Assembly: GCF_011764585.1 (NCBI RefSeq)
Contig: NZ_AP022853.1
Location: 1,533,501-1,597,500 of the forward strand
Source of the DNA: Sulfurimicrobium lacus
Lineage (GTDB): Bacteria; Pseudomonadota; Gammaproteobacteria; Burkholderiales; Sulfuricellaceae
Direction of reading: 5' to 3'
DNA length: 64,000 nucleotides
A model generated the notes under the pieces. The model ran no database searches and was not told the origin of the DNA. It saw only the letters and a list, made by a program, of their open reading frames with translations. Shown here piece by piece: positions 1-64,000 of the stretch. Numbering within the stretch: position 1 is the stretch's first letter; each line of letters starts with the position of its first letter. A program made the translations under genes and the position numbers.

Positions 1-1
1 C

Positions 2-142
2 CGCCATGAGAAAGACTTTCCGGTGATTCGGTCGGTAATGGAAAACGCTGTCGGCCGGGAGGTGCCCTGCCTGTACCTGTTGGCGGATATCTGCCGCAGC
101 GAGCTGCTGCTGGAAATCGAGGCGATCGCGGGGGAAGCATGA
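2..142 (+). CDS. C-terminal end of a chorismatase-like protein (XanB2/FkbO/Hyg5 type), cut by window edge
   Basis: Only the last 46 codons are in the window, so no start is visible. The reading frame is open from base 2 to a TGA at 140-142. The tail contains YLLADICRSELLLEIEA, which resembles the end of chorismatases of the FkbO/Hyg5/XanB2 family, whose RidA-like C-terminal half usually finishes with a DICR-x-(E/D)LL-x-EI(E/D) segment. Those enzymes convert chorismate to hydroxybenzoates, and XanB2 supplies the aromatic starter for xanthomonadin. The match is from memory on a short fragment. The neighbouring aryl-polyene genes make the role plausible. Confidence 0.55.
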   Translation, partial: RHEKDFPVIRSVMENAVGREVPCLYLLADICRSELLLEIEAIAGEA

Positions 143-213
143 ACTGCCGCTTTGGGTCGCTGGGCTCGTGAGTCGGCAAGTCCTCCTCCCCCCAAAAAAA
201 GAAAGAAACTTCC

Positions 214-762
214 ATGCCTGAAACGCTCATTCTCTCCATGGGTTCCATTGCCTTGCTCTATATCTCGCGGGGGGCGTTGAGCAATCCGAACTCGCATGGC
301 TTTTACCGGTTTTTTGCCTGGGAGGCCATTTTGGGCCTGGATGCGCTCAACTTTTCAGTTGAGACGGCTAATCCCTGGGCCCCTGATCAGCTGCTTTCTA
401 CCTTCATGCGTGTGACTTCTCTGGTGCTGGCCATTCATGCCTTGATTCTGCTGATCAAAATCGGCAAACCAATGCGAGAGCGGGTGGATAGAGCATTGCT
501 CGGCTTTGAAAAAACCTCGTCATTGGTGATGATCGGTGCGTTCAAGTACATTCGCCACCCGATGTACGCCTCCTTGCTTTTCTTTGCCTGGGGCGAGTTT
601 CTCAAGCAGGTTTCCTGGCTAGGCGTTTTCCTGGTGCTGGTGGCGAGTGTTTTTCTGTGGCTGACGGCCAAAAGGGATGAAGAGGAATGCCTGACGCATT
701 TTGGCTCCGAATATCAGTGCTATATGCGGAAGACCAAACGCTTCATCCCATTCTTGCTTTAA
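214..762 (+). CDS. Membrane methyltransferase of the isoprenylcysteine carboxyl methyltransferase (ICMT/PEMT) fold
   Basis: A 182-residue integral membrane protein with about four hydrophobic segments. It carries the family signature: RHPMYAS at residues 114-120 and a C-terminal cluster with acidic residues 155-158, FG at 163-164 and TKRFIP near 174-179, which form the SAM-binding end in ICMT-type enzymes. The natural substrate cannot be read from sequence; bacterial members methylate diverse O, N or S groups. It lies 71 bases after the chorismatase-like gene on the same strand and next to aryl-polyene genes, so a role in O-methylation of the pigment is possible but only inferred. Confidence 0.8.
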   Translation: MPETLILSMGSIALLYISRGALSNPNSHGFYRFFAWEAILGLDALNFSVETANPWAPDQLLSTFMRVTSLVLAIHALILLIKIGKPMRERVDRALLGFEKTSSLVMIGAFKYIRHPMYASLLFFAWGEFLKQVSWLGVFLVLVASVFLWLTAKRDEEECLTHFGSEYQCYMRKTKRFIPFLL

Positions 763-793
763 CAGGCGTGCCGTCTTCGATGGTTAAAATCCA

Positions 794-1513
794 TCAGGCC
801 ATGGCGCCGTTGATCGAAATCACCTGGCCGGAGATGTAGGCAGCCTTGTCCGAGGCCAGGAAGCTCACTAGGTCGGCCACTTCCTCGGGATGGCCGGCGC
901 GTTTCATCGGCACCAGGCTATTGATGGTTTCCGGCGGAAAGGCATCCTCGATCATCGGGCTCAAAATGATGCCGGGGGCGATGGCGTTGACCGTGACGTT
1001 GCGCGACGCGACTTCCTGCGCCAGCGACTTGGTGGCGCCGATCAGGCCGGCCTTGGCGGCGGCATAGTTGGCCTGGCCGCGGTTGCCCATCACGCCGGCG
1101 ATCGAGGCCATGTTGACGATGCGTCCCCAGCGCGTGCGCAGCATGGGCAGCAGCAGGGGCTGGGTGACGTTGAAGAAGCCGTTGAGCGAGACGTCGATCA
1201 CGCTGTGCCACTGCTCCTGGCTCATGCCGGCGAGGATACCGTCGCGGTGGATGCCCGCGTTGTTGACCAGCACCTGTATCGGACCGTCCTGCAGCAATAT
1301 TTCAACGGCCACGGCGCTGGCGGCGGCGTCGGCTACGTCGAAGCACACCGCCTCGGCGCTGCCGCCCGCGGTGCGGATTTCCTCCGCCAGGGCCTGCGCG
1401 GTTTCGAGGCGCGAGTTGGCGTGAACGACGACGTGCAAGCCGTCCGCCGCCAGCGCCCGGCAAACCGCCGCGCCGATGGCGCCGCTGCCGCCGGTGACCA
1501 GTGCGCGCTTCAT
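794..1513 (-). CDS. 3-oxoacyl-ACP reductase (FabG-like), aryl-polyene ketoreductase
   Basis: A 239-residue short-chain dehydrogenase that would reduce the 3-keto group of the growing polyene with NADPH. Visible motifs are the Rossmann glycine run TGGSGAIG (residues 7-14), NNAG (84-87), and catalytic N111, S137, Y150 and K154. The start ATG at 1513 overlaps the dehydratase stop in an ATGA junction, which favours it over longer upstream openings in the same frame. It is the last of four coupled genes (ketosynthase, chain-length factor, dehydratase, reductase), the usual core of aryl-polyene clusters. Generic fatty-acid FabG is less likely given this context. Confidence 0.9.
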   Translation of the reverse strand: MKRALVTGGSGAIGAAVCRALAADGLHVVVHANSRLETAQALAEEIRTAGGSAEAVCFDVADAAASAVAVEILLQDGPIQVLVNNAGIHRDGILAGMSQEQWHSVIDVSLNGFFNVTQPLLLPMLRTRWGRIVNMASIAGVMGNRGQANYAAAKAGLIGATKSLAQEVASRNVTVNAIAPGIILSPMIEDAFPPETINSLVPMKRAGHPEEVADLVSFLASDKAAYISGQVISINGAMA

Positions 1514-1950
1514 GCTGCATCCCCTTTCTGTAAAAACACCGCCGCGCGGCCCGTCATCAGCTCGCGCCCGGCGGCGCAAACGCGCAGTTCGTAGAGCGAG
1601 TGGTTGGCGTCGGCCAGCTGCTTGACGGCCTCGATCTCCAGCGCCTCGGGAATGTCGTCCAGGCGCTCGGCAAACAGCCGCACGTCGCGCACGCTGCCGA
1701 TGAAGCCGATCCGGGGCTTGGCTCCGCTCTGCGCCGCCAGACCGCCATGTACCGCCATCGCCTGGGCGGCGTATTCGATGGCGCAATGCGCGGGCAACTG
1801 GCCGTTGTGGCGCAGCGGATTGGCCGGGTCGTTGTGGTTGATGGCGCGGCAGGCGATGCGCTCTGCGTCCCATGCAGTCACTTCGTGCAGCAGGCACATG
1901 GCGTCGGTGTGGGGGAGCAGCTGGCACAATTGTTCTTTGGCGATGTTCAT
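1510..1950 (-). CDS. Hotdog-fold 3-hydroxyacyl-ACP dehydratase of the aryl-polyene (ApeP-like) type
   Basis: A 146-residue single hotdog protein. The N-terminal LLPHTDAMCLL (His14) and the central helix segment with IEYAAQAMAVHGG (Glu59 region) match the dehydratase family found in aryl-polyene clusters, which removes water from 3-hydroxyacyl-ACP to build conjugated double bonds. It overlaps the ketoreductase start by four bases and follows the chain-length-factor gene after a two-base gap, so translation is probably coupled. It differs clearly from the second, FabZ/ApeI-like dehydratase at about 21.4 kb. Paired dehydratases are normal in aryl-polyene loci. Confidence 0.85.
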   Translation of the reverse strand: MNIAKEQLCQLLPHTDAMCLLHEVTAWDAERIACRAINHNDPANPLRHNGQLPAHCAIEYAAQAMAVHGGLAAQSGAKPRIGFIGSVRDVRLFAERLDDIPEALEIEAVKQLADANHSLYELRVCAAGRELMTGRAAVFLQKGDAA

Positions 1951-1952
1951 TT

Positions 1953-2795
1953 TCAGGCTTTTTCTACTTCGATGACCAGGCTGTTGGCGCCGTAATTCAG
2001 GCTGAGGCGGCGTCCCTGTTCTTTGGCCCCCTCCCCCGCAAGCGGGGGAGGGTTGGGGAGGGGGGAGCCGGTGCCGCGAGCGATGGCCTGCAACAAAGGC
2101 AGGGCGCGGGCGGCGGGGTTGCCCTTGCGCAAGGCTTCGAGTTCCGCGCTACCCATGGCTGTGTCCGCCTGTTCGTCGCACAGGCTGATCTGCAGGCGTG
2201 CCAGGGATGTTTCCGTGGCTTGCGGCGTCAGCAGCAGCGCGGCGGCGAAGGGCGCAGTGATGGTGCGCGCCTCGTTGAGCGGCGCGGGAAAAGGCAGGTC
2301 GAAAGCCACCAGCAGCACCGGGATGTTTTCCGCCGCCACCTGCACGGCGGCTTCCAGCAGGCCGGCAGCGAAAGAGGCGTCGAACGCGGCCAGGCTGTTG
2401 GCGCCGGTGCGCGCCCCGGTGGCGATGTTCCAGTAGCCCGCCGCGGCGTTGTGCACCGAGTTGTGGAAGCGCGTGGGCGAGACTTCGTGTTCGGCCTGGG
2501 CAAGGGATTCCAGGATGTGGTGGAGGTTCTCGCCGTCGGCGTCGGAAGAGGCGAACACCACGGCCGCCTGCGTGGGCGGGAAGTTGGCCTGCGTCATGGC
2601 TTCCTGCGCCACTTGCAGGGCGATGCGCGTGGCCGGCCCGCTGCGGCGCCGTTCCGCCGGGGGCAGAATGGTCGCCGCTGGTTTGGGATGTTCGCCATCG
2701 AACGGCGCTTCGCCGCGCAGCACGGCGCGCCCGCTCGCCCAGTCCGCCATGCCGGGGCCGCACAGGCCGATGCTCGCTACATGGACGGCGATCAT
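1953..2795 (-). CDS. Beta-ketoacyl synthase-like chain length factor (aryl-polyene CLF)
   Basis: A 280-residue protein of the ketoacyl-synthase-like chain-length-factor family. It follows the thiolase-like fold but lacks the Cys-His-His set: the position of the active cysteine reads AAFDASFAAG. It should therefore be a non-catalytic partner that dimerises with the downstream-numbered ketosynthase and limits polyene length. ATG 2795 overlaps the ketosynthase stop by four bases. Near the C terminus the segment SPLPNPPPLAGEGAK is encoded by a GC-rich palindromic repeat inserted in frame; related peptides occur in the ketosynthase and PPTase of this window. Confidence 0.85.
   Translation of the reverse strand: MIAVHVASIGLCGPGMADWASGRAVLRGEAPFDGEHPKPAATILPPAERRRSGPATRIALQVAQEAMTQANFPPTQAAVVFASSDADGENLHHILESLAQAEHEVSPTRFHNSVHNAAAGYWNIATGARTGANSLAAFDASFAAGLLEAAVQVAAENIPVLLVAFDLPFPAPLNEARTITAPFAAALLLTPQATETSLARLQISLCDEQADTAMGSAELEALRKGNPAARALPLLQAIARGTGSPLPNPPPLAGEGAKEQGRRLSLNYGANSLVIEVEKA
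2027..2065. repeat. Composite palindromic repeat, copy 1, in frame inside the chain-length-factor gene
   Basis: An imperfect palindrome built on CTCCCCCGCAAGCGGGGGAG with purine-rich and pyrimidine-rich flanks. It keeps the reading frame of the host gene and encodes a Pro/Gly-rich peptide near its C terminus. Confidence 0.8.
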
Positions 2796-4015
2796 GGCTG
2801 CGCTCCGAAAATCAGGCTGCAATTGTTGCCGCCGAAACCGAACGAATTGCTCATGACCCGGCGCAGGGGACGCGAGACCGCCTGCAACTGGATCGCGCAG
2901 CCGAGTTCCGGGTCGAGCGTGCGGGTAGTGCAGGAGCCGGGGGTAAACCCGTTTTCCAGGCAGATGCAGGAGATGGCCGCTTCCACCGCGCCCGCCGCGC
3001 CCAGCGTGTGGCCGGTCGCGCCCTTGGTGGAACTGCACGGCGTATTCGTGCCGAACACGCGCTGCATGCCCTGGTCTTCCGCGGCGTCGTTGCTGCGGCT
3101 GGAGGTGCCGTGCATGTTGATGTAGTCGATCTCTCCCGGTTGCAAGCGCGCGGCGGCCAAGGCCTGCTCCATCGCCAGCGCCGCGCCCAGCCCCTCGGGG
3201 TGGGGAGTGGACATGTGGTAGGCATCGCTACTCTCGCCGTAACCCAGCAGCGCCAGCGGGCCGGCTCCGTTCGCCCCCTCGCCCGCAAGCGGGAGAGGGC
3301 TGGGGAGAGGGGAATTTTCCAACAAAAAGAATCCCGCGCCCTCGCCGATGGAAATGCCTTTACGGTCCCGGTCGCACGGACGGCAGGGCTCGGGCGAAAC
3401 CAGTTGCAGCGAGTTGAAACCGTACAGCGTCATGGCGCACAGGGAATCCACCCCGCCCACCACCGCCGCGTCGCACAAACCGGTCTGCATGAGCCGCGCC
3501 GCGCTGGCGAAGACCTTGGCGCTGGACGAGCAGGCCGTGGAGATGACGAAAGCCGGGCCGCTCAGACCGAGATACTGGCGCACGAAATCGGCCACGGAAC
3601 CCATGCTTTGCGTGCCGGCGAAATGGAAATCCGCCGGCAGCGCGCCGCTCTCCGGATCGCGGTGGCGGTAGGCGTGCTCCGTTGCCTGGATGCCCGAGGT
3701 GCTGGTGCCGAGGATCACGGCGATACGCCGCGCGCCGTATTTCGCGCGCGCCGTCTCGATTGCGGACGCGAAACCGTCCTGCTCCAGCGCCAGTTGCGCC
3801 AGGCGGTTGTTGCGGCAGTCGAAATACTCAAGCGACGGGGGCAGGGCGATGTCTTCCACGCCGTCCACGCGGCCGATGAAGGTGTCCAACTGGGCATCGG
3901 CGAAATCGTTGGCGCGCAGGCCGCTGCGGCCTTGCAGCAGGGCGGAAAGCGTCGCGTCCTTGCCGTGGCCGAGCGCGCTGGTGAGAGTGTAGTGGGTAAC
4001 GAACAAGGGGGTCAT
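2792..4015 (-). CDS. Beta-ketoacyl-ACP synthase (aryl-polyene ketosynthase)
   Basis: A 407-residue condensing enzyme that would extend the aryl starter with malonyl-ACP units. The catalytic set is complete: Cys162 in STACSSS, His302 in MHGTSS and His336 in KGATGHTLGAAG. The C-terminal FGFGGNN is also present. Residues 235-249 (SPLPSPLPLAGEGAN) are encoded by a palindromic repeat inserted between the first and second half of the thiolase fold, where a surface loop would be expected. It is the first gene of the block KS-CLF-DH-KR. In most aryl-polyene loci the ketosynthase follows the exporter, which here lies 13.6 kb away. Confidence 0.9.
   Translation of the reverse strand: MTPLFVTHYTLTSALGHGKDATLSALLQGRSGLRANDFADAQLDTFIGRVDGVEDIALPPSLEYFDCRNNRLAQLALEQDGFASAIETARAKYGARRIAVILGTSTSGIQATEHAYRHRDPESGALPADFHFAGTQSMGSVADFVRQYLGLSGPAFVISTACSSSAKVFASAARLMQTGLCDAAVVGGVDSLCAMTLYGFNSLQLVSPEPCRPCDRDRKGISIGEGAGFFLLENSPLPSPLPLAGEGANGAGPLALLGYGESSDAYHMSTPHPEGLGAALAMEQALAAARLQPGEIDYINMHGTSSRSNDAAEDQGMQRVFGTNTPCSSTKGATGHTLGAAGAVEAAISCICLENGFTPGSCTTRTLDPELGCAIQLQAVSRPLRRVMSNSFGFGGNNCSLIFGAQP
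3274..3312. repeat. Composite palindromic repeat, copy 2, in frame inside the ketosynthase gene
   Basis: Same palindrome core as copy 1 (CTCGCCCGCAAGCGGGAGAG) with a GGCTGGGGAGAGG right flank. It adds about 15 residues (235-249) to the ketosynthase without breaking the frame. Confidence 0.8.
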
Positions 4016-4055
4016 GGTTTTAATTGAATTGAAAGCAGCGTTTTTATACCGTTGT

Positions 4056-4400
4056 TCAACTTGTTTGTGCTTTGAATTTCAGAAGTTCCACCAACAAGCC
4101 GGGAATGTCGTCCCTAATGATGCTCCAAAGCGTATCGTTATCAATGCCCAGATAGCCATGGATCAGGCGGTTGCGGGTTGCGATGATCTGCCTCCACGGT
4201 ATCGCAGGGCAGGCATCCCGCTGTTCGGATGGGATGTGCGTCGCGGCCTCGCCGAGCAATTCCAGGTTGCGCACGGTCGCGTCATAGTTAAGGCCGCTGG
4301 CGACAAATGCTTGCTGGTCGAGCCCTTCGGTATAAGCGAGCACCTTCTCGGCAAAATCGATCATGTCGTCGAGGTAAAAGTGCCACTCGCGCTCAGACAT
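4056..4400 (-). CDS. hepT: HepT-like toxin (DUF86, HEPN superfamily)
   Basis: A 114-residue helical protein with the HEPN R-x4-6-H-x-Y motif as RNRLIHGY near residue 80. It belongs to the HepT toxins of HepT-MntA (type VII) toxin-antitoxin pairs, in which the MntA nucleotidyltransferase blocks the HEPN RNase by polyadenylylating the motif tyrosine. Its start overlaps the MntA stop by eight bases, and the antitoxin comes first in the transcript. It is the first of several TA-like modules that follow the pigment block. The pair assignment is strong; activity in this host is inferred. Confidence 0.88.
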   Translation of the reverse strand: MSEREWHFYLDDMIDFAEKVLAYTEGLDQQAFVASGLNYDATVRNLELLGEAATHIPSEQRDACPAIPWRQIIATRNRLIHGYLGIDNDTLWSIIRDDIPGLLVELLKFKAQTS

Positions 4401-4683
4401 TGATCATCTCCCGTTCGATGAAGGGGCGCAGTTCGGAGCGCAGCGCTTTTTCGGTCACCAAGTCCACCGGGCACTGCAACAAATCTTCCAGGTAGAACTG
4501 GACGCCGAAGTAGCGTTTGGAGGTGGCCGCCCCGTTGAATGCCACGAGCACATCCACATCGCTATCCTCGCGGGCGGCATCGCGCACCGTGGAGCCGAAC
4601 AGGGCCAGGCGGGTCACACCGAACTGTTCGGCCAACTGCGCCTTGTGCTGGGCGAGTAGCTGCAATGCTCTGCTGCGATTCAT
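4393..4683 (-). CDS. mntA: MntA-like minimal nucleotidyltransferase antitoxin
   Basis: A small nucleotidyltransferase of 96 residues with the exact GS-x10-D-x-D catalytic signature (GSTVRDAAREDSDVD) and a downstream hydrophobic strand. I chose ATG 4683 because a GGAG ribosome site lies six bases before it. The ATG at 4695 would add four residues but has no such site. It would AMPylate the HepT partner encoded directly downstream with an eight-base overlap. Stand-alone KNTase function is the alternative, but the HepT neighbour argues for the TA role. Confidence 0.87.
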   Translation of the reverse strand: MNRSRALQLLAQHKAQLAEQFGVTRLALFGSTVRDAAREDSDVDVLVAFNGAATSKRYFGVQFYLEDLLQCPVDLVTEKALRSELRPFIEREMINV

Positions 4684-4905
4684 GAATAACTCCATTCGCG
4701 ATGAATCAATGGGTCAGACTCGATTGATATTAAAAACGAAAGAACTGCCCAGGGTCTGTTCTCACATTCCAACATGTTTAGGGCAGCAAGCGGCAATAAA
4801 TTGTCGCTTGATGAGTGTGTTGCGCGCAACGCTATTTGTGGCAGTTCCTCATCCCATGAACACGAACGGCAATAGATCGCGCTTGAGATGGGGGGCGACC
4901 CGCAC
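4684..4905. other. Intergenic stretch without a convincing gene
   Basis: It separates the HepT-MntA pair from the DUF2442/DUF4160 pair. A short minus-strand reading frame crosses it, but it lacks a ribosome site and reads like translated non-coding DNA. A small inverted motif (CAAGCGGCAATAAATTGTCGCTTG) is visible near 4790-4813. It may be a remnant of a mobile element. I see no domain or promoter I can defend. Confidence 0.4.
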
Positions 4906-5187
4906 TCAAGCCACGGCTTCAAGTGATGCGGAGTGCTCAATCTGGTTGCGGTACAAGTCGATCACAGGAAAGCACAGATCGTAGTCGCCCCAAACCAATT
5001 CGCCGTATTCGAGGCGAAACGTCGCAAAACGGGCCGGATCGAGCCATGCGCGAATATCAGGGTGAAGGGCATGCGTGAGAAAAGGTTTGAAGTCCACGGT
5101 CTGCTCGGTGCGGTCGTCGAATTCCAGGCGGATACGGAAGTCTCCAACCTGTTCGGCAGTGATGATGTTGATGGCAGTTGGTGTCAT
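4906..5187 (-). CDS. DUF2442 family protein
   Basis: A 93-residue protein with the DUF2442 pattern: an N-terminal strand pair ending FRIRLEFDDRTEQTVDF, then LDPARFATFRLEYGELVWG and a C-terminal LYRNQ segment. The function of the family is unknown. It overlaps the DUF4160 gene by four bases (stop/start ATGA), a pairing seen repeatedly in bacterial genomes and often suspected to be an addiction or regulatory module. No catalytic residues can be named. It follows HepT-MntA and precedes VapBC-like genes on the same strand. Confidence 0.8.
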   Translation of the reverse strand: MTPTAINIITAEQVGDFRIRLEFDDRTEQTVDFKPFLTHALHPDIRAWLDPARFATFRLEYGELVWGDYDLCFPVIDLYRNQIEHSASLEAVA

Positions 5188-5489
5188 TTGAGTCTCCTCG
5201 TAATGCGCTCTGGTGTGATGTGCTTATGCAACACAAAAAAGTCAATCCACTTGGCGATGATGTCGTCCGCGCGTGCTCGGGTGATTTCCTCAAAGTAGTG
5301 CATTTCATTGAGGTGGAGAGGCGCACGGCCCCCAACCGCGGTGTAACGAATTTCCGAGACTACGCCGTTAATCACGATGATTTCGGCTCGGGATTCACGA
5401 TCCTGAATCTTGCCATGCACATGGACCGGCTCATGTTCGTTGGCATAGAACATGATGATTAGTCCGAAATATTCGTAAAGTTTAGGCAT
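5184..5489 (-). CDS. DUF4160 family protein
   Basis: A 101-residue protein with the DUF4160 hallmark EHEPVHVHGK near residue 20, in which several histidines and acidic residues cluster, followed by EIIVINGVV and a helical tail. The biochemical role of the family is not established. It is the upstream member of the DUF4160-DUF2442 pair and probably shares one transcript with it. The pair sits among toxin-antitoxin genes. Which partner, if either, is toxic cannot be told from sequence. Confidence 0.8.
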   Translation of the reverse strand: MPKLYEYFGLIIMFYANEHEPVHVHGKIQDRESRAEIIVINGVVSEIRYTAVGGRAPLHLNEMHYFEEITRARADDIIAKWIDFFVLHKHITPERITRRLK

Positions 5490-5837
5490 GGCTCCGGCCG
5501 TTAAGCAATAAATGATAGTGCACTTTGGAGGAGTGTGCTCCGCGCCACGCTGTTTGCTTGCCGGGGGCAGCCCGGCGGCTGGTTACCTTTCTTGCTTCGC
5601 CAAGAAAGGTAACCCAAAGAAGGCGACCCCCATCCACCGCCCCTTCGGGGTTCCCTGCGCTGCTCGTTAAGCCGGGCGGCTGCGCAACTCGCGCTGCGCG
5701 CTCAGACATTGCTCGCCGACTGCCCCCGGCTTGCCTGCGCTGCTCGGCGGTGGACCGAGGGGATTCTGTCGCGGTGTGGCCTGCCGATGCTCCGATCTGG
5801 CAGGATTTTACCGCGCCTTGTACCTGAACCGGCATGG
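5490..5837. repeat. Intergenic repeat-like region with GGTTACCTTTCTT palindrome
   Basis: About 350 bases without a credible gene. It contains a long inverted repeat, GGTTACCTTTCTTG and CAAGAAAGGTAACC around a short loop (about 5581-5612), plus GCCGGGGGCAGCCCGGCGGC and its counterpart CGACTGCCCCCGGCTTG (about 5717-5733). Short open frames here look like translated repeat. Similar sequence is, to my knowledge, common between genes of betaproteobacteria. It may be a degenerate non-autonomous element. Confidence 0.6.
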
Positions 5838-6260
5838 TTACAGCGCCCAAGGATTATAGACTTGCGGGTACAACGCAAAATCCTGCACGTTGCGGGTGAC
5901 TACGGTGAATCCGTGGCATTGGGCGGTGGCCATGAGCAGGCCGTCCATCACCGGCAGGGGTTGTCCGGCCAATTCCGAGTGTGCGGCGATTTGCGCCCAG
6001 ACATGAAGCGCGGCGGTGTCGAGCGGCAGGATGCGCCCGGCGAAGCGCTGCTCCACCTTGCCCAGCCAGGCTGTAAGTTTCTGGCTGCGGCTCGGGTCGC
6101 TGGCGCGCAGCTTGAGGATGCCTTTTTCGATCTCCCCCAGGGTAATCACGCTGATGAACAGGCTGGCTTCGTCCTGCTCGTCGAGCCAGGAAATCACTTT
6201 CCGCGCGGGAGCTTTCCTGGCGTATTCGGAAAGCGTGCAGGTATCCAGCAGCCAGCTCAT
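5838..6260 (-). CDS. VapC-type PIN-domain ribonuclease toxin
   Basis: A 140-residue PIN protein. The acidic active-site set is visible: Asp6 in WLLDTC, Glu43 in TLGEIEKG, Asp106 in VMDGLLMATA and Asp127 after TRN. VapC toxins are Mg-dependent RNases, often cutting tRNA or rRNA. The ATG at 6260 overlaps the antitoxin stop by four bases and explains the pair; a longer frame upstream of it is the antitoxin region in another phase. FitB-like PIN proteins are a close alternative, and the family call itself is firm. Confidence 0.9.
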   Translation of the reverse strand: MSWLLDTCTLSEYARKAPARKVISWLDEQDEASLFISVITLGEIEKGILKLRASDPSRSQKLTAWLGKVEQRFAGRILPLDTAALHVWAQIAAHSELAGQPLPVMDGLLMATAQCHGFTVVTRNVQDFALYPQVYNPWAL

Positions 6261-6508
6261 AGCTCGATGTCGCGCCCGGTGTCGCGGCTGCGCGCGAGAT
6301 CGAGGTCTTCGATGGCGAGATCGGGTTGCAGCAGCGCGCTGGAAAGCTTGCCCCGGCGACGCGTGAGCCGGGCGTATTCTTCCGCCGAAACGACTACCGC
6401 CGTGGGTTTGCCGTGGACGGTGACCATTTGGGCATCGCCACTCGCCGCCCGCTTGATGAGCTGGCTGAAGTTGCCCTTCGCTTCTTGTAGTTGCCATTCG
6501 CTATGCAT
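6257..6508 (-). CDS. Phd/YefM-family antitoxin for the adjacent PIN toxin
   Basis: An 83-residue protein with the Phd/YefM N-terminal DNA-binding fold: WQLQEAKGNFSQLIKRA, then HGKPTAVVVSAEEYARL. The C-terminal part is charged and would wrap the toxin. Members neutralise PIN or RelE toxins and repress their own promoter. It is the first gene of the pair and overlaps the toxin gene by four bases. A Phd/YefM antitoxin coupled to a PIN toxin is a common combination. Confidence 0.9.
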   Translation of the reverse strand: MHSEWQLQEAKGNFSQLIKRAASGDAQMVTVHGKPTAVVVSAEEYARLTRRRGKLSSALLQPDLAIEDLDLARSRDTGRDIEL

Positions 6509-6663
6509 GACGCCCTCGTTAATTCTGGCCAGACTGGGCTGAATTTAACACAAGGTTTGCGGGTTGGCTATGCCTGACTTCATTTTCGAAGGGCGGGGGT
6601 AGCGTGCCATTTCAGTTGCGTGCCGAAGAGAAACTCGTTCCCAATGCAGGTACAATTCAACCC

Positions 6664-8046
6664 ATGGAATACGAAGTCATCGACACACAGGTTTCACCCA
6701 CCGGCCGCCTGGAGATTCTGTCCAGAACCGAGGCCGCCAAGCTGCTCGATATCGGGCATGGCGGCTTGCACCAGCTTTATCGCGACTGCTCGCTGGCAGT
6801 GCTCAATTGCGGCAATGAACTCGACGACGGCAAGGAGTTGCTGGAGCGTTACCGCGACTTCGACATCCGCATCATGCAACGCCAGCGCGGCATCAAGCTC
6901 GACATCAAAGGCGCGCCCGCGAGCGCCTTCGTCGACGGCAAAATGATCACGGGCATACGGGAGCACCTGTTCGCCGTGCTGCGCGACGTCATCTACGTCA
7001 GCGAAGAGATCCGGGGTAACCCGCGCTTCGCCCTCGACACCTCGGGCGGCGTTACCGACGCGGTGTTTCACATTCTGCGCAATGCCTCCGTGCTGCAGCC
7101 GAGGACCGATCCCAACCTGGTGGTCTGCTGGGGCGGGCATTCGGTCGGCCGCGAGGAATACGAGTACACCAAAGTGATCGGCTACCAGCTGGGTCTGCGC
7201 GGCCTCGATATTTGCACCGGTTGCGGCCCGGGAGCCATGAAGGGGCCGATGAAGGGCGCCGCCATCGCCCACGCCAAACAGCGCATCGGGACCGGGCGCT
7301 ATATCGGCTTTACCGAGCCGGGCATCATCGCCGCCGAAGCGCCGAATCCGATCGTCAACGAACTGGTGATTTTTCCCGATGTCGAGAAGCGCCTGGAGGC
7401 GTTCGTCCGCGCCGGACACGGCTTCGTCGTCTTTCCCGGCGGCGCCGGAACGGCGGAGGAAATCCTCTATATCCTCGGGGTCCTTCTCCATCCGAGCAAC
7501 GCCGATGTGCCCTTTCCCCTCGTATTTACCGGGCCCAAGAGCGCAGAGAATTACTTCCGGCAGATCGACCAGTTCGTCGGCGCAACCCTCGGCGTCGAAG
7601 CCCAGCGGCTGTACAAGATCATCATCGACGACCCGGTGCAGGTGGCGCGGGAAATCCAGGCCGGCATCAAGCTGGTGCGCAATTTCCGCAAACAGCAGCG
7701 GGATTCCTATTACTTCAATTCCATGCTCAAGATCGAGCATGATTTTCAGCGTCCCTTCCACCCCAGCCACGAGAACATGCGGAAGCTGAAACTGCACAGG
7801 AACCAGCCGCGGCACACCCTCGCGGCCAACCTGCGGCGCGCCTTCTCAGGTGTCGTCGCCGGCAACGTCAAGAACGAGGGCATACGCGAGATAGAAAAAC
7901 ACGGCAGCTTCGAAATCCAGGGTGACGCGGCAATCATGGGTCCGATGGATGCCCTGTTGGCATCGTTCGTCGCCCAGCAACGCATGAAACTCTCGAGCAA
8001 GAAATACAACCCGTGCTACCGCATCGTTGCCGAGACCGCCGCCTGA
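6664..8046 (+). CDS. ppnN: Pyrimidine/purine nucleotide 5'-monophosphate nucleosidase (PpnN/YgdH, LOG family)
   Basis: With ATG 6664 the protein is 460 residues, close to E. coli PpnN (454), and its N-terminal stretch aligns with that family (LYRDCSLAVLNCGN, then REHLFAVLRD). A GTG at 6604 would add 20 residues without similarity. The LOG core has the PGGAGTAEE motif and GCGPGAMKGPMKGA. PpnN cleaves nucleoside monophosphates to base plus ribose 5-phosphate and in E. coli is tuned by (p)ppGpp. It is transcribed away from the TA genes and followed by a small gene and a terminator. Confidence 0.92.
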   Translation: MEYEVIDTQVSPTGRLEILSRTEAAKLLDIGHGGLHQLYRDCSLAVLNCGNELDDGKELLERYRDFDIRIMQRQRGIKLDIKGAPASAFVDGKMITGIREHLFAVLRDVIYVSEEIRGNPRFALDTSGGVTDAVFHILRNASVLQPRTDPNLVVCWGGHSVGREEYEYTKVIGYQLGLRGLDICTGCGPGAMKGPMKGAAIAHAKQRIGTGRYIGFTEPGIIAAEAPNPIVNELVIFPDVEKRLEAFVRAGHGFVVFPGGAGTAEEILYILGVLLHPSNADVPFPLVFTGPKSAENYFRQIDQFVGATLGVEAQRLYKIIIDDPVQVAREIQAGIKLVRNFRKQQRDSYYFNSMLKIEHDFQRPFHPSHENMRKLKLHRNQPRHTLAANLRRAFSGVVAGNVKNEGIREIEKHGSFEIQGDAAIMGPMDALLASFVAQQRMKLSSKKYNPCYRIVAETAA

Positions 8047-8077
8047 TCACGCGCCAATCGCACCACAGGAGAAGAGC

Positions 8078-8356
8078 ATGTCCAAGAAACGGTTCCACTG
8101 CCAAGTGGTTACTCACGAAGGCATCAAGAGCATCAGCATCACCGATGACGCACACCACTTCTGCATTACATTGGAAGACGCAGCCAGTCGACTCGCCGCC
8201 CTGAAAGAAGCCATCGCCATCGGCAAATATCCTATCGCCATGGAACTGGTGAACTCCTGTGCCAAATTGATGCCCGGACCAACCGTGAAATATTACGTCA
8301 CGCAACACGACGCCGAGAAGTTTGCCCATTCGCTGGATAAAGCCTTGCACCATTGA
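8078..8356 (+). CDS. Small hypothetical protein downstream of ppnN
   Basis: A 92-residue basic protein that I do not recognise. ATG 8078 is preceded by an AGGAGAAG ribosome site, which supports this start over upstream in-frame options. It is rich in His and Lys, with a probable central helix (DAASRLAALKEAIAIG) and no signal peptide or membrane segment. It lies 31 bases after ppnN and before a terminator, so the two genes probably share a transcript. No function is proposed. Confidence 0.8.
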   Translation: MSKKRFHCQVVTHEGIKSISITDDAHHFCITLEDAASRLAALKEAIAIGKYPIAMELVNSCAKLMPGPTVKYYVTQHDAEKFAHSLDKALHH

Positions 8357-8380
8357 GATGTAGTAAGCACACAAAAATGA

Positions 8381-8407
8381 AAGCCTCGCAGGGATGCGAG
8401 GCTTTTT
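8381..8407 (+). terminator. Rho-independent terminator after the ppnN transcript
   Basis: The stem AAGCCTCGCA/TGCGAGGCTT encloses a short GGA loop and is followed by a T run. It ends the ppnN and small-protein transcript. Confidence 0.85.
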
Positions 8408-8683
8408 GTTTGTGGGATTTTCAATGTGACGGCAAGCAGTCCTTTAGTGGCAGCATGGCTCGAACGTCAGCTTCTCAACCTGGCGAATTCACCCTATCGA
8501 CCCTTTTCAGCCGGTCATTGCTTTCTCGCCGAAGGTCCGTTCAGCAGCAAGAATCAGTCATCACAACGCAGAGTTAACCAGCAGGCCGGCAGACACCGGA
8601 GAAACGAAGTGACCAACGAACATGAACCACAAGGCGTTGAAACGGCTGCATACGGCCTGTCTGAATTGAACGTCGGGTTGGGG

Positions 8684-9194
8684 TCAGCCATACGTTGGCG
8701 GCGGCGGAACTTGCTGATGAACACGAAACGTAGTCTTGCATTCTGGGCAAACGTAATGCGCGCTCGCATCGCCTCCGACCGATCCGACTGGCTGCAACGT
8801 TTCAATCCTCTTGTCCCCGTAACATTTCGTGCAAACATAATGCGGCGGTTCGCCGTTGCTCATGGATTTTTTAAGTGCATACACGGTTGTTGCTGGGCTC
8901 CCGGAGAATGGATTAACTCTGGCGTATCTCGATTTTTCCTTTTCCCATTCACGTTCGGGTCGGTATTTATGGCGGAAGTACAGCCATGAGCATGTGGCTA
9001 GTACCAAACCTACTACTGCTAGGGCTATGGCTGTTACAAGTTCTTCTCCTGTTGGCTGCGGCAGATATTGCGATAAATATTTACGACCCCACAGGAGGAT
9101 CGAAAATACTAGCGCTCCTGATACTTCCTATCAGCGCTAGGAGTTTTTGTTCTAATACTTTCTGTATCAGGGATGATAACCAGGAAGGAAGCAT
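8684..9194 (-). pseudogene. Membrane-anchored zinc-ribbon protein, apparently frameshifted near 9120
   Basis: The 3' part encodes a membrane helix (AIALAVVGLVLATCSWLYF), a charged linker and a zinc ribbon with two knuckles, CTKC and CPEC. No ATG, GTG or TTG opens this frame ahead of the helix. In the next frame, ATG 9194 has a good GGGAG ribosome site and starts MLPSWLSSLIQKVLEQKLLAL, which would join the membrane frame after a +1 shift at about 9120. The switch lies in a strong hairpin (about 9109-9140). This is either a broken gene, a sequence error or a programmed shift. A TTG at 9007 could start a shorter protein. The product is not recognised by name. Confidence 0.55.
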
Positions 9195-9521
9195 GCGGTT
9201 CTCCCAACAGTTAATCAAGAGACCCATGGGTCCGGACGTTTATTAATGACGGCCATCATGAGATCCTATCGCGATGATTATTAATATTGTTCTTAACAAT
9301 CGGTCTGATTATTACGTTATGAAAAAGGAGACCGGTGAGAAACGTATTATGCTCCTGTTATGGGCGGTTCAGCGAAACTAAGGGTTGTAGCGCCGGAGGC
9401 CACTCTTGGACGGAAAGTGCCGACTAGGCGGTTGGGTGGCTGCTTTTCGCTGCATACCAGACCTTGGTTGGGGACCAGTGTCCGGAGCTGGCTCGTAGCT
9501 GCCGGTCAAATATGCTGCATA
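9195..9521. other. Intergenic region upstream of the zinc-ribbon gene and downstream of the ABC exporter
   Basis: It is AT-rich at 9240-9330, unlike the surrounding GC-rich coding DNA. Short frames on the plus strand lack ribosome sites and family motifs. I see no tRNA, terminator or repeat that I can define. The AT-rich part may hold the promoter of the zinc-ribbon gene. Confidence 0.4.
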
Positions 9522-11327
9522 TTATTCAACATCGAACTGCAGGCGCGCGAGCCGCGCGTACAACCCGCTCTGTTTCCGTAAGTCTTCCGGCGCGCCGGTT
9601 TCGACGATGCGCCCATGCTCCAGCACGATGATCCTGCCCACCTTCTTCACGGTGGCAAGCCGGTGGGCAATGACGATGGTGGTGCGACCCTGCATGGCGG
9701 CGTTCAATCCTTGCTGCACCAGGATTTCGGATTCGGCGTCCAGTGCGCTGGTGGCTTCGTCGAGCAGCAGAAGCGGTGCATTTTTCAGGATCGCACGGGC
9801 GATGGCGATGCGCTGGCGCTGCCCGCCGGACAAGCGGGTGCCGCGTTCGCCGAGGAATGTCCGATAGCCTTCCGGCAGGCGGTTGATGAACTCTTCCACT
9901 TGCGCCAATCTGGCGGCGGCCATGACTTCCTCGTCGCTGGCGGTGGGGCGGCCGTAGCGGATATTTTCCAGCGCATTGGCCGAGAAGATCACCGAGTCTT
10001 GCGGCACGATGGCGATCTTGTCTCGCAGTTCGTGCAGCGACAGCTGGCGGATATCCTGCCCGTTGAATCGAATAGTGCCGTTCGTCACGTCGTAGAAACG
10101 CAGCAGGAGCTGGAACAGGGTTGTCTTGCCCGCGCCGGAGGGGCCGACCAGCGCGACGCTCTCGCCGGGTGCGATGTGCAGGCTGATCTCGTCCAGCGCT
10201 GCCGTCTGCATTTGCGACGGGTAGCGGAAGGTGACGTTCTCGAAGCGGATCTCCGCTTTGCCGGGCTGCGGCAGCGCTTGCGGCGCGGCAGCTTCGACGA
10301 CGGTGGGCCTTGCGTTGAGCAATTCCAGCAGGCGCTCGGTTGCGCCGGCCGCACGCATGACGTCGCCCCACACTTCCGCCATGGTGCCCACGCCGCCGGC
10401 GACCAGGACTGCATACAGGACGAACGAAGCTAGTTGTCCGCCCGTCATGCTGCCTTCATGCACCTGCTTGGCCCCGATCCACAGCACGAAAATAATGGAG
10501 CCCATCACGGCCGTGATGATCAGCGCCGTCAGCGCGGCACGCACGCGGGTACGCCGGATCGCGGTCTTGAAGCTCACTTCCGCACGGTCTGCGAAGCGTC
10601 TGGTTTCGCGTGGTTCCTGCGTATAGGCCTGGACCGTCGGAACGGCGTTGAGGATCTCGCCGGCCAGCGCCGAGGCGTCGGCGATTTTGTCCTGGGATTC
10701 ACGCGAGAGCTTTTTGACCTTGCGGCCGATGGCGAAGATGGGCAGCGCCAGCAATGCCATCAGGCCGACATTCAGGGAGAAGAGATAAAAGCTGGTCACC
10801 GCCAGCATGATCATGCCGCCGACAAACTGGAACAGGCTGCGCAAACCCATCGAAATGGAGCTGCCGATCACGGTCTGGATGAGCGTGGTGTCGCCGGTAA
10901 GACGCGACAGCACTTCGCCGGTTTGCAAAGTCTCGAAAAACTGCGGCGACTGCCCCAGCATCCGCGCGTACACCGCGCTGCGCAAATCCGCCGTCACCCG
11001 CTCGCCTACCCAGGTCACGGTGTAATAGCGCGCCGCCACGGACAAGGCCCACAGGCATGCCAGTCCGAACAACGCGGCGAAGTGCCCGTTCAAACTCAGC
11101 GTACCCAACAGACCGCCGCCGGCGCTTTGCCTTTGCCCGAAACCGAAATCGATCAGATCGCGGAACGCCAGCGGCACCAGCAGGATGGTGCCGGAGCCGA
11201 GGCACAAGAGAACGAAAGCCTGCGCGATCCGCCCGCGGTAGGGGCGCAGGAAGGGCCACAGGTCCCAGAGAGAGGATAGCCGCCGGGCGGCGTCGGGCCG
11301 GATCGATGTCGGGGTGGCAATGGGCAT
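9522..11327 (-). CDS. ABC exporter half-transporter, ABCB/MsbA-like (membrane plus ATPase fusion)
   Basis: A 601-residue fusion of a six-helix exporter domain (about 25-330) and an ATPase (about 355-601). The nucleotide site is complete: Walker A GPSGAGKT (395-402), Q-loop, LSGGQ signature (499-503), Walker B LLLLDEATSALD and the H-loop IAHR. It should act as a homodimer exporting a lipid or hydrophobic compound from the inner membrane. Substrate cannot be read; MsbA-type lipid flipping and multidrug export are both possible. It lies between the TA-like genes and the NAD genes and shows no obvious link to either. Confidence 0.88.
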   Translation of the reverse strand: MPIATPTSIRPDAARRLSSLWDLWPFLRPYRGRIAQAFVLLCLGSGTILLVPLAFRDLIDFGFGQRQSAGGGLLGTLSLNGHFAALFGLACLWALSVAARYYTVTWVGERVTADLRSAVYARMLGQSPQFFETLQTGEVLSRLTGDTTLIQTVIGSSISMGLRSLFQFVGGMIMLAVTSFYLFSLNVGLMALLALPIFAIGRKVKKLSRESQDKIADASALAGEILNAVPTVQAYTQEPRETRRFADRAEVSFKTAIRRTRVRAALTALIITAVMGSIIFVLWIGAKQVHEGSMTGGQLASFVLYAVLVAGGVGTMAEVWGDVMRAAGATERLLELLNARPTVVEAAAPQALPQPGKAEIRFENVTFRYPSQMQTAALDEISLHIAPGESVALVGPSGAGKTTLFQLLLRFYDVTNGTIRFNGQDIRQLSLHELRDKIAIVPQDSVIFSANALENIRYGRPTASDEEVMAAARLAQVEEFINRLPEGYRTFLGERGTRLSGGQRQRIAIARAILKNAPLLLLDEATSALDAESEILVQQGLNAAMQGRTTIVIAHRLATVKKVGRIIVLEHGRIVETGAPEDLRKQSGLYARLARLQFDVE

Positions 11328-11481
11328 TAGTGCATGCCCTGACTGGCCGCTGCTTGCCCGATGAAATCGGAACCGCTACACATAAAATGCCCCCTCTTCG
11401 GAATTTTCAACAAGCCTTCCAGGCGAATCTGACCAGCATACTAGTGTAGTGTTGCACAGGCACGATCTCTGAGGTGCCGCT

Positions 11482-12516
11482 TCACGTGTGCATCTCATCC
11501 CCGACGAAGCGCTCCAGAATCTCGAAGTGATCCTCGAACATCTCGGCACGCCTGGCATCCAGGCTGGACACAGGAACCCACATCGCCTCGCCGGCATCGT
11601 CGCCGGCCCGGACTGCCGGGCAGTCTATCATCTCCAGGTCGTAGAAATAGGCCATGGAAAAGGTGCGCCCGCGCGATGAGCGGTCCGGGTGGTCGAACAG
11701 TTCCTTGTCCTTGAGACGGCTTTTCAGATATTCGGGCGGGAGGACGATGTTGGTCTCTTCCGCCAGCTCCCGCAGGGACGCGGCCTCGGCCCGTTCGCGC
11801 GGGTCGACGAAGCCGCCGGGGAGTGCCAGCAGGCCCCGGCCGGGTATGCCCTTGCGGCGGATCAGCAACACCTTGCCGTTGCACCGCACCACCGCGTCGG
11901 CCGTGACGTGCTGCAGGGGGTAGGGTGTCTTGCCCCACCTGGCTTTTTCCTGTTCGACTTTCGCGTACTCGTCCCGGATGCCCTCGAACCAGGGCTGCTT
12001 GCGCAAGTCCGCCATCATTTCCTGTAAGGGTCGCGGCATCCAGCCCGTATCCAGGTCGTCGGCACCCTCGTACCAGGCCTTGCGGATCGCGGTCGAACTC
12101 AGACCGGCTTGATCGCCCATCTCGATCAGCTGCCAGCTTTTGAACAGCTTGAGATAGTAGGACGTGGCGTCCTTGAAGTGGCCGATTAATCCGATGCCGT
12201 TCCTGCCCGCCAGCTCTGTGACCTGCCGCTCCAAGGCGGCGGCCCAGCGCGCGTCGTCGAAGAAATCGCGCATGGGGAGGAAATCAAAGCGGGACAGGGC
12301 GTTGTCGCCGAGATTGGCCCTGATCGCGGCTTGCCACATGGCGATGCGTTCTTCCGTTGTGAACGGATTCTTCGGCGTGCGCGGGCGGTCGGCTGAGCCG
12401 ATTACGATCACCACCCTCCTGCCGCACGCCAGGGCTTCTTTCGCGGTGGCGAAGTGCCCGTTGTGGAGCGGTTCGAAACGGCCCACGTAGACGACGGCTT
12501 CGAGAATTTCATTCAT
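11482..12516 (-). CDS. Bifunctional NMN adenylyltransferase / Nudix hydrolase (NadM-Nudix)
   Basis: A 344-residue two-domain protein. The N-terminal half is a NadM-type nucleotidyltransferase with [10 protein letters not shown] (His18, His21) and SSTAIR, making NAD from NMN and ATP. The C-terminal half is a Nudix domain with [20 protein letters not shown]; its box ends EETNI, so the usual glycine is an asparagine. Such fusions typically hydrolyse ADP-ribose. ATG 12516 has an AAAGGAAA ribosome site and is preferred over a TTG 15 bases upstream. It completes a NAD salvage set with the nicotinamidase, PncB and NadE on the same strand. Confidence 0.9.
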
Positions 12517-12568
12517 GTCGTTTCCTTTCAAGCAAAAGACCGCAGTTCAAGCCACGAGGCCACAGCGA

Positions 12569-12696
12569 TGTAGGGTGGGTTAGGCACGCAGTTTGTGCCG
12601 TAACCCACCAAGCGTGCCGCCAGGCACTCGTTTAAAGGTGTTGTGTTGCTACGCAACGCTTGGTGGGTTACGCAAAAAACGCTAACCCACCCTACA
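12569..12696. repeat. GGGTGGGTTA inverted-repeat element, copy A
   Basis: 128 bases bounded by perfect inverted ends TGTAGGGTGGGTTAG and CTAACCCACCCTACA, with an inner inverted pair AACCCACCAAGCG/CGCTTGGTGGGTT. It has no coding capacity. It fills the gap between nadE and the NadM-Nudix gene. Copy B has the same ends and inner pair. It looks like a non-autonomous, MITE-like or REP-like element. Confidence 0.85.
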
Positions 12697-12705
12697 TTTT
12701 CCAGT

Positions 12706-14376
12706 TCAATATTTTGCCGCCACCGGCATCTGCCGGCCGCTGCCGAAGGCGCGTGCTCGCACCCGGATGATCGGCGGCGCTTGCCGGCGCTTGAACTCGG
12801 ATTTGGCCACCATCTGCCACACCCGCTTGACCAGCGCTTCCTGGCCGTTCGCCAGCAGGTCTGAGACGAAGTGCCTGGCCTGCTGGTATTCCTCGTGCGG
12901 GAGGCGTTCGCCCTCGATCTGGTATTTGAGGATCTCGTCCAGCACCGGGTAGGGCGGCAGGCTGTCCTCGTCCTTCTGGCCGGGCGCCAGTTCGGCGGAA
13001 GGTGCTTTCTCCAGGATGGCGGCGGGGATGGGCGTGGCGGGGAAGCTGCGGTTGATCCACTGCGCCAGCGCGTAGACTTCCGTCTTGTACAAGTCCCCCA
13101 GCGGGTTGAGGCCGCCGTTCATGTCGCCGTACAGGGTGGCGTAGCCCACGCTCATTTCGCTCTTGTTGCCGGTGGAGAGCACCAGCGCGCCGCGGTGGTT
13201 GGAATACGCCATCAAGGCGAGCCCGCGCAGGCGCGCCTGGAGGTTTTCCCGCGTGAGCTTGGAGGGGGCTTCGCCAACCGCCGCTTCGAACGCGCCCAGA
13301 GCCCAGTCGAAGCCCCCGCCGATCGGCCATTCCAACAGCTCGATGGCGAAGTTCTCGCACAGGGCGCGGGAGTCCAGCACGCTGCCGGGCGACGAATACG
13401 GCCCCGGCATGGTGATCGCGGTCACGTTTTCCGGGCCGATGGCCAATGCGGCGAGCGCCAGCACCAGGGCCGAGTCGATGCCGCCGGAACTGCCGACCAC
13501 CACCGTTTTCATGCCGGTCTTGGCCACGTAGTCGCGGATGCCCAGGGTGAGCTGGGCGAACATGAACGCCTCGCGCGTGTCGTCGAAAGGCGCGGCGAGC
13601 GCCGGTGCGAAGCTTCGGGACGGCAGGTCGAATTGCACGCTGCGCAAGTCTTCCGCGAAGCCGGCCATGCGCGCCCGCACTGTGCCGTCGCTGTTGCAGG
13701 CGAAGCTGTGTCCGTCGTACACGATGGAGTCGTTGGCGCCGACCTGGTTCACGTACACCAGGGGCAGGGCGTATTTCGCCGCCAGCCGGGTGAACAGCTG
13801 CTCGCGGCGCTTCGGCTTGCCGATGTCGGAGGGCGAGGCGTTGATGGCGATCACCAGGTCCGCGCCGCGCACGCCTTCCCACGGGTTGGCCTGATATTGC
13901 GCGCCGTCTTCATTCCAGCCGTCCTCGCAGATCAGGAAGCCGATTTTGACCCCGTTGAGCGCCCACACCAGCGACTCGCTGCCCGGCTCGAAGTGGCGCG
14001 CCTCGTCGAAGATGTTGTAGGTCGGCAGCAACTGCTTGTGATACACAGCCGCGATGCGGCCGTTCTCGGCAACCACCAGCGAATTGTAGCGCGGCTTGCC
14101 GTAGCCCTTGGTGCTGGCGGTCGCCGCGCCGAACACCAGGGTGACGCCGATCGCTGCGCTGGCTGTGGCGACCTCGTTCAGCGCCGCTTCCTGGCGCGCG
14201 ACAAACCAGGGCTCGTCGAGCAGGTCCATGGGGTAATAGCCGGTCAGCGCCAGCTCGGAAAAAACCACGATTTCCGCACCCTCCGCCTTTGCCTGCCGCG
14301 CGAACGAGAGCAGCTTCGCGGCGTTGCCCGCGATGTCGCCGACGGTGAAATTGCATTGCGCCAAGGCGATGTTCAT
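12706..14376 (-). CDS. nadE: Glutamine-dependent NAD(+) synthetase
   Basis: 556 residues: an N-terminal carbon-nitrogen hydrolase (glutaminase) with the Glu41-Lys114-Cys150 triad ([22 protein letters not shown]), then an ATP-pyrophosphatase synthetase with SGGIDSA near residue 298. It amidates nicotinate adenine dinucleotide to NAD, taking ammonia from glutamine. ATG 14376 has a GGAG ribosome site and overlaps the pncB stop as ATGA, which decides the start. Length fits the bacterial two-domain family. It works between PncB and the final NAD pool. Confidence 0.95.
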
Positions 14377-15584
14377 GACGATGTCTCCTCGAAATATTTC
14401 ACGCCGAAAACCTGCGCCAGGTAGGTCAGAAAAGCCCGGTCGCGGCACATCGTCTTGCCCGGGCTGTCGGACAGCTTGGCCACCGGCTGGCCGTTGGCCT
14501 CGACCAGCTTGATCACGATGTTGAGCGCCGCCACCCCCATGTCGTTGCTCAGGTTGGTGCCGATGCCGAAACCGAGGCGGGCTTCATCGCCGAAGCGGGC
14601 ATGTAGCCCCAGTGCCGCCGGCAGCGTCAGCCCGTCGGAAAACACCAGGCGCTTGGTGCCGGGGTCGATGCCCAGCTTGCGGTAGCGGGCGATTGCCTTG
14701 TCGGCCCATGCTACCGGATCGCCGGAATCGTGGCGCAGGCCGTCGAACAGCTTGGCGAAGTACAGGTCGAAATCCGCCAGGAACGCGTCCATGCCCACCA
14801 CGTCGGTCAGCGCGATGCCCAGGTCGCCGCGGTATTCCTGCACCCAGTTCTCCAGCGCCATCTTCTGGAAATCGCGCAACCGGTAGCCCAGCGCCTGGTG
14901 CAGTTGCAGGTACTCGTGCGCCATGGTGCCGATCGGCGGCAGGCCGAGGTCCATCGCCAGCCTCACGTTGCTGGTTCCCTTGAAGAACTGCGGCGCTTCC
15001 TCCGCCAAACGGCTCACCACCTCGCGCTGCCAGTCCCGCCCATAGCGCCGGCGCGTGCCGAAGTCGAAAAACTCGAAGGGAAAGCGGCGCTCGCCCATGC
15101 TGGCCCCAGTATCGCGCAGCAGGGCGATCTTCGCGTCGAGGCGGCGCCGGCCCTCGGCAAGCAAGGGCGCGCTGTCGAAGCTGCTGAAATAGACCTCGTT
15201 GACGATGGCCAGCAGGTAGATCTCGAACAGCATGACATGCACCAGCGGCCCCTTGACGCGGATATCCAGGCCGCCGGCGTCGTTCGCCGCGATCGAGACA
15301 TGGCGCCGCTTGAGGCGGAAATCCTCGAGGAAGTCCACGAAGCTGGGCTTGATGAAGCGCAGGCTGCGCAGATAGTCCAGCTCGGCCGGCTGGAACGTCA
15401 GCGTGCAGAGCGCGTCGACCTGGCGGTTCACCTCGTCGGCGATGCTGGCCAGGGGCATGGCTGTCGCATTCCTGCACTTGAATTCGTATGTCCCCTCCGC
15501 CTCCGGGTGCTTGTGCAACACGGCCTGCAGCATGGTGAACTTGTAAAGGTCGGTGTCCAGCAGGGATTGGATGATGGGGTCCAT
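14373..15584 (-). CDS. pncB: Nicotinate phosphoribosyltransferase
   Basis: 403 residues, full family length. It converts nicotinate, PRPP and ATP to nicotinate mononucleotide. Recognisable pieces are the N-terminal [31 protein letters not shown] with the phosphorylatable His223, and [11 protein letters not shown] 15584 has an AAAGGAG ribosome site. The gene overlaps nadE by four bases and follows the nicotinamidase gene after a repeat-filled gap, giving the order nicotinamidase, PncB, NadE, NadM-Nudix along the minus strand. Regulation by the divergent NrtR-type protein is likely. Confidence 0.95.
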
Positions 15585-15618
15585 GGTGACTCCTTTATGC
15601 GGTTCCGCAATCTATCTA

Positions 15619-15759
15619 TGTAGGGTGGGTTAGCGGTTTTTTGCGCTTGTCCTCGGGTGATTTGGCCGGGGGTAACCCACCAAGTGTGCCGTAAGGCACT
15701 CATTAAAAAATGTGTTGAGTTGCTGCGCAACGCCCGGTGGGTTGCTAACCCACCCTACA
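15619..15759. repeat. GGGTGGGTTA inverted-repeat element, copy B
   Basis: 141 bases with the same TGTAGGGTGGGTTAG/CTAACCCACCCTACA ends as copy A and a shared inner part (AACCCACCAAG, GTGCCG, GGCACTC, GTTGCTGCGCAACGC). It ends one base before the stop codon of the nicotinamidase gene and fills the gap to pncB. Confidence 0.85.
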
Positions 15760-16602
15760 TTACATCTGGTCGGTGGAAGACGCGATGCGCATGCCGCGTG
15801 CGGTCATTTCGCGCACGAAATCCTCGCCCAGATGCTCGAAGCCGCTCACCGGGCTGGTGCAATCGGTCAGCAGCACCATTTTCGCGACATTCTGCGCGCC
15901 CAGGCTGTCTGCGATGTCGCGCACGGTGTTGGCCACGCAATGCGACAGCGCTTCGCCCGCGATCAGGATGGTGTCGGCTGCGGCCAGTTTCCCGATCAGC
16001 CTGTCGTTGGTCAGCGTGCCGGGATCGCTCGGGTCAGGGACTTCGGCGCGCACCGCGCTGTAGTGCTCGGTATTGGGGTTTAGCCCCTTGAGCACGAAAT
16101 CTACTGTCTCCAGCCGCTTGTGCGCCCAGGCGTCGAGAGCAGCCGCGACTGCGGCGTGCAGGTTGTGCCCCCAGTGTCCGATCAGGCAGTGCTCCGGCCA
16201 GACGACCAGGGCGTAACGCGCGTTTCGTTCCAGTGCCTTGACATAGGCCAGGCTGCGCGCCTGGCGGGCGGGATCGCTGGCTCGCCATAGCCCGGCGCGC
16301 ACCGCGGCGGCGCTGATCACGGTGAAGGGCGCAGACGCGGCGCCAGCGGCATCGCGCCACCACGACGGGTGCGCGATATCGACCGGGTTGTGCGAGTCCA
16401 GCGTGACGTGGATATCGCACAGCCGGTCGCCGGCGCGTTCGATGAATGCGGCCAGCCGCTTCATGTCGCCGTCCGCGCCGCTCACCGGCAGCGCGGGGCT
16501 CAGCCGCATGCCGCTCTCCAGCAGGGGGCGTTCCCGTTCCGGGATATCGCAAAAATCGTTTTGCGGATCGATTATCAACAGACTGATTCTGGCATTTTCC
16601 AT
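15760..16602 (-). CDS. Nicotinamidase-like cysteine hydrolase (isochorismatase superfamily)
   Basis: 280 residues, longer than a typical PncA (about 210). The triad is visible as Asp12 (IDPQNDF), Lys172 (FVLKG) and Cys222 (EALSHCVANT), with metal-site candidates Asp69 and His71 (LDSHNP) and His78. It would deamidate nicotinamide to nicotinate for PncB, which is encoded next. ATG 16602 follows an AGGAG site. It is the first gene of the NAD salvage run and diverges from nrtR, with two similar palindromic sites between them. Other isochorismatase-fold amidases are possible, but the context supports nicotinamidase. Confidence 0.87.
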   Translation of the reverse strand: MENARISLLIIDPQNDFCDIPERERPLLESGMRLSPALPVSGADGDMKRLAAFIERAGDRLCDIHVTLDSHNPVDIAHPSWWRDAAGAASAPFTVISAAAVRAGLWRASDPARQARSLAYVKALERNARYALVVWPEHCLIGHWGHNLHAAVAAALDAWAHKRLETVDFVLKGLNPNTEHYSAVRAEVPDPSDPGTLTNDRLIGKLAAADTILIAGEALSHCVANTVRDIADSLGAQNVAKMVLLTDCTSPVSGFEHLGEDFVREMTARGMRIASSTDQM

Positions 16603-16648
16603 GATGATGCTCCTCTCGATGGTCGCGACTGCAGAACCACTCTAACAA

Positions 16649-16673
16649 ATATAGTTGCGCACTGCAACTATAT
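16649..16673. promoter_or_regulatory. Candidate NrtR operator 1 (perfect palindrome before the nicotinamidase gene)
   Basis: ATATAGTTGC and GCAACTATAT flank a five-base spacer, 46 bases before the nicotinamidase start. A similar site lies before nrtR. The sequence is a clear palindrome; binding by NrtR is inferred from position and duplication. Confidence 0.65.
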
Positions 16674-16689
16674 AATCATAAAAAACTTC

Positions 16690-16812
16690 AGCCACAGAGA
16701 ACACAGAGGACACAGAGAAGTAAGCGGGTCTTGCCTGGATTTGGAGGGCCGCAGAATGTGTTAAGGGCTAACTATTCTCTGTGAACTCTGTGAACTCTGT
16801 GTTCTCTGTGGC
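16690..16812. repeat. CACAGAG inverted-repeat element, copy 1
   Basis: The left arm has AGCCACAGAGAACACAGAGG; the right arm has the complementary TTCTCTGTGGC after repeated CTCTGTGAA units. The element has short internal direct repeats and no coding capacity. A second copy lies at 30761-30860. It sits between the two candidate NrtR operators. Confidence 0.8.
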
Positions 16813-16868
16813 AAAGGTTTTTCCGGATTGTGGCGGACGCACCCCGCTGAAGTCGGCGCAATGACCGA

Positions 16869-16893
16869 TGTTAGTTGCCATGTGATACTATAT
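16869..16893. promoter_or_regulatory. Candidate NrtR operator 2 (imperfect palindrome before nrtR)
   Basis: TTAGTTGC, five bases, GATACTATA. It has the same arm sequence and spacer as operator 1, with two mismatches in the right arm. It is 27 bases before the nrtR start, where it would allow autoregulation. Function is inferred. Confidence 0.5.
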
Positions 16894-16919
16894 TGTTATG
16901 TTATAGGGAATGAGGGGCC

Positions 16920-17567
16920 ATGGTGCAAAACATCATCGTGACCGTGGACGTGGTGCTGCTGACGTTGCGCGACGAACGGCTGCACGTCGCGGTACAGCGC
17001 CGCGACAAGGAGCCCTACAACGGGCAACTGGCTTTGCCCGGCGGGTATATCCACGACAACGAGGATTTCGATGCGGAGGGTTCGGCGCGGCGCATGCTGA
17101 AGGACAAGACCGGCATCGCCGCGCCCTATCTCGAACAGCTCGAAACCTTCGCCAATTCCGCGCGCGACCCGCGCGGCTGGTCGGTGTCGGTGGCCTATTA
17201 CGCGCTGGTGGCGCCGGAGTCATTATCCGTCGGCCAGCTCGACCTGCTGCCGGTGGACGGGCTGCCGGTCCTGGCCTTCGACCACAACAAGCTGGTCGCG
17301 GCGGCGGTGCAGCGCGTGCGCAACAAGGCGGCGTATTCTTCGCTGGCCTGCTATCTGCTGCCGGAGCGCTTCACCCTGACGGAACTGCAACACACCTACG
17401 AGAAGATCCTGGGTTCCCGGCTCGATAAAAGCTCGTTCCGCCGCAAGATCTCCAGTCTGGATTTCCTCGAGATGGTCAAGGACGAGGTCCAGGCCGGGCG
17501 CCAGCGTCCGGCGCAGTTCTGGAAGCTGAAGCAGGGGAGTCTGACGATTTTCGACAAGCTGTTATAG
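16920..17567 (+). CDS. nrtR: NrtR-type transcriptional regulator (Nudix-like sensor plus winged helix)
   Basis: 215 residues. The N-terminal half has a Nudix fold with LPGGYIHDNEDFDAEGSARR, but the box continues RMLKDKTG instead of RE-x-x-EE-x-G, so hydrolysis is probably lost. The C-terminal 70 residues form a winged helix (LDKSSFRRKISSLDFLE). NrtR proteins repress NAD salvage genes and are released by ADP-ribose or related nucleotides. It diverges from the nicotinamidase-pncB-nadE-nadM set, which fits a local regulator. A GAGGGG ribosome site sits close to the ATG; a GTG one codon later is also possible. Confidence 0.9.
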   Translation: MVQNIIVTVDVVLLTLRDERLHVAVQRRDKEPYNGQLALPGGYIHDNEDFDAEGSARRMLKDKTGIAAPYLEQLETFANSARDPRGWSVSVAYYALVAPESLSVGQLDLLPVDGLPVLAFDHNKLVAAAVQRVRNKAAYSSLACYLLPERFTLTELQHTYEKILGSRLDKSSFRRKISSLDFLEMVKDEVQAGRQRPAQFWKLKQGSLTIFDKLL

Positions 17568-17596
17568 CGGCCTGCCATGATTTGGAATTTCCCGCT

Positions 17597-19918
17597 TTAG
17601 CGCCCGGATTCCGCCCACATCGCCGCAAACACCAGGGACAAAACCGCGCCAAGCGCCACCGTACCGCCGATCGCCTGCAGCACCGGGGAGGCGGAGAACG
17701 CCAGGGCGCCGAAAGCGCTGACCGTGCTGGCCACGCACACCAGGGTGGAAAACAGGGCGCGCCGCCGTTCCTTTTCGTCGGATGCGGGCAGGTTGATGAA
17801 CAGGCCGTAGTTGAGGCCGATGCCCAGCACCAGCAGCAGCGAAACGACGTGGAACAGCGACAGTTTGATACCCAGCAAGGCCAGCAAGGCCGTGGTGCCG
17901 AGGATGGCCGCGCTGACCGGGAGCATCACCGAGAACACCGCGCGGAAATTGCGCAGGCCGAAGCCCAGCACCGCGACGATGGCCGCCACGCCGAAGATCG
18001 AGTACAGCAGCGACTGGTCGCGGTACTGCGTGATCATTTTGTTGGATTCGCCCTTGATGTCCAGCAGGAAAGCATTTCCATCGTGTAGCCCGGTCATGAA
18101 AGTGGCGAGTTCGGCGTCGCTCTTGACCCCGCGCAGCGAAATCAGCGCTACCCAGCCCGTGCCGTGCTTGACCAGCATGCCTTGCGCCAGCGAGCCCAGG
18201 GGGGTGCCGTGCCAGACTTCGGGTTGCAGCAGGGGCAGATGGCGGGAGCGCTCGACATCATGCAAAAAAGGTTCGAAGACATCGGGCTTGAACGGCGTTG
18301 CCGCGAGCGCGGCTTGCAGGTTGCGCCTCAGTGTCTCCTGATCGGGCAAAGCGGCCTGGCGTGCGGCCTGGACTTTCTGGCTGGGAATCACGCGCGCCGC
18401 GAGGTCGAATCCGCTAATGACGCCTTGCCGCACCAGCGTTTGCAGTGTGGGCGCGAGCTGTTCGCTGCGCTCGAGGGCAGCCTGCTGGTCGCTGCCCTGC
18501 ACGGCGATCAGGTAGCGCACGTCCGGTGCGCCCAGTTCGTCGCGCAGGCTTTGATCGAGGTGTTCCATGTCCAGGCCCTTTTGTGAAACCGGGCTCAGGT
18601 TGGCGAGGTCGTTTTCCCACAGGTTTTTTCCCTGCACCGCCAGGTAGACGGCGGCGCACAGCAGCACGGCCAGAGGCGCCCAGCGGAGCCGGGTCAGCGC
18701 CGTCGCAGAGCGCGCCAGAACGGCCTGCGTTGCGGTTCTTTCCGCGACTTCGAGGCGGGCCGGGGCGATTTCGGGAATGACGAAGCGCGTCATCAGCCCA
18801 GCCGTGAGAACGCCCGCAAGGGAAAACATGCCCAGTTGCGACAGTCCGGAAAAGCCGGAGAGCAGCATGGTGAGGCTGCCGAACACGGTGGTCAGCACCG
18901 CCAGGCGCAGCGTGGGCCAGATGCGCTGCAGCGTTTGGCGCAGGGATTCGTGGGGCGCGCGCTGGGTGAACAGGTAGGTCGGATAGTCCACCGCCTCGCC
19001 GATCAGGGTGACGCCGAAGCCCATGGTGATGCCGTGGACCGTGCCGTAACCCAGGCTGACCGCGGTCAGGCCAGCCAGCGCGCCGCTCGCCACCGGCAGC
19101 ATGCCGAGCACCAGCAGGCGCGGCGAGCCGTAGGCAACGAGCAGGATCACTGCAACCAGGGCGGTGGCGATCATGCTCAGGCGCCACGCGTCGTCGTGGA
19201 TGCGGTTGCGCGACTCCACGGCGAAAATGCTCGGCCCGCTCATGAGCAGCTTAATCTCCGGACTGGTACGGGTCGTTGCAAAAATCCGCCGCACGTCATC
19301 ACCGACTTTTTGCTGTGCGTCGATGTCGAAGGCCGGTGCTTTGGTTTCGGCCAGCAGCAGCGCGCGCTTGCCGTCCGCCGAGAACCACACCCCGTTGTTT
19401 ACCCCCGGTCCGCTGCCCGTGCCGCCCCAGCTTTCCAGCAGAGCGAGCATTTCGCCTGTGGGGTCGGAAGGAAGCAGTTGCTTGATCATGGCGCCGGCCG
19501 GCGAGGCCAGCAGCTGCAGGCTGTCCTGCAGGGACTGTTGCAGCCCGCCCGCGCTGAAATGCGCCGCATCCGTCGCGGGGCTGAGGAGGTAGCGGTAGCG
19601 CATCAGCCGCTCGCGCTCCACCGGGGTGAGGGCCTGTTCGCCGCTGCGCACATAGCTGAAATGGCCGCTGGCCTCCAGCGCGCGCGCCAGTTTTTTGCTG
19701 GTCTCGGCAAGTTGCCTAGCTTCCGCGCCTTCCAGCGCAAACATGACAATGCGCGAGGTCACCCCGTCGCGCAGTTGCTCGACCATGAGTTGCTGTGCCG
19801 GCGAGGCGCTGTCGGGCAGGAAGGCCGCCATGTCGGTGTTGATGCGGGTATGCGCCGCCACGATCCAGATGCAGAAGGCCAACCCCGCGAGCCAGATGGC
19901 GACCGGCCAGCGCTTCAC
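17597..19918 (-). CDS. MMPL/RND-family exporter of the aryl-polyene locus
   Basis: 773 residues. The start is GTG 19918, within a GTGA overlap with the LolA-like gene and after a GAGGAAA ribosome site. Longer openings upstream are out-of-frame LolA sequence. An N-terminal helix (about 5-25) is followed by a large periplasmic loop, five or six helices, a second loop and a second helix bundle, the usual two-fold RND layout. This class occurs in aryl-polyene clusters and is thought to move the polyene lipid to the outer membrane with the LolA-like partner. In many clusters the ketosynthase genes follow directly; here they are 13.6 kb away. Confidence 0.88.
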   Translation of the reverse strand: MKRWPVAIWLAGLAFCIWIVAAHTRINTDMAAFLPDSASPAQQLMVEQLRDGVTSRIVMFALEGAEARQLAETSKKLARALEASGHFSYVRSGEQALTPVERERLMRYRYLLSPATDAAHFSAGGLQQSLQDSLQLLASPAGAMIKQLLPSDPTGEMLALLESWGGTGSGPGVNNGVWFSADGKRALLLAETKAPAFDIDAQQKVGDDVRRIFATTRTSPEIKLLMSGPSIFAVESRNRIHDDAWRLSMIATALVAVILLVAYGSPRLLVLGMLPVASGALAGLTAVSLGYGTVHGITMGFGVTLIGEAVDYPTYLFTQRAPHESLRQTLQRIWPTLRLAVLTTVFGSLTMLLSGFSGLSQLGMFSLAGVLTAGLMTRFVIPEIAPARLEVAERTATQAVLARSATALTRLRWAPLAVLLCAAVYLAVQGKNLWENDLANLSPVSQKGLDMEHLDQSLRDELGAPDVRYLIAVQGSDQQAALERSEQLAPTLQTLVRQGVISGFDLAARVIPSQKVQAARQAALPDQETLRRNLQAALAATPFKPDVFEPFLHDVERSRHLPLLQPEVWHGTPLGSLAQGMLVKHGTGWVALISLRGVKSDAELATFMTGLHDGNAFLLDIKGESNKMITQYRDQSLLYSIFGVAAIVAVLGFGLRNFRAVFSVMLPVSAAILGTTALLALLGIKLSLFHVVSLLLVLGIGLNYGLFINLPASDEKERRRALFSTLVCVASTVSAFGALAFSASPVLQAIGGTVALGAVLSLVFAAMWAESGR

Positions 19919-20517
19919 TTCGTTTCCTCGCTCAGGGTCATCAGGGTACGGTCGCCGCCGGCTTCCTCGATTTCCACTGTCGCCAGCTGCGTCTTGCTGC
20001 CGCCGATGCGTATCACGCGGATGAACTGCGCCATGTCGATGTCCGAAGGCAGCAGCACCAGGCTCCATTGCCGCTCGTCGCCGTCGAGGCGCACTTTGTA
20101 AAAGCGCTGCAGGGTTTTGGCGTCGCCGTTGAGGGTGGCGCGCATGCTTTCGATGAACCCCCACACCACGGGGAAATCGCGCAGCGCCATGGTGTGTTTT
20201 TTATGTGCAGCCGGTTTTTCCCAGGTCATGCGCTCGCCGTCCACGGTGAGAATTTCCTCGAACGGGGTTTGCACGTGCTTTTCCAGGAAGGCCGGTTTCT
20301 TGAAACGCAGCGTGCCGCTCGACTTGAGCGGCTCCTTGAGCAGGGCGGAGGTCTTGGTTTCGGTGTAGCGCGACTGGCCGGCGGGGCGCTCCGCCAGGGC
20401 CTTGAGCAAGGCATCGGCGGTCCATTCGGCATGGGCGACGCCGGCCCAGGCGAACAGGGCTAGCACGGCAAGCATGTGTTTCAGTCCGTGATTTGATGCA
20501 TTTAAAAAAGAACTCAT
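19915..20517 (-). CDS. LolA-like periplasmic lipid carrier of the aryl-polyene locus
   Basis: 200 residues starting at ATG 20517, which overlaps the acyltransferase stop by four bases. A signal peptide ending AGVAHA is followed by a LolA/LolB-like beta domain (SGTLRFKKPAFLEK, then ILTVDGERMTWEKP). It would shuttle the hydrophobic aryl-polyene product across the periplasm. It has no lipobox, so it should be soluble. The gene lies between acyltransferase and exporter, as in other aryl-polyene loci. The generic lipoprotein chaperone LolA is a less likely reading. Confidence 0.85.
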   Translation of the reverse strand: MSSFLNASNHGLKHMLAVLALFAWAGVAHAEWTADALLKALAERPAGQSRYTETKTSALLKEPLKSSGTLRFKKPAFLEKHVQTPFEEILTVDGERMTWEKPAAHKKHTMALRDFPVVWGFIESMRATLNGDAKTLQRFYKVRLDGDERQWSLVLLPSDIDMAQFIRVIRIGGSKTQLATVEIEEAGGDRTLMTLSEETK

Positions 20518-21416
20518 TCGGTCTGACCTGCCTGCCAATAATCATAGAAATTGAACCAGTTGTAGGGCGCGATGCGGCAATAGTGCTCGAGACGCGCGAC
20601 GTATTGCTGCAGATAGCCGTGAATGGCCTCGCGGCGACGCGCGCGCGGGGCATCGATGGTCTCGGCCAGCAGCTCGAAATGCACGTCGTAGTGGCGCTGA
20701 CCGCGATACAGGCCGAGGCACAGGAATATCGGTGCATGGGTGATGCTGGCGAAGGCCAGCGGGCCGTCCGGCAGGGCGGCGTCCTGACCGAAAAAGCGGC
20801 ACGGCAGCGTCTTGTCGCCCGGCCTGACGCGGTCGCTCAGCATGCCGACGATGCCGCCGGCGTCGATCACTTCCTTGGCGCGCAGCAGGCCGTCCGGCGA
20901 GCCCATGGCGATGATGGAGCCTGCCATTTCCGGGTTGAGGCTGTCGATGATGGCGTTCATCTTGTGCGCGTTGTCGGTGTGCATCAGCATGGCGAAAGGC
21001 ACCTTGCCGAACTCCACCGCCAGCGTGCGCAGCACTTCGAAGCTGCCGAGGTGCGCGCCCAGCAGGACGCAGCCTTGCCCGCGCCGCAGGCAGGCGAGCA
21101 GCGGCTCGACGCCGTGCACCTCGATGTCGAACAGGGTGTGGCGCCCGGAGAGGAAATACAGGCGGTCGAGAATGGTGGCGGAAAAGCAGAAATAGTGGCG
21201 GTACACATCGGCCCAACCGGGCTCGCGTGCCAGGGCGCGGCGCAGGTAGAGGCGCGAAGCCTGGCGCGCCTTGCCGGAGAACAGCAGGAAATACAGGCTG
21301 ATCGGCGCCAGCAGCAGGCGCGTTGCCGGGCGGCCGATGTTGAGCGCGATCCAGGTGATCAGGCGCATCAGCAGCAGGCTGCCGCGTTCCTGCTGTCCCA
21401 GCCAGTTGCGGCTCAT
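20514..21416 (-). CDS. Lysophospholipid acyltransferase-like (LPLAT, HtrB/LpxL superfamily) enzyme
   Basis: 300 residues with an N-terminal membrane helix and the LPLAT catalytic box HLGSFE (His122, Glu127) in VLLGAHLGSFEV. In aryl-polyene loci this enzyme is thought to transfer the polyene or a fatty acyl chain onto a membrane lipid head group. It overlaps the dehydratase stop by four bases upstream and the LolA-like gene by four bases downstream. The acceptor is not known from sequence. Confidence 0.87.
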   Translation of the reverse strand: MSRNWLGQQERGSLLLMRLITWIALNIGRPATRLLLAPISLYFLLFSGKARQASRLYLRRALAREPGWADVYRHYFCFSATILDRLYFLSGRHTLFDIEVHGVEPLLACLRRGQGCVLLGAHLGSFEVLRTLAVEFGKVPFAMLMHTDNAHKMNAIIDSLNPEMAGSIIAMGSPDGLLRAKEVIDAGGIVGMLSDRVRPGDKTLPCRFFGQDAALPDGPLAFASITHAPIFLCLGLYRGQRHYDVHFELLAETIDAPRARRREAIHGYLQQYVARLEHYCRIAPYNWFNFYDYWQAGQTE

Positions 21417-21724
21417 GTTTTCTCGCCGGAAAAACGCACGCTGCCTTGCGCGATGGTGCCCGCCGCCGTTCTGCAGACGAACTTGGCGGACTGCGCCGCG
21501 CCGAATTCAACGTCCACCCTGAACGGCACGCCGGGCAGCAGCGGCGCGAGGAATTTGACGCTGGGCCAGCCGGTGCAGTGCAGCGGTGTGCCCGCCTCGC
21601 GGCACACCGCGTCCCACACCTGGCTCAGCAGTACCACGCCCGGCACGATGGGGTTGCCGGGGAAATGGCCGGGCAGCGCCGGATGGTCTGCCGCAATGGT
21701 CTGCCACCGGGCTTGCTCAGGCAT
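21413..21724 (-). CDS. Second 3-hydroxyacyl-ACP dehydratase, FabZ/ApeI-like hotdog
   Basis: 103 residues, a minimal single hotdog. The motif HPALPGHFPGNPIVPGV (His14, His20) is the FabZ/ApeI-type active site. It would complement the ApeP-like dehydratase of block 1 in forming the conjugated chain. It overlaps the ligase gene by eight bases and the acyltransferase gene by four, so all are probably translated together. A thioesterase role is unlikely because the His-x-loop-PG pattern is that of dehydratases. Confidence 0.85.
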   Translation of the reverse strand: MPEQARWQTIAADHPALPGHFPGNPIVPGVVLLSQVWDAVCREAGTPLHCTGWPSVKFLAPLLPGVPFRVDVEFGAAQSAKFVCRTAAGTIAQGSVRFSGEKT

Positions 21725-23048
21725 GCTGCAGACTGCCGAGCAGGGCGATGAGGGTGTTGCGCGGCAGCTTGCCGGTGGCGCTGCGCGGCAGGCTGTCGAC
21801 CTTGTAGAGGGGACGGGGCAGAAATGCCGCGTCGATTTTTTGCCGCAGCGCGGCGATGATCTCGCTCTCCTGCAGCTCAGGTGCGACCACCAGGGCGATC
21901 AGGCGCGCCGCGGTGCCGGGGGTGTCGTCCGGGGCGAAAAAAATGCCGTCCCGCACGCCGGGAATCTGGCCGAGCTGGCGGTTGAGGTCGCCCAGGGACG
22001 CGCGTTTTCCGGCGATGTTGACCTGGTCAGCCGTGCGCCCCAGCAAGCGGAATCGCGTGCCGTCGGCGGCGGGTTCGATCACGTCCTGCAGCGGCGTGGG
22101 CGCGCTGACATGCCCGCCTGCTGCCCAGGCCTGGCCGTCGCCGTCGTTGCAGACGCTGACCCCCGTCACGGTTTGCCAGCCCTCGTCCTGCACCGTGCGG
22201 CGCGCGGCGATGGCGCCCGTTTCCGTGCAGCCGTAAACCTCCATAACCGGTGCGCCGTAGGCCTCTTCGGCGCGCTGCGCCATTTCCGGCGTGAGAGGCG
22301 CGGCGGCGGAAAGGGCCATGGCGATGGGGGGTAGGGCGATGTTTTGCTCCAGGCAGATGCGCAGGTGCAGCGGCGTGGTGACGAGTATGCGCGGCGCGGG
22401 CATTTCCCCCAGTGCCGCGGCGATATCCGCCGGAAACAGCGGCTGGCCGGCATGCAGCGTTCCGCCGCTGTGGAGCGGCAGCATCAGGGTGGATTCGAGG
22501 CCGTACATGTGCTGCGGCGGCACCGTGCCGAGGAAATGCAGTCCGGCTTCGATGCCGAGTATGTCGGCTTCCAGTTGCGCCTGTTTGACCAGCGATCCCC
22601 AGGTTTTGGGGTGGGGCTGCGGCTCGCCGGTGCTGCCCGAAGTGAAGGCGATGGCGGCGACGTGTCCGGCTGCGACGGCGGGTATGGCGAACGCCTTTTC
22701 GTCGGCCGGCTGCAAAGCGGGAAAGGGGATGATGTCCATTCCCTCCACCGCCAGGGCCTTGTCGCTCACGCCGTAAGACGCCGGATGGCAGGCGTGCAGC
22801 CGCGTCAGGGTGCCGGCCGCATGGTTGGGCGGCAGCAGGTTGGTCTGGCCGCGCAGCAGGGCGGCGCAGAAGGTGAGCAGGAAGTGGTAGCGGTCGGTGC
22901 ACAGGTTGAAGACGAAGGGGCGCTGCGGCAATTGCTCGGCCAGCTGTTCCACTTCGCGCAGAAAGCGGGAAGCGCTGATGGCCCGATCGTTGCGCCAGGC
23001 AATCGCTTGGGCTGGGCGGCTGTGCCTGAACAGGGGGAGTCGGTTCAT
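21717..23048 (-). CDS. AMP-dependent acyl/aryl-ACP ligase of the aryl-polyene locus
   Basis: 443 residues of the ANL superfamily, shorter than acyl-CoA synthetases (about 500-550). The P-loop reads FTSGSTGEPQPHPK, the adenylate motif VYGCTETG is present, and the catalytic lysine is in RSATGKLPR near the C terminus. It probably activates the hydroxybenzoate starter and loads it on the ACP encoded upstream. It follows the COG4648-type membrane gene after 15 bases. The starter identity rests on the chorismatase-like neighbour at the window edge. Confidence 0.85.
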   Translation of the reverse strand: MNRLPLFRHSRPAQAIAWRNDRAISASRFLREVEQLAEQLPQRPFVFNLCTDRYHFLLTFCAALLRGQTNLLPPNHAAGTLTRLHACHPASYGVSDKALAVEGMDIIPFPALQPADEKAFAIPAVAAGHVAAIAFTSGSTGEPQPHPKTWGSLVKQAQLEADILGIEAGLHFLGTVPPQHMYGLESTLMLPLHSGGTLHAGQPLFPADIAAALGEMPAPRILVTTPLHLRICLEQNIALPPIAMALSAAAPLTPEMAQRAEEAYGAPVMEVYGCTETGAIAARRTVQDEGWQTVTGVSVCNDGDGQAWAAGGHVSAPTPLQDVIEPAADGTRFRLLGRTADQVNIAGKRASLGDLNRQLGQIPGVRDGIFFAPDDTPGTAARLIALVVAPELQESEIIAALRQKIDAAFLPRPLYKVDSLPRSATGKLPRNTLIALLGSLQHA

Positions 23049-23063
23049 CGCGGTCCGGAACGC

Positions 23064-23534
23064 CTAGTCGCGCGGCATGCCGTGCAGCAGCATGAACAGC
23101 ATGAGCGACAGCGGGTTGCGGTGGGTATAGTGGCTGAAGCGGCGCTTGCGGAAAAAATATTCGCCGATCATCAGGCAGGGGACCAGTACCGGCGTCAAAG
23201 AGGCCGCTTGCGGGAAATGCGCATACTGCACCAGCAGCATGGTGAGGACCGCGCAGCCCAGCAGGAACCAAGCCCACACCGCCGTCAGGCTTCGCGTGTA
23301 GCCGACCATTTCGTCGGGAAAATCGCCATCGTGGTTGGCACGCGCGATGCGCGTGATCAGCGCTTCGCCCCGGAACAGGCTGCGCCCGAAGGCGGAAGCC
23401 ACCAGCAGGATGATCAGCACGGGCGGAAGCCAGGTCGCGAGCGCTTTCCACTCGGGGGGCGACAACTCGATGATTTTGGCGAACCCCCAGCCCAGCGCGA
23501 TGACCACGAGGATGCGCGAGACAAGACGCATCAC
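23064..23534 (-). CDS. Membrane protein of the COG4648 type found in aryl-polyene loci
   Basis: 156 residues with three or four membrane helices (about 5-20, 36-50, 88-106 and 116-126) and a basic linker (GEYFFRKRRFSHYTHRNP). Proteins like this are standard members of aryl-polyene clusters but have no assigned chemistry. The start is GTG 23534 or ATG 23531; both lie directly after the ACP stop, and neither has a strong ribosome site, so coupling to the ACP gene is likely. Confidence 0.8.
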   Translation of the reverse strand: MMRLVSRILVVIALGWGFAKIIELSPPEWKALATWLPPVLIILLVASAFGRSLFRGEALITRIARANHDGDFPDEMVGYTRSLTAVWAWFLLGCAVLTMLLVQYAHFPQAASLTPVLVPCLMIGEYFFRKRRFSHYTHRNPLSLMLFMLLHGMPRD

Positions 23535-23535
23535 G

Positions 23536-23805
23536 TTATTTCACGCGGTTCTTTTCGATGTGCCGCGCCAGGCTGCGCAGGGACGAGAAGGTGCTGGCAT
23601 TGTCCGGATCGTCGGCCTTGAGCTGAAAGCCGTATTTCTTGGAAACGGCGAGCGAGATTTCGAGCATGTCGATCGAATCCAGGCCCAGCCCGTCCTGATA
23701 GAGCGGCTGTTCCGCCTCGATTTCATCTGCTGCCATTTCAAGGTTGAGCGCCTCCACGATGAGGGCCGCGACTTCCTGCTCGAAGGGGGTGTTGTTGTCT
23801 GCCAT
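23536..23805 (-). CDS. Acyl carrier protein of the aryl-polyene locus
   Basis: 89 residues, acidic, four-helix ACP. The phosphopantetheine site is Ser44 in GLGLDSIDMLEI (DSI instead of DSL). It would carry the aryl starter or the growing polyene. Most aryl-polyene clusters have two ACP genes; only this one is in the window. A PPTase for its activation could be the Sfp-type enzyme at 52.3 kb, although that one is more closely tied to the NRPS. Confidence 0.9.
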   Translation of the reverse strand: MADNNTPFEQEVAALIVEALNLEMAADEIEAEQPLYQDGLGLDSIDMLEISLAVSKKYGFQLKADDPDNASTFSSLRSLARHIEKNRVK

Positions 23806-23881
23806 GGTGTGTCTTGGTGGTCTTAAAAATGAACGAAATTATACCATCAACGGCTAAGCGGATATCCGCATCAGGTTTTAC

Positions 23882-23967
23882 GTGAAACTCGCGTAGCGAG
23901 CCTGCGTCCCCCTCTCCCGCAAGCGGGGGAGGGCGGGGGTGGGGGAACGGTCATGGCGAGTTTCATG
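23882..23967. repeat. Composite palindromic repeat, copy 3, intergenic
   Basis: The most complete intergenic copy. TGAAACTCGCGTAGCGAGCC at the left and GGCGAGTTTCATG at the right form inverted ends around the CTCTCCCGCAAGCGGGGGAG core. 28 bases at 23883-23910 are identical, inverted, to 49704-49731 inside the NRPS gene. It lies between the halogenase-like gene and the ACP gene. Confidence 0.85.
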
Positions 23968-23988
23968 GTTCGGTTCGGGGTTGCACGT

Positions 23989-25314
23989 CTACCATGACTG
24001 TTCGAAGACTTCGGCACGGATCAGCCTGCGGCGCTGGTAATGGGCGCGAATGCTTTGCGGCAGCGTGGCCAGGCAGCGCATGTAGTAAATCAGCTTGAAC
24101 AGCCGCATCCGCGAGCGCGCCTGCGGGTTGTCGTGCACATCGCCGGCCAGGATGGCGATGACCGCCGACTCGACGCCGAAGATGTTGCGCGGGTTCATCA
24201 GCAGCTCGCGCATCACCGGCGTGGTCATGCGGAATATGAGCCAGGTGAAGCCTTTCAGCCCCTTGAGCACGTTTTTTTCGAAACGCTGCAAATGGCTCTG
24301 CATGCGCGCCGGGTCGCGCAGGCCGGCATCCACGGCCTCGGCGCCGAAGACCGCGCTCTTCATGGCGAGCAGCACGCCGGAAGAGAAGATCGGATCGACG
24401 AAGGCGAAGGCATCGCCCAGCATCAGGTAGCTGTCGCCGCTCATCTTGCTGGAAAGGTAGCTGTAGTTGCCGGTGGCGGTAACCGGCTTGGTCAGGGTGG
24501 CGTCCTTCATGCGCATGGCGAGCGGCGGGCAGGTGGCGACCGTGTCGTGGAAGAAAGTGTCGAGGTCGGTCTTGCGCGTCTTGAGGTAATACGGCCAGCA
24601 CACCATGCCCACGCTGGTGATGCCGTTCTGCAGCGGAATCAGCCAGAACCAGCCGTGGTCGAACCAGAACAGGGAGATGTTGCCCTCGTCCGTTCCGGGG
24701 AGACGCTCGACACCCTCGAAGTGGCCATAGATCGCCGCGCTGGCGTGTTTGGGGTGCGGCTGTTTGCTGGCGAAACGATTGGCGAGGAAGGTGTCGCGCC
24801 CCGAAGCGTCGATCAGGAAGCGCGCCTGCCAGCGGCCCTCGCCATCCTGGTTCCGGGTCGTGACGCGGACCGATTGCGGATCGCTGAAATCCACTGCGGT
24901 TACTTTGGTCTCTTCGTGAACCTGCGCGCCCTTGGCGCGGCAATTGTCGAGCAGGATCTGGTCGAGCTCGGCGCGGTGTACTTCGTAGGAAAAGGGATAG
25001 CGCTGGTTCATGGCCTGAGAGAAGTAGAACGACTGTTTCTTGCCGTGGTACATGGAATCGAATTGCGCCGCGTTCTTCACCATGCCGATGCGCGCCACCT
25101 CGTCCAGCACGCCGAGCTGTTCGAACAGGCCGTTGTTGACCGGCAGCAGCGATTCGCCGATGTGAAAGCGGGGGAACTTGTCTTTTTCGATGAGCACCAC
25201 CCGGTAGCCTTTCTGCGCCAGCAGGGTCGCGGCGGTGGAACCGGCGGGGCCGCCGCCGATGACCAGCACGTCGCAGGTTTGGACCGGGGAGGGTTGTTCG
25301 CTCATGTCGCTCAT
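23989..25314 (-). CDS. Flavin-dependent halogenase-like FAD oxidoreductase
   Basis: 441 residues with an N-terminal FAD fold (GGGPAGST, 20-27). It has both signatures used to recognise flavin-dependent halogenases: W-x-W-x-I-P as WFWLIP (222-227) and F-x-x-P-x-x-S-x-G as FVDPIFSSG (305-313). Lys80 in MVKNAAQF is a candidate for the catalytic lysine. KFPRFHIGES resembles phenol/pyrrole-type halogenases acting on carrier-bound substrates. Xanthomonadins are brominated aryl polyenes, so a halogenating role on the ring or chain fits. It overlaps the antiporter gene by four bases. A non-halogenating oxidoreductase of the same family remains possible. Confidence 0.75.
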   Translation of the reverse strand: MSDMSEQPSPVQTCDVLVIGGGPAGSTAATLLAQKGYRVVLIEKDKFPRFHIGESLLPVNNGLFEQLGVLDEVARIGMVKNAAQFDSMYHGKKQSFYFSQAMNQRYPFSYEVHRAELDQILLDNCRAKGAQVHEETKVTAVDFSDPQSVRVTTRNQDGEGRWQARFLIDASGRDTFLANRFASKQPHPKHASAAIYGHFEGVERLPGTDEGNISLFWFDHGWFWLIPLQNGITSVGMVCWPYYLKTRKTDLDTFFHDTVATCPPLAMRMKDATLTKPVTATGNYSYLSSKMSGDSYLMLGDAFAFVDPIFSSGVLLAMKSAVFGAEAVDAGLRDPARMQSHLQRFEKNVLKGLKGFTWLIFRMTTPVMRELLMNPRNIFGVESAVIAILAGDVHDNPQARSRMRLFKLIYYMRCLATLPQSIRAHYQRRRLIRAEVFEQSW

Positions 25315-26600
25315 GATGCTTCCTGTACAAGTTCAGGTTTCAATTTCGGCAGCCATAAACGCAGCGCCGGCGCGGTTACCAGCGTGCTGACCACCGCCAT
25401 GATGACCAGCATGGTGAAGACGCTGGCCGGGATGACGCCCAGGTCGTAGCCGACGTTGATGACGATCAGCTCCATCAGGGCGCGGGTGTTCATCATCACC
25501 GCGATGATGCGCGACTCCGACGCTCCGCGCCCGGCCCAGCGCGCGCCGAGATAGCAGCCGCCGAACTTGCCCAGCGTCGCGGCCGCCAGGATCACCAGGC
25601 ACCACTGCCACAGCGCCCAGCTGTCGAGCGCGCCGATGTTGGTGCGCAGGCCGGTGTAGGTGAAGAAGATGGGCAGGAAGAACACCGTGACGAAATCGGA
25701 TATTTTGGCTTTCCAGGCCGCCACGAAGTCGGGTTCGTCGTGCAGCAGCACGCCCAGGATGAAACCGCCGAAGATGGCGAAAATACCCATCTTGTAGGTG
25801 CTCATCGCCGACAGGAAAATCACCGCCAGCAGGATCGCCATCAGGCTTTGCGGCAGGTTGTCGGAGTGCGAGGCGAAGCGCGCCAGCATCCAGCGCAGCA
25901 GGGGACGCAGCGCCCACCAGCAGAACGCCGCGTAGAGCGCCAGTAGCCCCAGGTTGAGCAGCATGCCGGAGAGGGAAAACGACGACAGCGTGAGCGCGGT
26001 GACAGCGGCCAGCGTGATCCAGCCGACCACGTCGTTGATCGCCGCCGAGGTGATGGTGATGACGCCCATCGGCGTGCGCGTCAGGCCGAATTCCATCATG
26101 ATGCGCCCCAGGATGGGCACGGCGGTGATGGACAACGCGGTGGCGAGGAACAGGCTGTAGCCGAGCGGATTGACTTCGGGCGCCAGCGTGTCGTGGGACA
26201 GGTGGCCGACGGCCAGCCCCAGCACGAACGGCGCCGCCAGTCCGAGTGCCGCCACCAGCAGCACGGCGCGGCTGTTTTCCTTTTCCTTCAGATGGGAGAA
26301 ATCGAAGTCCAGGCCGATCTGGAACATCAGCAGGATCAGGCCGATCTGGCTCATGATCGTCACCGGCGCGGCGGAAACGGAATGGAACACGTAATGGAAA
26401 GTATCAGGCGCGAGCGCCCCGAACAGGCTCGGCCCGAGCAGCAGGCCGACGACGATTTCGCCCACCACGCGGGCCTGCCCGAGGCGCAAAGCGAGCGACC
26501 CGCCGAGGCGCGCCGCCAGCAGGATCAGCACCAGTTGCATGAGGGTGAAAAACAGCAGGTTTTCTGCTGCATGCACTGAAACGGCTGCTGTCGCTGACAT
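25311..26600 (-). CDS. Cation:proton antiporter (CPA2/KefB-NhaS type membrane domain)
   Basis: 429 residues from ATG 26600, with about 12 membrane helices and no C-terminal nucleotide-binding domain. Conserved features are GEIVVGLLLGPSLFG, the LILLMFQIGLDFD segment, and the charged core SAAINDVVGW. It would exchange Na+ or K+ for H+ across the inner membrane. The stop overlaps the start region of the halogenase-like gene, so the two are probably co-translated, which is unusual for such partners. A TTG start at 26648 would add 16 residues and is less convincing. Confidence 0.85.
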   Translation of the reverse strand: MSATAAVSVHAAENLLFFTLMQLVLILLAARLGGSLALRLGQARVVGEIVVGLLLGPSLFGALAPDTFHYVFHSVSAAPVTIMSQIGLILLMFQIGLDFDFSHLKEKENSRAVLLVAALGLAAPFVLGLAVGHLSHDTLAPEVNPLGYSLFLATALSITAVPILGRIMMEFGLTRTPMGVITITSAAINDVVGWITLAAVTALTLSSFSLSGMLLNLGLLALYAAFCWWALRPLLRWMLARFASHSDNLPQSLMAILLAVIFLSAMSTYKMGIFAIFGGFILGVLLHDEPDFVAAWKAKISDFVTVFFLPIFFTYTGLRTNIGALDSWALWQWCLVILAAATLGKFGGCYLGARWAGRGASESRIIAVMMNTRALMELIVINVGYDLGVIPASVFTMLVIMAVVSTLVTAPALRLWLPKLKPELVQEAS

Positions 26601-26719
26601 TAAGGCCTGGGGAAATAAGGGGGAATCGAGCCCGGAATGTTGGCGCAAGCTTATGCATGCGTCAAGCGTTTGGTGCTACCGGTTTGATGCTGGAGTGTTT
26701 GGCCTTGCGGCAGGCAAAA

Positions 26720-26748
26720 GAACAGAATGCATTTTCTGCATTCTGTTC
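26720..26748. promoter_or_regulatory. Perfect 12-bp inverted repeat between antiporter and Rossmann-fold genes
   Basis: GAACAGAATGCA, TTTTC loop, TGCATTCTGTTC. It is not followed by a T run on either strand, so it is not a typical terminator. It lies between divergent genes (starts at 26600 and 26874) and may be an operator or RNA hairpin. Function unknown. Confidence 0.5.
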
Positions 26749-26873
26749 AAGTCCGCGACAAGGGTTGACCATAAAGCAGGCGCTATTTCCGGTTGATCAT
26801 TCGCGCTCCGCGCGGCTAGAATGCAAAAGCGATGCTAATATCCTGAATCGCACACAACAATAAAGGGGAAATA

Positions 26874-27251
26874 ATGCAAAAACAGAAGGTTGCCATTGTC
26901 GGTCTGGGGCGGGTCGGTTCCGCATTTCTGGATGAACTGCTGTGTCTGACCGGGAAGGGCGTAAAGGTCGCCTATGCGGTGGAAAAAAACGACACGCCGG
27001 GGAAAAAAGCTGCAGAAGCCGCCGGCGTGAAGATTCTGTCGATCGACGAACTGATTGCCCTGGGTGAAGACGTGGACATCGTGTTCGATCTCACCGGTAT
27101 CGAGGAAGTCAGAAAAAAACTGCGCGAAAAGCTTTTCGCCTCGAACAACCGCCACACCGTCATCGCCCCCGAAAGCATCGCCCATTTCCTGTGGTCGATC
27201 ATGAGCGACGCCTCACTGCCTGTTATCGAAGGCAGAAAAACCGGTTACTGA
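26874..27251 (+). CDS. Small stand-alone NAD-binding Rossmann protein
   Basis: 125 residues starting at ATG 26874 after an AAGGGGAAA ribosome site. The N terminus has VAIVGLGRVGSAF, a dinucleotide-binding glycine motif as in the N-terminal domains of homoserine and aspartate dehydrogenases, followed by DIVFDLTG and VIAPESIAH. No catalytic domain follows, so it could be a sensor or subunit instead of a dehydrogenase. It is a single-gene unit with a small hairpin behind it. I do not recognise a named family. Confidence 0.8.
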   Translation: MQKQKVAIVGLGRVGSAFLDELLCLTGKGVKVAYAVEKNDTPGKKAAEAAGVKILSIDELIALGEDVDIVFDLTGIEEVRKKLREKLFASNNRHTVIAPESIAHFLWSIMSDASLPVIEGRKTGY

Positions 27252-27268
27252 GCAACGGGTTTCAGCCA

Positions 27269-27293
27269 GGTAGGGTGCGCGTACCGCACCCTG
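27269..27293. repeat. Small hairpin GGGTGCG/CGCACCC after the Rossmann-fold gene
   Basis: Seven-base stem with a five-base loop inside GGTAGGGTGCGCGTACCGCA. It resembles short repeats found between genes in related bacteria and may mark transcript ends. No T run follows. Confidence 0.5.
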
Positions 27294-27314
27294 TATTGAT
27301 GGGGCGCCGTTTTC

Positions 27315-27797
27315 CTATTGGTATATTTTTCCGTCGTGCTTTAACCATCCCGCAGTATGCCGCCCACTCGGGTCGTTATGCGTCCAATGGATTACGCCAC
27401 CCTTCGGATTCCACGCATACTCGCCATTAAACATGATGGCATCTCCCTCTCTCAGGGAATTGATTCGCGGTGCAAGATCAATGTTGTGTGCAAACAATAT
27501 GGTTTGGCCTGAATCCAGACGGAGAATGAAGCGTTGGTGCCTACTGCCATCCGTGTCGTCTGGCAGTATCTTCGCTACCGTTCCTTTGCCTTCAATTTGA
27601 AGATTGCTGGTTTCATTCGCGAAAGCATTGGCCAGCACGGAATCACTAGTCTTGCCAATTCCAACCTTGTCATTTGAGGACAAGTCGACATAGTTCTTGT
27701 TGATGCTGACTGGGTTATCCGATGACGGGCTGTCATATTGTGTAAGCCCGACATATCCTGCAACTGCAATGACAGCTATTAGCAACAATTTATTCAT
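27315..27797 (-). CDS. DUF3465 family exported protein
   Basis: 160 residues with an N-terminal signal or anchor (MNKLLLIAVIAVAGYVGLTQ) and a C-terminal DUF3465 domain. Its hallmarks are GKGTVAKILPDD, RHQRFILRL, and the closing GVIHWTHNDPSGRHTAGWLK. The family is small, periplasmic or membrane-anchored, and has no known function; the His/Trp/Asp cluster suggests metal or nucleic-acid contact, but that is speculation. It is separated from panC by ten bases, so it may be the last gene of the pan transcript. Confidence 0.82.
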   Translation of the reverse strand: MNKLLLIAVIAVAGYVGLTQYDSPSSDNPVSINKNYVDLSSNDKVGIGKTSDSVLANAFANETSNLQIEGKGTVAKILPDDTDGSRHQRFILRLDSGQTILFAHNIDLAPRINSLREGDAIMFNGEYAWNPKGGVIHWTHNDPSGRHTAGWLKHDGKIYQ

Positions 27798-27807
27798 ATC
27801 GAATCTT

Positions 27808-28641
27808 TCAGTTTGAGGCGCATTCGAGGTTGTCTATCAGCCGTGTCTTGCCCAGCCGTGCAGCGCCAAGCACCACCAGTGCTGTGTCTCCGGGTTGCGC
27901 GTGCTGCAGGGTGGCGGCGTTGCGCAGCGAGATGTAATCGACCTGCCAGCCGTGGCCGGCGAGATCGGCTGCAGCGGCGCTTTCCAGTGCGGCAAAGTCC
28001 TGCTGCCCCGCTTCCACGGCATCCTTGACCTGCGCCAGTTGGCGCTGCAGGCGCGGCGCTTCGGCGCGTTCGGCCGGGCTCAGGTAGCCGTTGCGCGAGG
28101 ACAGGGCGAGGCCATCCTCGGCGCGCACGGTTTCGCCCGCCACGATCTCCACCGGTACGTTGAGTTCGCGCACCATGGCGCGGATGATGTGCAGTTGCTG
28201 GTAATCCTTCTTGCCGAACACGGCGCAGTCGGGCTGCACGATGTTGAGCAGCTTGAGCACGATGGTGGCGACGCCGCGGAAATGACCGGGGCGGTAGGCG
28301 CCGCACAGTTCGCCGGCGATGGCCGGCGGTTCGACCTGGAACTGCTGCGGCGCGGGGAACAGTTCCTGCACGCTGGGCGTGAACACGATGTCCGCGCCAG
28401 CGGCCTGGAGCCGGCGGCAGTCTTCTTCCAGGGTGCGCGGGTAGTTGGCGAGATCTTCGCCGGGGCCGAACTGCAGCGGGTTGACGAAAATGCTCACCAC
28501 CACGCAGCGGCCTTGGCGGCGCGCCTGCTCGACCAGGGCGATGTGGCCGGCATGCAGGTTGCCCATGGTGGGCACGAAGGCGACCGGCTGGCGACCCTTG
28601 AGGGTTTCGCGCAGGACGGCGATGGCGGAAATGATTTCCAT
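27808..28641 (-). CDS. panC: Pantothenate synthetase (pantoate--beta-alanine ligase)
   Basis: 277 residues, normal length. It joins pantoate and beta-alanine using ATP. Motifs: PTMGNLHAGH with the HIGH-like His30 and His33, FVNPLQFG, GKKDYQQL, and the KMSKS-like LSSRN. ATG 28641 overlaps the panB stop by one base (TGATG), which sets the start. It forms a pathway pair with panB. Confidence 0.95.
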   Translation of the reverse strand: MEIISAIAVLRETLKGRQPVAFVPTMGNLHAGHIALVEQARRQGRCVVVSIFVNPLQFGPGEDLANYPRTLEEDCRRLQAAGADIVFTPSVQELFPAPQQFQVEPPAIAGELCGAYRPGHFRGVATIVLKLLNIVQPDCAVFGKKDYQQLHIIRAMVRELNVPVEIVAGETVRAEDGLALSSRNGYLSPAERAEAPRLQRQLAQVKDAVEAGQQDFAALESAAAADLAGHGWQVDYISLRNAATLQHAQPGDTALVVLGAARLGKTRLIDNLECASN

Positions 28642-29432
28642 CAGAAAGTGTGCTCCGGCGCCGGGAACGCGCCGCTCTTCACATCGCGCACGTAAGCCAG
28701 CACGGCAGCCTGGATGCTGCCCGCGCCATTCATGAAGTCCTTGGCGAATTTTGGCGTCTTGCCGGGATAGATGCCGAGCATGTCGTGCAGCACCAGCACC
28801 TGGCCAGCGCAGCCCGGACCGGCGCCGATGCCGATGGTGGGGATGGTGAGCTGCGAGGTGATCTGCAGCGCCAGCGTGGCGGGTACCGCTTCGAGCACGA
28901 TCAGGCCGGCACCGGATTGCTGCAGCGCCAGCGCATCGAGCAACAGCTGCTCCGCGGCCGCTTCGCTGCGCCCCTGCACGCGGTAGCCGCCGAGCTGGTG
29001 CACCGATTGCGGCGTGAGGCCGATGTGGCCGCATACCGGGATGCCACGTGCGGTGAGGAACGCGACCGTCTCGGCCATGACCTGGCCGCCTTCCAGCTTG
29101 ACCATATGGGCGCCCGCCGCCATCAGCTGGGCCGCGCTGCGCAACGCCTGCCGCGGACTTTCCTGGTAGCTGCCGAAGGGCAGGTCGGCGACGATGTAGG
29201 CCTGCTTGCTGCCGCGCGCGACGCAGCGCGTGTGGTAGGCCATGTCGGACAAAGTCACCGGCAGGGTCGAGTCCTCGCCCTGCAGCGTCATGCCGAGCGA
29301 GTCGCCGACCAGCAGCACTTCCACCCCGGCGCCTTCGAGCAAGGCGGCGAAACTGGCGTCGTAGCAGGTCAGGACGGCGATCTTGTCGCCCTTTTCGGCC
29401 ATCTGTTGCAGGGTGTGCAGAGTTGTTTTCAT
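28641..29432 (-). CDS. panB: 3-methyl-2-oxobutanoate hydroxymethyltransferase (ketopantoate synthesis)
   Basis: 263 residues, full length. It makes ketopantoate from alpha-ketoisovalerate and methylene-tetrahydrofolate. Recognised segments are [34 protein letters not shown], and [15 protein letters not shown]; metal ligands should be the Asp residues in the first two. It is encoded just before panC with coupled translation. The folK and deoxynucleoside kinase genes upstream on the same strand give a frequent betaproteobacterial order. Confidence 0.95.
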
Positions 29433-29458
29433 TTTGTTAACCCTTTATTTAAACGTCA

Positions 29459-29548
29459 GGGGTGAGAAGGGGAGGGGTGAGGCGAAAATCAAAGGCTCGC
29501 TCCGAACCCGCTTTTACGCCTCACCCCTCACCCCTTACTCCTCACGCC
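29459..29548. repeat. Inverted repeat of GGGGTGAGG/CCTCACCCC type between deoxynucleoside kinase and panB genes
   Basis: GGGGTGAGAAGGGGAGGGGTGAGGCG at the left pairs with CGCCTCACCCCTCACCCCTTA at the right around a 40-base centre. It is non-coding, GC-rich and could form a long hairpin in the transcript. Confidence 0.65.
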
Positions 29549-29550
29549 TC

Positions 29551-30192
29551 TCAGCCCGCCCGGTTGAAAAATTCACGCCCGCCGCGCATGCCCGCGATCT
29601 TCTCCAGCAGCAGCTCGAAATCCTTAGTCTGCTCGGTGAAGTTGAAGTTCTCGCTGTTGACGATCAGCAGCGGCGAGGCGTCGTAGTGGTGGAAGTACTG
29701 GCTGTAGCTGTCCGTCAGCCGGCTCAGGTAGCTTTGCGTGATGGTCTGCTCGTAATCGATGCGGCGCTGCACGATGCGCTCCATCAGGGCGTTTTCCGAC
29801 GCTTGCAGGTAAATGACCAGGTCCGGTTTCGGCGTCTGCGGCTGGAGGTGGCGATACATCTCGCGGTACAGTTTGAATTCGTCGTCGCTCAGGTTGAGAC
29901 GGGCGAACAGCGGGTCCTTGTCGAGCAGGAAGTCGGTTACCGTGGCGTGGTGGAACAGGTCGCTCTGCGCCAGCTCGCGCATCTGCTCGGCGCGCTGAAA
30001 CAGGAAAAACAGCTGGGTAGGCAGGGCGTAGCGTTCCGGGTCGTGGTAGAACTTTGCCAGGAAAGGGTTTGCCGCAGCATCTTCGAGCAGCAGGCGCGAG
30101 TGAAGATGCGCTGCGAAGCGCTTGGCCAGCGTGGTCTTGCCCACGCCGATGGCTCCTTCGATCACGATGAAGCGGTATTTCTCCGGCGCCAT
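29551..30192 (-). CDS. Deoxynucleoside kinase (deoxyadenosine/deoxyguanosine kinase-like)
   Basis: 213 residues with the P-loop GAIGVGKTT (13-21), the substrate-contact segment FLFQRAEQM, and a lid with RRIDYEQTI. Family members phosphorylate deoxynucleosides from salvage. It lies eight bases after folK and before panB on the same strand. The precise substrate (dA, dG or broad) is not decided by sequence. Confidence 0.88.
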   Translation of the reverse strand: MAPEKYRFIVIEGAIGVGKTTLAKRFAAHLHSRLLLEDAAANPFLAKFYHDPERYALPTQLFFLFQRAEQMRELAQSDLFHHATVTDFLLDKDPLFARLNLSDDEFKLYREMYRHLQPQTPKPDLVIYLQASENALMERIVQRRIDYEQTITQSYLSRLTDSYSQYFHHYDASPLLIVNSENFNFTEQTKDFELLLEKIAGMRGGREFFNRAG

Positions 30193-30199
30193 CGCCAGC

Positions 30200-30742
30200 T
30201 TACCCTACGGCCTGCAGTAAGGTCTCAGTGGTGGAGCGGATCTGCGGCAGGCGTTGCAGCTCCTGCCCGGCGCAGGCGGCGAGGTGGGACGCTGCTCGGC
30301 CATGGCCGGGAATGACGCACTCCGGTGCAATTTCGGTGAGCGGCAGCAGCACGAACGCGCGTTCGTGCATGCGTGGGTGGGGCAGGGTAAGTCCATGCTC
30401 GTGGTGGATCAGGCCGTTGTAGAGCAAAAGGTCCAGGTCCAGCACGCGCGGCGCGTTGAGAAACTCGCGCACGCGCCCGAAGCGGTGTTCGATATCCAGC
30501 AGCATTTCCAGCAAGCGGCCCGGTTCCAGCCGGGTTTCGATTTCCGCCACGGCGTTGATGAAGTCCGGCTGGTCGGAATAGCCCCAGGGGGCGCTGCGGT
30601 AGAGCGAAGAGTGGGCGATCAGGCGCGTGGACGGGAGCGTGTCCAGTTCGCCGAAAGCCAGGCTGACCTGGGCTTCGGGGTCGGACAAGTTGCTGCCGAG
30701 GGCGACGAAGGCGCGGACGGGACGGGTGGTCACAGTGTTCAA
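30200..30742 (-). CDS. folK: 6-hydroxymethyl-7,8-dihydropterin pyrophosphokinase
   Basis: 180 residues, HPPK family. It transfers pyrophosphate from ATP to hydroxymethyl-dihydropterin in folate synthesis. Motifs: FVALGSNLSDPE at the N terminus, APWGYSDQPDFINAV, and NAPRVLDLDLLLY with the metal-binding Asp pair, then LPHPRMHERAFVL. It starts the folK, deoxynucleoside kinase, panB, panC run. The ATG at 30742 lies 19 bases from a CACAGAG repeat. Confidence 0.94.
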   Translation of the reverse strand: MNTVTTRPVRAFVALGSNLSDPEAQVSLAFGELDTLPSTRLIAHSSLYRSAPWGYSDQPDFINAVAEIETRLEPGRLLEMLLDIEHRFGRVREFLNAPRVLDLDLLLYNGLIHHEHGLTLPHPRMHERAFVLLPLTEIAPECVIPGHGRAASHLAACAGQELQRLPQIRSTTETLLQAVG

Positions 30743-30760
30743 CTCAAAAGTCTCGATTCA

Positions 30761-30860
30761 AGCCACAGAGATCACAGAGATCACAGAGGACACAGAGAGT
30801 AAGCCGAGTGAAACCAGTGCTTGTGGCAACCAATGGTTTTTCCTCTGTGAACTCTGTGGC
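30761..30860. repeat. CACAGAG inverted-repeat element, copy 2
   Basis: The left end AGCCACAGAGATCACAGAG and right end CTCTGTGAACTCTGTGGC pair as in copy 1 (16690-16812). It occupies most of the pcnB-folK gap. Confidence 0.8.
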
Positions 30861-30877
30861 TAAAGCGGTTATCAGGT

Positions 30878-32269
30878 TCAATCTTCCGCTGCCAAGTCGG
30901 TGTCCAGCGCAGCGCTGCCTGCGTTCTTCGGCTTGCGCCGGCGCCGGCGCTTCTTGGGGGCGGTGTCGGGCTGCAGCATTTCGGCGCGCTGCGCGTCGCC
31001 GGCGTGCTGGAATTTCTCCCACCAGCGGCCGAGTTCCATTTCCACTTCGCCGCTTTCGCAGCGCAGCAGCAGGAAATCGAAGCCGGCACGGAAGCGTGGG
31101 TGGGAAAGCAGTGCGAAAGGCCGCTTGCCGGCGCGCTGCATGAAACGTGGCTGCAGCCCCCAGATTTCCTTCATGGTGGAAGTGAAGCGGCGCGGGATGG
31201 CGAGCATTTCCACCTGGGTCTGGATCACCCGGTCCATGGCCTGGTACAGCGCCGGCGCCGTGCGTTCGCCGCCGTCTTCGATTGTTTTCGACAGCGCCAG
31301 CACCTCATGCCACAACAGCGCGGCGAACAGGAAGGCCGGCGACACGGGTTTGTCTTCCTTGATGCGCAGGTCGGTCTCGTGCAGGGCGAGGGTGACGAAG
31401 CGCTCGCCCATCGGCTGTTCCAGGATCACGTCGAGCAGCGGCAGCACGCCGTGGTGCAGGCCCTCGGCGCGCAACTGCTTGAGGCTGCGCTGGGCGTGGC
31501 CGGAGAGCAGCAGCTTGAGGATCTCGTCGAACAGGCGCGAGGGCGGGACATCTTCCAGCAGGTGGCCGAGTCCGGCGATGGGTGCGCGGGTGGCGGGGTC
31601 GAGCTGGAACTCCAGCTTCGCCGCGAAGCGCGCGGCACGCAGCATGCGCACCGGGTCTTCCTGGTAGCGGGTGCGTGGGTCGCCGATGATGCGCAGCACG
31701 CCGGCTTTGGCGTCCTTGTAACCGTTGTGGTAGTCCCAGATTTCGCCGTTGCCGGGGTGGTAGAACATGGCGTTGATGGTGAAGTCGCGGCGCAGCGCGT
31801 CTTCCGCCTGGGAACCGAATACGTTGTCGCGCAGGATGCGGCCGTTGGCGTTGGTGACGTGCAGCCCGCTGTTGCCTTGATCTTCCTCTTCGTCCGGGGC
31901 GGGCGCGCCGCTGCCGCGGAAGGTGGAAACCTCGATGGTTTCCGCGCCGCACATGACGTGGACCAGGCGGAAGCGGCGGCCGATGATGCGCGAGCGGCGG
32001 AACAGGTTGCGCACCTCTTCCGGCGTGGCGTCGGTGGCGACGTCGTAATCCTTCGGCGTCTTGCCCAGCAGCAGGTCGCGCACTGCGCCACCCACCACGA
32101 AGGCGGCGTAGCCGGCGTGCTGCAACTCGCCCGTGACCTTGAGGGCGCAAGGGCTGAGCTGGTTGCGGCGGATGCCGTGCTTGCTCTCGGAGATGATCTG
32201 GGGCTTGTCGCGCAGGCCGGTTTTTGGGGCTGCTTTGCTGAAAACTTTGCGGATGAATTTACGTATCAT
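30878..32269 (-). CDS. pcnB: Poly(A) polymerase I
   Basis: 463 residues, typical length. It adds 3' poly(A) tails that mark RNAs for decay. The nucleotidyltransferase core reads FVVGGAVRDLLLGKTPKDYD with the catalytic acidic pair, then RRDFTINAMFY and RYQEDPVRMLRAARFA. The C-terminal 30 residues are very basic (PKKRRRRRKPKN), as in PcnB proteins. CCA-adding enzyme is the related alternative, but the long basic tail and length favour PcnB. Confidence 0.93.
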   Translation of the reverse strand: MIRKFIRKVFSKAAPKTGLRDKPQIISESKHGIRRNQLSPCALKVTGELQHAGYAAFVVGGAVRDLLLGKTPKDYDVATDATPEEVRNLFRRSRIIGRRFRLVHVMCGAETIEVSTFRGSGAPAPDEEEDQGNSGLHVTNANGRILRDNVFGSQAEDALRRDFTINAMFYHPGNGEIWDYHNGYKDAKAGVLRIIGDPRTRYQEDPVRMLRAARFAAKLEFQLDPATRAPIAGLGHLLEDVPPSRLFDEILKLLLSGHAQRSLKQLRAEGLHHGVLPLLDVILEQPMGERFVTLALHETDLRIKEDKPVSPAFLFAALLWHEVLALSKTIEDGGERTAPALYQAMDRVIQTQVEMLAIPRRFTSTMKEIWGLQPRFMQRAGKRPFALLSHPRFRAGFDFLLLRCESGEVEMELGRWWEKFQHAGDAQRAEMLQPDTAPKKRRRRRKPKNAGSAALDTDLAAED

Positions 32270-32323
32270 GGATTATTGGGTTTCTCTGCTCCGTGTTTGG
32301 AGGCGGGGCTAATTAATGGGTGA

Positions 32324-34703
32324 TTATACAAGATCTGCCGTCAGCCAGTGCTTGTCCTGCACGTTGACCGGCTTGCTGAAATAGTAGCCCTGGCCGTAGT
32401 TCACGCCCATCTTGATCAGCATGGCGATGGTTTCCTCGTCTTCGATGTGTTCGGCGATGGTGTGCGCGCCGATCACATTGGCCAGTTCGCGGATCTGTTC
32501 GACGATCTTCACGTCTTCCACGTTTTCCTTGAGCTGCAGCACGAAGCTGCCGTCGATCTTGACGAATTCCGGGCGCAGTTGGCAGGTAGCTATAAGTGGA
32601 GTAGCCGACGCCGAAATCGTCGAGCGCGACATTGCAGCCCCCGGCGCGAATTTCGTTGAACATCTTGATGAATTCCGCGGACATTTCCGTGGTCTGGCGT
32701 TCGGTGAATTCCAGCGTGATCGGGCGTCCCTTGGCGATGGGGGAATGCAGCAGGTCGCGCAGTTGCTGGGTGAATTCCGGGGCGAAGAAGGAGTTCAGGC
32801 TGATGTTGACGAACAGGTGCACGTTCTTGGGGATCAGGCGCAGCGACTCGCCGATCACGAACAGGTCCATGTCGCGGATCAGGCCGAGATCCTCGGCGAT
32901 GGGGATGAAATCGTCCGCGGGCACGAAACCGTCGCCGCGCCGCATGCGCGTCAGCACTTCGTAGGCGAATATCTTGCGCGTCTTTAGGTCGACGATGGGC
33001 TGCATGAAAGGCAGGATCATGCCGGCGGAGATGGCGTTGCGCAGTTCGAATCCCTGCGAGAAGATGTCCATGATGGCTTCGCCGCGCTCCTTGGACAGCG
33101 TGTCCACGCGGTTGCGCCCGCTCTGTTTGGCGTGATAGAGCGCCACGTCGGCGGCGCGCACCAGGTCGAGAGGGATCTTGCCGTGCAGCGGCGCCACCGC
33201 GATACCGATCGAGGTTTGTATGGTCAGCTGGCCGACGGTGAGGGGCAGGACGATGCGGCTGAGGTCTTCGTGGATCATGTGTCCGATGCGGCTGGCCTCT
33301 TCCGCGTTCACGTTTTGCAGCAGGATGGCGAATTCGTCGCCGGCGATGCGTGCTACCGCGCCGCCCTGGTGTTCGTTGGCTCGCAGCGTACTGGCCACCT
33401 TGCGCAATACTTCGTCGCCTACCGGGTGGCCGTAGGTGTCGTTGATGAACTTGAATCCGTCGATGTCCACGATCACCAGCGCCAGCGGCAGGTTCTTGTG
33501 CAGGTTCATGTGCAGCAGGTTTTCGAGCAGGTCGTCGAAGTGGCGGCGGTTGTATACACCGGTGAGCGGGTCGGTGATGGTGAGGCGGTAGAGATCCTGC
33601 TCGTGCTGGCGCTGCAGTTCCTGAAGATGCAGTGTCTCGGTGACGTCTTCCAGCGTGCTGATCAGCCCGGTGACGGTGCCCGACTCGTCGCGCTGCAGCG
33701 AGGTGCTCATCTGCATCCACACCGATTTGCCGTCGCGGGCGCGCACTTCCAGTTGCAGATCGGTGAGCGGGATATGTACCAGCCGGCCGACTTCGAAATA
33801 ACTCTGGTGCTTGGGCTGGATCAGGAATTCGGCGAAGGGGCGGTGCAGTGTGGTTTCGGTGGCATAGCCGGTGAGCGCTTCCCAGGTCGGGTTGAGGAAG
33901 GTGATATGGCCGGACTGGTCCACCTCCAGCAGCACTTCCTGCATGTTGTTCACCAGGTTGCGCAGCTTGAGCTCGTTTTCCGCCAGCTGGCTGCGCGTTT
34001 GCTCCAGTTCGCGAATCTGACGCTTCATGGTCTTGGCGCTCTCGACGAAGGCGTCGGAGAGGTTCTTCACTTCGTCGCTGGCATTGGCCGCGGTCGCCAG
34101 CATGGTCTTGTCCCAGTTGCCCTGCGAGACTTCCCTGGCCATGGCGGCAAGCGGCGTGAGCGGGGCCATCACCGACTTCACCAGCAGCTGGATGGCGATC
34201 AGGTCCACTCCGAGCAGCAGCATGAAGAGGTAGGACACGTCGTTGAGCAAAGTGTGGATTTTTTCGTTCAGGACGTCATTCGACAGCTGGACGGTGATCA
34301 GGCCCAAAGAGCCGCGTGAAGATTTCAATTCCGTCGTCACCGTGGGCTTGAGTTCGGCCGCCTGGAACCAGCCCGCCACCGGGTGCAACGGGATGACTTC
34401 CTTGGATTGCTGGAACAGCTGGTTGCCCTGGCCGTCCTTGACGGTGATGGCGCTGATGGCGCGGTCGCCGAGCACGGTGCCGAGGTAAGTGTCGATGCCG
34501 TGCGGGTCGAACTCGATGAGATGGGTGACCGCGGGCGCCGTAATGGCGATCATCTTGTGTCCCAGCACCTGGCGGTTGGTGATCTCGGTGCCGACCTGCT
34601 GGATCAGCATGTAGAGGCTGAACAACCCCACCACCAGCAACTGCAGCATGGCGATGGCGAGCATGATGCGCATGTGCAGGGTGCGGGGCTGGAAGAATTT
34701 CAT
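32324..34703 (-). pseudogene. GGDEF-EAL c-di-GMP protein with PAS sensor, frameshifted in the EAL domain
   Basis: Order of parts: membrane helix (about 12-32), periplasmic sensor, second helix near 160-180, HAMP, PAS (about 245-360), GGDEF with AGDEF in place of GGDEF, and EAL beginning FAYEVLTRMRRGD. The frame is lost at about 32584, where FGVGYSTYSYL should run on to RPEFVKIDG; the continuation is intact in another frame to 32324. Comparing SYL with the continuing QLRPEF suggests loss of two bases. Reading on in frame gives an arginine-rich, non-EAL tail to 32313. This could be real inactivation of the phosphodiesterase or a sequence error. The cyclase part is untouched. Confidence 0.85.
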
Positions 34704-34742
34704 CGGGAATCCGGGGATTGTTTTGCTGTTGACTTCGTGAGC

Positions 34743-35507
34743 TTATTCTAAGGTGGGCAGGAAATAATTGCCATCACTTGTTGCGACCGTCTGAAAGCGG
34801 CACTGGTAAAGGTTTTCCATGGCATTTTGCGTGATCATGAGAGGCGTGTCGCCGCCTGCGATTTTGCCGCCGTCATGGATCAGCAGCGCGTGATCGCAGA
34901 AGCGGCTGGCCCAGAAGATGTCGTGCAGCACCATCACCACGGTTTTCCCTGCGTCGCGGGCGAGCTGGCGGAAAAGCTGCATCACGGCGAGCTGGTGCGG
35001 CAGGTCGAGATGCTGCAGCGGTTCGTCGAGAAAATAGATGTCCGGCGCCTGCGCCAGCAGCAGGGCGATGCGCACGCGCTGGCGTTCTCCGCCGGACAGC
35101 GTGCTCAGCGCCTGCCGCTCGGCGTGCGCCATGCCGACAAGCTGCAATGCGCGGCGCGCAGCGGCGATGTCGCTGATGTCCGGCGTCAGCGTGGCGCTAT
35201 GGGGGAAGCGGCCCAGCAGCACGTAATCCAGCGCCGTGCCGGAAAATGCCGTGGTTTCTTCCTGCAGCAGGGCGCCGACGCGCTGCGCCAGCCGGCGGCG
35301 CGGAATTTCACTCAGCGGCAGGCCGTCCAGGCATACGCGGCCGGCGGCGGGCTTGCCGAGCCCGCTCAGTGCGTGCAGCAGGGTGGTCTTGCCGCTGCCG
35401 TTCTTGCCCAGCACGGCCCAGCATTGGCCCGCTTCCAGACTCAGCGTCAGGTCCTGGCAAAGCACCTTGCCGGGCACTTCAAGATGGAGATTTTCAGTAC
35501 TTAACAA
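34743..35507 (-). CDS. ABC importer ATPase, BtuD/FecE/FhuC family
   Basis: 254 residues from TTG 35507, which overlaps the permease stop by seven bases and gives the normal family N terminus (LSTENLHLEVPGK). It has Walker A GKNGSGKTT, LSGGERQR signature, Walker B DIYFLDEP and an HD-switch (LHDIFWASRF). It powers uptake of a cobalamin or siderophore through the neighbouring BtuC/FecCD-type permease. No periplasmic binding protein gene adjoins. B12 is favoured slightly by the CbiM-like gene nearby, but siderophore uptake is equally consistent. Confidence 0.88.
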   Translation of the reverse strand: MLSTENLHLEVPGKVLCQDLTLSLEAGQCWAVLGKNGSGKTTLLHALSGLGKPAAGRVCLDGLPLSEIPRRRLAQRVGALLQEETTAFSGTALDYVLLGRFPHSATLTPDISDIAAARRALQLVGMAHAERQALSTLSGGERQRVRIALLLAQAPDIYFLDEPLQHLDLPHQLAVMQLFRQLARDAGKTVVMVLHDIFWASRFCDHALLIHDGGKIAGGDTPLMITQNAMENLYQCRFQTVATSDGNYFLPTLE

Positions 35508-36463
35508 TTTTGTCGGGCATCTTGCCGGGACAGCAGGAACAACAGCAGCGGCACGCCGAGCAGGGCGGTCAGCACGCCGGCCGGCAATTGTTGCGGCGCG
35601 ATCACGCTGCGCGCCAGGGTGTCGGCCAGGGTGAGGAAGCTGCCGCCCAGCAGGATGGCGCAGGGCACCAGCCAGCGGTGGCTGTGCACGCCGAGCAGGC
35701 GCAGCAGGTGCGGCACGATCAGGCCGACGAAGCCGATGCTGCCGCCTTCCAGTACCGCGGCGGTGGTGGCTACTGCCGCCGCGAGGTAAATGCCGCCCTG
35801 CAGCGGCAGTACTGCGACGCCGAGGGATTTTGCCTTCAGTTCGCCGATGGCCAGCACGTCGAGATGGCGCGCCAGCATCCAGCCCGCGCTGCCGGTGGCA
35901 AGCAGCGCGGTCCATGCCAGGGCCGGTTGCCGGGCGTAGGACAGGTCGCCCATGAGCCAGTACAGCATGCCGTGCAGGCCGCTGCCGGGCGCGAGGCTGA
36001 GCATCAGGCTGATCAGCGCGCCGAACCCGGCGGACAGGGCCACACCGGTGAGCAGCAGGTGGTGCATGCTCCAGGCGTGGCGGTTGAAGCTCAGGGCCAG
36101 TACCAGCAGCATGGCGCCGAGCGCGCCGCCCAGCGCGGCGAACTGCACTGCCGCGGCCAGCCCCAGCAGCATCGCGCCCAGCGCGCCCACCGCCGCGCCG
36201 CCGGAGATGCCGAGCAGGTAGGGGTCGGCCAGCGGGTTGCGCAACAGGACTTGCAGCAGCACGCCAGACAGCGCCAGCAGGGCGCCGCAGGCAAAGGCGC
36301 TGGCGGCGCGCGGGGCGCGCAGTTGCCAGAGAATTTCCCGCGACGTGCCGTTGCCGTCGAAAAGTTGCGTCAGCGAAAGGTCCGCGCTGCCGCTCAGCAA
36401 AGCAGCCGCCAGGCTGGCGGGGGCGAGCAGCAGGAGACCGTAGAACAGCAGGCGATGGCGCAT
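35501..36463 (-). CDS. ABC importer permease, BtuC/FecCD family
   Basis: 320 residues with about ten helices, typical FecCD length. Family motifs are QLRAPRAASAFACGALLALSG, LLRNPLADPYLLGISGGAAV and GFVGLIVPHLLRLLG. It would form the channel of a B12 or iron-siderophore importer. ATG 36463 overlaps the stop of the HAD gene by one base (TGATG), and its stop overlaps the ATPase start. The TonB-ExbBD-like genes 1.5 kb away would energise the matching outer-membrane receptor, which is not in the window. Confidence 0.9.
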   Translation of the reverse strand: MRHRLLFYGLLLLAPASLAAALLSGSADLSLTQLFDGNGTSREILWQLRAPRAASAFACGALLALSGVLLQVLLRNPLADPYLLGISGGAAVGALGAMLLGLAAAVQFAALGGALGAMLLVLALSFNRHAWSMHHLLLTGVALSAGFGALISLMLSLAPGSGLHGMLYWLMGDLSYARQPALAWTALLATGSAGWMLARHLDVLAIGELKAKSLGVAVLPLQGGIYLAAAVATTAAVLEGGSIGFVGLIVPHLLRLLGVHSHRWLVPCAILLGGSFLTLADTLARSVIAPQQLPAGVLTALLGVPLLLFLLSRQDARQNC

Positions 36464-37125
36464 CAGCGCAGGCTGAGGATCGGCCAGCCGTGCCGTTCTG
36501 CGTGTGCCTTGAGGGTGGGGTCCGGGTCGACCGCGACAGGGTGGCTGACGCGCTGCAGCAGCGGCAGGTCGTTCAGCGAGTCGCTGTAGAAGTGGCTTTC
36601 CGTCACGTCGCCCCACTGGACGCCGCGGCTGGCCAGCCAGGCGTCGAGGCGGGTGATTTTGCCTTCGCGGAAGGAAGGCGTGCCGGACACCTTGCCGGTA
36701 AATTCGCCGTTCACCTGTTCTGGTTCGGTGGCGATCAGGTGTTCCACACCGAATTCCTGCGCAATGGGGCGGGTGACGAAGCTGTTGGTGGCGGTCACGA
36801 TGGCGACCAGGTCGGCTTCCTGCAGATGCCGCTTCACCAGCTCCCGCCCCTTGGCGGTGACGATGGGCAGGATCTTGCGTTGCATGAATTCGCGATGCCA
36901 GGCATCGAGCTGGCTGCGCGTGTGGCGCGCCAGGGGCTTGAGCTGGAAATCGAGGAATTCGTGGATGTCCAGCGTACCCGCCTTGTACTGGTCGTAAAAC
37001 GCCTGGTTGCGCGCTTCATAGACTTCCTGGTCGAGCACGCCCTGCTCGATCAGGAACTGAGCCCATTCGAAATCGCTGTCGCCGGCGAGCAGCGTGTTGT
37101 CCAGGTCGAAAAGCGCCAATCGCAA
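36463..37125 (-). CDS. HAD-IB family phosphatase (phosphoserine phosphatase-like)
   Basis: 220 residues with the three HAD motifs: FDLDNT (Asp7, Asp9), TATN near residue 110, and DSLNDLPLL near 185. Subfamily IB includes SerB-like and histidinol-phosphatase-like enzymes; the natural phosphoester is not known. It overlaps the permease start by one base, so it may be the first gene of the importer operon. In cobalamin contexts such enzymes may act on alpha-ribazole phosphate, but that is a guess. Confidence 0.85.
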   Translation of the reverse strand: MRLALFDLDNTLLAGDSDFEWAQFLIEQGVLDQEVYEARNQAFYDQYKAGTLDIHEFLDFQLKPLARHTRSQLDAWHREFMQRKILPIVTAKGRELVKRHLQEADLVAIVTATNSFVTRPIAQEFGVEHLIATEPEQVNGEFTGKVSGTPSFREGKITRLDAWLASRGVQWGDVTESHFYSDSLNDLPLLQRVSHPVAVDPDPTLKAHAERHGWPILSLR

Positions 37126-37177
37126 GATTCTTACTCCACGTTAAATTGAGCGCCAAAGTATAGCGTAAAATATCACG

Positions 37178-37846
37178 ATGAATTTGCCCGACCATCTCCT
37201 GCCGGCTGCCTGGTACTGGTTCGCATACGCCCTGTATGCCGTGGTGCTGGGGGGCGCGCTTTATGCCGCGCCGTGGCGCCGGCTGCGCGACAACGAGCAG
37301 CTTCATCTCTGGCTCGGCACCTGCGTGTCGCTGATGTTGATGTGGAGCTATCTCAAGACCGGCATCAAGCCGGGGCTGAATTTCCACGTGCTCGGCGCGA
37401 CCCTGTTTACCCTGATGTTCGGGCCTTACCTTGCCATTGTCGGCCTGAGCGTGGTCCTGCTGGGGGTGACTTATTTCGGCTACAGCGGCTGGGAAAGCTT
37501 CCCTGCCAACGCCTTGCTGATGGGGGCGTTGCCGGTGGCGGTGAGCTATGCCATTTACCGCCTGGCGGACGGCAAATTGCCCAATCACTTTTTTGTCTAT
37601 ATTTTCATCAACGCCTTTCTGGGAGGGGCGCTGGCGATGACTGTCGTCGGCCTGGCGGTGACCGGCATGTTTGCGTTGTCCGGCGCTTATTCGACGGATT
37701 ACCTCATCAGCAACTACCTGCCCTACTACTTGCTGATGGCTTGGTCCGAGGCGGTGCTGACCGGCATGCTGGCCACCCTGATGGTGGTGTACAAGCCGGA
37801 ATGGGTGTCGACCTTCGACGACGCGCGCTATATCCGCAACAAATAA
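37178..37846 (+). CDS. CbiM-like / COG3235-type membrane protein (energy-coupling-factor permease family)
   Basis: 222 residues with six or seven helices. It resembles the CbiM family of cobalt or nickel ECF substrate components, but it starts MNLPDHLLPAAW and lacks the Met-His N terminus that binds metal in CbiM/NikM. It diverges from the HAD and importer genes with a 52-base gap. No partner ATPase or CbiQ gene follows. Transport of a corrinoid or metal is plausible, not shown. Confidence 0.72.
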   Translation: MNLPDHLLPAAWYWFAYALYAVVLGGALYAAPWRRLRDNEQLHLWLGTCVSLMLMWSYLKTGIKPGLNFHVLGATLFTLMFGPYLAIVGLSVVLLGVTYFGYSGWESFPANALLMGALPVAVSYAIYRLADGKLPNHFFVYIFINAFLGGALAMTVVGLAVTGMFALSGAYSTDYLISNYLPYYLLMAWSEAVLTGMLATLMVVYKPEWVSTFDDARYIRNK

Positions 37847-37909
37847 ACAGTCCGGATTACTCATTAAGCCGATTTGAGCGCCGGCGAGCAGGGGCGGGCA
37901 AGAAAGAAT

Positions 37910-38818
37910 TCATGGCGCGGCTTGCCATGGCGGCATCCCTTTTCGTGATGCAAGCCTGCGAGGTTCGGCGCTGGCTCCAAAAAACTCACGCATCAAGAAA
38001 TCTTCCAGTCCCGCGTTATCTTCCATGCGCGCGGAAAGCACAATCACGCGGTCGAGGCGCTGCGATTCCCAATTAAAATCGCCTTTGTAATATTTGCGAA
38101 TCAGTTCAATCATGCTGCGTACCATGGCGCGCTCCAAATCGCCATTTGGTCCCGCATCGACCTCGATCAATTCGCGCCGTGAATTGCTCGACCCCGTTGT
38201 CCAGCCGCGAAATGAAAATTTACCCGTATGCAGGCCCAAGCTGATGATTTGGAATACCCCGTTCGTGCCTTGCGGCTGGAGGTTGCGCTTGATGTTCGCC
38301 ATCCTGACCTCGTCCGCCGAAGGCTCGCGTGCGGCAGGCATCTCCGCTGCGCGGCGACGCTCTCTGGCGGCATTGACGAAGGCCATCAAGTCCGTCGGTG
38401 GCGATAAATCCGGTGCGGCATCTGCCGGAATCTCGGGCTTGACTGCTGCGATGTCGGTACGGGGAGCCGCGTCAGGGGGCGGTTTTATTTTGGGTTTGTC
38501 CGCCGGTCTGGGCGGGGATTTGGGCCGAACTTCCGCCGGCTTTGCCGGAAGTTCGGCTGCCACTTCGGGCAATTCCACAAAACGTGCTTCCACGGGTGCG
38601 GGCGCTGCCGTTTCGACCTTGGGGACGATCAGGGAGGGGGCGAATTTCCACATGATCGCCAGCCACATGATCGCCGCCAGCGGTATCGGCCACCACAGCC
38701 TGATCTCCCTGGGGCGGGAATCGGGCATATGGACGCGCACGATCTCGCCACAGTTGCCGCATATGGCATGCCGAACCTCCCTTGGCAGGAAATCCGGCGA
38801 GCTTGCCGCATTACTCAT
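37910..38818 (-). CDS. TonB-like energy transducer with an atypical C-terminal domain
   Basis: 302 residues: a cytoplasmic N-terminal region with a CGNC knuckle (Cys20, Cys23), one membrane helix (about 41-60), a proline/lysine-rich periplasmic stretch (about 70-150), and a C-terminal globular domain. That layout, plus the ExbB and ExbD genes directly upstream, marks it as a TonB analogue. The C-terminal domain (about 200-295) does not show the usual TonB pattern (YP-x(n)-G-x-V-x-V-x-F) and is not one I recognise. The ATG at 38818 overlaps exbD by eight bases. Confidence 0.7.
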   Translation of the reverse strand: MSNAASSPDFLPREVRHAICGNCGEIVRVHMPDSRPREIRLWWPIPLAAIMWLAIMWKFAPSLIVPKVETAAPAPVEARFVELPEVAAELPAKPAEVRPKSPPRPADKPKIKPPPDAAPRTDIAAVKPEIPADAAPDLSPPTDLMAFVNAARERRRAAEMPAAREPSADEVRMANIKRNLQPQGTNGVFQIISLGLHTGKFSFRGWTTGSSNSRRELIEVDAGPNGDLERAMVRSMIELIRKYYKGDFNWESQRLDRVIVLSARMEDNAGLEDFLMREFFGASAEPRRLASRKGMPPWQAAP

Positions 38819-39221
38819 GTTTTACCGCGATCAGGAAGTTCCGGGCGCCGGCGGCACGGGCCTGCAGCATCGCCTGCACCACGATGCCCTGCGGCGCGGC
38901 ATTGTCCGCCGACACCACGACGCCCTGTTGCGAATTTTTCAGCAGCGGCCCGAGCGTGGCGGCCAGGGTTTGCAGGGTCACCGGCGTGCGGTTGACAAGG
39001 ATTTTGCTGTCGGCGGTCAGCGTCAGGGTGACCGGCGAATCTGCCTTGAGCTTCTCTGCTTTCCCCTGGGGCAGGTTCACTTGCAGCGAATCGAGGTTCT
39101 GCATCGACAGAGAGGACAGCATGAAGGTCGCCAGCAGGAAGAACATCACGTCGATCATCGGGATGATTTCAATGCGCCCCTTGCGGTACGTCCGGGGCTT
39201 ACGCAGCTTCATGGGCGTCAC
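38811..39221 (-). CDS. exbD: ExbD/TolR-family proton-channel subunit
   Basis: 136 residues: short cytoplasmic start, one membrane helix with the conserved proton-carrying Asp in IIPMIDVMFFLLATFM, and a periplasmic domain. With ExbB it converts proton flow into movement of the TonB-like partner. It overlaps exbB by 23 bases and the TonB-like gene by eight. TolR would be the alternative, but no Pal or TolB genes are near. Confidence 0.9.
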   Translation of the reverse strand: MTPMKLRKPRTYRKGRIEIIPMIDVMFFLLATFMLSSLSMQNLDSLQVNLPQGKAEKLKADSPVTLTLTADSKILVNRTPVTLQTLAATLGPLLKNSQQGVVVSADNAAPQGIVVQAMLQARAAGARNFLIAVKHE

Positions 39222-39846
39222 CCTGCTGGTCGAGGCGGATGTGGTCGATCAGACGTGTGCCGAGGCGTTCCATTTCGTCCATCGTTTGCGATTGCACACG
39301 CGAGAAATAATTGAAGCCGAACAGGGCAATCACCGCGATCATCAAGCCGATGGCCGTGGCAATCAGCGCCTGGGCCACGCCGCCCGTCACCCCGGTGGGA
39401 TTCACGATGCCGCTGCCGCCTATGATCCTGAAGGCATCCATCATGCCGCCGATGGTGCCCATCAGCCCGAGCAGGGGTGCGGCGGTGACGATGGTCTCCA
39501 GCACCCACAACCTGCGGGCGAGGGATGTTTCGATCAGCTGGGCTTCGTCTGCCGCACGGGATTCGGTCCACCATGCGGGACGCCGCCGGTTGGCGATGAC
39601 CACCTCGAAAAAGCGCCTGAAATAGTGGCGCTCGCTCAAGCCGTAAAGCCTTTTCTCCAGTTCGTCCCAGGCGAAGCCATAAGTCTCGGCGAGTCGGAGC
39701 AGGTCGAGCGGCAGGCGGGCGTAGCGCCAATAGACGTACGCCTTCTCGAGCATGATGGCCAGGGCGATGACCGCCAGCAGCGACAAGGGCAGGATGATCA
39801 TCCCGCCGAGTTTTATGGCGATCCAGGTTTCGTGTAGGTCTTGCAT
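39199..39846 (-). CDS. exbB: ExbB/TolQ-family proton-channel subunit
   Basis: 215 residues with three membrane helices. The MotA/TolQ/ExbB signature is present (TAAPLLGLMGTIGGMMDAF, then GVAQALIATAIGLMIA). It is the first gene of an exbB-exbD-tonB-like run and would drive TonB-dependent outer-membrane uptake. The nearby BtuCD-like importer is a logical inner-membrane partner. Confidence 0.9.
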   Translation of the reverse strand: MQDLHETWIAIKLGGMIILPLSLLAVIALAIMLEKAYVYWRYARLPLDLLRLAETYGFAWDELEKRLYGLSERHYFRRFFEVVIANRRRPAWWTESRAADEAQLIETSLARRLWVLETIVTAAPLLGLMGTIGGMMDAFRIIGGSGIVNPTGVTGGVAQALIATAIGLMIAVIALFGFNYFSRVQSQTMDEMERLGTRLIDHIRLDQQGDAHEAA

Positions 39847-39937
39847 GCATATCTCCGTGTGGGGATGGGATTGAAAGTACGAGGGGCGGCGGTTGCCGCT
39901 TGCCCTGAATAGCAGTTAATCGGGAAGGAGACGGGGT

Positions 39938-41146
39938 TTACTCGTGCCGCAGCGCCTCGATGGGGTCGAGCCGGGCCGCGCGCTGTGCCGGGAAGTAGCC
40001 GAAAATCACGCCGATCGCAGCCGAGAACAGGAAAGACAGCAGGTTGATGCCGGGGTTGAAGAGGAAAGGCACCTGCATCAATTGCGCCAGCCCGACCGAG
40101 GCCGCCGTGGCCAGCGCGATGCCGACCAGCCCGCCGAAGGAGGACAGGGCCACCGCCTCGATCAGGAACTGCAGCAACACTTCCCGTTCCAGCGCGCCGA
40201 TGGCGAGGCGGATGCCGATTTCCCGGGTGCGCTCGGTCACCGACACCAGCATGATGTTCATGATGCCGATGCCGCCCACCAGCAAACTCACCGCCGCCAC
40301 CGCGCCGAGCAGGGCGGTCATGATACGGATGGTGCCGGACAGGGTTTCCGCGATTTGCTTGGTGTCGAGGACGTTGAAATCGTCTTCCTCGTTATCCGAA
40401 ATCTTGCGCCGCTCGCGCATCAGCAGGTTGATCTGCTCGATCACCTTGGCGTTGGATGCGCCGGCTTTCACCGAGACCATGAGCGTGCTCACGTCCTGGC
40501 TGCCGGTCAGCCGCCGCTGCACGGTGCGCAGCGGCATGATCACCGTGTCGTCCTGATCCATGCCCATCGCACCCTGGCCTTTCGACGCCAGCAGGCCGAC
40601 GATTTCGCAGGAGAACTGCTTGATGCGGATCTCGTTGCCGAGCGGGTTCTGGCTGCCGAACAGTTCGCGCCGCACGCTCTCGCCGATCACGCACACCGAT
40701 TTGCCGGCGCGCTCTTCGGCCTCGCTGAACACGCGCCCGGCGGCCAGCTTCCAGTTGCCGGTCTGGAAGTAGGCATTGGTGCTGCCGTTGATGGTGGTGG
40801 ACCAGTTCTTGGCGCCGTAGACCACGGTCACGCTGCGGTTGACCGTCGGCGCAACCGCCTCCAGGCCGTTGATCTGGGTACGGATGGCATCGGCGTCGGC
40901 GAGCTTGAAATTGGGCGCGCCGGCGGAATCCCGCCCCGGACCTAAGCGCTTGCCGGGGCGCACCATCAGCAGGTTGCTGCCGAGGCTGGAAATCTGGTCC
41001 GACACCACCTTGGTGGCGCCGTTGCCCAGGGTCACCATGGTGATCACCGCGCTGACGCCGATGACGATGCCGAGGATGGTGAGGAAGGAGCGCATCAGGT
41101 TGCGCCGGATTTCGCGCAGGGCAAGCAGGAGCGTGTTCCACAGCAT
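39938..41146 (-). CDS. MacB-type ABC transporter permease (FtsX fold)
   Basis: 402 residues with four membrane helices and a large periplasmic domain (about 45-270) between helix 1 and helix 2, the MacB layout without its own ATPase. Motifs: RSFLTILGIVIGVSAVI at the N terminus and EIGIRLAIGALEREVLLQFL before the last helices. It would work with the separate ATPase, the MacA-like adaptor and a TolC-like channel encoded upstream. The ATG at 41146 shares one base with the ATPase stop. Confidence 0.92.
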   Translation of the reverse strand: MLWNTLLLALREIRRNLMRSFLTILGIVIGVSAVITMVTLGNGATKVVSDQISSLGSNLLMVRPGKRLGPGRDSAGAPNFKLADADAIRTQINGLEAVAPTVNRSVTVVYGAKNWSTTINGSTNAYFQTGNWKLAAGRVFSEAEERAGKSVCVIGESVRRELFGSQNPLGNEIRIKQFSCEIVGLLASKGQGAMGMDQDDTVIMPLRTVQRRLTGSQDVSTLMVSVKAGASNAKVIEQINLLMRERRKISDNEEDDFNVLDTKQIAETLSGTIRIMTALLGAVAAVSLLVGGIGIMNIMLVSVTERTREIGIRLAIGALEREVLLQFLIEAVALSSFGGLVGIALATAASVGLAQLMQVPFLFNPGINLLSFLFSAAIGVIFGYFPAQRAARLDPIEALRHE

Positions 41147-41862
41147 TAAATATTTCCCCCGTTGCGGGTGTCGCTGTCCACCAGACCGTCCACGAAATGT
41201 ACGATGCGCTGGGCGTATCGGGCCATTTCCGGTTCGTGGGTGACCATCAGGATGGTGATGCCCTGATCGCGGTTGAGGGCGGTCAGCAGCGCCATGATTT
41301 CGTGACTGGTTTTACTGTCCAGGTTGCCGGTGGGCTCGTCCGCCAGCAGCAGGGTCGGTTTGGTGACGATGGCGCGGGCCACGGCGACCCGTTGCTGCTG
41401 GCCGCCGGAGAGTTCCGCCTGGGTGTGGTGTTCCCACCCCTTGAGGCCCACCGATGTCAGCGCTGCGCGTGCCGCCGCGTGGCGCGCGGCGGCGCTTTCG
41501 CCGCGATAGAGCAGGGGCAGTTCCACGTTTTCCTGCGCCGAGGTGCGCGCCAGCAGGTTGAAGCCCTGGAACACGAAGCCGAGGTAATGGCGGCGCAGCA
41601 GGGCGCGCTGGTTGCGGTTCATCTGTTCGACATGGACGCCGCGAAATCGGTAGGCGCCGCTGCTGGGGATGTCGAGGCAGCCGAGGATGTTCATCGCCGT
41701 GGACTTGCCCGATCCGCTCGGTCCCATGATGGCGACGAACTCCCCTTCATGGATCGCGAGGTCGATGCCGCGCAGGGCCTGGAATGCAACCTGGCCCTGG
41801 CCGTAGGTCTTGGTGATGGCGCTCAGTTCGATGAGCGGGGCCGCTGCGTTGTTGCTGCTCAT
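41146..41862 (-). CDS. MacB/LolD-type ABC transporter ATPase
   Basis: 238 residues, complete ATPase: Walker [18 protein letters not shown] signature, Walker [14 protein letters not shown] and the H-loop THEPEMARY. The ATG at 41862 overlaps the adaptor-gene stop as ATGA, which sets the start. With the FtsX-fold permease it forms a two-gene MacB. The tripartite pump could export a macrolide-like compound, peptide or lipopeptide; no substrate is shown. Confidence 0.93.
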
Positions 41863-43157
41863 TTCGGCGCGACCACGCTTTCCGTGATGACCTGCATGCC
41901 TGGTTCCAACTCGCCGCCGCTCACTTCGGTCTGGCGCCCGTTGCTCGCGCCCACGCGGACCGGCACGGCCGCGGGCTGGCCGTCGCGCAGCACCCACACC
42001 TGTTGCGTGCCGCCCTTGACGGCGGCGCTGGCCGGTTTCGACGAGGTGCTGGCGGGCGGCTTGGGCAGCAGGCTGGAAACGAAGCTGTCTTTCTTTTTAT
42101 TGTTGGCAGCGGATTGGTTTGGCGGGGTGAAGCGCAGCGCGGCATTCGGCACCAGCAGCACGTTCTCGCGCTGGGTGGTGGTGATCTCCGAGGTGGCCGT
42201 CATGCCGGGACGCAGGCTGAGGTCGTCGTTGCCGACCTTGAGGATGGTCTTGTAGGACACCACCCCGTCCTTGGTCTGCGAGCCGTAACCGACGCGGACG
42301 ATGCGCGCCGGGTACTTGCGTCCGGCGTAGGCGTCCACGTTGAAGGTGGCGGACTGCCCGGCGCGCACCTGGCCCACGTCGGCTTCGTCCACGTCCACCT
42401 GGAGTTCCATCTGCGCCAGGTTTTCGGCCAGGGTGAACAGCACCGGGGCCTGGAGGGAAGCGGCGACGGTCTGGCCCGGCTCCACCTTGCGCGCCAGCAC
42501 CACGCCGTCGATGGGCGAACGGATCGAGGCCTTGGCCAGGTTGGTCTGGTCGGATTTGAGCGTCGCCCGTGCCTGCGTCACCGCGGCATGGGCGCCCGCT
42601 TCGTTGGCGATGGCCCGCTTCAGGGTGGCTTGCGCGGTTTCGAGTTCAGCCCTGGACGGCACCTTGCCGCCGGAGAGTTCCGCCACCTGGCGCAGGCGCG
42701 CAAGGTTGGTGCGGGATTCCTCTACGGTCGCCTGCATCTGCTCCACCTGGGCTGCGGCAGAGGCAAGCGCCGCCTGGGATTTGGCGACCTGGTCGTTCAG
42801 CTTGGAAAGGTCGAGCCGGGCGAGAAGCTGGCCTTTCTGCACCCGGTCGTTGTCGTCCACCAGTACTGCTTCGATGGTGCCGGACAACTCGCTGCCCACG
42901 TCCACCTGGTTGGTGGGTTGCAGATTGCCGGTGGCCGATACCGTGACGGTGAGATTGCCGCGCACCGCTTCCTCGCTGAGGTATTGGGGCGCGGCGGCAG
43001 CGTTGCGGGAGCGCAGGTAAAAGGCCCCGCTCGCCAGCAGCACGACCAGGACGCCGATCAGCCAGATACGGATGGAGAGGCCCAGGAAGCGGGCGGATTT
43101 TTCTGCCGCGACGATGCGGGCAAGCGGGTCTTTCTCTTCGAGGTGGGCGTTGCTCAT
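41859..43157 (-). CDS. MacA-like membrane fusion protein (periplasmic adaptor)
   Basis: 432 residues with an N-terminal membrane anchor (about 27-48), lipoyl halves, a long coiled-coil hairpin (about 115-215) and a beta-barrel domain. Recognisable text includes GSELSGTIEAVLVDDNDRV and ASIRSPIDGVVLARKVEPG. A Lys/Ser/Pro-rich insert (NNKKKDSFVSS) sits near residue 345. It bridges the MacB-type transporter and the outer-membrane factor and is encoded between them with four-base overlaps on both sides. Confidence 0.92.
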   Translation of the reverse strand: MSNAHLEEKDPLARIVAAEKSARFLGLSIRIWLIGVLVVLLASGAFYLRSRNAAAAPQYLSEEAVRGNLTVTVSATGNLQPTNQVDVGSELSGTIEAVLVDDNDRVQKGQLLARLDLSKLNDQVAKSQAALASAAAQVEQMQATVEESRTNLARLRQVAELSGGKVPSRAELETAQATLKRAIANEAGAHAAVTQARATLKSDQTNLAKASIRSPIDGVVLARKVEPGQTVAASLQAPVLFTLAENLAQMELQVDVDEADVGQVRAGQSATFNVDAYAGRKYPARIVRVGYGSQTKDGVVSYKTILKVGNDDLSLRPGMTATSEITTTQRENVLLVPNAALRFTPPNQSAANNKKKDSFVSSLLPKPPASTSSKPASAAVKGGTQQVWVLRDGQPAAVPVRVGASNGRQTEVSGGELEPGMQVITESVVAPK

Positions 43158-44611
43158 GATGTGCTGCCTTGCTGAAGGAGTGTGATTTCGCCGCCGGCAG
43201 CAGACTGCCAGCCGCCGCCGAGAGCCTTGTAGAGGCGGATCAGGGCGGAAATGCTTTCCGCTTGCGTGGTTTTCAGGCTGTCCTGAACCGTGAGCAGGGT
43301 GCGCTCGGTATCCAGCACTTTCTGGAAATCGGTGATGCCGGTGGCGTAACGGTGGCGCGCCATGAGCACGGCGTTGTGCGCCGCATCGGCCGCCTCGCGC
43401 AGGGCCTGTTCGCGCCTGCGGCTGTTGGCGTAGGAAAGCAGCGCGTTTTCCACCTCTTCCAGGGCATTGAGCACGGTTTTTTCATAGTTGACCAAGGCCT
43501 GTTCCTGGATCGCGTTCTGGATTTCGATGCGCTGGCGGATACGGCCGCCGTCGAAAATGGTGGCGGCGACGCTGCCGAGCAGGGAGCGGGTGAGGCTGTC
43601 GCCGCCGCCCAGCGCGCCGAAACTCAGCGCTTCCCAGCCGATCGATCCGGACAGTGTGAAACCGGGATACAGCGCTGCCGTCGCCTCGCCGATGCGGGCG
43701 GTTTCCGCCGCCAGTTTGCGCTCGGCGACGCGCACATCGGGACGTTGGCGCAGGGTGTCGGCGGGGATGCCGAGCGCCACGCTATCAGGCGCCGCCGGAA
43801 TCGGAGTGGGCGTTGCCAGCTTGTCGTGCAGCGCACCCGGCGCCTGGCCGAGGAGGATGGCCAGACGGTGTTCCGCCTGGGCGAGGCTGGATTCCAGGCT
43901 GGGGACCTGGGCGCGCGTCTGTTCCCGGTTGGTGCGCGCCTGCTCCACGTCGAGCGAACTGGTCAGCCCGGCTTCCGCGCGCCAGCCGGTCAGTTCCAGG
44001 GTTTCCGTCTGGCTCGCCAGATTGTCCCGGGCAATGGCAAGCCGGGCCTGGAAAGCCCGCAGTTCCACGTAGTTGAGCGCCACTTCCGCCACCAGCGAAA
44101 CCTGGGTGTTATGCAGGCTGGCTTCGCTGCCCTCCAGGTCAGCCTGGGCCGCCTCCAGCGCGCGCCGGGCGGCGCCGAAGACGTCCGGCTCCCAGCCGGC
44201 GTCGAAGCCCGCGCTATACAGATCGCGCGTCAATCCGCCGGCGCTCGCGGCGCTGCTCTTGCTGTGAGTTTCGGACAGGGCAGCGCTGACGGTCGGGAAC
44301 CGGTTCGCGCCGGCCAGTCCGCGCCGGGCGCGCGCTTCGCGCAGTTTCGCCTGCGCACTGCGGAGATCGGGGCTGGCCTGGAGCGACTGCACGATGAGAC
44401 CGGACAGCAGCGGGTCGTGAAATTGCAGCCACCAGCGCGACAGGTCTTGCGCCGTGGCGTGGGTTGACGGGGCGTTCGCCCAGCTTCCGGGTATGGCCAT
44501 GGCGGGCCCGGCATAGTCGGGCCCGACCGCAGCGCAGCCGCTCAACAGGGCAAGAAGGAGGGCAGGCAGGGCAAAGCCCGGGCGTTTTTTCATGGCTGGT
44601 TTGTGCTTCAT
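43154..44611 (-). CDS. Outer-membrane efflux factor (TolC/NodT-type lipoprotein)
   Basis: About 485 residues. A lipoprotein signal with the lipobox LLSGCAAVG predicts lipid attachment, then two repeats of the outer-membrane efflux family follow (PDLRSAQAKLREARARRGLA; RQRPDVRVAERKLAAET). ATG 44611 and ATG 44593 are both possible starts; neither has a clear ribosome site. It is the outer channel of the tripartite pump. The Spy-like gene lies only 28 bases upstream, suggesting one transcript. Confidence 0.9.
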   Translation of the reverse strand: MKHKPAMKKRPGFALPALLLALLSGCAAVGPDYAGPAMAIPGSWANAPSTHATAQDLSRWWLQFHDPLLSGLIVQSLQASPDLRSAQAKLREARARRGLAGANRFPTVSAALSETHSKSSAASAGGLTRDLYSAGFDAGWEPDVFGAARRALEAAQADLEGSEASLHNTQVSLVAEVALNYVELRAFQARLAIARDNLASQTETLELTGWRAEAGLTSSLDVEQARTNREQTRAQVPSLESSLAQAEHRLAILLGQAPGALHDKLATPTPIPAAPDSVALGIPADTLRQRPDVRVAERKLAAETARIGEATAALYPGFTLSGSIGWEALSFGALGGGDSLTRSLLGSVAATIFDGGRIRQRIEIQNAIQEQALVNYEKTVLNALEEVENALLSYANSRRREQALREAADAAHNAVLMARHRYATGITDFQKVLDTERTLLTVQDSLKTTQAESISALIRLYKALGGGWQSAAGGEITLLQQGSTS

Positions 44612-44639
44612 TGAGCGGAATATTAGACCACGCATTCGC

Positions 44640-45122
44640 TTATGGCATGTCTATCTGTTGTGGGCGTGCTCTGCGTTCCTCCAGTTGCTTGCGCTGCTCC
44701 GGCGTCAATATCCGGTAAATCTGCTGGTCGGTGCGGGCGTGCATCTGCGCCATCTTCGCCAAAACTCCGGCACTGGCTTCAGCGAGCGCCTGCGCTTTTT
44801 CCTCGCTGTATTCGCCCGACAGGCCGAGCAGGCGCAGTTCCATTTGCGACTTGTGCAGGGCCTTGGCCTGGTCGCGCATGGCGGGCGCCTGGGCATGCAT
44901 CAGGTCGAAAATTTTGTCGCGCTGGGATTCGTTCAGGTCGAGGCCGCGCAGGAATGGCTGAGTGTGGCTTCCGCCGAACATGCCTGGTTCGCCCCTCATC
45001 TGCATCGGGCCGCCACAGCCGCCGGGTTTGTCTGTCATGGGAAAGGCATCGGCACCAAGGGGCAAGCCAAGCGCGATGCTGCTGGCGATCATGAAGCGGG
45101 TGAGGATAAGTCGGGTTTTCAT
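44640..45122 (-). CDS. Spy/CpxP-like periplasmic chaperone (LTXXQ family)
   Basis: 160 residues from ATG 45122, chosen for the AAGGAG site before it. A signal peptide ends near GADA. The mature part is helical with two LTXXQ-like motifs, LNESQRDKIF and LTPEQRKQLEE, typical of Spy/CpxP proteins that bind unfolded periplasmic proteins or restrain the CpxA sensor. A GTAAA-N5-GTAAA site lies about 105 bases upstream. The CpxRA pair at 46.4 kb makes a CpxP-like feedback role reasonable. Confidence 0.87.
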   Translation of the reverse strand: MKTRLILTRFMIASSIALGLPLGADAFPMTDKPGGCGGPMQMRGEPGMFGGSHTQPFLRGLDLNESQRDKIFDLMHAQAPAMRDQAKALHKSQMELRLLGLSGEYSEEKAQALAEASAGVLAKMAQMHARTDQQIYRILTPEQRKQLEERRARPQQIDMP

Positions 45123-45227
45123 GTCATGCTCCTTGTCGAATCGTTTCGGGGATTTGCGGCGGCGGGAATTTTCCGCACCGTTGGAGAAAGTTTGACCGAA
45201 GGGCATGTAAACAGGTGTTGTCGCCGG

Positions 45228-45242
45228 GTAAAAGCGTGTAAA
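45228..45242. promoter_or_regulatory. CpxR-type box before the Spy-like gene
   Basis: GTAAAAGCGTGTAAA is an exact GTAAA-N5-GTAAA, the consensus known for enterobacterial CpxR. An extra GTAAA lies 21 bases to the left (45207-45211). It is about 105 bases upstream of the Spy-like start and would place the efflux operon under CpxR control. Confidence 0.65.
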
Positions 45243-45298
45243 GGGCATGGCCGCGAACCGGGCTCAGCATACGACGGCCCGGTACGCGGCTTGCTGCA

Positions 45299-46009
45299 TC
45301 AGGCCGAGGTCGAAAGCGTTCCGCTGCTGGAGGATTCGCTGGACGCCGTTCCCAAACCGCCGTAGGCATGCATCAGCTGCATGATCTTCATCATCACATT
45401 AGCTTCGCTGTTGGTGCTGCTGGACGAGGAAGTGGCACTGCCGGAATCGGCCGAAACCGAAGACGACGAACTCGACTTGCTGGCCTGGTCGAAAGCCATG
45501 GCTTCCTGCATGCTGACCTTGCCATCGCCATCCGTGTCCGCTTTGTCGAAATTGTTCACCAGGTTCGTCAGCTTGCTGTCGGTGGAGCCTGTTTCCTTTG
45601 CCATGCTGGTGAGTTGATCCTTGGTCAGACCCGCGCTGTCGGCACCTTGCGGCGGCGGAGGCGGCGGCATGCCGCCCATTCCATGCATGCCACCCTGTCC
45701 GCTTGTGCGCATGCTGTTGAACTGGCTGTCCAATTGCTCCGCCATCTTGGTCAGGCTGTCGGACATCTCCTGTTTGGTGACCTTGCCGTCGTTGTTGCCG
45801 TCCAGTTGCTTGAAAACCTCGTCGACGCTGGCGGTATTGCCCGAGTTGCCGTTAGCCGAAATCTGGTCGAAGGCGGACTGTAGATCGCTTTTCTCGATGT
45901 AGCCCTGGTTCTTGCTGTCCAGTTTCGAGAACAACTTGCTGGCCATCTGCGACGGGTCGGGCCGTTGCATCAGGGATGAAACCGAACTGCTTCCAATGCT
46001 GCTTACCAT
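45299..46009 (-). CDS. EF-hand calcium-binding protein
   Basis: 236 residues from ATG 46009 (AAAGGAG ribosome site). There are two canonical EF loops, DGNNDGKVTKQE (about 69-80) and DTDGDGKVSMQE (about 158-169), plus a degenerate first hand (DSKNQGYIEKSD). A Met/Gly/Pro-rich linker includes six prolines in a row, and a Ser-rich tail follows. There is no signal peptide; the N terminus resembles EF-hand proteins exported by other routes. It diverges from cpxR and has phased GTTAA/GTAAA motifs upstream. Calcium sensing is expected; the target is unknown. Confidence 0.88.
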   Translation of the reverse strand: MVSSIGSSSVSSLMQRPDPSQMASKLFSKLDSKNQGYIEKSDLQSAFDQISANGNSGNTASVDEVFKQLDGNNDGKVTKQEMSDSLTKMAEQLDSQFNSMRTSGQGGMHGMGGMPPPPPPQGADSAGLTKDQLTSMAKETGSTDSKLTNLVNNFDKADTDGDGKVSMQEAMAFDQASKSSSSSSVSADSGSATSSSSSTNSEANVMMKIMQLMHAYGGLGTASSESSSSGTLSTSA

Positions 46010-46132
46010 GATTAACTCCTTTTTTGCTGGTTGTGAAAATTGCGTGCTGTGCCGCGAGTTGCCTGGCTGCTGCCGCACCATGCCTGCATGCAATATATCG
46101 GCCAGATTAGCCCGAACTTGGCGGTGGTTTGT

Positions 46133-46157
46133 GTTAAGCGAGGTAAAGTTCTGTTAA
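46133..46157. promoter_or_regulatory. Three phased GTTAA/GTAAA pentamers on the EF-hand side
   Basis: GTTAA-N5-GTAAA-N5-GTTAA at ten-base steps, the spacing bound by OmpR-family regulators. It is about 125 bases upstream of the EF-hand start and resembles the two exact CpxR-type boxes nearby. Confidence 0.5.
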
Positions 46158-46274
46158 GAGTTTCCGGGTTTTTTGACCGGGCTGGCCGGAATGCCTGCCA
46201 GGAGAAGCTCGAAGCGTGAAATTTGCCAGTGCAGCGCGACTTCCGGCAATAATTGCCGCTGTCTGGCGGGGGAC

Positions 46275-46289
46275 GTAAATTAATGTAAA
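46275..46289. promoter_or_regulatory. CpxR-type box before cpxR
   Basis: GTAAATTAATGTAAA matches GTAAA-N5-GTAAA exactly. It lies 79 bases before the cpxR start, which would give autoregulation. The rest of the 46010-46367 gap contains no gene. Confidence 0.65.
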
Positions 46290-46367
46290 TCTCGATGCCG
46301 GGCACTGTCCCCTGCGGCGGGGCTTCGCTATCATCAGCAGCTCATATTCAAGGCGGCGCGTACTTTA

Positions 46368-47054
46368 ATGACCAAGGTTCTGTTGGTGGACGACGATGTC
46401 GAGCTGGTCGAGATGCTCAAGGAATACCTGGAGCAGGAGGGATTCGACGTGGCTGCCGTCCATGACGGCGAGTCGGGCGTGTCCGAAGCTTTGTCAGGCC
46501 AGTATGCGATCGCCGTGCTGGATGTGATGATGCCGCGCTTGAGCGGCGTGGAAGCCTTGCGGCGCATCCGCATGAAGAGCACCTTGCCGGTGATCATGCT
46601 TACCGCCAGGGGCGACGACACGGATCGCATCGTCGGCCTCGAACTGGGAGCAGACGATTACGTGCCCAAGCCCTGCACCCCCCGCGAGCTGACAGCCCGC
46701 ATCCGGGCCATCCTGCGCCGTACCCAGAACGCTCAGGCCGATAACGAGCCGGCAACGCTGACTGTTGGTTCATTGGTCATGTGGCCGGGCCAGCGCCGTG
46801 CGGAATGGGCGGAGAAGGCGCTGGATCTGACCAGCACGGAATTTACCCTGCTCGAGGTACTGGCCCGCGAGGCTGGCCGGCCAGTCAGCAAGAGCGCCCT
46901 GTCCGAACAGGGCCTGGGCCGCCCGCTGGCCCGTTTCGACCGCAGCATCGACGTGCATCTGAGCAGTATCCGCCACAAGCTCGGCACGCTGGCCGACGGC
47001 CGGTCATGCATCCAGACCGTGTACCGTCTGGGCTACCAGCTCATCAAGGAGTGA
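46368..47054 (+). CDS. cpxR: CpxR-like response regulator (OmpR family)
   Basis: 228 residues: a receiver domain with Asp9/Asp10, phosphoacceptor Asp52 (LDVMMP), Thr79 and Lys101, and a C-terminal winged helix ending VYRLGYQLIKE. The recognition helix region reads SIDVHLSSIRHKLG. It is followed four bases later by the sensor kinase gene. The divergent EF-hand gene, the Spy-like gene and GTAAA-N5-GTAAA sites support assignment to the CpxR branch. RstA-like regulators are the nearest alternative. Confidence 0.88.
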   Translation: MTKVLLVDDDVELVEMLKEYLEQEGFDVAAVHDGESGVSEALSGQYAIAVLDVMMPRLSGVEALRRIRMKSTLPVIMLTARGDDTDRIVGLELGADDYVPKPCTPRELTARIRAILRRTQNAQADNEPATLTVGSLVMWPGQRRAEWAEKALDLTSTEFTLLEVLAREAGRPVSKSALSEQGLGRPLARFDRSIDVHLSSIRHKLGTLADGRSCIQTVYRLGYQLIKE

Positions 47055-47058
47055 TCGG

Positions 47059-48186
47059 GTGGGCCGGCTGTTCTGGAAATTTTTCTTTTTCATCTGGCTG
47101 GCGCAACTGACCACCATTGCGGCGGTCAGCACCACGTTCTGGCTGGAGCACCGCGCGCAGGAAGAAAGGCTGGCGCAGCTGGGCCGGAATCCGCCCCCCA
47201 GCCCGGAGCTCCGGCCCGATGGCAGGCCATTTCCGCCCGGCAGATTCCTGCGTCCGGGCGGGCCTCCCCGTCCTGGCTTTCCCTTTGTCCCTGTCGTGCC
47301 GCTGGTGGCGACGCTGCTTGCCAGCCTCATTTTCGCGGCACTGCTTGCCTGGTATTTCTCGAAACCGATCCGCAACCTGCGCTCGGCCTTTGAAGCGGTG
47401 GTCAACGGCGATCTGGCGGTGCGTCTGGGGCCCGTCATGGGCAAACGCAGCGATGAACTGGCCGATCTCGGGCGCAATTTCGACCGCATGGCCAGCCACC
47501 TGAGCACTTTGATCGACGGTCAACGGCGCCTGCTGCACGACGTTTCGCACGAGTTGCGCTCTCCCCTGGCCCGGCTGCAGGCGGCGATCGGACTGGCGCG
47601 GCAACAACCGGAGAAGCTGGAATCTTCACTGGGGCGCATCGAGCGCGAAAGCGAGCGCATGGACAAACTGGTGGGAGAACTGCTGACGCTGTCCCGCCTG
47701 GAGGCCGGCGTGATGGGCGCGATGGATGAAACAATAAGCATGGACGAACTGGTTTCCGATGTCGTTGCCGATGCGCGTTTCGAAGCTGAATACATCGGGC
47801 GCACGGTGCAATATTCCGGGCGCGGCGAGGCGCTCGTCAAGGGCAATGCCGAACTGCTGCATCGCGCGCTGGAGAATGTGGTGCGCAATGCGCTGCGGCA
47901 CACGCCGGAGGGCGGCATGGTGGCGCTGGAAGTCCATCTGGATGCCAGCGGGAACGACGTGAGGTTTGCCGTTCTCGATCAAGGCCCCGGTGTGCCGGAG
48001 AAAGAGCTCAATGCGATCTTCGAGCCGTTCATGCGCGGCGAAAGTTCGCAATACAACGATGGGCACGGCCTCGGGCTGGCGATCGCACGGCGTGTCGTGG
48101 AGGCGCATGGCGGCCGGATTCGCGCGGCGAATCGAGCAGGCGGGGGGTTGTGCGTCGAAATCGTGCTGCCCGCAACCTGCGGGTAA
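47059..48186 (+). CDS. cpxA: CpxA-like sensor histidine kinase
   Basis: 375 residues from GTG 47059. There are two membrane helices (about 8-28 and 78-100), HAMP, a DHp domain with His164 in LLHDVSHELRSPLARLQ, and an ATPase domain (ENVVRNALRHTP, DQGPGVP, GHGLGLAIARR). The periplasmic part is only about 50 residues and dominated by Pro, Gly and Arg, much shorter than the roughly 130-residue CpxA sensor of E. coli. Signal detection must therefore differ or depend on a partner such as the Spy-like protein. Confidence 0.88.
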   Translation: MGRLFWKFFFFIWLAQLTTIAAVSTTFWLEHRAQEERLAQLGRNPPPSPELRPDGRPFPPGRFLRPGGPPRPGFPFVPVVPLVATLLASLIFAALLAWYFSKPIRNLRSAFEAVVNGDLAVRLGPVMGKRSDELADLGRNFDRMASHLSTLIDGQRRLLHDVSHELRSPLARLQAAIGLARQQPEKLESSLGRIERESERMDKLVGELLTLSRLEAGVMGAMDETISMDELVSDVVADARFEAEYIGRTVQYSGRGEALVKGNAELLHRALENVVRNALRHTPEGGMVALEVHLDASGNDVRFAVLDQGPGVPEKELNAIFEPFMRGESSQYNDGHGLGLAIARRVVEAHGGRIRAANRAGGGLCVEIVLPATCG

Positions 48187-48210
48187 CTTCGGCGCCGCAT
48201 GCATACAGTC

Positions 48211-48234
48211 GCGCTTATTTGCTAAAATAAGCGC
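48211..48234. promoter_or_regulatory. Perfect palindrome before the Pls/PosA-type NRPS gene
   Basis: GCGCTTATTT, GCTA, AAATAAGCGC: ten-base arms, four-base centre, 40 bases before the NRPS start. It has no T run, so an operator or a leader hairpin is more likely than a terminator for cpxA. The cognate factor is unknown. Confidence 0.55.
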
Positions 48235-48274
48235 TTCACTGATCCTGCCTTGCACTTCTTCTTGAGTTTTTTAT

Positions 48275-51200
48275 ATGGTCCTGCGTGGCCCGCGCCGTCC
48301 TGACCTCCTCTTAAACGAAACCCTTCCGGATGTTCTCGAAGCCACCGCGCGGCGCATGCCGGACAAGACGGCGCTGGTTTTCGGCGCGCGTTCTCTCAGC
48401 TACGGCGAACTGAACGCCGCCGCCGACCGGGTGGCCAGCGCCCTGATCGCGCAGGGCGTGCGGAGCGGGCAGCGGGTCGGCTTGTGGCTGCCGCGCGGGA
48501 CGGACCTGCTGGTGGCGCAGGCCGGCATCGCCAAGGCGGGGGCGGCCTGGCTGCCGTTCGATGCCGATACGCCGCCGGCGCGGATCGAGGTCTGCCTCGG
48601 CGATGCCGAGAGTCCAGGCCTGCTGACCTGCCGCGCGCAACTACCGCTGCTGGGGGATTGCGCCTGGCCGCTATGGGTGCTGGAAGACCTGCTCGAAGCC
48701 TTGCCGGCCGATGCGCCGCTGGCCCGGCGCGACGCGGATTTCACGCCGGACTGCCCGGCCTATGTGATCTACACCTCCGGCTCCACCGGCAAGCCCAAGG
48801 GCATCGAGGTGAGCCAGCGCAGCATCGCCCATTTTCTGCGCAGCGAGAACGAAGTGCTGGGCGTGCGCGCCGAGGACCGGGTGTACCAGGGCTTCTCGGT
48901 GGCCTTCGACATGTCGTTCGAGGAAATCTGGATTTCCTACCTGGTCGGGGCCACCCTGTGGCTGGCGCCGCGTGAAATCGTGGGCGATCCGGATGCGCTG
49001 CCGCAAGTGCTCGAAGCCAACGGAATCACAGTGCTGCACGCCGTGCCTACGCTGCTCGCGCTGTTTCCGCGCGATGTTGCCGGATTGCGGCTGATCAACC
49101 TCGGTGGCGAGATGTGTCCGCAGGCGCTGGTCGAGCGCTGGGCCACGCCCGAGCGCCAACTCTTCAATACCTACGGCCCGACCGAAGCCACGGTGTCGGC
49201 GAGTCTCGCCGAACTGCATCGCGGTGAGCCGGTGACCATCGGCAAGCCGCTGCCCAACTACGGTCTGCTGGTGGTGGACGACGCGCTCAAGCTGCTGCCG
49301 CCGGGAGAAACCGGCGAGCTGTGCATCATCGGCCCAGGCGTGGCGCAAGGCTATCTCGGCCGCCCCGACCTCACAGCCGAAAAGTTCCTCCCCAACCCGT
49401 ATGCGCAGGGCGAACACGAAGCCCGCCTGTACCGCACCGGCGACCTGGCGCGCATCGATGATGCCGGAAACGTCCAGTGCCTGGGCCGAGTGGACGACCA
49501 GGTGAAAATCCGCGGCTTTCGCGTCGAACTGGGCGAGATCGAGGCGCTGCTCGCCCGGGAGCCCGGCGTGGGCACGGCGGCGGTGGTGGTCAAGGAAGTG
49601 GGCGAAGTGGAGCAGTTGGTTGCCTACTATGTCGCGGAGTCGGGTGCCGCGCCGAACGGGCACGCCCGTTCCCTCTCTCCTAACTCTCTCCCAGGGGGAG
49701 AGAGGGACGCAGGCTCGCTACGCGAGTTTCATGCTACTGCGGCCGAACTGCGCAAGCATCTTGCAGCCCAGTTGCCGCCCTACATGGTGCCGGCGCGCTT
49801 CGAGGCGGTGCAGGTGCTGCCGCGCCTGACCTCCGGCAAGATCGACCGCAAGGCGCTGCGGGCGCTGCCGCTGATGGACACTGGTGCTGCAGCCGAGGGC
49901 GAATCCGACATCCCCGAGAACGCGGCGGAGGAGGCCCTGTTCTTGGCTTTGGGACACCTCTTTCCGGGTCAGCCGCTGCTGCGCGCGGCGGATTTTTTTA
50001 ACGATCTCGGCGGCCATTCGCTGCTCGCTGCGCGGCTCATATCGTTACTGCGCGCGGATTCGCGCTTTGCCGGCGTCACGGTGCACGACATATACTGCGA
50101 ACGCACCCTCGGCGCAATTGCCGGCGTACTTGCGCAAAAAGAAGTGCCCAGCACGGCCGGGGCAGCCGCACCGGAAATCGTCGCCACCCCCAGGCTGCGC
50201 CGCGTGCTGTGTGCGCTGGCGCAGGCCGCTACGCTGCCGCCGCTGGTGTGCCTGAAAATGGCGCAATGGCTGTCGCCCTTCTTTACCTACCACTATTTCA
50301 CCGGCGACGAGGGCGACAGCATGACACGCGCGATCCTTGCCGCGCTGCTGGTCTACCTGCTCGCCAATATCGGCAGTTTCCTTTTCGTCATCGCCGCCAA
50401 GTGGCTGGTGCTCGGGCGGGCCAAGGCGGGGCGCTATCCGCTGTGGGGAATGATGTATTACCGCTGGTGGCTGGCGGACCGGATTTCGGAAGTGCCGCCG
50501 CGCCACCTGCTCTCAGGTTCGTCGCTCAATGCGCTGTACCTGCGCGCCCTGGGGGCGAAGATCGGCAAGGACGTGATCATCGGCGCGCTGACCATCCGGG
50601 CGCCCGATCTGGTCAGCGTGGGTGACGGCGTGTCGATCGGCGCTTCGGTGAACTTCGAGAACGCCCACGTCGAACGCGGCGAACTGGTCCTCGGGCCGAT
50701 CAGCATCGGCAAGGAGGCGGCAGTCGATTCCTACGCTGTGCTGGAGGGATACACCGCGATCGGGGACTATGCCCAGCTCGGCGGGCTGTCGTCGCTGGCA
50801 TCGGGGCAGAGGATACCGGCGGCGCAGGTGTGGGAGGGTTCGCCTTCGCACTTCGCCCGCAACGTGGACCTCGCCAGCCGCCCGCCGCGCGAGGCCGTTT
50901 CCCGCGGCCGCGCGGCGTGGGAAGGCCTGTTCTACTTCCTCGGCGCGAATCTCGTCGCGGTGGTGTTTTTCCTGCCGGTGTTCCCCAGTTTCATCCTGAT
51001 CGACTGGCTCGACGTGCGCTGGCTGAAGGAAGTGGACGCCCATCTCTCGCCCCTGGGCGCGTTCTTCACCTTCCTGCTGCTGTCGATCCCCGCGAGCGCG
51101 GTGCTGGTGCTGGCCACGGTGCTGGCCTCGGCCGGTTTCCGCTGGCTGGTGCTGCCGCGCCTCAAGGCCGGTTCGTGGTCGGTCCACAGCGCGGTGTACT

Positions 51201-52339
51201 TCAGCAAATGGCTGGGCAACCAGATCCAGGAAGCCAGCCTGTTCGTCCTGCACGGGCTGTATGCCACGGTGTACGCGCCCTGGTGGTACCGTTTGCTGGG
51301 CGCCCGCGTCGGGCGCGGCACGGAGATTTCCACCGCGCTGGGGGTGGTGCCGGACATGCTCACCATCGGCACCGACAGTTTCGTGGCGGACGGCGTGATG
51401 CTCGGCGACGAGCGCATCGAGGGCGGCTGGATGACCTTGCGCGCCACCGTCATAGGCGACCGCAGCTTCCTGGGGAACGGCGCCTTCGTGCCGGACGGCA
51501 GCGTGGTGCCGGACGACGTGCTGATCGGGGTGCAGTCCAAAGTGCCGGAAAACGCACGCATGCACTCCGGCGACACCTGGGTCGGCAATCCGCCCATCAT
51601 TCTTCCCGCGCGCGAGCAGTTCGCGGGCTTCGACCCGGCGCTCACTTTCCGCCCCAGCGTGCTGCGACGCCTGAGCCGGGGCTTGGTCGAAGGTTTGCGC
51701 ATCGTGATGCCGATGGCGGTGGTGATCGCGGTGGGCTATCTCACGGTGGATCTGGTGATGCCGCTGGCGGGGGCGGGGCGCCTGGCGGATACCCTGCTGG
51801 CGCTCGCCTTCGCGGGCTTCCTCTACGGCGTGGGGTCGTTCCTTTTCGTGGCGCTGGTCAAGTGGGTCGTGATCGGCCGTTACCGGCCACGCGCCGCGCC
51901 GATGTGGACGCCCTTCGTGTGGGCGAGCGAGGCGGTGACGAATCTTTACGAATCCATCGCGGTGCCCAACTTCGTGGAATTCCTGCGCGGCACGCCGATG
52001 CTGCCGCCATGCATGCGCCTGCTCGGCTGCAAGACCGGCAAGGGCATTTACATGGACACCACCGACGTGACCGAATTCGATTGCGTGAGCATCGGCGATT
52101 ACGCCGCGCTCAACGGCTGGTGCGGCCCGCAGACCCATTTGTTCGAGGACCGCATCATGAAAATCGGCGCGGTGAACATCGGCCGCGGCGTCACCGTCGG
52201 GCCGCGCGCCGTCATTCTCTATGGCGCCCGCGTCGGCGACGGCGCCTCGCTCGGGCCGCTCACCCTGGTGCTGAAGGGGGAGGACATCCCGCCCGGCACG
52301 CGCTGGATCGGCTCGCCGGCCGAGCCATGGAAGCGCTGA
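48275..52339 (+). CDS. Pls/PosA-family membrane NRPS (A-T plus three transmembrane/LbH modules)
   Basis: 1354 residues. Adenylation domain about 15-530 (YTSGSTGKPKG at 166-176, YGPTEAT, YRTGDLAR, SGKIDRKAL), carrier domain with Ser582 in LGGHSLLAARL, then helix pairs near 645-712, 905-985 and 1140-1210, each followed by a left-handed beta-helix acyltransferase-like domain. This is the A-T-(TM-C)x3 plan of epsilon-poly-lysine synthetase Pls, so it may make an isopeptide homopolymer of an amino acid. Specificity positions read roughly D-M-E-H-I-L-T-V-S; the acidic residue at 239 hints at a basic side chain. Residues about 459-487 are encoded by an inserted repeat. No condensation or thioesterase domain. 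Confidence 0.88.
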   Translation: MVLRGPRRPDLLLNETLPDVLEATARRMPDKTALVFGARSLSYGELNAAADRVASALIAQGVRSGQRVGLWLPRGTDLLVAQAGIAKAGAAWLPFDADTPPARIEVCLGDAESPGLLTCRAQLPLLGDCAWPLWVLEDLLEALPADAPLARRDADFTPDCPAYVIYTSGSTGKPKGIEVSQRSIAHFLRSENEVLGVRAEDRVYQGFSVAFDMSFEEIWISYLVGATLWLAPREIVGDPDALPQVLEANGITVLHAVPTLLALFPRDVAGLRLINLGGEMCPQALVERWATPERQLFNTYGPTEATVSASLAELHRGEPVTIGKPLPNYGLLVVDDALKLLPPGETGELCIIGPGVAQGYLGRPDLTAEKFLPNPYAQGEHEARLYRTGDLARIDDAGNVQCLGRVDDQVKIRGFRVELGEIEALLAREPGVGTAAVVVKEVGEVEQLVAYYVAESGAAPNGHARSLSPNSLPGGERDAGSLREFHATAAELRKHLAAQLPPYMVPARFEAVQVLPRLTSGKIDRKALRALPLMDTGAAAEGESDIPENAAEEALFLALGHLFPGQPLLRAADFFNDLGGHSLLAARLISLLRADSRFAGVTVHDIYCERTLGAIAGVLAQKEVPSTAGAAAPEIVATPRLRRVLCALAQAATLPPLVCLKMAQWLSPFFTYHYFTGDEGDSMTRAILAALLVYLLANIGSFLFVIAAKWLVLGRAKAGRYPLWGMMYYRWWLADRISEVPPRHLLSGSSLNALYLRALGAKIGKDVIIGALTIRAPDLVSVGDGVSIGASVNFENAHVERGELVLGPISIGKEAAVDSYAVLEGYTAIGDYAQLGGLSSLASGQRIPAAQVWEGSPSHFARNVDLASRPPREAVSRGRAAWEGLFYFLGANLVAVVFFLPVFPSFILIDWLDVRWLKEVDAHLSPLGAFFTFLLLSIPASAVLVLATVLASAGFRWLVLPRLKAGSWSVHSAVYFSKWLGNQIQEASLFVLHGLYATVYAPWWYRLLGARVGRGTEISTALGVVPDMLTIGTDSFVADGVMLGDERIEGGWMTLRATVIGDRSFLGNGAFVPDGSVVPDDVLIGVQSKVPENARMHSGDTWVGNPPIILPAREQFAGFDPALTFRPSVLRRLSRGLVEGLRIVMPMAVVIAVGYLTVDLVMPLAGAGRLADTLLALAFAGFLYGVGSFLFVALVKWVVIGRYRPRAAPMWTPFVWASEAVTNLYESIAVPNFVEFLRGTPMLPPCMRLLGCKTGKGIYMDTTDVTEFDCVSIGDYAALNGWCGPQTHLFEDRIMKIGAVNIGRGVTVGPRAVILYGARVGDGASLGPLTLVLKGEDIPPGTRWIGSPAEPWKR
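49656..49733. repeat. Composite palindromic repeat, copy 4, in frame inside the NRPS gene
   Basis: Contains CTCTCCCAGGGGGAGAGAG and, at 49704-49731, 28 bases identical in inverse orientation to copy 3. It adds about 29 residues in the C-terminal adenylation subdomain, before LRKHLAAQLPPYMVPARF, without breaking the frame. Confidence 0.85.
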
Positions 52340-52959
52340 GGCCGATTGCTTTGCTCCCCTCTCCCGCAAGCGGGAGAGGGGCAGGAGGAGAGGGCGGCTT
52401 GCTGCGCGACAACGGGCTGGCGCTGCTCCTGCTGGCGCTGCCCGGCGGCACGCCGCGAGCCCACGCCCGCCTGCTCGCGCGGCAGGTGTTGCGCGAGACG
52501 CTGGGCGGCCTGCTTTCCCTGCCCGCGGAGCAAGTCGCATTGTTCGAAGGACCGTACGGACCCAGGCTGGAAGGTGCTGCGAGCGACATTCGGGTCAGCC
52601 TGAGTTATGCCGGCGAATGGGCCTTGATCGGGCTTTCTACTGGGCGGGCGCTGGGCGTGGATATTGTCAGGATCGACAGCCTGCCGGAAGTCGCTGCGCT
52701 GGCCCGCGACTTTCTCCCCGCAGCGGCCTGCCACGCGGTGCTCGCTGCTCCGCTTGAAGAGCGGGATGCCTGTTTCGCGCAGGCCTGGGCAGAGATGGAG
52801 GCATGCAGCAAATGCCTCGGTTTGCCGTTGCAGGAGATCGGCGCGGAGCGGGAGCAGGCGTTAAAGGCTTGCGCTCTGCTGTCTTGCGAGCAGGTGGACG
52901 GCTACCGCATCGCCGTGGCTGTCAGATCGCCGGCAGGCGCGGGCTTGCCTTCAAGCTGA
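52327..52959 (+). CDS. Sfp-type 4'-phosphopantetheinyl transferase
   Basis: 210 residues if ATG 52327 is used, overlapping the NRPS end by 13 bases. The Mg-binding GVDIVRID and the WAEMEACSK helix (W-x-x-(K/M)-E-A-x-x-K type) identify a PPTase that would arm the NRPS carrier serine and perhaps the pigment ACP. The first 24 residues come from a palindromic repeat (LLPSPASGRGAGGEGG). A TTG at 52399, ten bases after AGGAGG inside the repeat, is an alternative start that would skip this segment. Confidence 0.87.
   Translation: MEALRPIALLPSPASGRGAGGEGGLLRDNGLALLLLALPGGTPRAHARLLARQVLRETLGGLLSLPAEQVALFEGPYGPRLEGAASDIRVSLSYAGEWALIGLSTGRALGVDIVRIDSLPEVAALARDFLPAAACHAVLAAPLEERDACFAQAWAEMEACSKCLGLPLQEIGAEREQALKACALLSCEQVDGYRIAVAVRSPAGAGLPSS
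52354..52394. repeat. Composite palindromic repeat, copy 5, at the start of the PPTase gene
   Basis: Core CTCTCCCGCAAGCGGGAGAG with a GGGCAGGAGGAGAGGG right flank. It supplies both coding sequence and an AGGAGG ribosome-site-like motif. Confidence 0.8.
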
Positions 52960-53770
52960 TCACACCGCTCAGGACGATCAGGGCAATCGCCAGCCAGCTG
53001 CCGAGCGGCAGGATTTCCTGCCACAGCAGGATGCCCCACAGGCTGGCGAAAATCACCGTGCTGTAGGCCAGGCTGCCGACCACCAGCGTGCTGCCGGTGC
53101 GGTAGGCGCGGGTCATGGCGAGCTGCGCCAGCGTCGCGCAGGTGCCCATGCCGGCGAGGATGAGAAAGCGCGGCCAGTCCAGCGCATGGAAGGTGTGGAA
53201 CGCCATCCAGATGGCGCCGCCGAGCGTGGAAACCAGGGTGAAATAGAACACCACGCGCCATTCCGGCTCGCCCAGTTCGCCCAATTGCTTGACGTTGAGG
53301 TAGGCGATGCCGGCGAGGAAGCCTGAGCCCAGTCCCATCAAACCCGCCGTGATCTGTTCGGCGTGCAGGGTGGGGCGCAGCAGCAATACCACGCCGACGA
53401 ATCCCACCACGGTGGCGAGAATCAGCAGCACGCCTGGCTTCTCCTTGAGGATGGCCACGGTGAACAGGGCGAGGAACAGCGGCGAGGTGTAGTTGAGCGT
53501 GATGGCCGTCGCCAGGGGAAGCGCGCTGATGGCGTAAAAGAACAGCATCAGGGCGAAGAATCCGGACAGCCCGCGCCACAGGTGCATTTTCCAGTAGGGC
53601 GTGGCGATGGGGAATCCCTGAGCCTTGATGATGAGGTAGATCACCAGCAGACCGAACAGCGAGCGGTAAAACACCAGTTCGGCGCTGGAGAAATACTGCG
53701 AACCGAGTTTGACGAACACGCCCATGCAGCTGAACAGGACGCCAGCCACGATCATCCAGGAAGAAGTCAT
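52922..53770 (-). CDS. EamA/DMT-family membrane transporter
   Basis: 282 residues with ten helices in two EamA repeats (first about 5-130, second about 145-275). Typical text: YRSLFGLLVIYLI, ATAITLNYTSPLFLALF, LVVGSLAYSTVIFASLWGI. Drug/metabolite transporters of this type export amino acids or small metabolites. It converges with the PPTase gene and overlaps its 3' end by 38 bases. It shares one base with nadC, so co-transcription with nadC is likely. Confidence 0.88.
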   Translation of the reverse strand: MTSSWMIVAGVLFSCMGVFVKLGSQYFSSAELVFYRSLFGLLVIYLIIKAQGFPIATPYWKMHLWRGLSGFFALMLFFYAISALPLATAITLNYTSPLFLALFTVAILKEKPGVLLILATVVGFVGVVLLLRPTLHAEQITAGLMGLGSGFLAGIAYLNVKQLGELGEPEWRVVFYFTLVSTLGGAIWMAFHTFHALDWPRFLILAGMGTCATLAQLAMTRAYRTGSTLVVGSLAYSTVIFASLWGILLWQEILPLGSWLAIALIVLSGVISLKASPRLPAI

Positions 53771-54606
53771 TACAGGATGATGCGCATGGACAGGTCGACG
53801 GCTTTGATGTCCTTGGTCAGGCTGCCGATGGAAATGCGGTCCACGCCGGTTTCAGCGATGGCGCGCACGCTCTCCAGCGTGATGCCGCCGGAGGCTTCCA
53901 GTGCCGCGCGTTTTGCGCTGGTGACGACCGCCTGTCGCATGTCGGCCCGCGTGAAGTTGTCGAGCAGAACGAGCTTGGCGCCGGCAGCCAGCGCCTGTTC
54001 GAGTTCGTCCAGGTTTTCCACTTCGATCTGCACCGACACGCCGGGCGGCGCGTCGCGGTGCGCCTGCGCCAGGACGGCGGCGATGCCGCCCGCGGCGAGG
54101 ATGTGGTTTTCCTTGATCAGGATGCCGTCGAACAGCCCGGTGCGCTGGTTGGCGCCGCCGCCGGTCTTGACCGCGTACTTTTGCGCCAGACGCAGTCCGG
54201 GCAGGGTCTTGCGCGTGTCCATGATGACAGCGGCGGTGCCGGCGACGGCGTCCACGTAGCCGCGCGTGGCGGTCGCCGTGGCGGACAGGGTCTGGAGGAA
54301 ATTCAGTGCCGGGCGCTCGGCGGAAAGCAGCGCGCGGGCGTTGCCGCCGATTTTGCACAGCGTCTGGCCGGCTGCGAGCGTTTCACCTTCATGCACCAGC
54401 CAATCGATTTCGACCTGCGGGTCGAGGCGGCGGAAGCAGGCTTCGAACCAGGCGGTGCCGCACAGGATGGCGGGTTCGCGGCAGATCACGGTGGCCCGGG
54501 CGCGGCTTTCCGCTGGCAGCAGCCCGGCCGTCAGGTCGCCGCTGCCGATGTCCTCCGCCAGCGCGGCGGCGACGTTGGCTTCGATCGCTGCTTCCAGAGC
54601 GGTCAT
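53770..54606 (-). CDS. nadC: Nicotinate-nucleotide pyrophosphorylase (carboxylating)
   Basis: 278 residues, full length. It makes nicotinate mononucleotide from quinolinate and PRPP in de novo NAD synthesis. Motifs: DIGSGDLTA, RALLSAERPALNFLQTLS, DTRKTLPGLR, KTGGGANQRTGLFDGILIKENH and the C-terminal ASGGITLESV. The stop shares a base with the EamA start and the ATG overlaps the TlpA-like stop by four bases. It is far from the salvage genes at 11-17 kb. Confidence 0.95.
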   Translation of the reverse strand: MTALEAAIEANVAAALAEDIGSGDLTAGLLPAESRARATVICREPAILCGTAWFEACFRRLDPQVEIDWLVHEGETLAAGQTLCKIGGNARALLSAERPALNFLQTLSATATATRGYVDAVAGTAAVIMDTRKTLPGLRLAQKYAVKTGGGANQRTGLFDGILIKENHILAAGGIAAVLAQAHRDAPPGVSVQIEVENLDELEQALAAGAKLVLLDNFTRADMRQAVVTSAKRAALEASGGITLESVRAIAETGVDRISIGSLTKDIKAVDLSMRIIL

Positions 54607-55106
54607 TTACCGGACATCAGGTCGGAAATCAGTTGCACGTATTCCTTGTCATCCCATTCGGCCCCGCCCTGCAGCGTGTAGCGCACCTTGCCTTGCGGGT
54701 CGATCAGGAAGGAGGACGGCGCGACGAAAACTTTCCACGCTTCGAGCGCTTTCGCTTCTTCATCCATGAGGATGGTGAAATCCGCCTTGACCTTGGTCTT
54801 GAGGAAATCCTTCACTTCCTTGTCTGTTTCGCCCATGTTCACGGCGAGGATGACGAACGGCTTGCCCGCCAGCCTCTTCTCCAGGCGCATCATGGACGGC
54901 ATTTCCTTGAGGCAGGGTGCGCAGTAGGTGGCCCAGAACTGCACCATCACCACCTTGCCGCGATAGCTTTCGAGATTGTGCGTCTTGCCGTTCATATCCT
55001 TGAGCGCCAGTGGAGGGGTCGCGCCGCCGCTCCAGGCCTGCAGTTCCATGGCCTGAGCCGCGGAAAAAAGGAACAGGCCACACAGGCCCAGCAGTATTTT
55101 CTTCAT
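54603..55106 (-). CDS. TlpA/ResA-like periplasmic thioredoxin
   Basis: 167 residues with a signal peptide (cleavage near AAQA) and a thioredoxin fold holding CAPC (Cys62, Cys65) in FWATYCAPCLKEMP, with the cis-Pro loop APSSFLIDPQG. It would reduce disulfides in the periplasm, for example apocytochromes. It is coupled to nadC and to the upstream hydrolase-like gene by four-base overlaps. Confidence 0.9.
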   Translation of the reverse strand: MKKILLGLCGLFLFSAAQAMELQAWSGGATPPLALKDMNGKTHNLESYRGKVVMVQFWATYCAPCLKEMPSMMRLEKRLAGKPFVILAVNMGETDKEVKDFLKTKVKADFTILMDEEAKALEAWKVFVAPSSFLIDPQGKVRYTLQGGAEWDDKEYVQLISDLMSGK

Positions 55107-55906
55107 GGTTTTGTCTCGTTCTGGTGGGGTTGCGAGGTAATGGGTTGTTGCAGCTGCTGCAGCGCATCCTGGATCAGCTCGGGCAATCTTTGGGTCATCG
55201 CGCGTTCGTCATCGGTGGCGTCCGAGCGCACGTAGAAATGGCCGCGCACTTTGGGCAATACCATGCTGCTTACTTTGGCTCCGCCACGGGCGAACTGGAC
55301 CTTGAGATGCTCCAGCCACCAGCGCCCCGGCGACAGTTGTCCCTGGAAGATGAACAGCGGCAGTGCGGTTTGCAGCACCACGGGGTCGTACTGCGCTTCC
55401 ACGCCGGGGGCGGGCGGAACGGAATAGAGATCGGGGTTGAACAGGATGGCCCCGCTCAGGGCGTTCCTCGTCTCCTCCGGCGCCTGTTCCTGCCAGGCAC
55501 GCGCCCCCTTGAGAATCGGGCCGGCGCCGTGGCCGGAGGTGACGAGCACCACTTTCTTGCCGCTCTGTTTGACGGCATGGGCGATCATTTCGGTGATTTC
55601 TTCCGGCGGAAGCTGTTTCAAACTGCTCGGCAGGGAAGGCAGGAAGTGCGCTTCCAGCATGTCCGGGAACCAGGTTTCGTAGCCGCGGGAAGCGAGTTCC
55701 TGAGCGGTGCGGGCTTCGTTGGCGCCATGGCCTTCGTCGCAGACGAACCATAGCAGCAGGGTGTCGCCCTGGCTGGGAAAAGTGCGCAGCGAAACTTCGG
55801 TGCCCGTGGAGAGCGTGAGCGCAGAGGCGGGGGCCGCGCAGGCTACGCCCAGCCACACCTGCAGCACCAGCCATACTCCAGCCAGGAATAGTCCTCGTTT
55901 TGCCAC
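55103..55906 (-). CDS. Exported alpha/beta-hydrolase-like protein with the nucleophile Ser missing
   Basis: 267 residues from GTG 55906; the frame continues upstream into repeat sequence that is unlikely to be coding. A signal peptide ends near CAAPASA. The elbow reads LVTSGHGAGP, where G-x-S-x-G hydrolases have Ser; here it is Gly, so ordinary esterase chemistry is unlikely. The arrangement resembles DUF3530-type proteins. It precedes the TlpA-like and nadC genes with a four-base overlap. Function unknown. Confidence 0.7.
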   Translation of the reverse strand: MAKRGLFLAGVWLVLQVWLGVACAAPASALTLSTGTEVSLRTFPSQGDTLLLWFVCDEGHGANEARTAQELASRGYETWFPDMLEAHFLPSLPSSLKQLPPEEITEMIAHAVKQSGKKVVLVTSGHGAGPILKGARAWQEQAPEETRNALSGAILFNPDLYSVPPAPGVEAQYDPVVLQTALPLFIFQGQLSPGRWWLEHLKVQFARGGAKVSSMVLPKVRGHFYVRSDATDDERAMTQRLPELIQDALQQLQQPITSQPHQNETKP

Positions 55907-55989
55907 GTTTTTCCCGTTTGCCTTTCCGCACAGAAGTTTACCGCAAACTGAAGAGGGGTGGCATGGTACGGTTGGACTATATCCTTTAA

Positions 55990-56105
55990 CATGAAACAAC
56001 GCGAAGCGTTGCCTTCGTCCCTCTCTCCCTCTGGGAGAAAGCAAGGAGAGAGGGAAACGGGTATGGCGAAGCGTTGCTTCATGATTCGGGGCGGCGCTTC
56101 GCCAT
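55990..56105. repeat. Composite palindromic repeat, copy 6, upstream of clpB
   Basis: CATGAAACAACGCGAAGCGT at the left and GCGAAGCGTTGCTTCATG near 56067-56084 are inverted ends around CCCTCTCTCCCTCTGGGAGA. It is divergent in sequence from copy 3 but has the same order of parts. It ends just before the heat-shock-type promoter of clpB. Confidence 0.75.
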
Positions 56106-56113
56106 GCCCGTTT

Positions 56114-56142
56114 GCTTGAAATTCCCTGTCCCTCCCCCAAGT
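56114..56142 (+). promoter_or_regulatory. Sigma-32-type promoter of clpB
   Basis: CTTGAAA at 56114-56120, 13 bases, then CCCCAAGTA at 56134-56142. This fits the heat-shock consensus CTTGAAA-N(13-15)-CCCCATNTA with one or two mismatches and lies 32 bases before the ATG. Confidence 0.75.
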
Positions 56143-56173
56143 AGGGTTTAGTTCAATCAGGAGAAACCAGGCC

Positions 56174-58753
<2,580 letters not shown>

Positions 58754-58774
58754 AAATCGGCGGGGTACTGGTAA

Positions 58775-58806
58775 AACCGGGTGCGGAAACGTGCCCGGTT
58801 TTTTTA
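58775..58806 (+). terminator. Rho-independent terminator of clpB
   Basis: AACCGGG and CCCGGTT flank TGCGGAAACGTG, followed by a run of T. It is about 20 bases after the clpB stop. Confidence 0.9.
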
Positions 58807-59140
58807 CGTCCAGCGTTTATCTCCGGGTCACTTCAGTAACGTACACGGACGTACTTTCCTGACCTCAGCAATACAGCCTCGCCAGCAGCGTAAAAGCTGG
58901 CTGTTGTACTTGCCCGAGCAGTGAAAATACACCATCAAGCGAAGTGCTCTCCCGGCGCTGTGCGCGTATCGTAAATTTTCGGGTCGGCGATCAATGTCGG
59001 GCAGGCAAACCTCATCGCAACTACATGTCCTGGTCGATCCGCGCGCCGCCGCTATTCGCGGCATCCAGTCTCGCCGCGGTCTCGCACTGGCGGCCGTCAT
59101 CACGCCGCACTTCACATAATTAGTTGCAAGGAGAAATAAA
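58807..59140. other. Intergenic region before the diheme cytochrome gene
   Basis: About 330 bases. A minus-strand frame crosses it and enters the cytochrome gene but has no ribosome site or family pattern. An AAGGAG ribosome site for the next gene lies at its right end. I see no RNA gene or repeat. Confidence 0.4.
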
Positions 59141-60169
59141 ATGAAAATGAAATTGAATTTTAGAGCAGCTTTGATTTCAGTTGCGTTTCTGGGTGGATCA
59201 ATCGTGCCAGGCGCGGTGTATTCAGGCAATTTGCTCAAAGCCAACGGCGTTAGCACGGAAGCCGATGCCATCTTGTATTACCAAACCATCGACCCGAGTA
59301 ACCTGAGGTCGACCCAGGCCGCCTGGAGAACAGTTAATGGTTTTGATCCTGGTTCCGGGAATGAAGTCGTTGTGGTTGGGGGGCACAAAAACGTCTCTGA
59401 TCTCGGCTTCTGGCGCAGAATCGAGATGGTCATCGACAAGCGTATCGGGTACGTGGGGAACGTTGCGTATACCACCTTCAACTTCGAGAGCGAGCAGGAT
59501 GCGTTCTTGAACATAAACGCAAAGTCCATCGTGAACATGGAATACTCCCCTGGCCCGAACGGCGACCGTATCACCAAGTTCTACATCTACGACGCCGCTG
59601 GCAATCGCAAGAACAGTACTTTCTTTGATCCTGACGTAGCCACGAGAGAAGAACTGTTCTTGCCAAACGGTTGTGCTGCCTGCCATGGTGGTGGGAACAA
59701 GAACTTTGCAACCCGTGGCGGCAAGACCGGCGGCGGATTCCTTGCGTTTGACTTCAACGTTTTCGAATACGGCCCACTGACATCCCGGGCAGCTAATGAA
59801 GCAAATGTGAAGAAGCTTAATCAAGGGGTAATGAAGACAAATCCGCCCGGCGCCGTGAAAAGTCTGATAAATGGGCTCTACGGTGGCAATGGACTGCCTT
59901 TGGCCACGCAGTACTCAGCTTACAGGCCGAGCACCTGGGCCACCGAGCCAAAACTCTGGAATGTCGTCGTGACAGATTGTCAGGGCTGCCATACCCTGTC
60001 CGAACAGGAAGTGCTGAGCCTCGATTACTGGAAGAGAAACGTCGGGTCATTCCGTGAGGAAGTTCTCAAAGAGAAACTCATGCCGAATTCGCCTTTTGCA
60101 AACAGGCGTTTCTGGAGTACGGATCATCATCAGACCGTAGAGGATGCACTCATACGCTTCCGCCCTTGA
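59141..60169 (+). CDS. Exported diheme c-type cytochrome of unrecognised family
   Basis: 342 residues from ATG 59141 after an AAGGAG site. A signal peptide probably ends near AVYSG. There are two heme-binding motifs: CAACH (178-182) and CQGCH (280-284). The N-terminal 170 residues have no heme site and may form a beta-rich domain. No Met-rich or NHL-type repeats are visible. It is a monocistronic unit with terminators on both sides. An electron-transfer role in the periplasm is expected; partner and substrate are unknown. Confidence 0.85.
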   Translation: MKMKLNFRAALISVAFLGGSIVPGAVYSGNLLKANGVSTEADAILYYQTIDPSNLRSTQAAWRTVNGFDPGSGNEVVVVGGHKNVSDLGFWRRIEMVIDKRIGYVGNVAYTTFNFESEQDAFLNINAKSIVNMEYSPGPNGDRITKFYIYDAAGNRKNSTFFDPDVATREELFLPNGCAACHGGGNKNFATRGGKTGGGFLAFDFNVFEYGPLTSRAANEANVKKLNQGVMKTNPPGAVKSLINGLYGGNGLPLATQYSAYRPSTWATEPKLWNVVVTDCQGCHTLSEQEVLSLDYWKRNVGSFREEVLKEKLMPNSPFANRRFWSTDHHQTVEDALIRFRP

Positions 60170-60221
60170 TCGGCAATCCGAATTGGTCACTGTTCATGAC
60201 TCGGCCCTGGCCACGTGTCAT

Positions 60222-60260
60222 GAAACGGGCGGCTGCTCTCCGGCAGCCGCCCGTTTTCAT
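60222..60260 (+). terminator. Rho-independent terminator of the diheme cytochrome gene
   Basis: AAACGGGCGGCTG and CAGCCGCCCGTTT form a 13-base stem with a short loop, followed by TCATT. The T run is short but the stem is very stable. Confidence 0.8.
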
Positions 60261-60315
60261 TATGGCTGCTCAAACGGGTAATCACGCGCGCGGAGCGCAC
60301 CCATCAGTTTTTTAT

Positions 60316-60359
60316 ATGAGTTGCTACGCAACGCCTGGTGGGTTACAACCCACCCTACA
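60316..60359. repeat. GGGTGGGTTA element, partial copy C
   Basis: The right part of the element (GAGTTGCTACGCAACGCCTG, then AACCCACCCTACA) matches copies A and B; the left end is missing. It lies between convergent genes. Confidence 0.75.
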
Positions 60360-60400
60360 TTTGGCTTTAGCCAGTGGTGTGTGCCGTTGCAGGCGATGTC

Positions 60401-61528
60401 TCAGGAGATTGTTTCTTCGCGGAAGCGCGCCTGGATCTGTTCCACTTCTTCGCGGCGCGCGATCAGGGTCTGCACGCAGTCGCGGTCGAATTTGCTGTCC
60501 GACAGTTCGAGCAGCAGGGCGAAGGCGGCGTCGTTGCTCCAGGCGTCCTTGTAGGAGCGGCGGGAGGTGAGGGCGTCGAACACGTCGGCCACCGCGACGA
60601 TGCGGGCTTCGGGCGGGATTTCCTCGCCTTTGAGCCCTTGCGGGTAGCCGCTGCCATTGATGGCTTCGTGGTGGTAGTGGGCGACGTTGCGCAGGATGTC
60701 GATGTGCTTGACTTCCTGAAGGCCGAAATTCGCCACCATGGCGTCGATGATTTCCACCCCTTTGCCGACATGCTTCTGCATGATTTCGTATTCTTCCGCG
60801 CTGAGCTTGCCGGGCTTGAGCAGGATGTGGTCGGGGATGCCGATCTTGCCGATGTCGTGGAGCGGTGCGAAAAGGAAGATATGCTCCACGATGTCGTCGG
60901 TCAGGCCGTATTTATCGGCGAGGTCGCGGGCGATCAGGCGAGCGTAATTGGACATTCTTTCGAGGTGGTAGCCGGTCTCGAAATCGCGCTGCAGGGCCAT
61001 GTTGGTGGCGGTCTTGATGCTCGCGACCAGGGCGCGCACCTCGGCCAGTTCGTTGATGACGATCAGTTCCAGCAGGTGGCCGTACAGGTCGATGTAGTGC
61101 AGTGCGCTTTCGCTGAAGACGTCGCTGCGGTAGGAGTTGAAAAAAAGAAAGCCGAAAAAGCACCCGTTGCTGTACATCGGCAGGGTGTAGCTGGAGCCGT
61201 AGCCTTGCGCGCCGATGCGCTGGCTGTGAACCTTGCTGCTGCCGGCGAGAAAAGACATGTCGTTGACGACGCGCGGCCGTCCCAGGCGGATGATTTCCTG
61301 CAGCGACGGGGCCTCTGCGAGCGTGGACTGGTAGTGCTGCAGCGGGATATCCAAGCCGCTGCTGTGGACATAGGTCTTGAGCAGGTCGGTTTTTTCGTCG
61401 TAGAGCGCAATGGCGATGCGGTCGATGAAATCGAACTGCTGGTGAAGAAACGCGTGAATGAAGCGAAGCTTTTCCCCGAGCGGGATGTCTTTATTCAGCG
61501 TTTCGAGTGCGTCTTGATGTTTGAACAT
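60401..61528 (-). CDS. HD-GYP domain c-di-GMP phosphodiesterase-like protein with N-terminal GAF-like domain
   Basis: 375 residues from ATG 61528. The first 165 residues look like a GAF sensor. The HD-GYP part has HDIGKIGIPD (His224, Asp225), a later HYHHEAINGSGYPQGL and the RIVAVADVFDALTS segment, so metal ligands and the GYP motif are all present. It should degrade c-di-GMP. No membrane helix, so it is cytoplasmic. It diverges from yjbQ with a 48-base gap. Confidence 0.9.
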   Translation of the reverse strand: MFKHQDALETLNKDIPLGEKLRFIHAFLHQQFDFIDRIAIALYDEKTDLLKTYVHSSGLDIPLQHYQSTLAEAPSLQEIIRLGRPRVVNDMSFLAGSSKVHSQRIGAQGYGSSYTLPMYSNGCFFGFLFFNSYRSDVFSESALHYIDLYGHLLELIVINELAEVRALVASIKTATNMALQRDFETGYHLERMSNYARLIARDLADKYGLTDDIVEHIFLFAPLHDIGKIGIPDHILLKPGKLSAEEYEIMQKHVGKGVEIIDAMVANFGLQEVKHIDILRNVAHYHHEAINGSGYPQGLKGEEIPPEARIVAVADVFDALTSRRSYKDAWSNDAAFALLLELSDSKFDRDCVQTLIARREEVEQIQARFREETIS

Positions 61529-61576
61529 TTGCGCGCTTTTATCAGGCGGTGAACTGGCCCAAGTATAATACCGGGC

Positions 61577-61996
61577 ATGCGACAGTGTTCCGAAATTTTG
61601 ATGCTTGAAACAGCCGGGCGCGGGCTCTATGTCTTCACCGACCGGATCGTGCGCTGGGTGGGGCAGTCCGGCTTCTCGGACGGCCTGCTGACCCTGTTCA
61701 TCCAGCACACGTCCGCCAGCCTGGTGGTGCAGGAAAATTACGATCCCGATGTGCAGGCCGATCTGGAACGTTTTTTTGCTCGCCTGGTCAAGGACGGTGA
61801 TCCCATGTTTGCCCACAGCCTGGAGGGGCCGGACGACATGCCGGCGCATGTGCGCGCGGCGCTGACCCAGACCCAGCTATCCGTCCCTCTGCGCCAGGGG
61901 CAGTTGGCCCTCGGAACCTGGCAGGGGATTTATCTTTACGAGCACCGTTTCGCGCCGCAGCGGCGCAAAATCGTGATGCATCTGATCGGGGAGTGA
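61577..61996 (+). CDS. YjbQ-family protein (UPF0047, secondary thiamine-phosphate synthase-like)
   Basis: 139 residues, normal for the family. Motifs are LFIQHTSASLVVQENYDPDV, HSLEGPDDMPAHVRAAL and the C-terminal GTWQGIYLYEHR. Family members can replace ThiE weakly in E. coli, but the true function is unsettled. It is followed three bases later by the TlpA-like gene and probably shares its transcript. Confidence 0.9.
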   Translation: MRQCSEILMLETAGRGLYVFTDRIVRWVGQSGFSDGLLTLFIQHTSASLVVQENYDPDVQADLERFFARLVKDGDPMFAHSLEGPDDMPAHVRAALTQTQLSVPLRQGQLALGTWQGIYLYEHRFAPQRRKIVMHLIGE

Positions 61997-61999
61997 CGT

Positions 62000-62851
62000 G
62001 TGAATAGCTTCAAGTTTCTGATGGGATTTCTCGGCTGGCTCGTCGTGCCTCTTACGCTGCAGGCGGCCGGGCTCAACGATATTTCCGCGGTGCCGCATTT
62101 GGACCAGAAAGGCCGCGAAGGATACCGCGAATTTCTCCTTGCCCCGATGCACCGCGCATTCGCCGTCGCACCAGGCGGGGCTTGGTCGTGGAAGGCGGAA
62201 GAAGCTTCTCCCGATTTGGCGGGCGAGGCGGCGTTGCAAGGCTGCGCTGAGCATACCGAGCAGGAATGCGTGTTGTATGCGCAGGACAATCAGGTGGTGT
62301 TTGAAAGCAAGACCTGGCCGAAACTGTGGGGGCCGTACAAAACCGGCGCCGAGGCTGCCAGGGCGGCGACCGGCAAGCACCGCGGCGAGCGTTTCCATGA
62401 TCTTGCCATCACCAGCCCGGCCGGAAAGCCGCTCAAGCTTTCGGACCTGCACGGCAAGGTGGTGCTGCTGCATTTCTGGGGCACATGGTGTTCGCCCTGC
62501 CGCCAGGAGATGCCGGAATTGCAGAAGCTGAGCCGCGAACTGGCGTCTTCCAGGGATATCCAGCTGGTGTTGCTGCAGATGCGCGAAGACATCGACACGG
62601 CGCGCTTCTGGGCCGAGAACCAGCACATCAGCCTGCCGCTGTACGACTCGGGCATCAAGGATGCCGGCTCGGATTCGCTGCCGCTGGCGAACGGCAAGCG
62701 GATTCGGGACCGCGAACTGGCGATGGTTTTCCCCACCACTTATGTGCTGGACAAGCACGGCGTGGTGTTGTTTTCACACAGCGGGCCAGTATTCGGCTGG
62801 AATCAGTATTTGCCACTTTTACGCGATGCCGCGGCACGATCCGGAAAGTGA
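62000..62851 (+). CDS. TlpA-like thioredoxin with an extra N-terminal domain
   Basis: 283 residues from GTG 62000 (GGGGAG ribosome site). A signal peptide ends near LQAA. Residues 25-125 form a separate domain with Cys82 and Cys90, then a thioredoxin fold with CSPC (Cys164, Cys167) in FWGTWCSPCRQEMPEL and FPTTYVLDKHG. It should act in periplasmic thiol chemistry. The N-terminal domain is not one I recognise. A terminator lies downstream. Confidence 0.87.
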   Translation: MNSFKFLMGFLGWLVVPLTLQAAGLNDISAVPHLDQKGREGYREFLLAPMHRAFAVAPGGAWSWKAEEASPDLAGEAALQGCAEHTEQECVLYAQDNQVVFESKTWPKLWGPYKTGAEAARAATGKHRGERFHDLAITSPAGKPLKLSDLHGKVVLLHFWGTWCSPCRQEMPELQKLSRELASSRDIQLVLLQMREDIDTARFWAENQHISLPLYDSGIKDAGSDSLPLANGKRIRDRELAMVFPTTYVLDKHGVVLFSHSGPVFGWNQYLPLLRDAAARSGK

Positions 62852-62965
62852 TGCTTTGACTATCGCGGTCAAGCATGTGGACGTAAACATTAAATGAAGG
62901 TATCCGATCTCGTGATTGATGTTGGATCGGTATGCCGCAGCGTTGCTCTTCATGGCGCACAAACA

Positions 62966-62993
62966 AAAAGCCTGGCATGAAGCCAGGCTTTTT
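62966..62993. terminator. Bidirectional terminator between the TlpA-like and PEP-CTERM genes
   Basis: AAAAAGCCTGGC, ATGA, GCCAGGCTTTTT. The symmetric A and T runs allow use on both strands, and the two flanking genes converge here. Confidence 0.9.
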
Positions 62994-63017
62994 GTGACAA
63001 CTATAGTATTAAGCCGA

Positions 63018-63587
63018 TTATGCTTTACGGCGCGCCAAACGCATACCCAGAAAACCAAGGGCCAGCAAGCCCAGCGTAGCTGGCTCGGGGATGGTTTCAT
63101 TGACTGCCAAGTTGTCGACCAGATAGTAGTTGCCAAGTTCCAGGTGCAATTCGTCAATAGAACCTGCGTGGCCATTAAATGCAGTCCAGCTTGTTGTTAA
63201 TGCTGCAGCTGAATTCCAAACCTCAGCTCCATTATTAAATCCCCGAATATTACCTATCCTGCTAGCACCGCTAGACCAGATACGCGCCCATAGGCCATCA
63301 AAGGTAAAATCAGCTCCATTTGCCGCGGTCACAATAGCCGTGCCGCCATAATTGTTCAACATGGTGAAATCACCGCTTACAGCGCCAAAATTCCAACTTG
63401 AGCCCACGGTGTCAATCCAATCCATACGGTTTAAATCGTTGGTAGCACCAAAATTAAAACCAGCATACGTTCCAATTGCACCATAGCTATTCTGTGATAC
63501 ACCTGGAATATCATCAAATGTCAACACAGTTGCATTGGAAACGGCCGAGAAGCCCAGAAGACAAACGGCAAGCAGATGTTTCTTCAT
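63018..63587 (-). CDS. PEP-CTERM sorting-domain protein
   Basis: 189 residues: signal peptide (cleavage near AVSNA), a beta-rich middle, and a C-terminal IPEPATLGLLALGFLGMRLARRKA-type tail consisting of the PEP motif, a hydrophobic helix and a basic end. Such proteins are processed by exosortase and delivered to the surface or exopolysaccharide matrix. No exosortase gene is in the window. The middle part shows a Trp/Asn/Gly-rich sandwich-like pattern but no family I can name. The upstream 220 bases are AT-rich and hold its promoter. Confidence 0.92.
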   Translation of the reverse strand: MKKHLLAVCLLGFSAVSNATVLTFDDIPGVSQNSYGAIGTYAGFNFGATNDLNRMDWIDTVGSSWNFGAVSGDFTMLNNYGGTAIVTAANGADFTFDGLWARIWSSGASRIGNIRGFNNGAEVWNSAAALTTSWTAFNGHAGSIDELHLELGNYYLVDNLAVNETIPEPATLGLLALGFLGMRLARRKA

Positions 63588-63814
63588 TATTATTAGTCCC
63601 TTTAGATTTATTACGTAGGCAAAACTTTTTCCATCTAAGCAAATGTCATGTCAACATAATTATGTTATTAATTAACAATAAGTAATGAAAACTATTGGGA
63701 TTTAATATATCGGATATGTAAGATATTTCGACAGGGCGTTCTTGTCGAAGTTGGTGATTTAGTTTGAATGCAATTGCATAACTTCAAATCAATGCCTGAA
63801 TCCAGAGAGCATCA

Positions 63815-63848
63815 ATAAAAAGACCGGGCAGCTTTGACGCTGCCCGGC
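63815..63848 (-). terminator. Rho-independent terminator of the cytochrome b gene
   Basis: Read on the minus strand: CCGGGCAGC, GTCAAA, GCTGCCCGG, then TCTTTTT. It is about 30 bases after the cytochrome b stop. Confidence 0.88.
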
Positions 63849-63876
63849 CACCTGCTGGGTTGGACGTCGGGAGACG

Positions 63877-64000
63877 CTAATCCACTTCTTCCCAGCCGGT
63901 AATCATGGCCTTGATATGCGAGGTCGGTGTGTGTCCCGCCGTGGTGAGGTAAACGTGAGCGATCAGGAATAGCAGCATCATGAACGCACCGGCAGTATGG
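63877..64000 (-). CDS. C-terminal end of a cytochrome b (thiosulfate/tetrathionate-reductase type), cut by window edge
   Basis: The last 40 codons are present, ending at TAG 63877-63879. The tail reads [20 protein letters not shown] followed by [14 protein letters not shown]. It matches the final helix of PhsC/cytochrome b561-type membrane subunits, with a heme-ligand-type His in LIAHVY. The rest of the gene and its partners lie beyond the window. The assignment to the thiosulfate-reductase branch is from the GHT and ITGWEEV pattern. Confidence 0.75.

Follow-up and report, generated by a model that had tools for sequence, protein, structure and literature searches.

An aryl-polyene pigment locus of Sulfurimicrobium lacus, very probably a single system, interrupted by an apparently acquired block of NAD-salvage and toxin-antitoxin genes

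In the 64,000-nt stretch of the Sulfurimicrobium lacus chromosome considered here (the window), both halves of an aryl-polyene pigment locus lie on the minus strand, in the gene order of the xanthomonadin and arcuflavin clusters, with 13,581 bp between the exporter stop (17597) and the ketosynthase start (4015). The ketosynthase half (794-4015) comprises the ketosynthase, chain-length factor, dehydratase and ketoreductase; the exporter half runs from the acyl carrier protein (ACP) to the MMPL exporter (17597-23805), with a halogenase and an antiporter in addition. Every gene in the two halves has an open frame. From left to right, the locus and its left flank contain:

1-139, plus strand: 3' end of a XanB2-like chorismatase gene (G000:C1:1532626-1533639, locus L035; PF21168, E 2.3e-38)
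214-762, plus strand: PEMT/ICMT-type methyltransferase (PF04191, E 6.2e-7; ICMT below the cut-off)
794-1513, minus strand: ketoreductase, FabG type, in the ApeQ/ArcH position (NF004200, E 3.6e-107)
1510-1950, minus strand: ApeP-like dehydratase (PF22817, above the cut-off)
1953-2795, minus strand: chain-length-factor-like partner of the ketosynthase (PF13723, Ketoacyl-synt_2, E 1.4e-34)
2792-4015, minus strand: ketosynthase, ApeO/ArcK type (NF006618, E 1.1e-166, above the cut-off)
17597-19918, minus strand: MMPL/RND exporter in the ApeM/ArcP position (PF03176)
19915-20475, minus strand: LolA-like carrier (PF19574, E 4.4e-20)
20514-21416, minus strand: acyltransferase (PF03279, above the cut-off)
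21413-21724, minus strand: dehydratase in the ApeI position (PF07977, above the cut-off)
21717-23048, minus strand: AMP-dependent aryl-ACP/CoA ligase (PF00501, E 1.4e-22)
23064-23531, minus strand: gene in the ApeG/COG4648 position, named by position
23536-23805, minus strand: ACP (PF00550, E 5.5e-9; GLDS site)
23989-25314, minus strand: flavin-dependent halogenase-like protein (PF04820, E 6.2e-28; GxGxxG and WxWxI)
25311-26576, minus strand: Na+/H+ exchanger of the ArcG kind (PF00999, E 4.8e-51, in the longer frame)

Cys162, His302, Lys331 and His336 of the ketosynthase are each invariant across an alignment of 16 sequences, and the sequence of its chain-length-factor-like partner contains no active-site Cys of the TACSS type. 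This pair, together with the dehydratases and the ketoreductase, assigns the locus to the xanthomonadin/arcuflavin type, and the ACP, AMP-ligase, acyltransferase, LolA-like protein and MMPL exporter follow in the order seen in relatives. Amino-acid identity is 88-93% for the ketoreductase (five congeners whose loci cover the gene) and 70-86% for the exporter (six congeners). The ApeG/COG4648 label is positional, since neither Pfam nor NCBIfam gave a match for the frame 23064-23534; a similar sequence is present in 9 of 80 loci.

A chorismatase and a halogenase of the expected kinds are both present, as judged from their sequences. The earlier note had seen a chorismatase-like tail at the left end; the chorismatase is there, but the gene, which begins left of the window and ends at position 139, is complete (338 aa). 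Further left lie PAP2, acyltransferase, glycosyltransferase and radical-SAM genes. The same note had the ICMT-type methyltransferase decorating the aromatic head of the pigment. The gene exists, but its link to the pigment is thin: relatives (~45% identity) occur in 2 of 91 loci, between the exporter and the ketosynthase in L106 and near XanB2 in L089; the congener loci searched contain none. Its membership in the pathway is hence uncertain.

The WxWxI of the protein at 23989-25314 we take to be a halogenase motif, and the name rests on it together with PF04820; among the first 25 of 92 NCBIfam models matched, none reached its cut-off. In a genome-wide search at E 1e-60 the halogenase was found in one of eight genus genomes and in none of the congeners. 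The Na+/H+ exchanger gene, an addition to the earlier description of the cluster, overlaps the halogenase start and has matches in 17 of 80 loci, although none was found in the pigment-locus stretches of the congeners; it is a usual member of such clusters, e.g. arcG in Azoarcus (PMC3949708). As noted earlier, the locus has one ACP, the two other ACP matches in the genome being weak (32% and 25% identical). This is no anomaly: the arc loci also list a single ACP (Table 1 of PMC3949708), and one is normal for this cluster type.

The interval between the halves contains the following genes:

4056-4400, minus strand: HepT toxin-like (PF01934, E 5.5e-25; RX4HXY at residue 76)
4393-4683, minus strand: MntA antitoxin-like (PF01909, E 2.8e-16, in the longer frame; GSX10DXD at residue 30)
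4906-5489, minus strand: DUF2442/DUF4160 pair, presumably toxin-antitoxin (TA)-like (DUF2442, E 2.1e-4, below the curated cut-off; DUF4160, E 2.5e-6, above it)
5838-6508, minus strand: PIN toxin-like and Phd/YefM antitoxin-like (PF01850 and PF02604, above the cut-off)
6664-8046, plus strand: ppnN nucleotide nucleosidase (PF11892 and PF14793, above the cut-off)
9522-11327, minus strand: ABC exporter (PF00664, PF00005)
11482-15584, minus strand: NAD genes by Pfam (NadM-Nudix, 11482-12516; NadE, 12706-14376; NAPRT, 14373-15584)
15760-16602, minus strand: isochorismatase-like, a possible nicotinamidase (PF00857, E 2.1e-5, below the cut-off)
16920-17567, plus strand: NrtR-type regulator (PF21906, NrtR_WHD, E 2.2e-22, plus NUDIX)

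Pfam thus bears out the earlier description of this interval as TA-like modules, ppnN, an ABC exporter and NAD genes. The NrtR-type gene ends 29 bp from the exporter stop. The cassette NrtR-isochorismatase-NAPRT-NadE-NadM/Nudix recurs with its gene order kept in G041, another genome of the same taxonomic order (45-61% identity), and an isochorismatase-like gene holds the same position in the cassette of L148. At E 1e-60 the NAPRT of the insert was found in one of eight genus genomes, with no match in the seven congeners. Among the DNA matches listed between the insert and the genus, the longest covers ppnN (1.4 kb, 86%, in G002), the rest being ~0.7 kb or less, and the insert proteins scanned against Pfam included no transposase or integrase. 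The block, with its TA genes and its genes for salvage of NAD (vitamin B3), was apparently acquired, and some of its genes could be ancestral and lost in other genomes. The NrtR regulon is familiar from proteobacteria. Regulation of NAD genes by NrtR has been described (PMC6800001); NrtR lies beside NAD genes both there and here, but here inside a pigment locus.

The distance of 13.6 kb could be taken to mean that two independent systems lie close to each other by chance, namely a different polyketide or fatty-acid system and an exporter cluster, the more so as such blocks can sit on separate contigs. Indeed, among ten genomes chosen for the absence of an exporter near the ketosynthase, nine do encode one, but on a different contig or at a distance of 2.9 Mb. 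However, each half is present here in a single copy: the genome has one ketosynthase of the pigment type (three further matches at E 0.001 are only 32-36% identical), and the exporter search at E 1e-30 gave a single match. Moreover, in five of the seven ketosynthase-bearing genus genomes (G001-G005) the halves, measured from ketosynthase to MMPL, lie within ~2.1 kb of each other; in G006 the locus is split too, independently. In 48 of 80 loci from other genomes, the ketosynthase, chain-length factor, MMPL, ligase and FabG genes fall within one stretch of at most ~21 kb. (The assemblies of four congeners, out of seven, comprise at least 130 contigs each, and completeness is 89% for G002; start codons of the L153-L155 reading frames are approximate, and the frames of L154 and L155 also entered a tree.) Relatives showed neither two independent complete loci nor a first block belonging to another system. 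We therefore reject two unrelated systems, a reading that is now scarcely credible. Judged by gene content and neighbourhood, the halves are one system, as the earlier note had claimed, and most of the genus keeps them together; we hold with high confidence that this is one xanthomonadin/arcuflavin-type locus, secondarily interrupted and presumably still working.

In this single pathway, as known for the family, the XanB2-like chorismatase would supply hydroxybenzoate, which the AMP-ligase would load onto the ACP; the ketosynthase with its chain-length factor, the ketoreductase and the dehydratases would build the polyene, acyltransferases would link it to a lipid, and its delivery to the outer membrane would fall to the LolA-like protein and the MMPL exporter. 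Modification of the head by the halogenase and by methyltransferases is possible. By analogy with the cluster type, the pigment would be yellow and protective. The block with the NrtR-type NAD-salvage cassette, ppnN, the ABC exporter and TA genes has come between exporter and ketosynthase in this lineage. The ketosynthase half would then be an operon of its own, perhaps with a promoter that lies within MntA/HepT or ahead of them.

The insertion into a presumed operon could instead have inactivated the pathway, with both halves decaying. A scan of 3990-6600, before the ketosynthase, agrees with this in part: it found one promoter-like site, no excess over the 1.1 expected from shuffled sequence, but nine terminator-like sites where shuffles averaged 3.1 (sd 2.1). 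Five of these nine are on the operon's strand, so transcription from the exporter side is unlikely to read through to the ketosynthase. On the other hand, the frames are open and the catalytic residues kept, and in Azoarcus sp. BH72 the pathway works from a divided cluster: arcK and arcT belong to unlinked loci, yet an insertion in either gave colourless mutants (PMC3949708). Decay seems to us rather improbable, and a pathway that outlived its split is the likelier reading of the preserved genes; a local promoter for the ketosynthase half is a candidate.

The genes next to the ketosynthase deserve separate consideration. The HepT-like gene ends 40 bp before the ketosynthase start, and the adjacent PF01934 protein with RX4HXY and PF01909 protein with GSX10DXD would form a class I HepT/MntA module, as its motifs are defined in PMC7641770. 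PADLOC, run on eight proteins, gave candidate matches for MntA only (six PDC-S09 models and one weak PDC-M05A). TA genes lie just upstream of the ketosynthase in six of the seven ketosynthase-bearing genus genomes, always co-directional with the operon and from at least three unrelated families (HepT/MntA, CcdAB, ParDE); in G005, 2 bp separate the end of CcdB from the ketosynthase start.

The exporter-ketosynthase junction might thus be a selected insertion slot, in which TA modules confer stability on the pigment operon or supply its ketosynthase half with their autoregulated promoter. Between this genome (G000) and G001, HepT and MntA are 88% and 91% identical in DNA, against 75-79% for the ketosynthase, MMPL and acyltransferase genes, as if exchanged. 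Taken by itself, however, DNA identity says little about exchange: for MntA of G000 versus G002 the figure is 80%, much as in the genes on either side, and in other genome pairs FabG shows up to 85-90%. Further, the lone MntA in G002 and the apparently interrupted HepT in G001 suit neutral turnover, G006 has no TA gene in the available 1 kb upstream of the ketosynthase, and shared ancestry means fewer independent events. Of 62 exporter-ketosynthase junctions outside the genus, 14 are at most 103 bp long and most longer ones contain ordinary-looking co-directional genes. Pfam was applied there to selected slot proteins of 11 loci, out of 48 whose gap exceeds 200 bp, so TA genes elsewhere may be missed; some of the junction frames may be spurious, which gives their lack of matches little weight, and the TA background density was estimated for ParE alone. 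Selection on the junction is in our opinion unlikely, and the stricter form, a dedicated slot where TA modules replace one another and the resident serves the operon by penalising loss of pigment genes or lending its promoter, is quite doubtful.

Even so, a recurrent TA slot upstream of a polyene ketosynthase is less expected than the split. We found no description of one at an aryl-polyene locus in the literature searched, which includes few subscription journals; the nearest parallel is the PilT/Phd pair (darH, darG) listed in the Azoarcus dar cluster (PMC3949708). If a TA promoter serves the ketosynthase half, the locus could survive being cut, and the slot is a testable case of whether TA modules stabilise or regulate neighbouring biosynthetic genes. 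Within the genus, pigment operons range from intact through slot-filled to interrupted, a natural series that shows how such clusters break up, and cluster-finding software may report one such pathway as two partial ones.

With the xanthomonadin-like cluster of Lysobacter enzymogenes, where the ketosynthase, ACP and ketoreductase are needed, the present locus shares a type II ketosynthase with an unusual partner, two dehydratases and a LolA-like gene; unlike here, ORF1-17 as described form one cluster, with no halogenase (PMC3691225). E. coli CFT073 apeA-R has in common with it the order ACP-COG4648-ligase-dehydratase-acyltransferase-LolA-RND, then ketosynthase-dehydratase-ketoreductase, but is one continuous cluster with two ACPs, three ketosynthases, a thioesterase and ApeN between exporter and ketosynthase, and its gene table contains neither halogenase nor chorismatase (PMC8253772). 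Our search for DUF3261 (ApeN) gave no match in eight genomes and none in 14 control genomes either, and is hence uninformative.

The closest counterpart is arc of Azoarcus sp. BH72 (PMC3949708). One arc locus lists a ketosynthase, partial ketosynthase, dehydratase, reductase, Na/H antiporter, glycosyltransferase, acyltransferase, XanB2 and halogenase; the other lists a methyltransferase, deacetylase, exporter, LolA, acyltransferase, dehydratase, AMP-ligase and one ACP. The exporter and ketosynthase genes are usually adjacent in described clusters, as noted earlier, and lie close together in most of the genus, but the surprise implied at their separation here is weaker, because the same cut is published for Azoarcus with both halves needed; a split of such a pigment cluster is already known. 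The need for both halves has been demonstrated in Azoarcus only and would extend to S. lacus by analogy. The gene set and the cut between the exporter side and the ketosynthase are the same in the two organisms, but the halves are unlinked in Azoarcus, whereas here they lie 13.6 kb apart with identifiable genes between them.

The window covers positions 1,533,501-1,597,500 of a single-contig genome of 3.83 Mb and, as the earlier note proposed, holds the aryl-polyene pigment genes in two same-strand blocks about 13.6 kb apart. Each gene was checked against Pfam and NCBIfam, the one in the ApeG/COG4648 position being the only gene of either block matching neither.

794-4015, minus strand: block 1, the ketosynthase half
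17597-25314, minus strand: block 2, the exporter (MMPL) half

On the minus strand, the exporter half reads antiporter, halogenase, ACP, ApeG-position gene, ligase, dehydratase, acyltransferase, LolA and exporter; past 13,581 bp of other genes come ketosynthase, chain-length factor, dehydratase and ketoreductase. What had been noted as a chorismatase-like tail is indeed a chorismatase, although not a mere tail: it is a complete XanB2-like protein of 338 aa on the plus strand, with PAP2, acyltransferase, glycosyltransferase and radical-SAM genes further left. In L035, the stretch with the XanB2-like chorismatase (PF21168), a B12-binding radical-SAM protein (9953-11515) adjoins the glycosyltransferase; it has matches in 4 of 80 loci (best 80 of 592), and in Azonexus hydrophilus (L104) a counterpart next to the pigment genes shares 80% identity with it over the matched part.

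This ketosynthase was found in all but one of the eight genomes of the genus (E 1e-60), and the exporter in the same seven (E 1e-30). In congeners G001, G002, G003 and G005 the two genes are on one contig, 0.65-0.8 kb apart, and in G004, where the contig carrying the ketosynthase starts inside the exporter gene, the distance is about 2.1 kb; the proposed synteny comparison thus finds the halves within about 2.1 kb of each other in five congeners. G006 represents another, separate split: 15.9 kb extend past the exporter to the contig end without a ketosynthase, and that gene is found on a different contig. The tree of ketosynthase, MMPL and acyltransferase separates S. lacus (G000), G004 and G006 from G001, G002, G003 and G005 with support 100 on each side (84, 100 and 61 for the former group in the respective single-gene trees). 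As the joined state occurs on both sides, the split is secondary, and the S. lacus locus is a real, secondarily interrupted, xanthomonadin-like one. The sister genus (G013, G014) has a compact set, with PAP2 and one further gene between exporter and ketosynthase; a similar gene in another fetched locus (L100) is a polysaccharide deacetylase.

Profile searches confirmed that TA-like (toxin-antitoxin) modules, ppnN, an ABC exporter and NAD salvage genes separate the blocks. From the ketosynthase outward, the insert comprises HepT/MntA, DUF2442/DUF4160, PIN/Phd, ppnN and the ABC exporter, then NadM-Nudix, NadE, NAPRT, an isochorismatase-like protein and an NrtR-type regulator ending 29 bp from the exporter stop. 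The NAD cassette looks acquired. Of 61 genomes searched, S. lacus included, 10 have NAPRT matches at E 1e-60; for the genus the figure is one in eight. G041 has the same five NAD-related genes in the same order, and in G017, of the same family, NAPRT and NadE are adjacent. NadE-NAPRT is flanked by two mutually similar MITE-like elements of about 130-143 bp (12568-12697 and 15618-15760), whose inverted ends match, and a third palindromic repeat is found ahead of NrtR (16674-16829). Parts of such stretches have further matches within the genus.

The junction just upstream of the ketosynthase (the slot) varies among the genomes.

Genes at the slot
G000: HepT/MntA
G001: MntA and an apparently interrupted HepT
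G002: MntA and a DUF2442 gene, the latter below the curated cut-off
G003, G005: CcdA/CcdB (CcdB profile checked in G005 only)
G004: ParD/ParE
G006: a divergent methyltransferase gene, with no TA gene within the 1 kb available

In the genus, the TA genes of the slot read in the same direction as the operon. Beyond the genus, HigB occupies the slot in a Gallionella MAG (L117); L109 has there a BrnT-like pair that scores below the curated cut-offs and is encoded on the opposite strand. G007 has 22 ParE matches and each of the other seven genomes has between 1 and 7; G004 has seven, the slot ParE among them. Between G000 and G001, DNA identity is higher for HepT (88%) and MntA (91%) than for ketosynthase, MMPL and acyltransferase (75-79%), which suggests exchange at the slot; MntA of G000 and G002, however, shows 80% identity, matching the expectation from descent. 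Another pigment locus (L120) has, at 4127-9821, a VgrG, lipase-like and Tli4 immunity set separating its exporter side from its ketosynthase.

The DUF2442/DUF4160 pair (4906-5489) may be mobile: it recurs at a different location in G007 (contig C57, 76-83% DNA identity), and DUF2442 alone adjoins MntA in G002 (90%). A repeat of roughly 230 bp (5534-5764) has many copies in S. lacus and congeners, with identity up to 94%. The core CTTGCGGGNGAGGG of a palindromic REP-like repeat has five matches in the window (one mismatch allowed; 0.35 expected). The copies at 2029-2042 (chain-length factor) and 3276-3289 (ketosynthase) lie in frame inside the genes and add a PLPNPPPLAGEG-like stretch, missing from many aligned ketosynthases.

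S. lacus is the only genome of the genus with a halogenase match at E 1e-60, and it shares the XanB2-like gene with G004 only (E 1e-20). Among the fetched outside loci (best 80 of 592), matches to the halogenase occur in 31, XanB2 in 23, PAP2 in 19 and the antiporter in 17. Thus, the tailoring set of S. lacus is richer and more xanthomonadin-like than those of its congeners; such gene content does not by itself imply a halogenated product.

Of 592 confirmed stretches from other genomes, the best 80 were fetched; in 62 of these the ketosynthase has an exporter match upstream of it in the same orientation, with gaps from 12 bp to 9.6 kb (median near 1.6 kb; four above 5 kb). The 13.6 kb of S. 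lacus exceeds all 62, the fetched flank being 10 kb, beyond which longer gaps are invisible. Short contigs are among the remaining 18, as are two loci where the exporter is downstream. Ten of the 18, chosen for having no exporter in the stretch, had their genomes searched for both genes: the search gave no exporter match in one, and the other nine have an exporter. In these nine, exporter and ketosynthase are on different contigs, the genome of L107 excepted (one contig, 2.9 Mb apart). According to PMC3949708, the two loci of the arcuflavin (arc) pigment in Azoarcus sp. BH72 are unlinked, divided at the same place as in S. lacus, and plasmid insertion in arcK or in arcT, which belong to different halves, each abolished the pigment. 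Split loci of this kind thus have a known, functional precedent; what is new is the make-up of the insert and the recurrence of TA genes at the slot.
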